NCBI GenBank assembly: GCA_034620365.1
Contig: JAQGEQ010000186.1
Span: 1,612,001 to 1,676,000 of the forward strand
Length of the DNA: 64,000 nucleotides
Direction: 5' to 3'
Source: Pegea sp. RAD2-039
Lineage: Eukaryota > Chordata > Thaliacea > Salpida > Salpidae
Every line of letters begins with the position of its first letter. Positions within the stretch are counted from its first letter, which is position 1. Below, piece by piece: positions 1 to 64,000 of this stretch. Position numbers and translations under genes: made by a program. The notes under the pieces were generated by a model that worked only from the letters and a program-made list of their open reading frames with translations, had not been told where the DNA came from and ran no database searches.

Positions 1-2271
1 AGATGCAGACCAACTATTGTATACATACAAGCGGCTCACATGCTTATAGTTTCGTCTCCAAAACTCGAAACAGAATAATAAGCTACAAAAAATACCACAA
101 AAAGGTAAAATAAAAGCGATTAAGACAATTTGTGAATCAGATTGCTTTGTAGAGATTGCTATACCTTCAAAATAATCACTGATCACATCATAACATGGAT
201 TAGATCTGTTCTTCCATTTATCAGCATACTCTAAAACTTCGTTTGTTAGTTTTTCAGCATCATTATCACAATGTTGTGGTAGATAAGAACAAGGTTTTCT
301 CCTGTAATCATCACCATATATTTTAGTATCACTTTGAAGGAGTAGTTTTATTCCTATAAAGTTTTGATCAGATGAAACTCTGACACAGATTTGAAGACAA
401 GGAAAAACGTTTTGACGTCCTCTGGTCATTGTAGACTTGTAATAACAACTTGTGTTTGTCTTCATTGAAATTTGTAGAGCTAAACAAATTGTAAAACATG
501 GATTAGGTTTATTTGTAAATAAGTTTTAGCTTTTTTCAAGAATCTATTTTATGATTACTAATTACTAATTGATAGTTTGTTAATATTGTTATTTTCATAT
601 ATTTACTTGTATAATGTCATTATATACATTTCAAATAATTTTAGTATAAAATCGACTGGTAATCTTAATAATTAGTTAATTTAGTCTATTTTAAGCATTA
701 CAATAAAGTACTAGTTATTAAAAGTTGAAATATTAATTTCTTATAAAATCATAAAAACAAATTTTTGTTTAATTTTTTTATAATTATTTTTAAAATGGAA
801 ATATTTTTTGTTTACTACAAACTTCTAAACCAAATAACCAAAGTTTCAACTTAACAAATGAAAGCTGGAAAAACAATTTTTATATAAAGTTAGATAATAA
901 GTCGATAGAAAGTTTAAATTAGTATAGAGTTAATTAATAACGGAATAATTTAGAAATAAATAAACATATTTTTCACAATTTCAACAAATTGTTAGTTTTC
1001 TATTTATTATTCTATTTACTTTTTTGTGATCAAGTAGACTTAAACATATTTTGTAATTTAACAAATTAAAGTTTGAATTGCTAAATTTTCTTAGAGATTT
1101 ATTCAAATATTACAAACAGTTCTATTTAAAAAACTTGACAAAAATATTTAATTAAATTGGAATAATTTTTTTATAATTGATCTAAAATAGACTTTATCAA
1201 ATATTTCGAATTCAATATTCAAAAATAAAATTTCTAAAAAATGATTTTCTTTACAAGAAAATAATCAGATTGTCACTAGGACATTTCAAAAATAATTAAA
1301 TATTTATGTTTTGATGTACAAAGAAAAATAAATTTTCTTTTATATCTGTCAAAATCATAAGATATTAATATTTCTATAAAATTTTCAATAAAACTGAAAA
1401 AACTTTTCAAAAAGTTTATAAATTAAATGAAGAACTTCATCTTATTGAAATGTAAAGTCTTTAGATAAAATTTACTTGAAATAAAAACCTAAAATTTTAT
1501 TGTCAAAATGTTTTTAAAATGTCAACGAATACAATAAATTCTGCTGAATATTTCATAAGTACAAAGATTTCGTTATTTGAATTTTGATTTATAAATTTAA
1601 ACAACTTATTTTATCTGAAAAACAGTTTTCAATATTTATAAATTTAGAGTCTTGCTGATGACACAAAATGCTTGTTAAAAAGCTCTTAAATTGATTTTTA
1701 AAAGTTTTTAAAGATTAATAATTGATAACTTAATAATAAAATTAGAAATATTTTTCTTGGGTCCTTATTAAATGAAAAAATCGGACGCTATTTAATTTAT
1801 AACTTATAAAATTTACATCAAATAGAATATGACCTTATTAGTTATCTAAATTGAAATGTTTCCATAACTTTTGACTTAGCCTAGATTTTAAAAGTATTTA
1901 GAAAGTTTGAAGATTAGAGTAATTGAAAGATGAAGTCATATTTGTATTAACAAAATAGATAAGAAGATATCAAAATGACCAATGCGACGCTGAGACAGGT
2001 GGCTAGAGACTTTGAAGATTATAGGAAGATAAGTTTATATTTAGAGAGTTTTCTACAAACACATTTCATAACAACAAATACATCAAACAAAAACTTGTTC
2101 ACCTTCGCAGTGAGCTGGGACCAGTGAAAAGCTTCTCGAGCCCAATCGAAGTTTAATGGCCATAAAAATGAAAGTAGAAGTCGACACGATGAAGAGCAGA
2201 GTCACAAAAGCCAGTATCAACTGATTGACACAAGGTTTAAGAGTACTGCGTCGTTCTAGCCCTAGGGTCAA
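1..2271 (-). CDS. BK-channel beta / TipE-like auxiliary subunit (partial, two exons seen)
   Basis: Two exons join in phase. The upstream exon, about 2270-2103, encodes a first membrane span (LILAFVTLLFIVSTSTFIFM) and ends after an AHC motif at a GAAG|GTGAAC donor. The downstream exon begins at 479 after a TTTGTTTAG acceptor and runs off the left edge. It encodes a Cys-rich ectodomain with FPCLQICVRV and PCSYLPQHC, then a second span (IVLIAFILPFCGIFCSLLFC) and a basic tail. This topology (two spans, large disulphide-rich loop, PCLQxxV and CSYxPxC motifs) is that of the KCNMB/TipE family, which modulates BK or voltage-gated sodium channels at the plasma membrane. Two N-glycosylation sequons (NTS, NRS) lie in the loop. 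The 5' end is not resolved: no in-frame ATG precedes the first span before a stop, so a further upstream exon is likely. The C-terminus is outside the window. Which channel it serves cannot be told. Confidence 0.8.
480..2102 (-). other. Intron of the TipE/KCNMB-like gene
   Basis: AT-rich 1.6 kb between the two recognised exons, with GT at 2102-2101 and AG at 481-480 on the minus strand. One nucleotide is carried from the left exon and two from the right, giving an Ala codon. No coding sequence was recognised inside. Confidence 0.7.
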
Positions 2272-2279
2272 AGGTCATC

Positions 2280-4254
2280 TGTTAATCTTTAACATTTGAT
2301 CAAAACTTTAAGAGATTTTTATTTGTTTAAGATTTGAATTTAGTTTTGTTTATGATGAATATAAGTACATTTTAATTGAATTAACTTAGAAAGAAATTAA
2401 AATTATTTTTAATTGATTTTAAAACAAATAAAGTTTTGAAAGTTTTAATGATTATGCAAAAGAAAAAAAACATTTTAAAAATCACAATTTTTTTGTTCGT
2501 TTTTATGGTAATTTAAAATCTAAAAACAAACTTTAAACATATTCACCGAGCTGTAAACTTTTTAACTGTTAAAAATCATAAATTAAAGAACTTATCATTC
2601 AAGTAAAACCTTAGTTAATTTCTTAAGCGTTTTAATTTCTATTTTAAGCTTAAAAGTTTTCATTAAAAGCAAAATTCTTTGGTCCTTAAGGAAAATGTGT
2701 CAAAAAAAGCGTCTGTAAGAACTTTAAAAAGATATTAACAACAAGAAATAAAATATTTTCACATTTTTCATTCAAACTATTAGTTTTATACTTTTTTGAT
2801 AAATTTTTGATAACAACGTTTTAAAATATTTTTTCATTTTCTAACATTAATTTATCAAATATTTTGACACTAGATAACAAAGTTTGAGTCAAGATAAAAA
2901 TCTTACCCAGTTTATTTCGAATGTATTTCTTCCTTGTTATATCTTCTTGCATTTTGAAAAAAAAATCATAAACAAAACCTAAAAAAATGCATTAATCAAA
3001 AGTTTTTTGAAAATGTCAATTTCAAAATGCCTTTAAGATATTTTTGTTCTACGAAAAACTCAGAAACTTTTCTAATTAATTTCATTCAAACCTAAAATAC
3101 TTTTAACACGTTTCTATCATTTTCTTTTATCAACATTTGAAAATCTTTTTTTCTTGTTTTTTCATTTTAAACAGTTTTTCATACAAAGTATACTCATATT
3201 CAGATGCTTTAGCGTCTCTAGTGACCAAAAATAATTGATTTGAAGCAATCGATCACTAACAATTGAATCGATTTCAATAATTACAAATGTCTTCCAAGTT
3301 TACCAATTAAAAGATTCAATTGTATCACTAACTTTCAATTTATTGTCAATTTTTTTATTTATCTAAATTTTTATATTTTGATATAATATGAATTTAGGCA
3401 TTGTTTTTATTTTGTGTTTTAAACATACAAAATAATCTTTATTTACTAAATTTTGCTACAATATTTTCTAAATATTTTATGTTTGTTGATTATTTTAGAT
3501 GGTAGCACAAAGAAAAGTATTTTATTATGTAAGCAAAATATACTTTAAACTGGTAAAATACTTTGAATCATCTAAATAAAAAAACAAACTTTTTATTGAT
3601 ATATTAACACACAAACAATAACTTAACTGTTTTTCTTGTTTTAAGTTTATCTACAAACAGTTTCTCCAATTTTACAAAAGTTTTTGTCGAAGCTTTTAAA
3701 ATGTCAATATATTAAAAGTTGACATAATACAAATGCAAACTTAAATTGAAACAACTTTATTAGATTTTTGCTAAATGTCACAAATCGATGCTTTTAGCTG
3801 TTTTCTTTGTCAATAATCATGTTTAAAAATAAACAATCGAAAACTTTTTTTGATAATTTGTAAAAATGTTTACAATTAGTTTTCAAAAAATAAAAGTTAT
3901 TTACCGTTAAAAATTTTTTATCTTCAAATTAATAAGAACTTTTCCAACTATATTCTAATGAGAAATGTTATTTAATTAATCAAACAGCCCGACAAGGTTT
4001 ATACTTTTGTTTCAAATTATCAAATTATTTAATCAACAAAATTTCGAATTTTTGAAAAAAAACTGTTTGTTACAATTGATATGAAAATTATATTTGTTTT
4101 GTTATTTAATAATAAACTGTAATTGATTAAAATAATAATAAACATTTTTATACTGAGTATTTAATAACTTTTAACCAATACTTAAATTTCCAAGTTGTTA
4201 ACTAAATCTCTCTTTTCAACACAAGTAAGAAGTAGTCTGAACTTTTGTTTATGT
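2280..4254. other. Gene-free AT-rich stretch
   Basis: No convincing exon, repeat unit or RNA gene was found on either strand. The missing 5' exon(s) of the TipE/KCNMB-like gene should lie here or further right. Confidence 0.5.
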
Positions 4255-5495
4255 ATCTTTTTATTACAATAAATGCGAAGGAGGGTACCTGAAAAGAACA
4301 CCTCTCGCTAACACACATTCTCACAAATAACTTCTATTTAGCCAAAAATATAGAAAGTGAAGGATGTAACGCATGGTATTTCGATATCACTCAAAGCATA
4401 TATAAATGACAATGTTGGCAATATTATAACGGTTCAACTTCTGCTTGAACAATGTAAGTGACTTCGACATGGCAATGTCTGATGGCAGCTGATTCCATGT
4501 ATTAATTGTACGGTATGAGAAAAAATTTGCTCTGACCAATGTACTAGGTGATATAGGCTTATTAAGATGTAATGGGTGTCGTCTGAGCTGATATAACTTG
4601 AAGGAGGGACTAATAGAAAAGAAATCATCAAACTGAATGTTAATTAAATTGTGGATAATTTTAAAAATAAGAATTAGGTCGTATTTGGTCCGTCGGATTT
4701 CCAAAGTATCTAAATTGAAGAGACTAAGACGATGTTTATAACTATCATATTTAAGATTAAGTTTCCTACATACTAATCTTGTAAATGTGGCCTGAACAGA
4801 TTCGATTTTTTGATATCACTAACTTAATATGGCATCCATGCACTGACATTGTATTCAAGAATTGGACGTACGTACAATTTGAAAAGATTGATAAAAAAGC
4901 ATGGGTTTTTGGAATTAAAGGTCTTTATAATAAGGAAAACCAGGTTGATTGATTTTCCAAAGATTTTGGAAACATAATTATCATTTAAAGTCAGATGATA
5001 GAGTAATGCCAAGTTCTGGGACCGAAGATACTTGTTGAATAATTAATCTATTGATGGAGTACTGGTTCAAGCAATTTACAGCTGGTTTACGAGAAACAGT
5101 TAGAAGTACAGACTTTGTGGACTTGATTCTAAGCTGCCAATTCGCAGACCAGTCTACTACCGTTTGCAGTGCAGTTTGAAGTTTTGAAGGATTACAAGAT
5201 AATAGCTTGATATCATCTGCATACACAAACACTCTGACATCATCTACTGCTGCTAATCTTCTGATGAGGTCTTCGATGAAAATTGAAAAGAGAAGGGGAC
5301 CCAGAACAGAACCCTGAGGAACACCACTAGTGATTTGACTAGAAGTAGATAAAGATCTTTCTACACGAGTTTGTTGGGTTCTACCTGATAGGTAATCTTC
5401 AATCCATTGTAAGATAAAGCTGTTGATTTTTAAGTTTTTCAATATAGTATCATGTTTATCAAGTTTATAAAAGTATAATAAAGTTACAGCCAAGA
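4255..5495 (-). mobile_element. CR1/L2-like LINE fragment, 3' half
   Basis: On the minus strand this reads from the reverse transcriptase palm domain to the element's 3' end. Visible motifs are SGVPQGSVLGPLLFSIFIED and FVYADDIKLL (catalytic Tyr-Ala-Asp-Asp) near 5230, then thumb and C-terminal sequence (RPILEYNVSAW, SYRTINTWNQLP). The 3' end carries the conserved tail with GCATTTATTGTAATAAA. Frame changes near 4990 and 4800 break the ORF. The element is 5'-truncated at about 5495, within the palm at the AFDxxxHDxL region. It is non-autonomous and dead. Near-identical 3' ends occur at 10.2-11.25 kb and 25.9-26.8 kb. Confidence 0.88.
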
Positions 5496-5499
5496 GAAA

Positions 5500-6940
5500 G
5501 AAGTTAGATGTAATAATATAAATTAAATAAATTGAAATTATATTTTGTTTAATTATCATCTAAGAATTATTTTGCAGAAAAGATTTTTTTATCTGTATGA
5601 CAATTGTTTGATAAAGTTGAATAAGTTTGATAAACTAATGTTTTGATTGGTTAAAACTAATTTTAGGTTCACGTTTTTTAAGAGTTTTTAAGTTGATTTA
5701 TTTAATTATTTAAATTTATTAAAGTGTATTCTTTCCACCAACCTAACAAAAGTAAACAAAACAATTTTAATGAAGCAAACCGACAAATAATTGTAATTTT
5801 TTTCTTGTTTATTTTCACAAAATTCTTAAAAAATTGATTTTAATTTAACAAAAATTAGTAACTCTAAAAAACACTGAAACAGAATTACTTTTGAATAGGT
5901 TTTTCGGATAGAACATATAATTTGATATCAAATTGTTGATATTTTTAAACTAACTAGAGATCAAGTACAAAATAATATTATAAAAAACTTAATATCTATG
6001 AATGAATTGAAATGTTATTACTTGAGTCTAAACTACGACATCAACACTCATTTTGTTTTAAATATTATCTGTTAATATCTAAAGCAAACCTATTTTTTAG
6101 TAATAATTAATAAGCTGAAAATAATTTGAAGTATTTAGATAAAGTATAGAAGATTTTAAATATTTGATTTTAGAAAAATGTATTTACATCTTAATTATTA
6201 CGAACTTGATTAATAATAAATTAAATCTATATCTTTGCTATGACTAGAAACATGTATAAAGTTTAAATTTATTTATGATTATAAACTTTTTTGATTATTA
6301 AATTATACATAATAAAAGTTACTCATATTTTTGATTATTTTAGACAATGAAACAAAATACTGAAAGAAAAAGAATATTTATGTAGAATACAAACTGCAGT
6401 TTTTTGAGATTTAGTTGAAAGTTACAAAAATCATCTTATTTTAATTTATTTGACAGTTTAATGAAAAAGCGAAAACTGAAAAGCAAAATTTTCATAATGA
6501 AAAGCGAATTGTTAAAAAAGATTTAAACTTGTCCTAACCTAAATAAAAAAATACAATTTTTTTTCAATTCAAACTTTTTTGTAAATTTTTTGTTCAAACT
6601 GGTTTACAACTTTTAATATTTAAGGGTTTATTTTTAGTTTAAATAATCTTATTATTATTCCATATGCGTTTAAAAATTCTGTTTAAATCTAATTCATTTC
6701 AAACTATTTGCTTTTATCTCAAAATTTTTTCAGACATCAAATTATTTAAATTTTTTGAATAAACAAATTTTACAAAATTTGATGAAAATAATTAAAAAGA
6801 AATTTATTGGAAAATTCAAATTGTTTTTCTGATGTGTTTACAGAAAAAAATGAAAAATTTATTTACAATCCACATTTGCATACAAGTTTAAAACATCAAA
6901 AGACATCATCACATATTCAGGAATAAATTTCAAAATCTAC
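5500..6940. other. Gene-free AT-rich stretch
   Basis: Long A/T runs on both strands between the LINE fragment and the IST1 stop codon. No coding or structured element was recognised. The right part probably contains the IST1 3' UTR. Confidence 0.5.
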
Positions 6941-6946
6941 AAATTT

Positions 6947-8477
6947 TTAAGATTTTTTTCTCAAATTTTCGAACCTCCGAGACAAATCGTCAAAATCTAC
7001 ATCTTGATAAGAGTCTCCAGATTGATCATTACCTCCCGGATTAAAAGGGGGAACAGATGGTAGATCCGGCAGCACAGGAATTTCATATGGAGGAGGTTTT
7101 TGGGGTTCATCCACCGGGGTCTTTGAAGGTAAGGGAGGAGCTTGTGTGACGTCATCAGCTTCGGGCTCTTTGTATTTTGGAAGAGATGGGTTTGCTGGAA
7201 AGGCTGGAGCAGCGTAACTAAATTTCGGGTCAGTTTTTCCCCCTGAGCCACCTCCAAAACCCCCTGAACCACTACCAGAGCCACCTGGACCACCAAAGCC
7301 TGGTCCAGGACCTCCTGTGCCTGGACCACCAAAACCTGGTCCTGGACCTCCAAAACCTGGTCCTGGACCACCAAAACCGGGTCCAGGGCCTCCTGTACCT
7401 GGGCCACCAAAACCTGGTCCAGGACCTCCTGTACCTGGGCCACCAAAACCTGGTCCAGGGCCTCCTGTACCTGGGCCACCAAAACCTGGTCCAGGGCCCC
7501 CAGGCCCCTTACCTGGCCCCACATCTGAATTAAATTCTAGAAAATCCGTATTTGGTGGAGGATTGTTAAAGAGTTCTTCCGCAAGTGCTTTAGGGTCAGG
7601 GGTGAAATCGACGTCAGCAGCGCGACAAATCTCGATTAAGTATCGCTCCACAAGACTTCCTTTTGGAGGTTTGGGGTCCATTTTGGCAATAACGCGATCG
7701 CACACATAATCCATCTCGTTGCCTTCACAGGCTTTTACAAACTTCTTCCCAAAGATGTCGCCCAGAAGCTTGTGGACGATTTGAAGCTCGGAGCAATATT
7801 GAGAAAGTCGCGGTGCTGCCCATAGCAACGTCGCAACCGGTTTTCTTAGTGATTCATGTAAATTACCTTGAAATAAAATAATCGAAATCACATTTTATGT
7901 AAATCTAACTTTAAAAACCGCAAATCATTGATAAAGTTTCGAAAGAAAATGTTTTTTACTTTTTGAATTTATTAAAAATCTTTCAGAAAAGCTTTAATTG
8001 GGAAACAAATTACAATTAAAATGAAACAAAACCATTTATTCTATAAAAAATTTCGAATTAAAATTTGTAATTTATAAGATTAACACCAAAAAAGGATTTT
8101 AAAAGTTTGTTGGTAGTTAAGAAATTAATTAAAATAAACTAGAACCCTTGAAATCTTGACCTAAAGGTCCTGAACCACGAAACCCTGGCCCATCTTATGC
8201 TATGCAAATTACCTGCTTGAAGAAGTCCAAGTCGGCTCTGTAGAAGGTCTGCGTACATTTCCACCAACTCCATAGCTTCGACGAGATAGTCTTCACGAAT
8301 TATACTCTCAACACGAACTCGTGCACGGTCGGTTTTCGAAATACGGACGTACTCAGCTATTTCCGGACGTGCTCGAAGTGCCAAGCTAGTTTTCTTCTTT
8401 TCGATTAGTTTGAGGCGAGTGACTACAAGTCCAAGGTTCACTTTAAGCTTTCTTTCACTTGATTTGGTTCCAAACAT
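6947..8477 (-). CDS. IST1: IST1 homologue (ESCRT-III-associated), 394 aa, two exons
   Basis: Exon 1 is 8477-8213 (ATG at 8477; 88 codons plus 1 nt) and exon 2 is 7866-6947, with the GT donor at 8212-8211 and a TTTCAAG acceptor at 7868-7867. The protein opens MFGTKSSERKLKVNLGL and has the family core KLIEKKK, IIREDYLVEAMELVEMYADL, ATLLWAAPRL and VERYLIEICR, matching the helical IST1 domain (about residues 1-185). It ends in DVDFDDLSRRFENLRKKS, the MIM1-type motif by which IST1 binds VPS4 MIT domains. IST1 regulates VPS4 and ESCRT-III in endosomal tubule fission, multivesicular body sorting and abscission. The linker is unusual: residues about 205-298 are a Gly/Pro-rich tandem array, followed by a Pro-rich stretch. 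Its length is close to other animal IST1 proteins. Identification is secure from both ends of the protein. Confidence 0.95.
7238..7519 (-). repeat. Tandem Gly/Pro-rich coding minisatellite in IST1
   Basis: About 280 bp of tandem units read GGPGTGGPGPGF or a shortened GGPGPGF on the coding strand. Neighbouring units are near-identical, pointing to recent slippage or unequal exchange. It is markedly GC-rich against the AT-rich surroundings. It lies in the linker between the IST1 domain and the MIM1 motif, normally disordered in the family. Confidence 0.9.
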
Positions 8478-8479
8478 TT

Positions 8480-10217
8480 TAAGGTTTTAAAAATTCGAAT
8501 AAAAGTTAGAAAACAAGTTTTTTAATTCTGGGAAATTTATAAATTTTTAAGGAAGAAAAGTTTTGTTTAGGTATTTAGAAATATATAGAAAATATTTTAT
8601 ATAAAATATTTATTTATTTTAAGAAAAATAATAAACAAATACACTTTTAGAACAAAATCTAATAAAAAATAAAACTTGACTTAAAAATTTAAATATTACT
8701 TTAAATTATGATTAAATAAAAAGTATTAAGTAAACTATAAAAAATGCTAATTGTAAAAACTTATTTCAAAATATAAGTTAAAAAAACTTTAGAAATATAA
8801 TTAAAAGTTTAATATTAAAAATCTAATTTTATAAATGAGACTTTATAATTCATATTTTAAGTAATTAACTCACAAATTTTAATTAGTTGTTTAGTGATAT
8901 TATTAATTTAAATTTAACCTTTATAAGTGAGTTTAGAAAATGTATTTAATCCATAAGAATAAAATAATATAAATTTCTAAAACATCAAGCATATAGTAAA
9001 ATAAATATAAAAAATAAAAATGATAAACTTTTTATAAGATTTATTATTTCAGTTTATTTGTTTCTCAGAAATTAGTTCATTTGCCAGCCACAAACACTTA
9101 AGCTATTAAAATAAACTATATTAAAGTAACTTATGCTCATTAGGATTATAGTGATAGAAGAAAAAAGTATATCATGAGCTTTAAACAAAGAAAGGTAAAA
9201 GATGAAAGATATTTAATGGAAATGAGGGGTTTGGTTGGGGTGTGATGCATCAGGGGTGTGGTTGGGGTTGTGGATAAAATTAGAGAGTTAAAGTCAGCAA
9301 GATTATTAGAAAAATTTCTAAATTCAATTAAGGATTAAAACTTTGATTGGTATTTCTCAATACTGATTCATTCATTACATTTGCTTCATGTTAAATCATT
9401 TAACTAAAATAACTATTTTTAAATAATGAATCAAAAAACATAGTATACTGTTGATAAAAATTCTCAATTAAGTTCAATTTTTAATTTAAGACTAAAAAGT
9501 TATTAATTAAATCAGAAAAGAAAAAACTGTTTTATAAACAAATATAATATATCATATTTTATATATCATAAATAAGTTTATTAACCAATAAAAATAATTA
9601 TATACAAATAATCACAAGAATTAAGAGCTTTTGCAATCAAACTTTTATTAAGAACATAAAATTAATTTAGAAAACAAAATCTGACTTTCTACCAACATTA
9701 TGAAACTAAAACTCAGTTAGGTTAAAGATAATATTTAAAAGATAAATTACCAGTTTCTAAAAAGAAATTTAAGTTAAATAAAATTCAATATTGAATGAAT
9801 ATAATTAAACTCAAACTAATACAACAACTTAAACAAACTATTTTCTTCGAACCTATAAATTTTACTTTTATACAAAACAATAAATAAAGATGAGGTAATC
9901 TTTGATTTCAAGTTCAGCATTCAGCATTTAATCATATGACTAGGTAAAAAAATTGACAATTTTATTAAATTACTTTAAAATAGTTTATATTGTAATATTC
10001 CTTCATATATTGTAAATATTAAAAACACTAATTTTATTTATTTTTTAATAGTTGTTTATTTTTTGGCATCTATCATAAGAATAACTTAAATATATAAAAT
10101 CTATTAGCTAATTAAAGTTGTAAAAGAGTTTAAAAATATTTAAATAGATAATTCATAAGAATTCTGCATAAATAAATAAAATACACCAGCTTTTTTAAAA
10201 AATAAAGCATAAATGTT
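8480..10217. other. Gene-free stretch upstream of IST1
   Basis: AT-rich and without recognised genes. It must contain the IST1 promoter on its left side, though no core element could be singled out. A short G-rich island at 9222-9278, with several GGGG and GGGGTG runs, is the only compositional anomaly. Confidence 0.5.
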
Positions 10218-11250
10218 ATCAGAGTGTTTGTGTATGAAGATGATATCAAGCTATTATCTTGTAATCCTTCAAAACTTCAAACTGTACTGCAAACGGTAGA
10301 AGACTGGTCTGCGAATTGGCAGCTCAGAATCAAGCCCACAAAGTCTGTACTTCTAACTGTTTCTCGTAAACCATCTGTAAATTGCTTGAACCAGTAGTCC
10401 ATCAATAGATTTATTATTCAACGAGTATCTTCGGTCCTAGACCTTGGCATTACTCTATCATCTGACTTTAAATGACAATTATGTTTCCAAAATCTTTGGA
10501 AAATCAATCAACCTGGTCTTCCTTATTATAAAGACCTTTAATTCTAAGAACCCATGCTTTTTTATCAATCTTTTCAAACTGTACGTACGTCCAATTCTTG
10601 AATACAATGTCAGCGCATGGATGCCATATCAAGTTAGTTTTATCAAAACAATCGAATCTGTTCAGGCCACATTTACAAGATTAGTATGCAGGAAACTTAC
10701 TATTAAATATGCTAATTATAAACATCGTCTCAGTTTCTACAATTTAGATACTTTGGAAATCCGACAGATTAAATACGACTTAATTCTTATTTTTAAAATT
10801 ATCCACAATTTAATTGACATTCAGTTTGATGATTTTTTTTCTATTAGTCCTTCCTTCAAGTTATATCAGCTCAGACGACACCCATTACTCCTTATTAAGC
10901 CTATATCACCTGGTACATTGGTCAGAGCAAATTTTTTCTCATACCGTACAATTAATACAAGGAATCAGCTGCCATCAGACATTGTCATGTCGAAGTCACT
11001 TGCATTGTTCAAGCAGAAGTTGAACCGTTATAATATTGCCAACATTGTCATTTCTAAACTGTGATTTTTTTCTTTCTTATATTATTAACATTCCATGTAA
11101 TTATTTACTGTTATAGCTTTGAGTGATATCGAAACACCATGTGTTACATCTTCCACTTTCTATATTTTTGGCTAAATAGATGTTATTTGTAAGAATGCTC
11201 TTTTCAGGTACCCTCCTTCGCATTTATTAAAATAAATAAATAAATAAATG
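10218..11250 (+). mobile_element. CR1/L2-like LINE fragment, 3' third
   Basis: It begins abruptly inside the RT catalytic motif (VYEDDIKLLSCNP; the usual Ala of YADD is Glu) and continues through the thumb and C-terminal region. An open stretch at 10444-11064 contains VRPILEYNVSAWMPYQVSFI and FFSYRTINTRNQLPSDIV. The 3' end is CCTCCTTCGCATTTATT followed by A(TAAA)n repeats at about 11215-11250, the simple-repeat tail expected of CR1/L2-type LINEs. It is 5'-truncated, the usual product of incomplete target-primed reverse transcription. Confidence 0.88.
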
Positions 11251-11254
11251 TTAG

Positions 11255-12243
11255 GAGTGATACAAGATTTAAGAAATTAAAAAAGTCATGAGATCTTTAT
11301 CAAGTAATAGAGATAATAAGAACTTGACATAAATAATTTGAGTCGCAGAATTAATAATTTCAAAAAAATTCAAGTTTCTTTTTTGCTTGCTTTAAGAGCT
11401 GTTGATTTTTTCATATGCAGTCATACATTGAAGAAAAAAATAAGAATAAATGTCATATATTTTTTAGCCATCTGATAAAATTATTGACTAACATTCAAAA
11501 TCAGATCCAAATTAAAAACGTTTTTATAAACTTCTTGTAGAACCAAGTAACACACTCAAAAGTTTTTTATTTTATTATATAAAGAGTATAATGTTTAAAG
11601 TCAAAAAATTTTTTTTAACTTTTTTAAATCAATTAATTATTTAAATACCTTGTTAGACTTAAAAAACAAAAAAAACCTAAAGATTATAAGTTTTATAACT
11701 ATTATTTTAAATTACAGCTAAATTATATATTTCTTACAAGATTTATTCTTCTTAATAAAACTAATAACTATATAAAACGATTTTTGTTTGTTTTCAAGAC
11801 ATAACCCTAATAGTCCATAAGAGTCAAAAATAAATAATGTCCAAATCACACATAGCATTTACAAACAGAGATATTTTTCTATAAATAAACTTGACATTAA
11901 AAAAATATTTGTTTATAAGTAAAATTTTTACCGAAAATATTAAAGCGATTTTTCATACTTTAATTATATAGTTTTCATAAAAATTTAGTAAAAAATCTTT
12001 CAGATTAAAAACCACCAATTTGTCTTGTATTTTTCAAATTTGTTTATTTAAATTTTATTTATTAACTTAATAGATAATTACCAAAATATGAATTATGTTT
12101 ACAGATTTTTTATTATGAAAATATATTTACAGTTTTTTTATTATTATTCTAATTTAAAAGAATTTATTTTCCTTAATTAAAAATAATTTTTGATCTTGCT
12201 TATAATCAGTTTCAGACTTGTATTTAATGGTTTGATAAAAAAA
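11255..12243. other. Gene-free stretch upstream of the golgin gene
   Basis: AT-rich spacer between the LINE tail and the golgin start codon. It presumably holds the golgin promoter and 5' UTR. No defined motif was recognised. Confidence 0.5.
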
Positions 12244-15200
12244 ATGTTTAGAAACTTAAAAGATAAACTTGCAACAGAGAAATCGTCTCCAGGATTAGTT
12301 AAAGCTGAAAAACCCAAAGTAAGTTTCTGTTGAACCACAATTTATTAGATTTTAAAGTCTATAAAAGTTTTCTTTTAATCATTCAATTAAGAAAACTCAA
12401 ATTTGCTAAAATGTGTTTCTGTTTTATAACTGTTTCAAAAGTTGCAAATTCAATTAAACATTTTAAACTTAATAATAATAAAATGAATAATCAAATTCTT
12501 TAAAAAGTTGTTTAATTGTTAGAAAAGTTTTATTTCTGAAATTAATTTTAAAAATCTTTTAAATGTCGTCTTTTTTTTTAATCAAAAGTTTTTGTAAATT
12601 AAATATACAAATTTTGTTAAGATTTATTGTTTACTTAAACTGTTGTTACAAAAATTTCAAGTTCCTTACTTTTATTTTAGACAGATGATTTGAGCCACGG
12701 AGATTCAGCAAATATTGGAAAAAGTCAGTTTGGAATAAAGAAAATATTTAAAATATAATAAAAAATTAATTTTCGACATTTTGAAATATTTTTAAAATTT
12801 ATTTCAGATAGAATATACAGGTTTAATAAACTTTATTAATTAGACTTTATCACCTCTGGCTTTATTTAATTTCTTAAACAGTTTATTCATTGCTAAATAT
12901 CAAAAGTATCTTTAAATATTTCTATCAAATGTTTTACTAATTCATTTTGTATTTACGTTAAATGTAGTTTTAAAGTAGATTTTAATACTTAATTATAATT
13001 TCTATTTATTATTTTATTAACTAAACTAACATTTACTATTAATTTATTTTAATTGTAGTCAAAATACAGAAGATAATAATGATACAAATATTACATTTTT
13101 TGAAATAAAGAAATAGACTAAATTTCTACTTAATTATTTTTAGTTTTTTGTTAGGTTTTAATCAATGATTTTATTTTTAATTAAACTTCAATTAATCACA
13201 TTAAATAATTAAATCTGAAAATCTACTAAATCTTATAATTTACTACTTTTCAATCAAATAAATTTTGATAATAATTTAAATATTTAATACAGAAAGCCAG
13301 AAATCATCAAATCAAAAAATTTCCAAGCAAATCACCACAACACCATCCCGGCAACCATCCCAACAACCATCTCAGGTTCATAAACACCAAATTTTCAAAC
13401 CTTTTAAACTTCGAAATTATTTTTAGGTTCGATCTTCAAAAAATCTTTCACAAAATCGAAGTAAGTTCTATGAAAAAATTGACAAAAATCTGAAACTCTT
13501 CATTTATAGATGGATCTCAAAGTGATGCAGATTTATCAGGATCAGAATCTTCAGGCTTTTTCAAACGTCTCGAATTTCTGACTCCTTTGAAAGATCAGGT
13601 GACGTCATCAGGATTATATCTTCAATTTTTAAACATCTTTTTAGATGGCGATGAAGATGAATGAGAGCAGAGAGTCCATCAACTCTTTGATGGACGATTT
13701 GAAATCCACAAAGGTAGTTTTGATCTTCATCTTTGGATCTTGATCTTATTTTGGTCTTTTACAGTCTCCTGCACCTGGTGATATTACAAAAGAGCAACTT
13801 CTCAGCAAAGTCTTCAGGTTAATTTCCTGAATTTTACATTTCAGATCTTTAAAGATTTTTTGGTTTTTTAATAAATTTCTCTTCTTAGATCTCACGAAGA
13901 TTCAAATGTTTCAAATTGATTTTTTTAAATTTTATTCTTTTATTTTAGCATTTTGAAATCTTGTAAAATGTTTTTTGGAAATTTTATCTTTTTTATCCTG
14001 TTCTTTTATTTTAGAATATCTTGAAATGCCAAATTTGCTTTTTAAATGATTCTTGATTTCAGTAAAAATTTTCTTTTGGAGATTTTAATTTTTCAATAAA
14101 TTTAAATTTGAGTTTTTGTCAATGAAGTTTTCTCAATTACTTGTATCTTCAGATCAGTATTTTCAACTTCATCTTCTTTCTCAAACTTCTTTTTTACAAA
14201 TAAGAATCTTTGATACATCTTTGAATATTTTTTATTTTAATATTTAGATCTTTTGAGGCAGTTTTCTTAATTCTTCTTAAATTTGAACAAATTCATATTT
14301 TCTGATTCAATATGAGTTAAAATTCCTATTTATTAAAAGCTTCTGTTATCTAAAAAGTTAGGATTTATTTTTATTCCTGAAACATTTAAATAATTTGAAA
14401 TTAAGTTGGAAATTTCTTACAAGAAATTTATCTTTTTGATCTTACTAATCAAAGATATTTTTCAATTATTTTTAGATAATTAGTCTTATGGTTTTAAGTT
14501 CTAAGGGTTCTGAGCTCAAAAAACCTTTCCCCAAAAACATCTTGAGCTTGGTGGTTGAAATAAAGACTTCTCTGCCTTGAAAAGCAATTTAAAAACTTGT
14601 TTATTTTCAGAATGGAAAAAACTTTGCAAAAATATCGAATTAGATATTCAGAAGTGATGTCAAAGCTTGAAGACTCCATTAAAGAGCAAGAAAGATTAAA
14701 AATCGATCTTCAGAAGACACAAGATAAAAGTCATCGAAGAATCAGTGACATCAATGAAGTGAAAGATTAGAATCTTCATCTGTGTCTTCATTTAATGATT
14801 TACAGACAATTGAACTGGAGAAGCAAGCTAAGATGCATTTGGAAGAGGAACTGAATGCTACAATTGATGAAAAGTTGGAACATATTGAAGTTCTTCAGAC
14901 TCAGGTAAAAGATGAAGATTTGATTTTAGATGGATTTAATCAAATAACAAAACTAGAATGAATAAGAAAAAAGTTGAAAAAATAATCTTAAAATCCTCTT
15001 AAATTATTTTTATTAAAAAAAAATCCAATTTGAAACTGGAAGGATCTTTTTGATCAGCAAAATTGAAATTTATATCAAAGATAATCTTCAACACATAAAA
15101 TTCCTGATTCTAATCCCTGATCTAAAAATTGAGAAGATGAAGATCAAATTTTCTTCTGATAAAACCTGAGATTTATTTTATCCTCAAAATTTTGATCATT

Positions 15201-18200
15201 TTTTTGATCTCAATGATTCTACTCTTGTTTAAATTTGATTAACATTTTTTGAAAAAAACTTTCGTTTAAAAATAATCTGGAAATTTCAAATTTTTTATTA
15301 AAAAAATAAAATAATTCATTTATTACTTTCATTATTAGATTTTTTCATAATTTTAAAAAGATTTATTTCTGTATCAAGTTTTTTGATAAAATGATCCTAC
15401 AAAAAAAAACTGATAAAAAATGATTCTGCAAATCAAACTTCTAGAATTTCATATGTCTTAATCATGATTTAGAAACATTTGAAACTCAGAGATACTTGTA
15501 GAAAGATTTTTTAAATTTTCTTTTCACTTTCTACCTGATTTCAAAATCTTTTTTTTGTTTCAACAAGTTTCATCTAAAACGTAGTAAAAAATATTTATTA
15601 TATAATAATTATTAAAACTGAAATTAATCAGAAAAAGTTAAAAAATTTTCACAATTTTTTTTAGATTCAAATTTTAAAGAAAAATGAATTAAAAGTGAAA
15701 GAAGAAATGAAAGATTTTGGAAGTTTAAAAGCATCTTTAAAAGAAAGTTTGAAAAAAGAAGAAGAAATTAAAACAAAATCTGCTGAATTTGAAAACGAAA
15801 TTAAAGTTTTAAAAGTAAAAAATTGTTGTAATTTGTAAAACTTTCTGCAAATTTGTTTTTTAAATAGAAAAAATATGAAGATGAAAAAATAAGATTAAAA
15901 GATCAACTTCAAGAGGTTCGCAAGAAAGTTGAACAGTTAGAAGAAGACAAAGCAATGGCAATTGCTGAAACTAAACATCGAACACACCAGACAATTGAAG
16001 CTAAAGATAATGAAGTGAATTTCGAATATTTCCCAAAATTTGTTTGTTTGTTGATTGGGCGTTTTTCAGGTTGTAGATTTAAGAAGTTTAGTTTCAGATT
16101 TGAATTCACAAATTTCTGAAATTAAACAACAAGAAGAAATTCAGGTAATATTTGATGTTGGTTCAACTTGAATTGGTTTTTATAAAACAGGAAAGTCATT
16201 AAATTAAATGCTGACAATTCTATGAAAATTTTGGCAACTAAATTTGATGATTCATTTGAAACCCTCAATAATGAAAAAAATAAAACAAATCTTTTTTAGT
16301 TTAAAATTTTATATTTTTTATCATTTCAATCTAAATTAAACAAAAACTCCAAAAAGTTTAATTTTTTAAAAATGATTAAAATTTTTGTTTTAATTTAAAA
16401 AAAATCCAAAAATTTGGGAATAAAAAAGATTGAAATTCTTGAAATAAATTACTTTTTTTCAGAAATCACTTCTTCAACAGCAACTAGATGAAGCTCTAAT
16501 CAACATCACAAAAGTTGAAGAAGAAAAGCAAAAGATGTCCTTAGAGCAAGAAGAAGCTCAAAGGAAAGTCGAGCAAGTTGAAAAATCTTTGGATGAAGAA
16601 CGGAAGAATTTAGTTTCAGAAGTGTCTAGAGGAAAGACTCAAGTTCTTCAATTACTACAAGTTGGTTTAGAATCACGTGACTTCACTTCATTTGCATAAA
16701 TCGAATTTTTGTAGAAATTTCAAAAATATTTTTCATTTTAGGAACAGTCTCAAGAAAAAATTGATCAAGTCCTTCTAGAAAAAGAAGAATCGCTTCAAAA
16801 AGCGCGCGAAGCCCATGAAGCTGAGATTAATCTCATACTCAAGACACACAAGGAAGTTTGTATTCATCAAAGAGCTCTTATAAGATTTTTTGATCATCTT
16901 TTAATCTTCAGGAACTTGCTGAAATCTCAAAAAGTCATCTGGAAGAAATGAGGAGCAAAGATGAAAGTCATCAGGCAAACCTAAGATCTGTTGAAGTAGA
17001 AATGGAAGCCAAACTGAAAAAAGTGAGTTTTAGTGTCTAAGCACCAACGGTTTTAAAAGCAAGCGAGTCCTCAGCACCTTGAATCACTTCAATCAGTAAA
17101 CCACTTCAAAGTACAATACTTACAAATGAATTTAAAAAATAAAATATACTAAAGTAAATACTTCAAAAGACTACAACAAAAAGAAAACATTTAATTTTTT
17201 TATATCAGAAACTAAAGTTAAAAAATTAAATATTTGAAAGTTACTTGAAACCAGTAAATAAAAACTGACAGCAAAGATTTGAATTTGCTTAAAAAAGTTT
17301 TAGTTCACTAAAAAGTAAGCTTTTAAAAAACTCAGCTTGTCTACAAGATAAGCAAACGAGTCATACGCACCTTTAAGCACGAGTTATTATTAGCTTGATG
17401 AGTTTTGACAAGATGCTAAGTTGTAAGCACTTTTATTAGTTGAACATACAAGTTAGCATACAAGCACAGAATCGTCTGAAAATTTAAAACTAAACTTTTG
17501 CTTGATTTTTTAGTTTCAAAAATCTTCCTAATTTTTCTCTCTTTTAAAATAATAAATAAAAGAAAATAATAATTAAACTGATTGAATTTTACAAGAAATA
17601 AACAAATTTTACGAAAAGAAAAAAAATAATTATTTAAAAAGTCTTAAAAGTCATCAGAACCTTCAACCATCAAAAATCTATTTGCAAAACAAATTATCTT
17701 GACTAGGTTGTTGGTCGAGGTGTTTTTGCAAGTCAAGGTGCTAAATTGTAAAAAAAGATGTTTTAAAGCAAATTGAAAAAACTAAAAGTTTGTATAAAAA
17801 AAATTTATTTAAAAATTTTTCAGACAATTCAAGAAAATGAGGATCAGATGATGCTAGCAATAGAAGAGCGAGAACTGAACAAGATGGCGGCTCTCGGCAA
17901 ACAAGAAGATCGGATGCAGGAGGTCTTACAGGATCGGGAGGAAGATTTGAAGATAACAAAGATGAAGATTAAGAATTTGGAAGATCAGATAAAGAGTCAG
18001 GAAAAGGATTGGATGCAAGAGAAGGAAGATTTGATAAAGAGTATGGAGGTGGGAATTTGGTCGAATGATTTTTGTGAAATCTAGGAACAAATTTTTGAAA
18101 ATTTCTTTATTTATCATTTCATGATTTAATTTTCTTTTTTTTTCTTTAAATTTTAAATTATTTCAAACATAATTTGTAAAATTTAAATTTTATAATTTAA

Positions 18201-21200
18201 AATTAACTTGTAATTTGTAACTTCAAAAAAATCCCAAAAAAAAATTATTAAATTAAAAATTGTTTAAAAATTCAAAAATAAATTGAAAAACCAAAAAAGA
18301 AAATTTTAAATAAATTATTTTTGTGATTTAAACTTTTTAAAAAGTTTTACAAAGATCAAAAAAAAATTATTTCAAATAAAAATGAAAATAAAAATGCTAA
18401 AAAGCATTTATAAAAAAATTACAAAGCGAATAAATAAATAGAATTTGATAAATTATCACAAAAACCCCAAAAATAATTTAAAAATTATTATAAAAAATAA
18501 GAAAAATAAATTTGATGAAATTCACGTTGAGTAAAATTTGAGATAAAAAAATAAAATTATAAATTGAAAATTTATTTCTAAATTTCATAAATGAAGAAAT
18601 TAATGTTTAAAGGATCAGGAAATAAAGATGCAAAAAAAGATGGAAGATTTAGAGTCGAATTTAGAGAAAGATCTGCTGATGAAAACATCGGATCAAGAAA
18701 AAGAAATCGAAAGACTGAAAGCCATTCATTTAGAAGAAGTCGAAAAAACTGAATTAAAATTTGAAGAAAAAATGAAAGTTTGAAACAAAAGATAAAAAAT
18801 TAAAAAAAAATTGAATTTTTGGTTTCAGAAAATGAAAATTTCTCATTCAAAGCAACTGAAGTCTGTTGAAAATTCTTTTGAAGATAAAAATGAAGAAAAA
18901 AAAGATTTATTTCAACAGCAGTCTACAAAAATAGATCATCTGGAAACAGAGGTTAGAAAGTTTTTAATCAAAAATTGAAAATATTTTTTTGTTTTATTTT
19001 TTAAGTTGAAAATTTGAAGTAATTTTTCCAAATAATTTCGCTTTTTTCCATTTCAAAACTTCATTCCACCTTTTTTTTCGAAAATATTTTCCTTCTTCCC
19101 ATTTTCGATTCTGATTTTCAGATGAAATTAGATTCTTATTAAAAGTTCATTTTTATAGAATTTTGTGAATCAAAAAATTGGAAATAATTAAATAAAAAAA
19201 GAGAATTTTAAATTTAAATAATTTCAGATAAAATTTCATCTTTTAATTTTTTAATTCTTTTAATTTGTAGCTCAACAAATCTTCAGCAGATGTTAAAATT
19301 CTTTCTGAGAAGCTGAAAGGGAAGGATCTGAAAATATTAAAGATTTCTGAAGATTTTAAAAAAATCCAAAAAGATTTGAAAGAATCTGAATCTAAATCAA
19401 TTAAAAGTAAAATTTGAGATTTTTTAAAGTTTTTTGAGATAAAATTTGATTTTTTAGTTGAAGAGAATCTTCAGGCTGCTAAAGAAGAGATAAAAAAGTC
19501 TGAAGATCAGATTCAGAAGTTTTTAGAGGTTGAAGAAGATTTAAAACGCGAGATTAGATCTTCAAAACTCAAATTTGATTATGAAATTGAAGAAATGAAG
19601 AAAAATTTGGTGATTTGAAATTAAATTGAAATTTATTAAATTCTAACAAAAGATTTTGTAGAAAAATGTAGAAAAAAAGTCTTCAGATATTCAGAAGAGG
19701 ATGTCGAAAGATCTAAAGATCAAAGCTCAAAAATCCTTGGAAGATTGTCAGAAGAAGCTTGAGGTAGAAGTTATAGAATTAAAAAAAAAATTTAAATTTT
19801 TTAGAAAAATCTCTAAAAAAAAGTAACAAAAAGTTCTTCAACTTTGAAGATTTAAAACATTTAAAAAGATAATTTTCAGAAATGTCAAAAAGAATCCGAT
19901 AAATTGAAAGATGAAAATCAAATAAAGATAAAGTCCTTAGAGGAGAATTTAAAGATCAAAGTAAGTTTGAAATCCAAAACTATTTGAAAGTTAGATGAAG
20001 TTACTTACAGATTGAAGAATTAGAAAGATATCAAAGTGAAAAATCAAAGATTAAAGAAGAGATGAAAAGTTTAGAAACTCATCTTCGGAAAGAGGTGAAT
20101 GTCTGGAAGACGAAATCGGAAGATTTGGAAACAAATGTTTGAATTTTACAATTTTTTATTTTTTTTGATGATTTTATTTTAGATTGAAATTCAACTTTCG
20201 AAATTGCAAATAAAGTTGAAAGAAGAAGAAAATAAAAAGTTAGAAGAAAATAAAACGTTGGAAGAGAAGATTATGAAGAAAGAGGAAGAAATCCAGAAGG
20301 TTTGAGAAGAAATATTAGTGATTTAGAAAATATTAAAAAAAACAAATATCTGAAAAGATAAAAACTTATAAAAACAAATTTAAAAAAGCAAAGTTCTAAA
20401 AAGCAAATTGGTAGTAGATGAAAACTAAATCGAAATCAATTTTCTAATTTAATAAAATCAAAATGAAATTATTTAGAAATTATTTTGTTAGAGATTTTAA
20501 TAAAAACTTTTTTAGTTGAATTGTTTTTAGTTGACGAAATAAAAGATTAAAAGTTACCTCTATTGATGAATTGGATAGAGGAATGTTTGAATATCTTTTA
20601 AATAAAATAGAAACTAAAATAAAAATATATTTTTATATAAGAGCTCTTATAAAATATTGGATTAAGATACAAACAAAAAATTATTCTTAATTGAACAATT
20701 CTTATAGCAAACATTTTAAAATTTGTCTATTTAAGAAATTAAATTTAGAAGACTACAAGTTTTTAAAATTAATCTAAATATATATTTATTTTACTGAAAT
20801 TACAGAAATATTAAAACTAAAAAATATAAGAAAAATCATTTTTGATTAAAATATAAATAAAAATTATTTCCAATTTACTTTTTTAAAAAATAAAAATTTG
20901 AAAAAAAAATTTAAATAAAAATTCTTAGTACAGAAATTTTAGTTGAAAAAATATTAATTAGAAAAATATCACTTAGTTGAAAGATTCAAATGATGATTTA
21001 AAAAAGAAGTCTTCAAAAGATGAAGATCAAATTGAAAAGATGAAGAAAAAGTCTTCAAAAGATGAAGATCAGATTAAAAAGATGAAGAAAAAGTCTGCAG
21101 AAGATAGAGATCATATTGAAAAGATGAAGAAAAAGTCTGCAGAGGATGAAGATCAAATTGAAAAGATAAAGAAAAAGTCTACAGAAGATAGAGATCAAAT

Positions 21201-24200
21201 TGAAAAGATGAAGAAAAAGTCTACAAAAGACGAAGATCATATTGAAAAGATGGAGAAAAAGTCTGCAGAAGATAGAGATCAGATTGAAAAGATGAAGAAA
21301 AAGTCTACAGAGGATGAAGATCAAATTGAAAAGATAAAGAAAAAGTCTACAGAAGATAGAGATCAGATTGAAAAGATGAAAAAAAAGTCTACAGAAGATA
21401 GAGATCAAATTGAAAAGATGAAGAAAAAGTCTGCAGAAGATAGAGATCAAATTGAAAAGATGAAGAAAAAGTCTGCAGAAGATAGAGATCAAATTGAAAA
21501 GATGAAGAGGAACTTAGAAGACATCAAAAAAGTAGAAGACAAATTGAAGACAGAAAAGTCGGAAATTGAGGTTTGAGAAAAACTAAAATGATTTAAGTTG
21601 ACAAAATTGTATAGAAATCAAATGAAGAGATGAAGATGAAGATCAAATCTTTAGAAGAATATCTTCACAAACTGAAATGTGACAAAGAAAGATCTGAAAC
21701 TCTCAGTAAGATCGTCAAAGAGCAAAAGGAAGAATTGAGCAAAGAGTTAGAAGTTGTTAAAGGTAACGACATCTCCTTCTGATCTTTACCTGATCTTATT
21801 CTGATCCTCGTATACTCTATCTTATCTTCATTTTCATTTAACCTCTTATTAATTTGACCCCTCCTCACCTGATCTTCATCCTCACCTGATCATTATCTTC
21901 ATTTAATTCTCGCTTTCATCAATATCTTCATCTTCTCTGTTTTTCAGCTGAAATGAAATCTTTGCAAAAATCTTCAGAAAGAAAGTTTGAAGATCTACTA
22001 TCAAATTCATCCAATGAAAATGAGGCAAAAGTGAAGAACCAATTTTCTAATTTCTTATTTTTAAATTATCATTTCTAATTGATTAAAATGTCTTTTTTAG
22101 ATTCAGGATTTAAAGAAAAAGTCTCAGCAGAAACTAGATCAGATGAAAAAGACTTTCAAAGATCAGCTGGAAGAGAAATTAGCTCAAATCTCAGAGTTAA
22201 AAGATCAAACTGAAGATCAAGATCAAATCCAGAAGAATCAACTTGAGAATATTAATCAGCTGGAAGAAAATGTGAAAAAGCTTGAAGATCAGATCTCAAA
22301 TTCGAAGGTGATTTTCAGATGTTTAAAGGATGAAGAGCTAAGATTTGGTATTAGATTCAAAGAGATCAGATTGAATTGAGTCTTAAGGAGGAGCGAGAAC
22401 GTAAGATAATGTCGGAGAAGAATATAGTAAAGGAGAAGATGAAGATCAAGGAACAGGAGATGAAGATGGAAGAGATGAAGATTATAATCAGAGGTAGAGA
22501 TCATTTTATGAATTTGTTTGAAGATTTTTGTGATCAGATTTTGAAGAAAAGATGAATAAAGCTGAAGAAGAAAAGAAAGAGATAAAACTGATATCAGAAG
22601 ATGAGAAGAAGAAATTACAGGAAGATCTCGGAGTCATCCAAGAGCAAGTGGGACTTTTTTGCAAAGTTTTTTTTATTAACTTTTAAATTTCAGTTTGAAA
22701 GAAGCAAAAAACGAAATGAAAAATTAGAATTAAATCGAGAAAGACATAAAAATGAAAGAAAAGAAGAAAAGATATTTCAAGAAGATCAAACTCGAAGTTT
22801 GAACAGTAAGTCCGAGGATTCATTTACAATTATAATCATAAATAGTAATTATTATTATCAGTTGTTTTAACGTTTCAACTATTAGTTATTTGATAGAAAT
22901 TAGTCTTATTTGAATAACATAATAATTAGTATTATAGAATAATTAATAAATTTTTTAAATTGTTTTTGCTCAAAGAAGCTTTAAAACTCCTGAATATGAT
23001 CAGTGCTAGTTAGTAGTTGGTAAAATCACTAATTGAATAAATCCATTCATAAACGATTTTGCATTTTACTGTCTCCGAGTTTACACATTTCTGATAACTT
23101 CTGTATTTTATCAGATGAAGTTTCCTGTTTAAAAAAGCAACTTGAAGCTTTGAAGCAGTCCCAAGATGATGAAGATGGGAACCAATCTAAGATACAAGAT
23201 CTAGAAGAAGATTTTAAGAGGAGACTTTCCGAGAAGGATTCGGAACAAGAGGAAAAGATCAAACTTCTCATTAAACGATATGAATCTGAAAAACAGAAAG
23301 ATGAGGAAGAAAATCAGGTGAGGATTAGATAGAGATCAGTGATGAGGATCAGTTGAAGATTTGATTGAGATTAGTCAAATGATCATTTGATTTTTCTTTT
23401 ACAGAAACAAATTGATTCGCTCCTCGGCAGATCTCAGCAAGTGGAGCAGCAGATGCGGCATCTTCATCACCAAGAGATCGTGTCTCTCCAAGAAGAGTTG
23501 TTGAACTCAGAAAAGAAGTTAGATGAAGTTCGTGAAAGGTTTGGGCTTCAAATTCGACATAAAAGTTTTGGGGGTCAAACCACAAAAACTAATTAAAGAT
23601 TTTAAAACTGATTTTTTACTCAAAACTCGTCGGTTTCCAGAATTTCTAATTTGAATCACTATAAATGTGATAATTGATTCTAAAAGTTCGTTTCGATCAC
23701 CAAACTCAACATTCATTTGTAAGATTTCTTGATTAATCGAGGAGTTTTTACAAAATTAGGTGCTGAAGTGACCCGATTGAATGGTTTTAATCTGGGGAGG
23801 GTTCAAGCTAACTTGAAGCTTATTTTATGAACCAAATTCTTCAGTAGTTTTTAAATATCCATAAAAATAAAAGAAAATTTGAAAAAGAGTTTTGATTATT
23901 TGTTTTCGGAAAACAATTTGGAATATTTTTCAGATCAGAACGAAATTTGGAAGAGCGCGAGAAAGAGATGGGCGAAAAAGTTGATAAAGCGATTTATCGC
24001 GCCCTGACAGCCGAGAAGAGGTTACAAGACACCGGATTCGAAACCAGCATCCAACAATTGGAGGTTTGTCGAAAAATGTCGACAAAAAGAAAACTTTTTT
24101 ATTAATTTTTTAGCACAAAGTTAATGAACTTTCAAAAGAACTTTCGAAATCTCACAAAAGAGAACGTGAAGTCTCGATCACGTGTTCTGAGATCCGACGT

Positions 24201-24499
24201 CAATTATCGCAAAGATCTCATCTTTCAGACCCAGAAAAAGTAAAATATTTGAGGCAAGTTTTGTATAAATACATGATTGGATCTGAAGAAAAGGTTTGTG
24301 ATTAATTGATTCGAAAATATGCTAATTAAGTTGTTGTAGACGATGGCGAAGGTCCTCGTGGTTTTGTTGAAGTTCACCCAATCGGAGGCTGAAGACATTC
24401 TTGAAAAGCATCAAATTTCAAAAGTTGTAGTTTCTAAACAATTTTGAATTTTGTTGAAAATCTTTAATTTTTTTTTAGGTTTGGAAGGAAACTGAATGA
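12244..24499 (+). CDS. Golgin-245/GOLGA4-like trans-Golgi tether with GRIP domain, 1619 aa, 37 exons
   Basis: Exons: 12244-12318, 12681-12723, 13293-13375, 13427-13460, 13510-13598, 13645-13713, 13765-13817, 14611-14758, 14806-14904, 15665-15814, 15868-16014, 16070-16144, 16463-16660, 16742-16855, 16912-17022, 17824-18048, 18613-18777, 18829-18951, 19271-19406, 19458-19609, 19662-19763, 19880-19960, 20011-20136, 20183-20299, 20977-21570, 21615-21762, 21948-22030, 22101-22307, 22355-22493, 22538-22647, 22694-22805, 23115-23317, 23405-23538, 23934-24063, 24114-24293, 24340-24423, 24479-24499. The total is 4860 nt and phases agree throughout. The start MFRNLKDKL resembles golgin-97/245 N-termini. 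Residues 149-231 (KYRIRYSEV, QDKSHRRISDI, LEVLQTQ-like end) match the golgin-245 segment. The middle is a Lys/Glu-rich coiled coil. Residues about 1563-1613 form a GRIP domain (DPEKVKYLRQVLYKYM) with its conserved Tyr near 1570, which binds ARL1-GTP at the trans-Golgi. It tethers vesicles there. Acceptors of exon 17 (TTTAAAG) and exon 29 are the least certain. Confidence 0.93.
21001..21504 (+). repeat. Twelve tandem 42-bp coding repeats in golgin exon 25
   Basis: Twelve consecutive 14-residue units follow the pattern KKKS(S/A/T)(K/E)D(E/R)D(Q/H)IEKM, residues about 914-1081 of the golgin. Fourteen residues is two heptads, so each unit adds exactly two coiled-coil turns without a register break. 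Units 5, 9 and 10 and units 11 and 12 are identical at protein level, indicating recent expansion by unequal exchange. The array sits in a 594-bp exon, much the largest in the gene. Confidence 0.95.
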
Positions 24500-24999
24500 A
24501 ATATTTATTTTTTTTCGATTATTTTTGATAATTTCTTTATTTTTATCTAATATATTATCAAAATATTCAAGTTATACAAATTGGTTTTCAAAAAATTGAA
24601 TTAATTGTTGAAAGAAAATTGGTGATTGGTTGTTCAGTGATTTAAAAAGCTTTGTAGCGAGAAGTCCTTCATTACCAAATGCAAGATTAAAAATATTATT
24701 TATAAGTTCATAACATGAAAGGTTTTTGAATATAAAAAGTTGCTAAATCGAAAACAGAATAATAAAATCTTACTGATATCAAAACAACTTTGTAAAAGTT
24801 CATTAATCATTTTGTCAAATTTTTCTATCTCAATTTGATGCACATAATTTTAGTTTACTTTTTAATTCATTAGTTTTTAAAATTAATTTGATTTTTATTT
24901 AGATTTAATTTTCTTAACAGAAATTCACTTTTTCTAACAATAGCAACTAATATACATTTAACATTTTCACACACTAAAGTCAAATACTCATTTTACTGG

Positions 25000-25089
25000 C
25001 ATATCCTCTTTCAAAGCAAACCACAATATTGCAAACGATCGATATTGTAAGGACTTTGAAAGACGATCTTTGCATGAAACAAGGATATG
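25000..25089. other. Hairpin-forming palindrome
   Basis: CTTTCAAAG pairs perfectly with CTTTGAAAG, and ACAATAT with ATATTGT, around a 12-nt loop. An outer CATATCCT / AGGATATG pair frames the element. A competing stem, TGCAAACGATCG with CGATCTTTGCA, overlaps the inner loop. It could be a small structured RNA precursor, a relic of a small inverted-repeat element, or chance in AT-rich DNA. Nothing in the sequence decides between these. Confidence 0.4.
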
Positions 25090-25229
25090 TTACATCTGAG
25101 TAAAGCTTTCTTAGTAAACAGGAAAAACTATAAATTTTGAATATCTATAGTTTAAAAAAGATTTAGAAATGTTGTATGAAGTAACTGAACCAACCCTGAG
25201 TAATTAAGTTACTAGGACCCATTTTAAAT

Positions 25230-25735
25230 TATAGGAGATGAACATGTTCAAGTCTTTATTGACACAAGAAGTTTGATTATTTTATAGTTATCTAAATTAA
25301 GCAAATTGGGTTAGAATTTGAATGTTTATTCATTGAGAGGTAGAAACATCTACCGTTAGCTTAAACTGGGAGCTAGTCCAATGTACGATCAAATTTGTTA
25401 TCCGAAGTAATCTAGCCACAGGCCCAAATGTAGATGTACAGAACTTTGACGTTCATTTCGTACATAGTAATAAAGAGGATAGTCCTCAACTCGCTTCATC
25501 AAGTGGTGTGATGATAAAGGAAGGAAATGGAAAGTTAGATAAGTTTGGTGGGTCAGCTCCTGGTGAGGAAGGAAAGATAAGTATCAATGGTCCCAATACC
25601 AGGAGTTGTGGTATCGATCCGAAGAGCTATCAGAGGAGGCTGATTTTGGATCTTCAGTTGTCAAGCTGTTTGCCAGAAGTTTTTAATCTTGTACTTATAA
25701 GCAGCAATCTTGACTTTTGGTTAGAAGGTGCTTAA
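25230..25735 (+). pseudogene. Possible retroelement protease relic
   Basis: A frame at about 25236-25270 reads VQVFIDTRSL, resembling a retropepsin active-site loop (DTGS with Gly replaced by Arg). After stops, an open stretch continues from about 25365 to 25735 in shifting frames, including NVDVQNFDVHFVHSNKEDS. The 75-codon ORF at 25508-25735 is its end and has no recognised family. The region is broken and is called only on the active-site resemblance and its coding-like texture. Confidence 0.3.
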
Positions 25736-25899
25736 AAGTTGCATATTTTAGTAATAAACAAAAGTTATATACTAATAGAAGTTTTAAGGATTTTCAAAAA
25801 ACTTTGATTGAAAAATTGAATTTAAAAATTAAAATGTTTAGACTTTAACTAGTAGCAAACTCATATAGATAAACGAAATTTGTATGTTTTTATTTATTT

Positions 25900-28800
25900 A
25901 TTTATTACAATAAATGCGAAGGAGGGTACCTTAAGAGAACACCTCTCGATAACACTCATTCTCACAAATAACATCTATTCAGCCAAAAATGTAGAAAGCA
26001 AAAGATGTAACTCATGGTATTTCGATAACCCTCAAAGCATATAACAGTGAACAATTACATAGAATGTTAATAATATAAAAAAGGAAAAATCACAGTTTAG
26101 AAATGACAATGTTAGCAATGTTATAACGGTTCAACTTCTGCTTGAACAATGCGAGTGATTCTGACATGACAATGTCTGATGGCAGCTGATTTCATGTACT
26201 AATTGTGCGGTATGAGAAAAAATTCGCTCTAATTAATGTACCCGGTGATATGGGCTTATTAAGATGTAATGTGTGTCGTCTGAGCTGATATAACTTGAGG
26301 GAAGGACTAATGGAAAAGAAATCATCAAACTGAAGGTCAATTAAATTGTGGATAATTTTAAAAATAAGAATTAAGTCGTATTTAATCCGTCGAATTTCCA
26401 AAGAATCTAAATTGAAGAAGCTGAGATGATGTTTATAACTATCATATTTAATATTAAGTTTCCTACATACTAATCTCGTAAATGTGGCCAGAACAGATTC
26501 GATTGTTTTGATAAAACTAACTTGATATGGCATCCATGCGCTGACATTGTATTCAAGAATTGGACGTACTTACAATTTGGAAAGATTGATAAAAAAGTAT
26601 GGGTCCGTAGAATTAAAGATCTTTATAATAAGGAAGACAAAGTTGAATGACTTTGCAAAGATTTTGGAAGCATAATTGTGTCATTTAAAGTCAGATGATA
26701 GGGTAATGCCAAGGTCTGGGACCGAAGATACTCGTTGAATAATAAATCCACTAATAGAATATTGGTTCAAGAAACTTACAGCTGGTTTACAGAAGAAAGT
26801 TTTAAGTTCAGACTTTGTGGGATGGATTCTGAGCTGTCAGTTCGGTGTTTCTGGGACCCTTTTTATGAATTGGAGTAATAATAGCTTTCTTCCAAATTTG
26901 TGAAACTCTTCCTCGCCTCAGAGTGATGTTAAAGAGTAGCGTTAGAAGCAGTTATAAGAAAGAAGTATTTTTTCTTAAGAACAAATCCTGGATCTGATCA
27001 GGGGTGTTGGAAACTGATGATTTCAAAGAAGATTATTAGCTAGCATATCGTCCGTTATGTCAAGATCTACCATCTCAGAGACATTTGTAAGAATGTCGGA
27101 GTAGGAGAGAGAAGGAGTATTGCCATCATTGGTTATAAGAACGCTATTAAATTGATTGTTTAGCAATTCAGCTTTATTTTCTGGTTCCATCACAAGCTGG
27201 TTGCTGTTATCAAGTAAGGGAGGTATTTGAGATCTCGCCTTAAGCTTGCGATTTATGAAACCGAAAAACGTTTTCTTGCTAGGTGAAGGTAAAACTGCAC
27301 TTTCTCTTCCTAAAAAGAAATTAGAAATAGATTTCTTGTAAACTATACAAAGATCTTTGTACAGAGATTTGGTGGAAGGATCTGCTTTAGTTTGTTTGTA
27401 TAGGAGGTTTTTAAATGTTGTAAATTTCTTAAAAATCTGGGCAAATGTGGTTCTTTGTGATTCTATAAAAAGGTATAATTTTTTCCATTGACTCTTTAAC
27501 GATGTTAGTAAACCTTGAGTAAATAATATTGATGTCTTCAAAAGAGTTGAAAACAGAAATCCAGTCAACATCTGATAGAAACTTGTTAATACCATTATAA
27601 TTTTCACAATAAAAATTCCTTTTGCTTGAAGTTTTAATGTTCATAAAAAAAGTTTGATGGAGCTTGAATTCAATCATGTTGTGATTGCATGTCAGAGCAA
27701 AAGGTTCTTTTCGATCAACGTAGATAAGGTTCTCAGGTTTTGATGTGATAAGAAGATCCAAAGTATTACCACTGACTTGGGTCGGAAACGTAACCATCTG
27801 AGATAGATTATTGGCATTGAGGAAGCTTACGAAGGCTTAGACTTAGAAAGGCTGAATTAGTATTATCGCTATCCAAGTTAAACTATTTTCCTATAAATGG
27901 TGAATTCGGGTTATTCCAATCAATTTTACTAAAATTAAAATCTCCCAAAATATATAACTCAGGACACACAACACTCTTCAGAACCTTCAATAAGGCCTTA
28001 ACAGTAACCTCATCATTAGTTTTAGGTAGATAGGTACATATAAAACGAGACAATTTGGACTTTGAGTAATAAAAATCAAAAGCGATAATCTAAAACCCTG
28101 GAAAATTAATGGGATCGATCTGAATTCTAGAGATCTTGGGTGCAAGCGATATTTTGTAAATTACGCAAACACTACCGCCTCTATCATACAGTCTGTCACA
28201 ACCCAAAACACAAAAAAGATCACTGTCAACCAGAAAAGAATCAGGATAAAACGGTTTCAACCAAGTTTCAGTAATAAAAACAAATTTGAAATCTTGGGAA
28301 TGCAAAAGAGCTTTCAATTGAAAAATTTTGCTAATAATCGACCTTGCGTTGAAGAACATACCTAATGTGATAGAAGAATTGTCTTTTTGACGCTTGTGAG
28401 ATTTGATGATGGGCTTCTGTAAATTGATATCTTGGGTATTCACAATTGTGTCCGGAGAGAGTTTGACAAAAGAAGATGTGGGTCCATTGATTATTTGCCA
28501 CTTTTGTTTTTTGAAAAAAACCTTTTGACAATTCTCAAGGCCCATGGTGTGGACCTCGAACTTTGTATTTGAAATCAGTTGATTGTTCCTTCTGATTTCG
28601 GTTATACGCCTCTTTTAGAAGACGCTTATTTTCTAAGCGATGATCTTCATATATATCATGCGCTACTTTAATGCGCTCGAACTTTTTGTCAAGCCTTAGC
28701 TTATACAGCTTGGCAAGAAACTTGCGTTTGTTCCAATTTTCCTGAAAAGGATACTTTCAGCGGTTTTTGATGATCTGAGCTTTTTGCTCAAAGTCTAGTC

Positions 28801-29510
28801 ATTGATACCTTTGGAACGTCCACGAAATCAAGGCTTTGAAAGCATATTTGATTAAAAAACTTACTGTCATCATCTTTATCAGTCTCAGAGACATTAAAGA
28901 TGATGACATTGTTTTCTCTGTCCTCACGGTCTAAAGTGAGTTCTTTGTTCGTGTCGGTGACCTTCTTGGCAAGAAACTGCACCATGTTAGCATTTTTGTC
29001 GGGACTGGGATCACCGACCACCGAGGCCCATGTGACTTGTTTCTTTGTAGAGGCATTCAGTTCGTCCATTGATATAGACAAACTAGAAATTTTTCGTTGA
29101 TCTTGGCAACATCGTTGCCAATTTCCGATTTAAATTTGGCTAATTCAGCGGATACAGATTTGCTGATGTCGAGTAATAGGTTTTGATTAGAATTAGATAA
29201 GGGAGCTGTTGTGTCCAATGTAGAAACATTTAATGCAGAACCATTTAAATCCCATTTGCTTCATCTGGTTGTTATCAAATGTATCATAAATTTTCTTGCT
29301 CACTCACTACAGGTGAGATGAAACCAGGAGAGTCATTTAAAGCATTCTACTTCCGGATCTTCACCAGAGCAGATTTTATTGCAGGATTGGCAATTGCCAT
29401 TGCAAGCTTGTTTTGATGAAGTCGTTTGTGAAGTAAATTGTGTCGGATTTTTCTTTACATTTGAAGGTAAGGTCTTGCCAGTTTTATTTGAGTACACCAG
29501 TTTTCATGAA
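25900..29510 (-). mobile_element. Nearly complete, internally deleted CR1/L2-like LINE
   Basis: Read on the minus strand from 29510. ORF1 starts with a PHD-like Cys/His cluster (CNGNCQSCNKICSGE, then SWFHLTC at about 29440-29310), then a helical stretch (about 29250-29090) and RENNVIIFNVSETD (28950-28850). ORF2 has an endonuclease domain (about 28550-27700) with FNARSIISKIFQLKALL, FVFITETWL, LGDFNF near 27940, and TLDLLITS. A linker follows (27600-27020, AELLNNQFNSVL). The RT palm is missing: at about 26850 sequence near WKKAIITPIH joins directly to post-YADD sequence, so the catalytic core is deleted. The C-terminal domain (26750-26100) and the 3' tail with TTTATTTATTTATTACAATAAA (25890-25925) remain. 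Frameshifts and stops break every ORF, so the copy is dead but shows the family's full architecture. Confidence 0.88.
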
Positions 29511-29514
29511 AGAT

Positions 29515-30570
29515 TTTTAATGTCACTAACCACAATATATGTATAATATACAAATCACTTCCTAAAAATAAATTTATCACAAGTTATAAGCACTTATTCA
29601 AATAGAATATAACCTGAAACTTACTCTAATAAAATGAAAAGAATTCAAATAGTTTTATTCTATTTTATTATAAATCTCTTTCCATTCGTTAAAACATTTA
29701 CAAAATCGTACAATATGGTTACAAGACGTTCCAATATAATATAGAATTTCATCTTCCTCGTTTGCATCATAAAATTGTTGAATGCTATTCGCTGCAACAG
29801 CTTGAAAAGCTGAGAAATATTGTAATAAGTCAATGCTCCTTAGAATTTTGTATATTTGGTATTCTTCCGATGGTTCGCTTGTAGTGATGCTTGTCATTTT
29901 TTTATTTTAAATACCTTTTTATTTACTTGATTTCTAGTTATTACCAACCTAATTGTTAACCATCTTCGTACACTATTTTTTTCAAATTGACGACTAAAAA
30001 CAAAAGCTAGCAAAGGTGATTAAAACTCTTAGTCTTATTACTCAGTTTATATTTTACCTGACACTATCAGTTCCTGTTTTAATTTTATTATAACTTGATG
30101 GCAAAGTGAGTAGTTCACTTTTTCTACGATTTTCAAATAAACTTATATAGTTGAGGCTGCAGATGATTAAGAAATCAAAGTTAGAAATTAAACTTACTTT
30201 TTATTTAAAGCTTTAGAAAAATGCTTTAGAGTTGTATTGTGCAAGCACTGTATCAACTTGTTTATAAAATCTTGCTTTTAGTTGTAAAAATATCACAAAG
30301 TACTGATTAAAAACATGAAACTACATATAAAATGCGACTATATAGAATGTGGTAGAAAATATTGATTAAGTTCTTCACTGTCTTTTAAAGAACTTAAGTT
30401 GTTGGCCTTAACTTCTTCTTCTTCTTCTTCTTCTTGTCATGATGTTGCCATCAGGATTCTCCCTTATATTACTTGATAAAAGCCGTCGGGGACTATCCTC
30501 TTTATTACTATTATCATCTTGTTTATTGGCTATAATAAATCCCGAAACTTTTAACATCTCTTATTTTTAA
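29515..30570. other. Spacer between LINE and duplicated block
   Basis: It contains one small ORF with SAM-like features (29655-29897, minus) and a CTT microsatellite at about 30411-30437. Otherwise it is AT-rich without recognised features. Confidence 0.5.
29655..29897 (-). CDS. Hypothetical 80-aa protein, possibly SAM-like
   Basis: An open frame from ATG 29897 to the stop at 29655. The central part (LRSIDLLQYFSAF, a short helix-rich stretch, then EDEILYYIG) has the spacing of a sterile-alpha-motif fold: an L-x-x-Y-x-x-x-F helix, an acidic stretch, then a D-x-I-L-x-x-x-G turn. It is followed by Cys-rich CNHIVRFCKCF, which is not typical. Codon use is less AT-skewed than the flanks. It may be one exon of a larger gene or a chance ORF. 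No partner exon was found. Confidence 0.35.
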   Translation of the reverse strand: MTSITTSEPSEEYQIYKILRSIDLLQYFSAFQAVAANSIQQFYDANEEDEILYYIGTSCNHIVRFCKCFNEWKEIYNKIE

Positions 30571-30576
30571 GTGATA

Positions 30577-31790
30577 GTATCAAGCCCTCTTATTGCACTC
30601 TCAAATCCATCTCTAACCAGGCTGTCAACAACGAAGATCAAATATGTGTTATATGATAGTAGTTCCAAGCCTTCCAAACCGACTCCCGACTGCCAACATC
30701 CCATACATAATTATTGTACATTGAAACCTAAAGTCTTGTTTCAATTTAAACTTGAACAATACATTATTTTCCAGCAGCATCTAGTCATAACATAATAGCT
30801 CTAGCAAGGTACTTCTAGATATCTATTTTGATCGTAACAACCTATTTCATATATCCATCGTAGTTCCCATTTCATATCAAACTTACCACCTCTCTCTCCT
30901 CTTAGAGAATTAATTAATTAATCTAAAAATTTACAAACCCATCTTTCTAAGCCAAAAAAGTCCCTGTGCTCTCTGCAACGAATTGAAATTACAAGGGGCT
31001 GAAGATCCATTAAAAGTTTCAAACTCTCCAGATCAAGCTTTATTTGATCTTTTCAACAATAAACTCGGAAACAAAGCACTTCTACTCTATTTACTGCAAC
31101 CCGTTTAAGTTCATTTTTGTGTCTTCGGCGGACTAAAGAACTGTGGGTGGTACGAAGCTGGTTTACCAAAAATGTGCTTTCTGAATAAAAGAACAACGCA
31201 AAAAACAACAATAAAAATTATAGCAAGTTTGTTGTCTCGCTAACACTATCCTCTCTTCCGCTACAGTTGTAACAACTCTAATCTTGGAAAAATGCTAACA
31301 TCTCTCCCGTCGCCGTTTGTGATTGCTCTCGTCTTGCTCTTTCTCGCAGCAAGAAAACTTAGGCCTCCTGATCGATCCCTGATTAAATAAATAAGAAATA
31401 TTAGCTGCTCCGCCGGGCATCCTTCAGTATCACTTGTTGGTTAAGGACTTCTTCAAAGTTTCATCCTCTAACAACCGTTACACATCCCTGTGTTCTGCTA
31501 CTGTGACACTCCTAAAATTACAGTGCTTGGCCATACATACCAAACTGCAACAAAAGTCTTCTACAGATTGACTTGACTTCTGCTTCTCTGTGCGTAGCAG
31601 ATGATGCAACAAAATTTCATTGGGTTTCCTTATATACAACCGTTCCAGCGTCGCATCAGCTTCTACATAAATCTGATAGCTCTCAAAGTTCTGGTACACT
31701 TCTAGGGCTACACAATTCACAGGCACAGCCCATTTGTCCTCATCATTCCCATTCGGCACACACCTGTCTATGAAAATGATAAATTTTTTC
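30577..31790 (-). mobile_element. LTR-retrotransposon relic, copy 1 (LTR-like and gag)
   Basis: The minus-strand ORF at 31759-31478 (starts MPNGNDEDKWAVPVNC; contains FESYQIYVEADATL and VEDFCCSLVCMAKHCNF) has the helix pattern of Ty3/gypsy-type gag capsid proteins, including the short run before a CNF/CDF segment. The zinc-knuckle and protease part retained in the copy at 48.2-49.1 kb is deleted here at about 31400-31440. The segment 30577-31380 is shared between both copies and is probably LTR or leader sequence, though no terminal repeats could be proven. Confidence 0.55.
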
Positions 31791-31879
31791 TTTTAGTGGC
31801 TCTACTCCATGGCTGCCGACAGACTATTCCGGTCTATGAATAGCTTGCTTTGTTTCAAGAGTCGATCCATTTTTTTTTA

Positions 31880-32240
31880 TAAAAAATCTTTGTAACAGTG
31901 AAAAGATACTAAACATACGTATTTGATTAGAATCTTATTCAAATGTATACTAGGTATAGCACAAAGAAATTATCTTAACCGTTGCTAAGATTTCAATGTA
32001 TTAAGTTCCAATGACGCCGAAACAACTGGCAACAATTCGACAAAGAAATTTATTTTACAAATTTGAATAAATTTTATGATAATGATTGGTTATATAGAGC
32101 TTTATTAAAGCGACTAAAAGCAATAGTAAGTATACCAAGTATACGCGCTACCCACAACAGTCTGTTGCCGAATAACAACGATAAATACAAGAATGGCAAA
32201 TAACACATTTACTTCAGAGACAAAATATTGTACTGTTATG
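31880..32240. repeat. LTR-like repeat related to 43.8-44.2 kb and 61.0-61.2 kb
   Basis: TATATAGAGCTTTATT, then CGACTA, CGCTA, GCCGAATAAC and AACACATTTACTT, occur in the same order as in the segments near 43960-44190 and (inverted) 60950-61100. The order is shared but identity is only moderate. It lies next to gag/pol relics in each case, so it is probably a decayed LTR. Confidence 0.4.
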
Positions 32241-32379
32241 CCACAAGGTACACAGAAATTAAAGGTCACTTCTGACGAACCTTCTTTATCAACACAAGCT
32301 TGCCTCGTGCAACAAAATTTGCACCATTGAGGTTCTAGGTGCTCCTTACTTAAAGTTCGGATTTTCTTGTTTTATATTT

Positions 32380-34600
32380 ACCTACCTGCTACCCTTTCAA
32401 ATTAATGATGGCGTCACTACAAAGTCATAATGAAGGTTTTGAAGTTTGTTATGCGTCCTGAGTTAAACTCCTAAAATCGTTTAACTTGGATAGTGATAAT
32501 CCTACTTCAACCATTGTAAGTCATAACTTACTTGATGCCAAAAACCTATCTTATGTGCTTACTTTTTTCAACTCAAGTTAGTGGTAATACTTTGGATCTT
32601 CTTATCACATCAAAACTCAAGAATACTATCTACGTTGATCAAAAAACTAATCATCATTTCAGACTTCATCAAACTTTTTCCATGAACGTTGAAACTCCGA
32701 TCAAAGGTAATTTCTATCGTGGAAATTATGATGATATTAATGAATTTATTCAGGTGGATTTCTGTCTTTAACTCTACTGACGACACCAGTACTATTTACT
32801 GACGATTTACTAACATCGTTAAACAGCTAATTGATAAATTTATAATTTTTTATAGCGTCAATAAAAAACCACATATGCCCAAATATTTAAAGAATTTACA
32901 ACATTTAAAAAACCTCCTATACAAACAAACTAAAACAGACCCTTCCATCAAATCTTTGTACAAAGATCTTTGTATAGTTTACAAAAAATCTATTTCTAAT
33001 TTCTACTTAGAAGGAGAAAAGGCAGTATTTTTTTCATCCTGCAAGAAAATGTTTTTTGGTTTCATAAATCACAAACTTAAGGCGAGGTTTTAAATGTCTC
33101 CCTTGATAACAACAACCAGCTAGTGATAGAACCAGAAAATAAAGCTGAGTTGCTAAACAATCAATTTAATAGAGTTTTTATAACTGATGACAGCAATACC
33201 CCTTCCTTTTCTTACTCCGACATTCTTACAAGTGTCTCTGAGATGATAGATCTTCACATAACAGTCGATATGATAAATAAGGCTATCACTTCTTCTAAAA
33301 TCATTATTTTCCAACAACCCGGATCAGTTTCCCGCTTTGTTATCGAGAAAGACTACTTCTTCTTTATCGCCACCTTTATCTCTACTCTTTAAAATCTTTC
33401 TTAGGCGAAGAAGAGTTCCATAACTTTGGAAGAAAGCTATCTGCAGAACTCAAGAACACATCATTCACAATCATATGACCAGTCATTTACTGGAGCACCA
33501 TCTAATATCTGATGTCCAACATGGCTTCCAATACTTATGACATCAGGTATCTCGATTTTCCTAAGGGGTTTGATTCTGTCCTACACAAAAAGCTCATTAT
33601 TGGTTTACAAAATCAATAGCTTTATCTTAAAGTGGATTTAAGATTATTTATTTGGTAGAATCCAAACCAACCGTGCTGAAAGATCTTCATCTATTCCTAG
33701 TAAAGTCACCAGTGGGCCTCTTCAGGGCTCCACACTGGGCCCCTTCTGTTTTTAATTTTAATTGAAGACCTCATCAGAAGACTAGTAGCAATAGATGATA
33801 TCAGTGTGTTTGTGTATGCAGATGACTTCAAACTATTATCTTGTTATCCTCCAAAACTTCAAACAACTCTAAACGTTGTAGAAAACTGGTATATGAACTG
33901 GCAGCTCAGAATCCAGTTCACAAAGTCTAAACTTAAAACTTTCTTCCTTCAACCAGCTGCACATTTCTCGAATCAATATTTCATCAATGGATTTATTAGT
34001 CCACAAATATTTTTGGTTAGAGACCTTGACATTACCCTGTCATCTGACTTTAATTTGCACAATTGTATTTTAAAATCTTTACAAAATCATTCAACCTTGT
34101 TTACCTTATTGTTAAGACTTTTAATTCTAAGAATGCATACTTCTTTTTCAACTTCTTTAAATTGTACGTACGTTTAAATCTTGAATATAATACAGTGCAT
34201 AGATGCCATATGACATTAGTGATATATTAAGTAGTCAATCTGTTCAGGCAAAATTTAAGAGACTGGTATGTAGAGGAAACTTTATGATGAACATGATCTC
34301 AGCTACTTGAATTTAGATACGTTGGAAATTCGACGGATTAAATGGAACTTCATTCTTATTTTTAAATTTTTTCACAATTTTGTTGACTTTCAATTCAATA
34401 CTTTCTATTCCATTAGTCTTTCTCATAACTCAAACGACAAATATTACCTTCATAAGCCAATATCACCTGGTACTTTAATTAGAGCAATTTGTTCTCATAT
34501 CGGACAGTCAGTACATGGATCCAACTGCCATCAGATATTAACATGTCAAAGTATATTACTAACATACATGTTATCTAAATTATTTGCATCCAAATAGAAA
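32380..34600 (+). mobile_element. CR1/L2-like LINE relic, copy 1
   Basis: Plus-strand fragments in order: the end of the endonuclease domain (FSTQVSGNTLDLLITS, 32570), the linker (AELLNNQFNRVFITDD, 33145), a degraded RT palm (LQGSTLGP near 33725), MFVYADDFKLLSCYPPKL at 33806, and the C-terminal region (LHKPISPGTLIRAICSH, 34450). Stops and frameshifts interrupt every domain. The 3' tail seen in the partner at 51150-51195 is missing. The palm retains YADD. Confidence 0.8.
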
Positions 34601-34730
34601 ACCTAGATCATTCATAAAATGTAAAGAAAATATCAAAATTTTGGAAATTTATTTGAAATCACAGGCTAAATTAGTTCGAAACAAAAAAATTGAAATAAAA
34701 TGAAATTATCACTAAGAGTTTCAAGAAAAG

Positions 34731-37700
34731 TTAAACATGTGTCCTCATTTCTTCAATTACTTCTTCTAGGTCTTCTGCATTGGAATCTGGTCTTGTATCT
34801 GATCTGAAAGTAGTTTTCGAAAATAGTTATAATGTAAAGAAGTTTTTTTGTGTCAAACTTCTGTAGTATCAAAGAAACTTTTTAGAAGTCGAAAAATAAT
34901 CAGATTATTATAAATTTAATTTATTTTTTTTAACAGATTAAACATGAATTTAGAAAAATTTTCAGAGAAGAAGTTTTTTAACTCTGTTCAATTTTTCAAA
35001 TTTGTTTGTTGGGAAAAATATTTAAATTAAATGAACTTTTTGAATTTTAATCAAAAAATTTCTAAAATATAGAAAAAAATTACAAACTTTGTAAAACTAA
35101 TCTTAAGGAAGCTTAGAAACTTGCCAAAATCAAAACTTATGTTTACAAACTTATGCAAATACTGTTAAAACATTACAACCAAAGCTAAGAGGTAACGTTG
35201 TTTAAAGTTTTTAATTTTAATCTTCACTAAAAATCTCTAATTCTCACAAATTTGATCCTTTGTAAAACGCCTCTGCGTCATCCAAATTAGTTGGAAGTTG
35301 TTTTCCAGTTGTCTCAGGTAAAAATAACGCCAGTCCACCAGCTAAAAGGGCTAAAATTCCAAAAATAACCTGCCAAAAAAATTGTTTTCAGAAAAGTAAA
35401 AAGATTATAACAAAACTTCAAATATTTGATTGCTTTGACGTCAAATAAATGGAAGCAGCTAAAAAATAGCAAGATTGTTTGATCTGTAAATCAAATATTT
35501 ATCGGCAGATATCGAAATTTATTATTAAAACCGTTTAACATCGTAAATATTATTAACTACAACTTTCAAACTACAAGTGTATCAAGCCGACAATCTTTAG
35601 TGATTTTATTGGAGGTTAATTTGATTAAAAGTCTTTGATTAAATCTTTTTTACTTAAATCAAACAATGAATAAAAAGTTACAAATATCTGCTTTCTTCAA
35701 GTTTGAGAAAATACCAGATTTAAAAGCTTTTAGAGAATCTAAAATTAATTCTTATATTTTTGATTGATTTTTTATTTAATTTCTGCTAAATTAAAAAATA
35801 AAAAAATGTTTCCAAATTTATTTTTAGTTAATTTTCCGCAAATTTTTCAACTTACACTTGTGAGCCAAGGGATTGTATCTTGCAATTGCAGTGTGAAAGG
35901 TGTTATGATACTTCCGACTCTAGCAGCCATAGAGCCCAGGCCAACAGCTGTGCTTCTAAACATACAATTTAGCTGCAATTTTGAAAGCAACTGGAGATAA
36001 TTACCTGACTATTGTTGGGTAGAGTTCAGCTGTAAAGTTGTAAGCAATTGCAAATGATCCTGAGACAGCCATTTTTCCGATTAAAGCAAAAACTGTTCCA
36101 CAAGTTACAAGGGCTGCAAAAGATGAAAAAGTGTTACCAAAATTGTTTATCGAAAATGAAAAGTTGCTTTTGAATTTCTTATTGCTGATTCTCTTGTTTG
36201 ATTTTCCAAACGTTTTACAGACAAATGTTTTTTTAACTTTATTTATCTTTAATTTTATAATTTCAGTTTAAATTGTTGAATTAATATTTCAGTTTAAATT
36301 GTTGAATTAGTATTTCAGTTTAAATTGTTGAATTAATATTTCAGTTTAAATTGTTGAATTAATATTTCAGTTTAAATTGTTGAATTAATATTTCAGTTTA
36401 AATTGTTGAATTAATATTTCAGTTTGCTTCTTTTAATATTCTGTTTTTTAAATTGTATTAAACACAAGAAAAAGGGTTTACAAATTGTTTTTAAATAAAA
36501 CTGAAATGTTTTAATTTGCTTGAAGTTTCACCTTGATTATCAGCAGCATAATGATTAAAAACAGTCGAAGAAAGACATCCTACGCCACCCAAGATTAGGC
36601 ATCCACACAAAAGTGATTTTCTCCCAAACCGATCCATCGTAATAGATATGAAAATGTAAGCTACAAATTCAACTAATCCATTTAAAGTATTGTTCAAAAA
36701 ATCGCTTCCTGAAAATTTATACATTTAAAATTTTAAATTATAAATTGAAAATGATTTGATCGCATATTTCACAATTAAATGCAAAAAATTAAGTAACCTT
36801 AATTTTATTTCTTGAAAATTTCTGAAATTAACTAAATTAAGTTAGTTAAGAGAAGCTAGTTAAATGTGTCTTCAGCACCTTCAACCACCAAGCGCAATAA
36901 GTTTTATTTTCTAAGTCAGTCAGCCGGGAGACTTTTACTATTAAAGCTGTTAATTAACTCACTGTCTTTGATTAAATCTTAAATATGTTATCTAACCAGA
37001 GTCACTGGTTCACAAATCAGACTTTTTATAACAAGCATACAACTAAATTGAATATTTTCTAACCTGCCAAAGAACCAGCGTTCAATGAAAGACCATAATA
37101 AACCAGAGAATTGACAAACCAATTGAACATAATGTTTAAAGTCACTAGACGCATTTTGGGTCTTTTGAAAAGTTCCCATGGCGAATAATTTTCTTGAGTT
37201 CCAGTGTTTTGCTGGAGACAACATTTGTAATCTTATAAAATTTTCAATTTCTTTTTACTTGAATTTGTTTTCCAGATTCTTCTGCCTTCTTCCAAACCTC
37301 TGAACTTAAAGTCCTTCCATTGTATTTGGCCATTTTTTCACAGATTTTTATTGCCTTTTTATTCTGGTTTTTATCAAATAGCCACCTGTAAATTTTGTTA
37401 TCATCTTTAAACTTTTAAAATCCAATTTTAGATTTTTTAAACATTAAAATCAAATATTAAAAGTTTTCCAACAACAATAATAATAAACTTTTAACGAAAA
37501 AATAAGAGAATTTATAAAATAATCAATTTCTCACCAATTTAGTTTTCAGAAAATAAAAATAAAAATGAATATTTAAGAAGTTATAAACTTGATAAAAAAC
37601 AATTTTCATTTCAGTCAGATGATCAAAAACTAGTTTTAGAACCTCGGCGATTCAGGAATAAAAATCCAGAATAACAGAAAAGGAAGAGGAACAAACGAAA

Positions 37701-40264
37701 TAGCAAATTGTAGATCTCTCCAATCCCTCCAATTATATGCAAATCCTGAGAGACACATGTATCCTAAAGCAAAGAAGAACTGAACAAAGATGCCGGCCGC
37801 GGTTCTCCACTTTTCTCCGACGATTTCAACAACTGAAAGATATCTATGGTTTTAAAAGTCCTCAGCACCTTAAGACACTGAGGTGCTTACAAAGGTTTTA
37901 TAAAGTTTTATCAGCTTAATTTTGGGATTTGATCCTGAGACGTTGGAGCTAAAATTAGGAAAACCTGAACCCCGAACTATTTTCTGTCTATTTTTTATTT
38001 GAATATGTAAGTTTTAGCAAATTTATAGATTTTGAAAATATTTTGTTCAATTTAACAGATCTAAAATGCTTCATTGAACAGTTTAAAAGTCAACGAGAAT
38101 GAACAAATGATTCCCATAAACTGATTTCATTGAGAAAGACTCAAAATTGTAAAAAATTAAGTAAAATTAAGTAAAGAGAAAAATGTAATTCAGTGAACCC
38201 CAACACCAATTTCAAGAAATGAGTCTTCAGAAGTTTAGTTAGAACATCATTTAGTTTGCATATCATCACATAGTGGTAAAATATTTATAAAGAATATATA
38301 ATACAATAATTATTTAGTAATTATCAAAAACTTTTAAGAACAATTAATTTATAAATAATAAAAAATTCAGATATTCAAATTCAGTCTGACGACTGTCTAA
38401 CGACCTCAAATTTAATCCTTAGCAACCATTGATGAATTTGAAACTAAAACTTACTATAAACAAAAGATCCGATAAATCCAGCTTGCAAGAAAAGAGCCAG
38501 ACAGAACCTCAACGCTGCAAATGTAACGATATTTGGTGAATAAGCACAACCAATTCCAATTCCACTTAAAGCTATTTGAGTCACCAACATAACAGGAAGA
38601 CGCCCGTAGCTGACGAATAATCGCAAAAATTTATTCCAGTAGAAACTTGTTAATCCTAGAAAATGTTTTTATTATGTCTGAACGTTGGTTTTACCGATCT
38701 ATAACATTTCCACCAATCACAGAGCTGAATAAGATTCCACAAAAGTAAACAGCTGTTACGACTGTACCGATAATCGTTTGGTCACAAACGAGGTTCCACT
38801 AAAATAAATACATATTCTATTAAATTTCATTTTATTTTTTGGAAGACAAAGAACCTGCCCGCCAATCACCAACAAGGTAACAGGTTTAAGAAAATACAAA
38901 ATACTTCAAATGAAGTCACTACAAATCATTATCACGAAAATATCTTCGAACCTCTGTAGTAACTGTTGAAATATAGACTGAATCATCATACCAATAGCTC
39001 TGGTCACAGCTAATCACTGAAATATCATCGCTTGGTGGATAAGGTTCGATGCAGCTTAAGCTTGGCGGTTCGCAAGATGTTAAATTGTAATTATAACGTG
39101 TACAAGAGTCAGGTTTCTGTAAAAACAATTGGATAAATTATAATTTGAAGTTTAAATACTTTTTGTTTGCCAAAAAAAACTCAAGTTTTCTAAACAAATA
39201 CATTGAACTTAAATTTCTGATCGACTAAATACCCCTGTCACTGAGTTTAGGGGTAACATTCTAGTCTTGATCTCTTCTTCTGTAAGATTATAAAAATCTT
39301 TGTTGTCTATTGGATCGACATTACATCTGAAATTATTATCATTTTAGTGTTGTAAGTTGTACAAATTAGTTTACCTGTGATCAGGTAGAGCTGCTAAAAA
39401 AACAGATGCAACTTGATTCATTCCTTGAAAAAATTTGAATAAGTTTTGTGAAAATCAATCTGACTGTAAAGATGCTTATCACTTTAAAATATCAAGTTTT
39501 AGTTTTTTTATTTTGTATTTAAGTTTAAAATGTAAAGATCTCTTTTACGTTGAAGAGGTCTTTTTTAAAGTCTCATTAAAGCTTTCAACTATCTTTTGGG
39601 GTTTTGATATTTTATAATAAATTAAATAAATTAGGCTGATAATAAACCAGTTACGCTGATTCAAACTAGTAGTAAGCTATGTAACAACCAGTAAAAACAA
39701 TCTAATAACCAGTAACAACTATTTAAGAGTTGTCTAGTAACCAAGATTAAATAATAAATGTATTCAAAGTTAGTCTTCAGACTAGCAAATCGATTATTCA
39801 AACAAATTGGCAAAGGCATTTTTCAAAAAATTTTTAATGAAAATGTTAAAATTTTAGACCAAATAAATTTTTGGACTTTTTAGCTTTGTCATGAGCACCG
39901 TGAACAATCAAATGAAAGATTTGTTTATATAGGCTGAAGAAGTTTCAAATGTCAAAAAATCAAATTTGAAATCTGTTTGTACTTTAGACTAAAGAATTGA
40001 TGATGTCAATTAATTTGAATGAAATTATTTTAATTGCTGTATAAAAGTTTTTTTACCTGCTGGTAAAGTAATCCAATAAACTAAAGCAATTAGAAATATC
40101 TGATATTTTCCAAGCTGCCCAATTTCTTTTAATAAAACATCAAAATCATAGAAAGTAGTTTTTTGAACCGCACACTGTGTTTTGGTGTTTTTATGAATTT
40201 CGTTTTTAACTTTTTTGTCTTCATCAAAAGTAAAAGCATTATTCTTCCAACCTACTTCAGACAT
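34731..40264 (-). CDS. SLC22-like organic ion transporter, copy 1, 606 aa, 14 exons
   Basis: Exons on the minus strand: 40264-40057, 39423-39375, 39326-39233, 39116-38952, 38798-38695, 38609-38455, 37832-37643, 37385-37259, 37211-37064, 36708-36532, 36113-36005, 35955-35856, 35369-35248, 34803-34731. All have GT..AG borders and matching phases. It begins MSEVGWKNNAF and has an SLC22 opening (FYDFDVLLKEIGQLGKYQIF), a large Cys-rich ectodomain after the first span, then WNLVCDQ, VIDRYGRLP, IPESPRWLF, MDRFGRKSL and LPETTGKQLP, the family's ordered signatures over about 12 spans. SLC22 proteins are plasma-membrane transporters of organic cations, zwitterions or anions; the substrate cannot be told. 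The last exon is used only if the GTGAGA donor at 35247 is spliced. Otherwise translation stops at 35244 after SNL. It shares all exon borders with the copy at 51.3-56.6 kb. Confidence 0.92.
36261..36425. repeat. 26-bp minisatellite in transporter intron, copy 1
   Basis: Six full units of TTTCAGTTTAAATTGTTGAA plus TTAATA, then a partial seventh, with one A/G difference. It lies in the intron between exons 10 and 11. The equivalent array at 52926-52985 has only two full units and a partial. Confidence 0.92.
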
Positions 40265-41280
40265 ATTTCTAAAAAAAATAATTAGCTACTTTTAAAATCA
40301 CTTATCATCTTAACTAGTAAATTAAAATTTTTTATCGAGCTACGAACTATATTCGCCTAAGTATAAGCTTCATAAAATAAAAAATAAAACAAAATTCGAA
40401 AAATTTAAAACAAAACCTTCGTGATCTTTTAAAGACACTTGAAACTCCTCAAATGTTTCTCAGATCAAAATTTCAGGTAAAGTTTTGAATTTCTTTTTTA
40501 ACTTCTTTTAAAACAACTGATTAAGCGTCGATGTGATTTATATGTATGTGCTTGTAAAGCATATATTTCTATTTGTGATTACAAAAAGATTTTTAGTTGA
40601 TTATTAACTTAAATGACAAAAGTTAAAAAACTTGAAATTATCAAATAACAGATTTAGACTAAAGCTTGAGGTTTGTTTTTATTTTCAACAGAATCAATAA
40701 AACTTAAAATTTATTGAAAGTTAATTTGATGTTTATTCAAAACTAATAAATCATATTTCTAAATGTCAAAATTTATTGTTTATCTATCTCAAGGAAAAAT
40801 ATTTTTTTGGTTATTTCTGAATAATGCTTTTAAACAAGGTTATTTTTAAACAAACTTTTTACGATTGTTCTAAAAGTAAATAGTTTAAACATCGTCTTGT
40901 TTGTGTTTGCTTGTAAATAATTTGCAATGTAAAATCTGCAATGTACTTTCTGTTGTTCAATAAAACGTTGTTAAAAAAATTAAAAAATGATTTAAGTCGA
41001 TAACTTATCAAATAAATATACATCAACTTAAAATTGATATATTTATTCTTATCTTTCGATTTCAGTAAAAGCATTTAATCCAAACATTAAAGAAGTATTT
41101 TTTAATTTAACAGAGGGTTATCAGATTTTAAATAATTTTTTCATTTTTAAACGGACAATACTTAAAAAAGCTTTTCAAAACTTATAAAATTTATTCGTAC
41201 AAAATTGCTATTTTAAAATTAATTACCTTCGCTGTAAAAATTTGGAATATAATGAAACATTTTTCAAAATTTACTTTTTA
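40265..41280. other. AT-rich stretch upstream of transporter copy 1
   Basis: Upstream of the transporter ATG and conserved in the second copy (56625-57480) apart from indels. It probably contains the promoter. No recognisable gene. The right part (40951 onward) also reappears inverted at the window's right edge. Confidence 0.5.
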
Positions 41281-41284
41281 AGTT

Positions 41285-42300
41285 GCGTGTATTTTGGAAA
41301 ATGATTGTAGTTATCACAAAGCAACATCTTTGCTTAGTATTGTAGACGAAGCATTTGTTCGTGTGTTATTTGCTCGCCTGCACAAATTGACTGAAAGAAT
41401 ATATCTTGAGTCACGATACGGTTTCACACCAAACCGCTTTACTATGGATACGATTTTTCTGTGTGCCAACTACAGAAACAAATGCAAAGACCAACATAAG
41501 ATTTTGTATAATGTGTTCATTGACCTTACCAAAGCTTTTGACTTTGCAAATAGAGAGGCTCACTTCTCGATACTGCTGAAGGTTAGTTACCTTTGTAAGC
41601 CTCTTTAATATGGTGAAAACATTTGACAAGAACATTAAGAAAATAGTTTAATATGATGGATACTGCGTTGAACTATTTACCATCAAAAACGGAGCAAGAC
41701 AAGGATATCTCCTTATCTCCAACGTTCTTTAGGATTTCTTTCCCAATTTTACTAAAAATAGCGTTTCATGCGTCTACTAGAGAAATCTACTTTCATTCAA
41801 GGTTTTATGGAGGTCTAATTAATGCATCAAGTCTAAGGCGAAAAATACGGTAGAAAAGATTACCATTTGTGACCCTCTAATTGCCAATCACGCAGCAATT
41901 GTTACAAATTCAGCAAAAAACCTGCAGATGCCGATGGACCGATTTTCATCTTGTACTTTGAGGCTGTTAATAATTTTATCTATCTTTGTTGAAAAATAAC
42001 ATCATCAAAATCAATAAAAGCCGAAACCATCAGTCGTATCGGTAAAACGTTCGCTACATTTAAAAACGTTTTAAGAGAGGGCTTTCCTAAGTTGTAAAAT
42101 GCGACTACTAACAACGGTAATCAACGACTGAATGAACAACGATAGAAGGAACTAGTATTTTGGAATACACCATAATAATTTGACAACATATTTACGTGAG
42201 CGGTAAAATACTCTTCAGATATACAACCCAAGTATATCGCAGTCTCCTCAGCCGAATAGTTGGGCCAAACAGCAAACTCCACTTTTTACAGCGACCACCA
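41285..42300 (+). mobile_element. RTE-like LINE reverse transcriptase relic, copy 1
   Basis: The frame at 41294-41608 reads LLSIVDEAFVRVLFARL, a GF-TPNR-TMDTIF stretch and NVFIDLTKAFDFANRE, the fingers/palm of an RTE-type RT (FxDLxKAFD). Past a stop, 41653-41853 gives LSPTFFRISFPILLKIAFHA, the LSPxLF block. Further on, ISRIGKTFATFKN at about 42030 matches the RTE region after the thumb. Frameshifts between blocks make it inactive. Copies lie at 57500-58320 and, inverted, at 62700-63660. Confidence 0.75.
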
Positions 42301-42319
42301 TGAACGCTCATTGGTCCAA

Positions 42320-43530
42320 TCTGTGGCTTCAGAGGTACATCTTTAGAAATTTACAAATCCCTCTGCCGCTGTTTATCCTGCTTTTCGGATGCAACCTTTG
42401 GTTCGTGAACCATCAAAAGTAGTCTCTACATCACTTGCATTGTATTGCGCTGCAAATAGTAAAACTTCATCAATAAACTGTGGTCTTGACTGAGTGATCT
42501 TCTTCATCAGTTTCTCCCAATTCTCATCATGTAACTCTCCGGACTTCAGCACAAATCTTACTGCTCTTGAGATTCCTTTACTCCAAATACTTTTTATATT
42601 CGCGTAAAGTCATCTTTCTGTCTGCCACAGATTTTAGATATTTTCATAATGACTTTGTAACTCACCTAATGAGTTGCCCAAAATAATAATATTATCAAGA
42701 TACACCCATGTACCCTTTTATTTTTTCTGTAATTATTTTCAAAACTTCGGATCTCTCTTTCCTCTCATAGAGAATTAACGGAGCTAATCCGAAAATTTAC
42801 AAGTTCATCTTAATGGGTGAGCAAAAATCTCATTGCTTCCTCCAATAACTTTGGATTTGTTGAGTGCTGAAGTTTTATTTGAAGTCTCAAACGTTCTGGA
42901 TCATAACGCTCTATCTGTCTAACAGAGTTGTCCTACAAAAAAGTTGAAGACCAAAAGAAGAAAGACGTGAAAACAATGTGAAGAATAGATTGGAAATCCA
43001 AGCGTTACAAAGTTTGAAATTTAAAAAACTAGTGTTCTACAGCGTTTGTCGATTAGTAACATCGTATCTATATATATCGTATATATATTTTATGTTTGTT
43101 TCTTTGTTACACATTTAGTGGTACTAAATCCTTTTTTGGACCTCCTAACTCAAACATAACCTTTTTATGAGTTTTAAGGAAGTCCCTTCCCAGCACCACC
43201 TCTACACTGAGGCCCTCTATGACTAACAGTTTTACATTTCATTACTGTTTCTTTAACAAATGGAGGTTGATGTTGCAAAATCTATTTGTTCTGTAAATAT
43301 TAGATGACTGAGGAATCTCTAGTTTAAATTTATTTCGAGTGAGTCTTGAAGTTCTGAGCAACCTTTCCACCTACAAAGCTTTTCGAGGATCTGATATTAA
43401 TACGAGCTTTACCTATCATGCCTTTTATCGAGAAGTCCACCATTGCATGGTTTAATTTATTCGGCGATCCAGTAAAAAAAATGATACAATGATAAAAACT
43501 GGCTCGACTGTAGTGGCCTTTCATAAATAG
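42320..43530 (-). mobile_element. Retroelement protease and pol relic, left arm
   Basis: On the minus strand: a retropepsin relic at about 43450-43320 (KARINIRSSKSFVGGKV; the Asp-Thr-Gly of the active site is replaced by Asn-Ile-Arg), then VEVVLGRDFL at about 43200, the usual conserved block after the flap. Next a block near 42720 equivalent to YLDNIIIWGNSL (RT YxDD-like box with the last Asp lost), and FDGSRTKGC near 42410, which resembles the RNase H region of some retroelements. Stops are frequent. LTR/Ty3-like or DIRS-like identity cannot be settled. Confidence 0.6.
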
Positions 43531-43706
43531 AAAGAATAAATATGAATTATTCTACTATTATCGTAGAAACGAAAAAAAATAAATTTCATTAATAAATCAG
43601 TTGATAAAAGCAACAAGCTTGCTTTTAAAAGAACTTCATCAACAACTAAACCAGAAGTCTTATTTGAAGATAAGAGTACTGCAAAGATGAACAACTTTTT
43701 TGTCAT
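43521..43706 (-). CDS. Small ORF with signal-peptide-like start, left arm
   Basis: ATG at 43706 opens MTKKLFIFAVLLSS followed by LVVDEVLLKASLLLL. The basic start and hydrophobic core resemble a secretory signal. The same start occurs in the right arm (61344), with different downstream sequence after an indel. It may be exon 1 of a secreted protein or part of the surrounding retroelement; no downstream exon was found. Confidence 0.3.
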   Translation of the reverse strand: MTKKLFIFAVLLSSNKTSGLVVDEVLLKASLLLLSTDLLMKFIFFRFYDNSRIIHIYSFYL

Positions 43707-43779
43707 AAATTTAATTGCAGCTAAGCTATTTTAACTTGTGACTTTTTTTCTATTTTTGAAATAATCTTCGGAAAAAAAG

Positions 43780-44220
43780 GAAAGTTATATCAATTGATGT
43801 AGAGCAAAATGTTGAGCGACATTTAATAAGAACAAATTATATAAGCAAAAAACACAACTTGAAAACAAAACTTCTTATATCTTTATTTCACAATTATTTC
43901 AAAATTCAGAAACACAAATATACAAACTCAGTAATTGTAATAAAAATGATTATATATATAAAGCTTTATTCAAATAAATAAGGCGACTAGCACAGCGATA
44001 AATATATTAACGATACGCACTATCGTCCAACAAGCCTATTACCGAATGACTGTCATTCACACGTCAAATAGATCTAATTTGTGAGAATGTGTGTTTGCGA
44101 GAGGTGCTCTCCTTAGGCAACCTCCTTCACATTTATTGTAATAAATAAATAAATACATTAGTTACATTCAACACATTTACTTTAGCGTTTAAATACTTTA
44201 CTGTTTTACATTTCGAATAT
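43780..44220. repeat. LTR-like segment, left arm
   Basis: Matches 61260-60950 inverted and, more weakly, 31880-32240. It contains TATATATAAAGCTTTATTC and AACACATTTACTT. It adjoins the protease relic, so it is a likely LTR remnant. Confidence 0.4.
44055..44155 (-). mobile_element. Short LINE 3'-end insertion (about 100 bp)
   Basis: This segment ends CCTCCTTCACATTTATTGTAATAAATAAATAAAT, given here as the pieces CCTCCTTCACATTTATT and GTAATAAATAAATAAAT, the same 3' tail as the CR1/L2-like LINEs elsewhere in the window. It is preceded by GTGAGAATGTGTGTTTGCG, also found near 4310. The right arm has the empty site at about 60990 (TAATGTATGAATGACAG), so the fragment inserted after the arms separated. 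Confidence 0.8.
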
Positions 44221-45494
44221 ATCACAGTAATGAAAATGTTTTACTTTATTTTTTTTTGAATTATTAAGAAATAATTTATAAATTATTTTATAAAATTTAT
44301 TTTTTTACTTTTGATTCACATTCAACTCGCCAAATTTCTGCTTTATGTTTATACTGGGATAGATATAATAGAACATATATATTCACAAGTAGAAATGTAA
44401 AGTGAATACTTCATATATTTAATCAAATATTTGAATGGTGGTTTTAAGCAATACATTACAAATTTAAAAAAAATAAAAACATGATGTGTACAAATATAAA
44501 GTAGAAATCTTAAAAAAATTAAAGTTTATTAAAATGAAATAAAAGTCTTTGAAAGTTATTTAAAAATAAAAATATCAAACGATTTTTTGACCGAAATATT
44601 TTTAGAAGGCTACTTAGTGTAAAATAATGATAATTAGTGTAAAATGCGACTAGCAACAACCGTACATCTACGAACTTACCACAGTCAGCTACAGAATAAA
44701 CTAGGTGTATACAGTAGTAAATGATGAAAAGTTTACATAAGCAGCAAATTATTCTAAGGTTACCAAATTCAAATATACCACACCAATCCATTGATTTATT
44801 GATAAAACTAACCCAGATTAAGCCACTAAAAAGGCTTTAACAACTTATTTAGAGCTTTTAAAATTTGAACTATTACATTAATAGGACGAATAGACTTGGC
44901 ACATATTTGAAAGCTTAAAAGATTTTCTTTTTCTTTTATCTTAAATAATAAATAATAATAATAATCTTAATTAAGACGAATGTTAATCGTATAGTGATTG
45001 GCATATTCATTAGATAATCAAGCTTTTAACAAAATTTTTTACATATTATTATCAAAATAGTTAATCAATCTTGGATTAACTAATAAGAGGCTAAAATTAA
45101 AAGATGCTGCTGTGACTAAATTTATGCTTTGTACTGTAAGCACAGTGCTTTTAGTGAAATTAAATTATCTCCACTTGTAAAATATAAGTCTTAAGCAATT
45201 TCTGTAGTCTACCAAACTGATAATACACAAAAAATCACTCCTAAAACTCAATATAGTATATTTTATTCAAGTGAAACAGAAGCTAAATATATCATATAGT
45301 TTTTAGGATTAAATAGCAGACTAGTAAGGATTATTATCCATCTCTTTGACCATAGGAACATTTTTAATTCATTATTTGAACCTAAATAATCAATAAGAAT
45401 ATTAAAACCAAAATTCTATCTCATGCAATTTGAAGAATAAAGGCATAACTAGAAATTAATAAAAATCTTTTATTTAAAAGTTAACAGGCTTTTC

Positions 45495-46120
45495 TTAGAT
45501 TAGCTTATAATTAAATCTAAAGTATTAAAAGAAACATAGAAACTAAAACTTACGCTCTATTATTTTCCTTGAGTTTTTTCATCATCTCCATTATTTTCGT
45601 TTTTAATCCAGGTTTAGCTAAAGATTAATAAATTATTAGCAACTAAATAAAATTTTGATCAAAGTTCAACGGTGAGAAACCTTTACAGATTGTTGAATTT
45701 ATTTTCTTCATTAATTTTGGGCTAATAACTGATTTAATAGCAACAGCAAGACGTTTTAATTCGACAGCAAAATCTTTGTGAAATTGTTTTTCATCAAGAT
45801 TCTAAAAAAGTATCTATAATAGAGAAACATTCTTTTCATTAATAAAATTTTGGCTACTAAACCTCTATATTCTTCACCAATTTATTAAACGCCGCCAGCT
45901 CATTCATAATCTCAGGGTCACTATAAACAATTTCAGTTTTATTCACAGATATCCTTAAATTGACCAAAAAATTAGACTATTATTTTCATAAATTAAGAGC
46001 TATTTTTAGAACTGGTGTAAACCACTTTAGTAATCAGTAAAAACTTAAGTACACCAACCTTTTAGACATTTCTTCAACCAACGATGAAAACATCAATACT
46101 GTAAGTAGTTTCAGAAACAT
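45495..46120 (-). CDS. Small secreted-type protein of unknown family, left copy, 119 aa
   Basis: Exons 46120-46059, 45953-45863, 45801-45681, 45617-45554 and 45516-45495 join in phase with GT..AG borders. The product starts MFLKLLTVLMFSSLVEEM (short hydrophobic core, signal-peptide-like), followed by NKTEIVYSDPEIMNEL, FAVELKRLAVAIKSVI and a basic KTKIMEMMKKLKEN region that looks helical. It differs from the copy at 58965-59611 by Val to Ala in exon 2, Phe to Cys at the end of exon 3, and a TCA to TAA change that stops it seven residues early. No known family was recognised. Preserved frame, splice sites and mostly conservative changes argue for a real gene, but no homologue or expression evidence is available here. 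Confidence 0.7.
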
Positions 46121-46612
46121 TTTTATGATTTTTGAGTATTGTAAAACAAAAAACCTAAAAACACAATTAAATAATATTTTATTTAGTACAAAAGTTCTTT
46201 TTTTAATGAAACTAGAATTTGTTTATATATTGAAAGTATCAAATAGAAAACTTAAATAGAAACTTTGTACTTTTTCAAAGCTTATATATTAGATTTGAAA
46301 CAACAAAGTAAAACCCCTACAAAGGAAACTCCCTTTAAACAGGAAAACTAAACAGCTTATAGTTTATACAAAGTTTGTTTTGAATTGATGATGTTGACTA
46401 TTTCAGTAAAAAGTTTTTATTCTCAATATCCTCACTTTAGAAGTTTAAATGGTTGTGTGCTATTATACCTATTTTTTGATTAGCAATAGTTTTGTCATTT
46501 TAAAAATAATACTTGAAATGATACTAGTCAAAAGTCAAGCTGCAAAACGCATCAACTAATTTCGAATGTCTTAAAGTTGTTTTTAATATTTTGATTTTTT
46601 TAAATCTTGTAT

Positions 46613-47676
46613 AAACTAACTTAGTCTGTACTTATTTATTTTCAATAAAAATACTATAAATGTAAAATGATGAAAGACTGCAAACAAATCTTCAATTTTT
46701 TTAAGTTTTATTTTTATTCTAAAAAAATGTTTAATTGCTCTTTTATTTTAAACCAACTATGTTCAAATAGCTGAAACTTTAAAAGTTTATTTTTTATTTA
46801 CTCTCAATGCGTTAACTTTGTAGTTGTTTCAAGAAAAGGAGGTTTCAGACAAATATGAAAGCTTTTGTTAAACTAAACATTAAAACTAGTTTAAGATAAT
46901 CAAGATACTTTAAGATTTGTTGTATGAAGTTGTAAGTAAGAAATCAGTTATTCAACAAAGATTTGAAATATCTAGCTTTAAACAAAGTTCATCAACCAAA
47001 TTTTTAGACGTTTTGGCACACCTTACTAAAAAGTACACCCTACCAAAAGAAGCAAGTCGAACTAAGTCTTGATCGATAAGCAGAGATTGTTTTGTAAGAT
47101 ACTTTTTAAAACAAATGTTCCGTGAATCAAAGCTTTATTTTAGCGATTGAAAAGTTTTTATCAGCTGATATCACGTGACCATTTTTCATTTAAACGTTCT
47201 TTCAAAGCGATGACACTTTATTTGATATTAACGTGAAATTGTTTAACAAGGAGCTTTTTACAGATAACAGTTTCTAGATGAAGCTAGGACCGTACCAAGA
47301 TGAATAATTAGTTTCTTTGGTTTCATCTAATCTATAAATTATCTTCAAATAAGCTTTCAGGAATAAGGATTCCATATGAACAAGATTTTTACTTTAATTT
47401 GAGTAGCAGCATTTTTAACTTGTAGAATTTTATTCAATTTTTTTATGTTTTATTACTCTAAAAATCCTCGGTGAAAACAAAACTTTGGTCGAGGCTTTAG
47501 ATCATTTAGATGAAAGTAAAGATCATGACAAACTCGAAAAAAAACGACCCGATAAGAAGATAAATAATTATTTTTTTTTAATTTCTTATATTTCTAATGT
47601 AGATAATTTTTGAAAAAGGAAAAGAAGGAAAAATGAACCAACTCTTTTTAGAAAAAAAGATTTATTTCTTTGTATC
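46613..47676. other. Unique spacer between unit B and unit A copy 2
   Basis: This 1.06 kb has no partner elsewhere in the window, unlike everything around it. AT-rich; no gene recognised. Confidence 0.6.
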
Positions 47677-49410
47677 AAGCCCTCGTATTGCACTGTCACA
47701 TCCATCTCTAACCAGACTGTCAACAACGAAGATCAAATATGTATTATATGATAGTAGTTCCAAGCCTTCCAAACCGACTCCCGACTGCCAACATCCCATA
47801 CATAATTATTGTACATTTAAAACTAAAGCCTTGTTTCAATTTTAAACTTGAACAATACATTATTTTCCAGCAGCATCTAGTCATCAGCTGATAGCTCTAG
47901 CAGGGTAAATACTGCAACCTGTTTAAATTCATTTTTGTGTATTCGGCCGACTTACGAACTGTGGGTGGTACGAAGCTGTTCTACCAAAAATGTGCATTCT
48001 GAATAAAAGAACAACGCAAAAAACATCAATGAAAATTATAGCAAGTTTGTTGTCTCGCTAATACTACCCTCTCTTCCGCTGCAGTTGTAACAACTTCTAC
48101 GGAATTCACTATTAATCTTGGAAAAACGCTAACATCTTTCCCGTCGCCGTTTGTGATTGCTCCCGTCTTGCTCTTTCTCGCAGCAAGAAAACTTAGGCCT
48201 CCTGATTGATCCCTGATTAGATACAGTAAGTTCATTACTTGTTCTTTGGCTCGTGATGTAGTAACTCATCTTCTGCTTCTCCTTTTAGCTTTTCTACCTC
48301 ATAATAATTAGAGCGTCCAGATGCTCTTTCATTAAGCTGAGTCACGCGCAAATACTCAACTCTCGTCTGGGCCGTCATCGCAGCTCTTCTCTTATTTCGT
48401 TTCTTATGCGACTGCTTCTTAGATGACTCAATTTGAGCATCACACAAATGTGACATCAGCGAATCCTCGCTGCCCACATCTAAAGTCCCTTCCAAGCACC
48501 ACCTCTACACTGAGGCCCTCCATGACAAACAGTTTTACATTTCTATACTGTTTCTTTAACAAATGGAGGTTGATGTTGCAAAACTTATTTATTTTGCACA
48601 TCTTAGATGATTAAGCCATTTCCACCTTAAATGGATTTGAGTCTTCTGAACTTTCAATCTCTGAACAACCTTTCTACTTACAAAACTTTTCGAAGATCCA
48701 GTATCAATAAAAGCCTTAAATAGAGACATCTACTATCGCGTCGTTCAATTTCTTTGAAAATCGAGTGAGCCCCAACACGTCATGCCCTTGGCCAGTCATT
48801 GCAACTCTCTCCATTCTTTCTATTCTCAACCGTTTCTCGGGAGACCTCTTCTGAAGATGATATACTCGACTATTGTGTCCCTTCTTCCCACATTTAAAGC
48901 ATATGCTCGAACCAGCTGGGTATCTTTTAAAATTATGAGGTTTTCTACCTCCACATTTTACACAAACTTCCTTCATGGCCACTATTGTCGATTCCGCTTG
49001 GTTTTCCTCCTCATTGAATTCCATCGAATTCACTGCTTCTTCTGCAGCTTTAACCGATCTGCCAGCTCCGAAGTATTGGCTCCGAAGACTTCTTCTTCAA
49101 AGTTTCACCCTCTAACAGCCGTTACACACTTGCTGTTCTGCTACTGTGACACTCCTAAAATTACAGTGCTTGTCCACACATACCAAACTGTAACAAAAGT
49201 CTTCTACAGATTGACTTGACTTCTGCTTCTTTGTGCGTAGCAGATGATGCAACAAAATTTCTATGGGTCTCTTTATATACAACCGTTCCAGCGTCGCATC
49301 AGCTTCTACATAAATCTGATAGATCTCAAAGTACTGGTACACTTCTAGGGCTACACAATTCACAAGCACAGCCCATTTGTCCTCATCATTCCCATTCGGC
49401 AAACACCTGT
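47677..49410 (-). mobile_element. LTR-retrotransposon relic, copy 2 (gag, zinc knuckles, protease)
   Basis: Read on the minus strand from 49402. First comes a gag-like capsid segment (MPNGNDEDKWAVLVNC, CVDKHCNF), then after a frameshift an acidic linker and two zinc-knuckle-like blocks at about 48960-48870 (CVKCGGRKPHNF and CFKCGKKGHNS), in each of which the expected final Cys is Tyr. At about 48720-48690 follows a retropepsin loop IDTGSSKSFVSRKV with an intact DTGS core, reached by another frameshift. The gag-CCHC-protease order is that of Ty3/gypsy-like elements. ORF 48495-48235 (MEGTLDVGSEDSL) continues beyond. It is broken by frameshifts and has no RT or integrase here. Confidence 0.72.
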
Positions 49411-49411
49411 C

Positions 49412-51200
49412 ACAAGCTCAAGGAGAGATCTCAAATGCCTCTCTCGCATGATAGCAACAACCATCGTGTGATGGAACCAGAAAATAAAGCTGAGGTGCTA
49501 AACAATCAATTTAATAACATTTTTCTAACCGATGATTGCAATTCTCCTTCTCTCTCCTACTCCGATATTCTTACAAATGTCTCTGAGATGGTAGATCTTG
49601 AAATAACGGTCGATATGTTAACTAAGGCTATCACTTCTCTAAAATCATTATTTTCCAACACCTGACTCAGTTTATTGCTTTGTTATCGAGAAAGACTACT
49701 TCATCTTTATCACTGCCTTTATATGTACTCTTTAATATCACTCTGAGGCGAGGAAGAGTTCCACAAATTTGGAAGAAGGCTGTTATTACTCCAATTCATA
49801 AAAAGGGTCCCAGAAACACTGCACTTAACTACAGACCAGTTTCGTTGACTTCAGTTATCTGTAGAACTGAAGAACACATCATTCACAATCATATGACCAT
49901 TCATTTGATGGAGAACTATCTAATACCTGATGTCCAGTATGGCTTCCAATACTCCTTATGACATCATGTATCGTAATTTTCCAAAGGTATTTTATTCTGT
50001 CCGACACAACAATCTCCTTATTGTTTTAGCAAAAAAAAAATCAATAGCTTTATCTTAAAATGGATTGAAGATTACTTATAAGGTAGAATCCAAAACAATC
50101 GTGCTGAAAGATCTTCATCTATTCCTAGTAAAGTCACCAGTGGGCCTCTTCAGGGTTCCACACTTGACCCCTTCTATTTTTAATTTTAATTGAAAACCTC
50201 ATCAGAAGACTAGTAGCAATAGATGATGTCAGTGTGTTTGTGTATGCAGATGACTTCAAACTATTATCTTGTTATCCTCCAAAACTTCAAACAACTCTAA
50301 ACGTTGTAGAAAACTGGTATATGAACTGGCAGCTCAGAATCCAGTTCACAAAGTCTGAACTTAAAACTTTCTTCCTTCAACCAGCTGCACATTTCTCGAA
50401 TCAATATTTCATCAATGGATTTATTAGCCCACAAATATTTTTGGTTAGAGACCTTGGCATTACCCTGTCATCTGCCTTTAATTTGCACAATTGTATTTTA
50501 AAATCTTTACAAAATCAATCAATCTTGTTTACCTTATTGTTAAGACTTTTAATTCTAAGAATGCATACTTCTTTTTCAACTTCTTTAAATTGTACGTACG
50601 TTTAAATCTTGAATATAATACAGTGCATAGATGCCATATGACATTAGTGATATATTAAGTAGTCAATCTGTTCAGGCAAAATTTAAAAGACATGGTATGT
50701 AGAGGAAACTTTATGATGAACATGATCTCAGCTACTTGAGTTTAGATACGTTGTAATTTCAACGGATTAAATGGAACTTCATTCTTATTTTTAAATTTTT
50801 TCACAATTTAGTTGACTTTCAATTCAATACTTTCTATTCCATTAGTCTTTCTCATAACTCAAACGACAAATATTACCTTCATAAGCCAATATCACCTGGT
50901 ACTCTAATTAGAGCAATTTGTTCTCATATCGGACAGTCAGTACTTGGAGCCAACTGCCATCAGATATTAACATGTCAAAGTATATTACTAACATACATAA
51001 TAACTATATTATTTGCATATTTTTGTAATTATTCATTTTTATATTGTCCTCTTGAAATGTCATCTGATTACATCTATTTTTTTGTATATTTTCAATTTAA
51101 TAATATATAATAATAATGTTTCATAAAATAAGTGTTAACGAAAGTTGCTCTTTTCTGGCAAGCTCTTCGTTTATTGTAATAAATAAATGAATAAATCAAA
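49412..51200 (+). mobile_element. CR1/L2-like LINE relic, copy 2
   Basis: It begins within the linker (VMEPENKAEVLNNQFNNIFL, 49470), then TLRRGRVPQIWKKAVITPIH at 49745-49805, a degraded palm, MFVYADDFKLLSCYPPKL at 50234, and the C-terminal region to a 3' tail TTTATTGTAATAAATAAATG at about 51170-51190. It retains RT fingers that copy 1 has lost. Frameshifts at about 49965 and 50160 make it inactive. Confidence 0.82.
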
Positions 51201-51330
51201 ATATTTTAGTTTAAAAACTTATTTCATCCATAAAATATAAAAGAAAAAAATATAGATTTTTGGAAATTTATTTGAAATCACATATTTAAAATTTATCACT
51301 AAGAGTTTCAAGAAAAGTTAAACATTTGTC

Positions 51331-54300
51331 CTATTTACCTTCAATTACTTTTTCTAGGTCTTCTGCTTTGGAATCTGTTCTTGTATCTGATCTGAAAGTA
51401 GTTTTCGAAAATAGTTATAATGTAAAGAAGTTTTTTTGTGTCAAACTTCTGTAGTATCAAAAAAGCTTTTTAGAAGTCGAAGAATAATCAGATTATTATA
51501 GATTTAAATTATTTTTATTAACAGATTAAAAATGAATTTAGAAAAAATCTTAGAGAAGAATTTTTTTTAACTCTGTTCAATTTTTCAAATTTGTTTGTTG
51601 GGAAAAATATTTAAATTAAATGAACTTTTTGAATTTTAATCAAAAAATTTCTAAAAAATAGAAAAAAATTAAAAACTTTGTAAAACTAATCTTAAGGAAG
51701 CTTAGAAACTTGCCAAAATCAAAACTTATGTTTACAAACTTATGCAAATACTGTTAAAACATTACAACCAAAGCTAAGAGGTAACGTTGTTTAAAGTTTT
51801 TAATTTTAATCTTCACTAAAAATCTCTAATTCTCACAAATTTGATCCTTTGTAAAACGCCTCTGCGTCATCCAAATTAGTTGGAAGTTGTTTTCCAGTTG
51901 TCTCAGGTAAAATTAACGCCAGTCCACCAGCTAAAAGGGCTAAAATTCCAAAAATAACCTGCCAAAAAAAATTGTTTTCATAAAAGTAAAAAGATTATAA
52001 CAAAACTTCAAATATTTGATTGCTTTGACTTCAAATAAATGGAAGCAGCTAAAAAATATCAAGATTGTTTGATCTGTAAATCAAATATTTATCGGCAGAT
52101 ATCGAAATTTATTATTAAAACCGTTTAACATCGTAAATATTATTAACTACAACTTTCAAACTACAAGTGTATCAAGCCGACAATCTTTAGTCATTTTATT
52201 GGAGGTTAATTTGATTAAAAGTCTTTGATTAAATCTTTTTTACTTAAATCAAACAATGAATAAAAAGTTACAAATGTATGCTGTCTTCAAGTTTGAGAAA
52301 ATACCAGATTTAAAAGCTTTTAGAGAATCTAAAAACTAACTTTTTGTAGCTAAAATAAGAATATTTTAAAAACGTTTTCCTTAAAATAAAACAAATTAAA
52401 TGTTTCTGATAGGATTAATGGTTATATTTTTGATTGATTTTTTATTTAATTTCTGCTAAATTAAAAAATAATGTTTCCAAATTTATTTTTAGTTAATTTT
52501 CCGCAAATTTTCCATCTTACACTTGTGAGCCAAGGGATTGTATCTTGCAATTGCAGTGTGAAAGGTGTTATGATACTTCCGACTCTAGCAGCCATAGAGC
52601 CCAGGCCAACAGCTGTGCTTCTAAACAGACAATTTAGCTGCAATTTTGAAAGAAACTGGAGATAATTACCTGACTATTGTTGGGTAGAGTTCAGCTGTAA
52701 AAATGTAAACAATTGCAAATGATCCTGAGACAGCCATTTTTCCGATTAAAGCAAAAACTGTTCCACAAGTTACAAGGGCTGCAAAAGATGAAAAAGTGTT
52801 ACCAAAAATATTTTTCGAAAATGAAAAGTTGCTTTTGAATTTATTATTGCTGATTCTCTTGTTTGATTTTCCAAAAGTTTTACGGACAAATGTTTCCTAA
52901 CCTTTATTTATCTTTAATTTTATAATTTCAGTTTAAATTGTTGAATTAATATTTCAGTTTAAGTTGTTGAATTAATATTTCAGTTTGCTTCTTTTAATAT
53001 TTTGTTTTTTAAATTGTATTAAACACAAGAAAAGGGTTTACAAATTGTTTTTAAATAAAACTGAAATGTTTTAATTTGCTTGAAGTTTCACCTTGATTAT
53101 CAGCAGCATAATGATTAAAAACAGTCGAAGAAAGACATCCTACGCCACCCAAGATTAGGCATCCACACAAAAGTGATTTTCTCCCAAACCGATCCATCGT
53201 AATAGATATGAAAATGTAAGCTACAAATTCGACTAATCCATTTAAAGTATTGTTCAAAAAATCGCTTCCTGAAAATTTATACATTTAAAATTTTAAATTA
53301 TAAATTGAAAATGATTTGATCGCATATTTCACAATTAAATGCAAAAAATTAAGTAACCTTAATTTTATTTTTTGAAAATTTCTGAAATTAACTAAATTAA
53401 GTTAGTTAAGAGAAGCTAGTTAAATGTGTCTTCAGCAACTTCAACCACCAAGCGCAATAAGTTTTATTTTCTAGGGCAGTCAGCCGGGAGACTTTTACTA
53501 TTCAAGGTGCTAATTAACTCACTGTCCTTGATTAAATCTTAAATATGTAATCTAACCAGAGTCACTGGTTCACAAATCAGACTTTTTATAACAAGCATAC
53601 AACTAAATTGAATATTTTCTAACCTGCCAAAGAACCAGCGTTAAATGAAAGACCATAATAAACCAGACAACTGACAAACCAAATAAACATAATGTTTAAG
53701 GTCACTAGACGCATTTTGGGTCTTTTGAAAAGTTCCCATGGCGAATAATTTTCTTGAGTTCCATTGTTTTGCTGGAGACAACATTTTGTAATCTTATAAA
53801 TTTTTCAATTTCTTTTTACTTGAATTTGTTTTCCAGATTCTTCTGCCTTCTTCCAAACCTCTGAACTTAAAGTCCTTCCATTGTATTTGGCCATTTTTTC
53901 ACAGATTTTTATTGCCTTTTTATTCTGGTTTGTATCAAATAGCCACCTGTAAATTTTGTTTTCATCTTTAAACTTTTAAAATCCATTTTTAGATTTTTTA
54001 AACATTAAAATCAAATATTAAAAGTTTTCCAACAATAATAATAATAATAAACTTTTAACGAAAAAATAAGAATATTTATAAAATAATCAATTTTTCACCA
54101 ATTTAGTTTTCAGAAAATAAAAATAAAAATGAATATTTAAGAAGTTATAAACTTGATAAAAAAGAATTTTCATTTCAGTCAGATGATCAAAAACTAGCTT
54201 TAGAACCTCGGCGATTCAGGAATAAAAATCCAGAATAACAGAAAAGGAAGAGGAACAAACGAAATAGCAAATTGTAGATCTCTCCAATCCCTCCAATTAT

Positions 54301-56624
54301 ATGCAAATCCTGAGAGACACATGTATCCTAAAGCAACAAAGAATTGAGTAAAGATGCCGGCCGCGGTTCTCCACTTTTCTCCGACGATTTCAACAACTGA
54401 AAGATATCTATGGTTTTAAAAGTCCACAGCACCTTAAGACACTGAGGTGCTTACAAAGGTTTTATAGGGTTTTATCAGCTTAATTTTGGGACTTGATCCT
54501 GAGACGTTGGAGCTAAAATTATGATAACCTGAACCCCGAACTATTTTCTGTCTATTTTTTTTTTGAATATGTAAGTTTTAGCAAATTTATAGATTTTGAA
54601 AATATTTTGTTCAATTTAACAGATCTAAAATGCTTCATTGAACAGTTTAAGAGTCAACGAGAATGAACAAATGATTCCCATAAACTGATTTCATTGAGAA
54701 AGACTCAAAATTGTAAAAAATTAAGTAAAATTAAGTAAAGACAAAAATGTAATTCAGTGGAACCCAACACCGATTTAAAGAAATGAGTCTTCAGAAGTTT
54801 AGTTAGAACATCATTTAGTTTGCATATCATCACATAGTGGTAAAATATTTATAAAGAATATATAATACAATAATTATTTAGTAATTATCAAAAACTTTTA
54901 AGAACAATTAATTTATAAATAATAAAAAATTCAGATATTCAAATTCAGTCTGACGACTGTCCAACGACCTCAAATTTAATCCTTAGCAACCATTGATGAA
55001 TTTGAAACTAAAACTTACTATAAACAAAAGATCCGATAAATCCAGCTTGCACGAAAAGAGCCAGACAGAACCTCAACGCTGCAAATGTAACGATATTTGG
55101 TGAATAAGCACAACCAATTCCAATTCCACTTAAAGCTATTTGAGTCACCAACATAACAGGAAGACGCCCGTAGCTGACGAATAATCGCAAAAATTTATTC
55201 CATTAGAAACTTGTTAATCCTAGAAAATGTTTTTATTATGTCTGAACGTTGGTTTTACCGATCTATAACATTTCCACCAATCACAGAGCTGAATAAGATT
55301 CCACAAAAGTAAACAGCTGTTACGACTGTACCGATAATCGTTTGGTCACAAACGAGGTTCCACTAAAATAAATGCATATTCTATTAAATTTCATTTTATT
55401 TTTTGGAAGACAAAGAACCTGCCCGCGAATCACCAACAAGGTAACAGGTTTAAGAAAATACAAAATACTTCAAATGAAGTCACTACAAATCATTATCACG
55501 AAAATATCTTCGAACCTCTGTAGTAACTGTTGAAATATAGACTGAATCATCATACCAATAGCTCTGGTCACAGCTAATCACTGAAATATCATCGCTTGGT
55601 GGATAAGGTTCGATGCAGCTTAAGCTTGGCGGTTTGCAAGATGTTAAATTGTAATTATAACGTGTACAAGAGTCAGGTTTCTGTAAAAACAATTGGATAA
55701 ATTATAATTTGAAGTTTAAATACTTTTTGTTTGCTAAGAAAATCTCAAGTTTTCTAAACAAATACATTGAACTTAAATTTCTGATCGACTAAATACCCCT
55801 GTCACTGAGTTTAGGGGTAACATTCTAGTCTTGATCTCTTCTTCTGTAAGATTATAAAAATCTTCGTTGTCTATTGGATCAATATTACATCTGAAATTAT
55901 TATAATTTTAGTGTTGTAAGTTGTACAAATTAGTTTACCTGTGATCAGGTAGAGCTGCTAAAAAAACAGATGCAACTTGATTCATTCCTTGAAAAAATTC
56001 GAATAAGTTTTGTGAAAATCAAACTAACTGTACAGATGCTTATCACTTTAAAATATCGAGTTTTAGTTTTTTTATTTTGTATTTAAGTTTAAAATGTAAA
56101 GATCTCTTTTACGTTAAAGAAGTCTTTTTTAATGTCTCATTAAAGCTTTTAACTATCTTTTGGCGTTTTGATATTTTATATTTTAAAATCAGTTAAATAA
56201 ACTAGGTTGCAAGTAAACTAAAATAAATTTTTGGACTTTGTAAGCTTTGTCATGAGCACCGTGAACAATCAAATGAAAGATTTGTTTATATAGCTGAAGA
56301 AGTTTCAAATATCAAAAAGTCAAATTTGAAATCTGTTTGTACTTTAGACTATAGAATTGATGATGTCAATTAATTTGAATGAAATTATTTTAATTGCTAT
56401 ATAAAAGACTTTTAACCTGTTGGTAAAGTAATCCAATAAACTAAAGCAATTAGAAATATCTGATATTTTCCAAGCTGCCCAATTTCTTTTAATAAAACAT
56501 CAAAATCATAGAAAGTAGTTTTTTGAACCGCACACTGTGTTTTGGTGTTTTTATGAATTCCATTTTTAACATTTTTTTCTTCATCAAAAGTAAAAGCATC
56601 ATCCTTCCAACCTACTTCAGACAT
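51331..56624 (-). CDS. SLC22-like organic ion transporter, copy 2, 602 aa, 14 exons
   Basis: Exons: 56624-56417, 55987-55939, 55890-55797, 55680-55516, 55362-55259, 55173-55019, 54396-54207, 53946-53820, 53771-53624, 53268-53092, 52778-52670, 52620-52521, 51958-51837, 51391-51331. Each of the first 13 has exactly the same length as its partner in copy 1, and all splice borders are kept. Family signatures are intact (WNLVCDQ, DRYGRLP, PESPRWLF, MDRFGRKSL, LPETTGKQLP). Changes include KNN to KDD and DKK to EKN near the N-terminus and NWFVNS to IWFVSC in a membrane span of exon 9. The tail ends EKVIEGK rather than EEVIEEMRTHV. Both copies therefore look functional. Substrate unknown; alternative stop after SNL if the last intron is not spliced. 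Confidence 0.92.
52926..52990. repeat. 26-bp minisatellite in transporter intron, copy 2
   Basis: Two full units and a partial of the same 26-bp motif that occurs six times in copy 1. One unit has AAGTTG instead of AAATTG. Confidence 0.9.
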
Positions 56625-57490
56625 ATTTCTAAAAAAATAATTAGCTACTTTTAAAATCACTTATCATCTTAACTATTAAACTTAATTTCTTATCGAGCTA
56701 CGAACTATATTCTTTTAAAACAGCTTAATCGTCGATGCGATTTATATTGATCTGCTTTTAAAATAGATATTTTTATTTGTGATTACAAAAAGATTTTTAG
56801 TTGAATATTAACTTAAATGACAATAATAATAAAAAATTGAAATTATCAAATAACAGATTTAGTATAAAGTTTAAGGTTTGTTTTTATTTTCAACAGAATC
56901 AATAAAACTTAAAATTTATTGAAAGTTAATTTCATGTTTATTCAAAATTAATAAATCATATTTCTAAATGTCACAATTTATTGTTTATCTATCTCAAGGA
57001 AAAATATTTTTTTGGTTATTTCTGAATAATGCTTTTAAACAAGGTTATTTTTAAACATACTGTTTACGATTGTTCTAAAAGTAAATAGTTTAAACGTCGT
57101 CTTGTTTGTGTTTGCTTGTAAATAATTTGCAATGTAAAATCTGCAATGTACTTTCTGTTGTTCAAATAAAACTTTGTTAAAAAAATTAAAAAATGATTTA
57201 AGTCGATAACTTATCAAATAAATATACATCAACTTAAAATTGATATATTTATTCTTATCTTTCGATTTTAATAAAAACATTTAATCTTAACATTAAAGAA
57301 GTATTTTTTAATTTAACAGAGGGTTATCAAATTTCAAATATTGTTTTCATTTTTAAACGGACAATACTTAAAAAAGCTTTTCAAAACTTATAAAATTTAT
57401 TCGTACAAAATTGCTATTTTAAAATTAATTACCTTCGCTGTAAAAATTTGGAATATAATAAAACATTTTTCAAAATTTACTTTTTAAGTT
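56625..57490. other. AT-rich stretch upstream of transporter copy 2
   Basis: Duplicate of 40265-41285 with a deletion of about 150 bp near 56710. Presumed promoter region; nothing else recognised. Confidence 0.5.
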
Positions 57491-58320
57491 GCTTGTATTT
57501 TAGAAAATGATTGTAGTTATCACAAAGCAACATCTTTGCTTAGCATTGTAGATAAATCATTTGTTCGTGTGTTATTTGCTCGCCTGCAAAAATTGACTGA
57601 AAGAATATATCTTAAGTCACGATACGGTTTCACACCAAACCGCTTTACTATGGATACGATTTTTCTGTGTGCCAACTACAGAAACAAATGCAAAGACCAA
57701 CATAAGATTTTGTATAATGTGTTCATTGACCTTACCAAAGCTTTTGACTTTGCAAATAGAGAGGCTCAGTTCTCGATACTGCTGAAGGCTAGCTACCTTT
57801 GTAAGCCTCTTTAATATGGTGAAAACATTTGACAAGAACATTAAGAAAATAGTTTAATATGATGGATACTGCGTTGAACTATTTACCATCAAAAACGGAG
57901 CAAGACAAGGATATCTCCTTATCTCCAACGTTCTTTAGGATTTCCTTCCCAATTTTACTAAAAATAGCGTTTCATGCGTCTACTAGAGAAATCTACTTTC
58001 ATTCAAGGTTTTATGGAGGTCTAATTAATGCATCAAGTCTAAGGCGAAAAATACGGTAGAAAAGATTACCATTTGTGACCCTCTAATTGCCAATCACGCA
58101 GCAATTGTTACAAATTCAGCAAAAAACCTACAGATGCCGATGGACCGATTTTCATCTTGTACTTTGAGGCTGTTAATAATTTTATCTATCTTTGTTGAAA
58201 AATAACATCATCAAAATCAATAAAAGCCGAAACCATTAGTCGTATCGGTAAAACGTTCGCTACATTTAAAAACTTTTTAAGAAAGGGCTTTCCTTAGTTG
58301 TAAAATGCGACTACTAACCA
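57490..58320 (+). mobile_element. RTE-like LINE reverse transcriptase relic, copy 2
   Basis: Same blocks as at 41285-42120: LLSIVDKSFVRVLFARL at about 57536, NVFIDLTKAFDFANRE at about 57720, LSPTFFRISFPILLKI at about 57920, and ETISRIGKTFATFKN near 58240. It ends at the duplication junction, so the 3' part present in copy 1 is missing. Confidence 0.75.
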
Positions 58321-58480
58321 CGGTACAAAAGCTACAAACCATTGAATTTTTGATAATTTTTCACAAATTAAGCCACTAAAAAGACTTTAATAACTTATTT
58401 AGAGCTTTTTTCCTACGACTTATTAGAGGTAGGACTTTTAAAATTTAAACTACTAAATTAATAGGACAAACAAATTTAGC
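58320..58480 (+). repeat. Short direct duplicate of 44790-44900
   Basis: ATTAAGCCACTAAAAAG, TTATTTAGAGCTTTT and ATTAATAGGAC occur in the same order as at 44817-44890. It is wedged between unit A copy 2 and the inverted arm, and marks a complex rearrangement breakpoint. Confidence 0.7.
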
Positions 58481-58964
58481 ACATAAGATTTTAAAAATCA
58501 AAATATTAAAAACAATTTTAAGACATTTGAAATTAGTTGATGCGTTTTGCAGCTTGACTAGTATCATTTCAAGTATTATTTTTAAAATGACAAAACTATT
58601 GCTAATCAAAAAATAGGTATAATAGCACACAACCATTTAACTTCTAAAGTGAGGATATTGAGAATAAAAACTTTTTACTGAAATAGTCAACATCATCAAT
58701 TCAAAACAAAATTTGTATAAACTATAAGCTGTTTAGTTTTCCTGTTTAAAGGGAGTTTCCTTTGCAGGGGCTTTACTTTGTTGTTTCAAATCTAATATAT
58801 AAGCTTTGAAAAAGTACAAAGTTTCTATTTAAGTTTTCTATTTGATACTTTCAATATATAAACAAATTCTAGTTTCATTAAAAAAAGAACTTTTGTATTA
58901 AATAAAATATTATTTAATTGTCGTTTTTAGGTTTTTTGTTTTACAATACTCAAAAGTCATAAAA

Positions 58965-59611
58965 ATGTTTCTGAAACTACTTACAGTATTGATGTTTTCA
59001 TCGTTGGTTGAAGAAATGTCTAAAAGGTTGGTGTACTTAAGTTTTTACTGATTACTAAAGTGGTTTACACCAGTTCTAAAAATAGCTCTTAATTTATGAA
59101 AATAATAGTTTAATTTTTTGGTCAATTTAAGGATATCTGTGAATAAAACTGAAATTGTTTATAGTGACCCTGAGATTATGAATGAGCTGGTGGCGTTTAA
59201 TAAATTGGTGAAGAATATAGAGGTTTAGTAGCCAAAATTTTATTAATGAAAAGAATGTTTCTCTATTATGGATACTTTTTTAGAATCTTGATGAAAAACA
59301 ATTTCACAAAGATTTTGCTGTCGAATTAAAACGTCTTGCTGTTGCTATTAAATCAGTTATTAGCCCAAAATTAATGAAGAAAATAAATTCAACAATCTTT
59401 AAAGGTTTCTCACCGTTGAACTTTGATCGAACTTTTATTTAGTTGCTAATAATTTATTAATCTTTAGCTAAGCCTGGATTAAAAACGAAAATAATGGAGA
59501 TGATGAAAAAACTCAAGGAAAATAATAGAGCGTAAGTTTTAGTTTCTATGTTTCTTTTAATACTTTAGATTTAATTATAAGCTAATCTCAGAAAAGCCTG
59601 TTAACTTTTAA
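58965..59611 (+). CDS. Small secreted-type protein of unknown family, right copy, 126 aa
   Basis: Exons 58965-59026, 59132-59222, 59284-59404, 59468-59531 and 59569-59611 total 381 nt in one frame with GT..AG borders. Residues 1-18 (MFLKLLTVLMFSSLVEEM) have a short hydrophobic core like a signal peptide. The mature part has SDPEIMNELVAFNKLV, FAVELKRLAVAIKSVISP and a Lys/Met-rich KTKIMEMMKKLKENNRA, predicted mostly helical from residue pattern, with no Cys, then a tail ending SEKPVNF. One N-glycosylation sequon is NKT, another NST. I do not recognise the family. The inverted twin at 45495-46120 shares all splice sites, which supports the model. A candidate lineage-specific secreted protein; function unknown. 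Confidence 0.72.
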
Positions 59612-60200
59612 ATAAAAGATTTTAATTAATTTCTAGTTATGCCTTTATTCTTCAAATTGCATGAGATAGAATTTTGGTTTTAATATTCTTATTGATTATT
59701 TAGGTTCAAATAATGAATTAAAAATGTTTGTATGGTCAAAGAGATGGATAATAATCCTTACTAGTCTGCTATTTAATCCTAAAAAACTATATGATATATT
59801 TAGCTTCTGTTTCACTTGAATAAAATATACTATATTGAGTTTTAGGAGTGATTTTTTGTGTATTATCAGTTTGGTAGACTACAGAAATTGCTTAAGACTT
59901 ATATTTTACAAGTGAAGCTAATTTAATTTCACTAAAAGCACTGTGCTTACAGTACAAAGCATAAATTTAGTCACAGCAGCATCTTTTAATTTTAGCCTCT
60001 TATTAGTTAATCCAAGATTGATTAACTATTTTCATAATAATATGTAAAAAAGTTTGTTAAAAGCTTGAGTATCTAATGAATATGCCAATCACTATACGAT
60101 TAACATTCGTCTTAATTAAGATTATTATTATTATTTATTATTTAAGATAAAAGAAAAAGAAAATCTTTTAAGCTTTCAAATATGTGCTAAGTCTATTCGT
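59612..60200. other. Gene-free stretch downstream of the small secreted gene
   Basis: Inverse of about 44910-45494. AT-rich, probably including the 3' UTR. No other feature recognised. Confidence 0.5.
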
Positions 60201-60450
60201 CCTATTAATGTAATAGTTCAAATGTTAAAAGCTCTAAATAAGTTGTTAAAGCCTTTTTAGTAACTTAATCTGGGTTAGTTTTATCAATAAATCAATGGAT
60301 TGGTGTGGTATATTTGAATTTGGTAACCTTAGAATAATTTGCTGCTTATGTAAACTTTTCATCATTTACTACTGTATACACCTAGTTTATTCTGTAGCTG
60401 ACTGTGGTAAGTTCGTAGATGTACGGTTGTTGCTAGTCGCATTTTACAAC
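60200..60450 (-). mobile_element. RTE-like LINE end fragment, right arm
   Basis: The inverse of 44640-44900. It contains the CGCATTTTACAAC block shared with the other RTE-like relics at 42100, 58300 and 62850, followed by diverged sequence. The 90-codon open frame over it (minus 44791 in the left arm) is on the opposite strand and has no family match, so it is not called as a gene. Confidence 0.4.
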
Positions 60451-60949
60451 TGAGTAAAGCCCTCTTGAGTTATTATCATTACAATTTGATAATTTATAAA
60501 ATTGTATTCTATACTTTGAGCTTTACACTAAGTAGCCTTCTAAAAATATTTCGGTCAAAAAATCGTTTGATATTTTTATTTTTAAATAACTTTCAAAGAC
60601 TTTTATTTTATTTTAATAAACTTTAATTTTTTTAAGATTTCTACTTTATATTTGTACACATCATGTTTTTATTTTTTAAAAATTTGTAATGTATTGCTTA
60701 AAACCACCATACAAATATTTGATTAAATATATGAAGTATTCACTTTACATTTCTACTTGTGAATATATATGTTCTATTATATCCATCCCAGTATAAACAT
60801 AAAGCAGAAATTTGGCAAGTTGAATGTGAATCAAAAGTAAAAAAATAAATTTATAAAATAATTTGTAAATTATTTCTTAATAATTCAAAAAAAAATAAAA
60901 TAAAACATTTTCATTACTGTGATATATTCGAAATGTAAAACAGTAAAGC

Positions 60950-61260
60950 AATTAAACGCTAAAGTAAATGTGTTGAATGTAACTAATGTATGAATGACAG
61001 TCATTCGGTAATAGGCTTGTTGGACGATAGTGCTTATCGTTAATATATTTATCGCTGTGCTAGTCGCCTTATTTATTTGAATAAAGCTTTATATATATAA
61101 TCATTTTTATTACAATTACTGAGTTTGTATATTTGTGTTTCTGAATTTTGAAATAATTGTGAAATAAAGATATAAGAAGTTTTGTTTTCAAGTTATGTTT
61201 TTTGCTTATATAATTTGTTCTTATTAAATGTCGCTCAACATTTTGCTCTACATCAATTGA
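60950..61260. repeat. LTR-like segment, right arm
   Basis: Inverse of 43780-44220 without the LINE-tail insertion. Contains GAATAAAGCTTTATATAT. Confidence 0.4.
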
Positions 61261-61343
61261 TATAACTTTCCTTTTTTTCTGAAGATTATTTCAAAAATAG
61301 AAAAAAAGTCACAAATTAAAATAGCTTAGCTGCAATTAAATTT

Positions 61344-61475
61344 ATGACAAAAAAGTTGTTCATCTTTGCAGTACTCTTATCTTCAAATAACACTTCTTGT
61401 TTAGTTGTTGATGAGGTTATTTTAAAAACAAGATTGTTGCTTTTATCAGATCAATCATTTAAATCATTTGTTTGA
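61344..61475 (+). CDS. Small ORF with signal-peptide-like start, right arm, 43 aa
   Basis: Begins MTKKLFIFAVLLSS, then NNTSCLVVDEVILKTRLLLL, and stops at 61475. The start is shared with the left arm (43706), where Gly replaces Cys and the frame continues differently after an indel. A donor-like GAG|GTTATT inside suggests it could be a first exon. Unproven. Confidence 0.3.
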   Translation: MTKKLFIFAVLLSSNNTSCLVVDEVILKTRLLLLSDQSFKSFV

Positions 61476-61799
61476 ATTCATAAGTTTTTAAATAATAAAG
61501 AAGTTCATCACTATCTCCATTAACATGTCACTTACTCCCAGCAGAAAAATAAGATTTCTTTGTGGCTTAATTAAATCGATATTGGTTTCCATGAAACCTG
61601 ACCATTTGTAAGTTAATTTCTCGAATCAACTTCAATAATCGATGAGTTTAATTTTCTGCTTACCAAGGTGGTGTTTTCACCGATTTTTATCAAATTTTTT
61701 CAATATTTTATCAACTGATATATTAATGGAATTTAAATTTTTTCGTTTCTACGATAATAGTAGAAGAATTCATATTTATTCTTTCTATTTATGAAAGGC

Positions 61800-62700
61800 C
61801 ATTATAGTCGAGTCAGTTTTTATCATTGTATCATTTATTTACTGGATCGCCGAAGAAATTAAGCCATGCAACGGTGGACGTCTCGATAAAAGGCATGATA
61901 GTTAAAGCTCGTATTAATATCAGATCCTCGAAAAGCTTTGTAAGTGGAAAGGTTGTTCAGAACTTCAAGATTCACTCGAAATAAATTTAAAGTAGAGATT
62001 CCTCAGTCATCTAATGACAACTCTGTTAGACAGATAGAGTGTTATGATCCAGAACGTTTGAGACTTCAAATAAAACTTCAGCCCTCAACAAATCCAAAGT
62101 TATTGGAGGAAGCAATGAGATTTTTGCTCACCCATTAAGATGAACTTGTAAATTTTCGGATTAGCTCCGTTAATTCTCTATGAGAGGAAAGAGAGATCCG
62201 AAGTTTTGAAAATAATTACAGAAAAATAAAAGGGTACATGGGTGTATCTTGATAATATTATTATTTGGGGCAACTCATTAGGTGAGTTACAAAGTCATTA
62301 TGAAAATATCTAAAATCTGTGGCAGACAGAAAGATGACTTTACGCGAATGTAAAAAGTATTTGGAGAAATGTAAGGGAATCTCAAGAGCAGTAAGATTGG
62401 TGCTGAAGTCCGGAGAGTTACATGATGAGAATTGGGAGAAACTGAAGAAGAGGATCACTCAGTCAAGATCACAGTTTATTAATGAAGTTTTACTATTTGC
62501 AGCGCAATACAATGCAAGTGATGTAGAGACTACTTTTGATGGTTCACGAACCAAAGGTTGCATCCGAAAAGCAGGATAAACAGCGGCAGAGGGTTTGTAA
62601 ATTTCTAAAGATGTACCTCTGAAGCCACAGATTGGACCAATGAGCGTTCATGGTGGTCGCTGTAAAAAGTGGTGTTTGCTGTTTGGCCCAACTATTCGGC
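61800..62700 (+). mobile_element. Retroelement protease and pol relic, right arm
   Basis: Plus-strand inverse of 42320-43530: KARINIRSSKSFVSGKVV at about 61902 (protease loop without its Asp-Thr-Gly), VYLDNIIIWGNSL at 62238-62276 (RT box), and an open stretch 62319-62579 ending NASDVETTFDGSRTKGC, which resembles an RNase H-type block (ASD.....FDG...GC). A 370-bp protease segment seen in the left arm is deleted at about 62018. Confidence 0.6.
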
Positions 62701-63660
62701 TGAGGAGACTGTGATATATTTGGGTTGTATATCTGAAGAGTATTTTACCGCTCACGTAAATATGTTGTCAAACTATTATGGTTTATTCCAAAATACTAGT
62801 TCCTTCTATCGTTGTTCATTCAGTCGTTGCTTACCGTTGTTAGTAGTCGCATTGTACAACTAAGGAAAGCCCTCTCTTAAAAAGTTTTTAAATGTAGCGA
62901 ACGTTTTACCGATACGACTGATGGTTTCGATTGCTTTTATTGATTTTGATGATGCTATTTTTCAACAAAGATAGATAAAATTATTAACAGCCTCAAAGTA
63001 CAAGATGAAAATCGGTCCATCGGCATCTGTAGGTTTTTGCTGAATTTGTAACAATTGCTGCGTGATTGGCAATTAGAGGGTCACAAATGGTAATCTTTTC
63101 TACCGTATTTTTCGCCTTAGACTTGATGCATTAATTAGACCTCCATAAAACCTTGAATGAAAGTAGATTTCTCTAGTAGACGCATGAAACGCTATTTTTA
63201 GTAAAATTGGGAAGGAAATCCTAAAGAGCGTTGGAGATAAGGTCATATCCTTGTCTTGCTCCGTTTTTGATGGTAAATAGTTCAACGCAGTATCCATCAT
63301 ATTAAACTATTTTCTTAATGTTCTTGTCAAATGTTTTCAACGTATTAAAGAGGTTTACAAAGGTAGCTAGCCTTCAGCAGTATCGAGAACTGAGCCTCTC
63401 TATTTGCAAAGTCAAAAGCTTTGGTAAGGTCAATGAACACATTATACAAAATCTTATGTTGGTCTTTGCATTTGTTTCTGTAGTTGGCACAAGAAAAATC
63501 GTATCCATAGTAAAGCGGTTTGGTGTGAAACCGTATCGTGACTTAAGATATATTCTTTTAGTCAATTTTTGCAGGCGAGCAAATAACTCACGAACAAATG
63601 CTTCGTCTACAATACTAAGCAAAGATGTTGCTTTGTGATAACTACAATCATTTTCTAAAA
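62700..63660 (-). mobile_element. RTE-like LINE reverse transcriptase relic, copy 3 (inverted)
   Basis: Minus-strand blocks: LLSIVDEAFVRELFARLQKL (63622-63560), SRYGFTPNRFTMDTIF at about 63530, LSPTLFRISFPILLKI at about 63230. A one-base deletion near 63492 shifts the frame after DTIFL relative to the other copies. It includes the 3' part (62700-62850) that copy 2 lacks. Confidence 0.75.
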
Positions 63661-64000
63661 TACAAGCAACTTAAAAAGTAAATTTTGAAAAATGTTTCAT
63701 TATATTCCAAATTTTTACAGCAAAGGTAATTAATTTTAAAATAGCAATTTTGTACAAAGAAAATTAAATAAGTTTTGAAAAGCTTTTTTAAGTATTGTCC
63801 GTTTAAAAATGAAAAAATTATTTAAAATCTGATAACCCTCTGTTAAATTAAAAAATACTTCTTTAATGTTTGGATTAAATGTTTTTATTGAAATCGAAAG
63901 ATAAGAATAAATATATCAATTTTAAGTTGATGTATATTTATTTGATAAGTTATCGACTTAAATCATTTTTTAATTTTTTTAAAAAAGTTTTATTTAAACA
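63660..64000. other. Inverted start of a third unit A
   Basis: The inverse of 40951-41290, the sequence lying upstream of transporter copy 1. It is cut off by the window edge, well before the expected transporter ATG. Confidence 0.8.

Follow-up and report, generated by a model that had tools for sequence, protein, structure and literature searches.

An SLC22-like transporter gene within a three-copy segmental duplication of direct and inverted units in the salp Pegea sp. RAD2-039

The sequence analysed here is a stretch of 64,000 nucleotides (the window, C8:1612001-1676000) from an assembly of 105.7 Mb in 387 contigs. A right flank of 30 kb and a left flank of 10 kb were added, and the window numbering was continued rightwards. 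The window alone, and then the window with its right flank, was compared to itself by BLAST; these 94 kb contain no N. Along the locus, the units follow each other in the order A1-B1-X1-A2, and then an inverted series of B3, A3, X, and a partial B that ends at 76,518. At Rfam gathering scores, no structured RNA was found within the window.

Unit A lies in direct orientation at 30577-42119 (A1, plus strand) and 47672-58325 (A2, plus strand). The two copies match in ten pieces of 84–98% identity, and the pieces from 34703 rightwards are 95–98% identical. Unit B (B1, 42120-46608, plus strand), which contains the body of an element T from about 44640, recurs inverted at 58485-62831 (B3', minus strand, with its far end at 58326-58484), with 97.9% identity over 4007 aligned columns. 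Unit X (X1, 46609-47671, plus strand) separates B1 from A2. The third copy of unit A (A3 or A3', 62832-74028, minus strand) is inverted, and only 62832-64000 is inside the window; there, 57159-58325 matches 64000-62832 at 96.8% up to the window edge. Right of the edge, inverted unit A continues to 74028, followed by inverted copies of X (about 74029-75100, minus strand) and of the last 1.4 kb of B (75100-76518, minus strand). A genome search found unit B at three places and unit X at two in the locus; elsewhere, it matched T-like sequence at two places on contig C15 and a short high-copy repeat.

These units form two overlapping inverted pairs. The outer pair consists of A1 and B1 (30577-46608) versus B3' and A3' (58326-74028), with arms of about 16 kb, a centre at about 52.3 kb, and X1 and A2 enclosed between the arms; the second pair is 45192-58325 versus 62832-76518. 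The original prediction, made from the raw sequence of the window, had described this direct-plus-inverted layout, and self-comparison of the window and its right flank bore it out, with copy coordinates in agreement to within about 20 bp. The palindrome centre had been placed correctly, near 52.5 kb. The size of 23 kb given for the palindrome-like locus holds for the part visible in the window but not for the whole duplicated locus, which measures about 43.5–46 kb.

Each copy of unit A carries an SLC22-like transporter gene. The gene in A1 (35244-40264, minus strand) is intact and encodes 580 amino acids in 13 exons between 40264 and 35244; 12/12 introns have GT and AG at their ends. The A2 gene (51833-56624, minus strand) is likewise intact with 580 amino acids. 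The A3 gene extends from the start codon to the end of the stop codon at 64690-69678 (L005:690-5678), on the plus strand in continued window numbering. All of its splice sites are kept, and a homopolymer in exon 2 has eight T versus seven in A1 and A2, which causes a one-base frameshift; this is possibly a homopolymer error of the assembly. An inverted SLC22-like gene had been expected roughly 0.7 kb beyond 64000. Extension and self-comparison of the sequence to the right of the window revealed the inverted transporter copy, with its start codon 690 bp past the edge, so the raw sequence had sufficed to predict a gene outside the window with an error of no more than about ten bases.

In a phmmer search, the A1 protein matched SLC22 chains over residues about 40–577, that is, over the whole transporter. 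The best solved relatives were OCTN2 (9pdq, E=1.8e-77), OCT2, SLC22A3, OCT1, and SLC22A6, and exon pieces matched Pfam Sugar_tr at 2.2e-16. By homology the protein resembles the SLC22 organic cation/anion/carnitine transporters, although its score against TIGR00898 (NCBIfam), 414.8 bits, lies under the curated cut-off of 550.75 in a library tuned for prokaryote annotation. From the sequence, we infer that the locus multiplies one predicted SLC22-family (organic ion) transporter gene.

The gene region 36300-40300 was found at three places in the 105.7 Mb, all at this locus. In this search, for which all eight first-look candidates were scored, the two further copies reached 5534 and 6705 bits (E=0), and matches on other contigs spanned no more than 57 query bases. 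This whole-genome search revealed neither a further copy of the gene at the locus nor one on another contig. Outside the locus, the closest relative seen in a protein search lies on C52:90-93 kb, with 35–73% identity exon by exon. An intron minisatellite of 26 bp has 6.4 units in A1 (36260-36425) and 2.4 in A2 (52925-52986); A3 has the shorter form, as in A2.

Several further features were observed in and near the locus. Copies of a LINE-like family, 76–94% alike and in both orientations, lie at 4387-5559, 10206-11197, 25889-27889, 32473-34589, and 49410-51018, with reverse transcriptase matches at 4981-5559 and 33704-34174. The family to which the stretch 28000-29640 belongs occupies at least 39 other places in the genome. 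At 6947-7894 (minus strand), an open frame contains the end of an Ist1 domain (PF03398, E=4.6e-18) and then a glycine-proline-rich repeat. A tandem repeat at 20977-21576 (plus strand) lies in a lysine/glutamate-rich open frame of 199 amino acids with a weak match to DUF4763 below the cut-off. Exon-like open frames that match domains of cartilage intermediate layer protein (CILP; PF23599, PF23730) adjoin the duplicated locus on the right (L006:4980-6225, minus strand, about 79.0–80.2 kb). The telomere-type repeat in the assembly is TTAGGG. A search for COX1 gave no hit, and an 18S sequence was located. The CILP-like frame and the many introns of the SLC22-like gene indicate animal DNA.

The left edges of unit A differ between the copies. 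A retroelement relic at 30414-31395, whose matches to L027 and L028 extend to either side of 30577, is unbroken at the left edge of A1 and continues leftwards to 30414. A2 and A3 start abruptly within that relic, adjoining X, and the X/A junction (47671/47672 at A2) is the same at A2 and at inverted A3. The relic at the A edges is multi-copy. L027 itself, a retroelement copy, lies about 127 kb beyond the right edge of the window (C8:1802501-1805500); it resembles A2 and A3 at 96–97% over the outermost 0.2–0.4 kb and at 77–81% further in, versus 90% over 0.7 kb for A1. No internal repeats were found at the left edges of A. Because A1 sits uninterrupted in the relic and A2 and A3 begin abruptly beside X, the X/A joint is the junction of a tandem duplication; judged from these alignments, the left edge of A1 is the ancestral side of the break. 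As inverted A3 also carries the X/A junction, the tandem step preceded the inverted step.

The inversion junction lies in a shared motif of 44 bp. This motif forms the right end of A (42076-42119, plus strand in A1) and also occurs at the end of element T. At 58284-58327 (plus strand), between A2 and the inverted series, it is a hybrid whose left part is A-type and whose right part is T-type; it matches 60463-60420 in inverted orientation with 86% identity over 44 nt, and partly also 44634-44666 in B1. The adjoining far end of T (58326-58484, minus strand) is an inverted repeat of 60181-60302, and T as a whole has inverted end repeats at 58284-58485 and 60181-60463. The 159 bp between A2 and B3' (58326-58484) resemble B1 44784-44924 at 78–84%; an unrelated insert or unique filler was ruled out on the basis of this resemblance to the end of T. 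The T-like copies on C15, 84–85% alike, are located at 600101-601865 (plus strand) and 613405-611641 (minus strand) and form a facing inverted pair about 10 kb apart. The copy fetched (L029) matches the T body and has no clear intact ends.

Outside the transposon-rich end of A, the copies are about 97% similar and are distinguished by private insertions and deletions. Over A2 50381-58325, identity is 96.8% for A1-A2, 97.4% for A1-A3, and 97.2% for A2-A3. In the left 2.7 kb of A, A2 and A3 are 98.3% alike, and A1 is rearranged, with about 70% identity to A2 and A3 in a forced alignment. A segment of 1.3 kb in A1 (31768-33069) is absent from both A2 and A3; the absence is read as a deletion, because from 32473 onwards the segment is part of a LINE copy that runs without a break in A1. 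Conversely, about 0.8 kb kept in A2 and A3 is missing in A1. In unit B, 94 bp at 44059-44152 of B1, which belong to a repeat that recurs at many sites on other contigs, are absent from B3'.

Exons diverged less than introns in the three pairs of gene copies (1.72 vs 3.08%, 1.55 vs 2.25%, and 1.32 vs 2.57%; Fisher p 0.004, 0.11, and 0.003). Each pair has 23–30 differences in coding sequence. Between A1 and A2, there are no indels in 1743 exon bases versus 12 in 2956 intron bases (Poisson p 0.0008), and dN/dS is 0.77. The private coding changes, counted without one codon that has three states, comprise 27 replacement and 9 silent changes, which fits the neutral expectation (p 0.69). The reading frames of A1 and A2 look maintained. 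Purifying selection on the protein may be indicated by the comparisons of exons with introns and of indels, whereas the count of replacement and silent changes gives no sign of it. Selection for extra dosage is unsupported, since the ratio of replacement to silent changes is as under neutrality.

The identity of the odd copy changes along unit A in a clustered manner. At 281 two-state sites from 34700 to 42119, 133 runs were counted versus 185.8 expected. When sites up to 20 bp from gaps were left out, there were 104 runs at 208 sites versus 138.2 expected, and when dense clusters were excluded as well, 90 runs at 175 sites versus 117.1 expected. None of 20,000 shuffles was equally clustered in any of the three tests. 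Over 506 bp (38811-39317), A1 and A3 are identical. The copies are mosaic, as gene conversion would leave them; the pattern is observed directly, and conversion is its probable mechanism. Taken further, the arms might belong to a living palindrome, with ongoing gene conversion, flips of the enclosed segment, and inversion forms that segregate, but we consider this rather unlikely.

We favor, and consider probable, a local segmental duplication that took two or more steps, a tandem duplication and then an inversion, followed by divergence and conversion. In the first step, a unit A-B-X of 17.1 kb was duplicated in tandem, with the left break within the old retroelement and a new X/A junction. 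In the second step, a stretch B-X-A-B, in which the X/A junction was already present, would have been placed inverted beside A2, by recombination or replication template switching between the inverted 44-bp motifs at the end of A and at the end of T in B. Either part of a three-unit array may have been inverted, or a two-unit array may have given rise to an inverted extra copy; both routes fit. Divergence to about 97% followed, with private gains and losses and, probably, gene conversion in short tracts.

The junctions themselves show the first of these steps, and the second would follow from them with less certainty. The start of B, which an exact inversion would lead one to expect after 76518, is absent there, so that one has to assume either an additional deletion or a different route. 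The motif, with 44 bp at 86% likeness, is also short for ordinary homologous recombination. Since A2 and A3 are no closer to each other than A1 and A3 over 50381-58325, support for a recent copying of A2 into A3 comes from the left end only.

Among the alternatives, an assembly artefact would mean that one contig was pieced together from divergent alleles of a locus with one or two copies, or that a chimeric inverted read was incorporated. Chimeric inverted reads often join at short inverted motifs, and the inversion junction lies at such a motif. However, three distinct and near-equidistant copies (96.8, 97.4, and 97.2%) do not fit two alleles, and the private indels and the private repeat insertion of 94 bp in B1 also argue against an artefact. 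Moreover, at E 1e-5 the right flank (76519-94000, 17.5 kb) has no match to the units or to the left flank of 40.6 kb (L008 and window 1-30576). The only parts of the right-flank stretch 76400-80400 with a second copy were its first 119 bases, part of unit B, and a short repeat. The left-flank stretch 28000-30570 is of little help against an artefact, as its first 1.6 kb is largely a common transposon. Overall, we give an artefact a small chance. A contig simply folded back on itself was ruled out, as the flanks are not mirrored and the copies are not identical.

Replication could also have produced an inverted triplication, by origin-dependent inverted-repeat amplification (ODIRA) or as a DUP-TRP/INV-DUP structure, from which a third direct copy on the right was later lost. 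Such loci, as described in PMC4689423 and PMC10766186, likewise have three copies, with short inverted repeats where the inversion is joined, here 58284-58327 and 60463-60420, and secondary loss is described in PMC10766186. In the locus studied here, however, the order is direct, direct, inverted rather than direct, inverted, direct, so that the inverted copy is last and not between the direct copies. The 17.5 kb beyond 76518 showed no direct remnant, and the X/A junction common to A2 and A3 needs a prior tandem step. An origin of this kind is quite improbable.

Transposition as the driving force, with T as a DNA transposon whose own ends became linked to the end of A2 in the manner of reversed-end transposition, agrees with the coincidence of the inversion junction and the end of T, with the inverted end repeats of T, and with the inverted pair on C15. 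No transposase frame was seen in T (no frame of more than 100 amino acids with a Pfam match), a target-site duplication was not established, and the one C15 copy fetched lacks clear intact ends; we consider this origin very improbable. Chance similarity was ruled out by the multi-kilobase length of the matches and their identity of 97% (E=0).

Segmental duplications are usually defined as copies of at least 1 kb with at least 90% identity. The units of this locus reach 96.8, 97.4, and 97.2% (A) and 97.9% (B), and with 36300-40300 at three places they are also low in copy number. Like other animal segmental duplications (low-copy repeats), they are longer than 1 kb and more than 90% identical, occur in direct and inverted orientation, and contain a gene, transposon relics, and mosaic sites. 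There is no basic difference from these, apart from junctions that are unusually readable. In C. elegans, young gene duplicates are reported to be adjacent in inverted orientation (PMC2728529). The adjacent copies in opposite orientation and the local origin are common to those duplicates and the present locus; unlike the duplicates in that account, there are three copies here, and the tandem step came before the inverted one.

The locus represents gene duplication of an ordinary kind in a well-preserved state. As one more young, local expansion of a gene by copying, it leaves the general view unchanged. Its value lies in the order of events, which can be read cleanly from the junctions: a tandem duplication, an inversion at a short shared motif, and then sequence exchange between the copies. 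If the arms were indeed those of a living palindrome, the transporter copies would evolve together.
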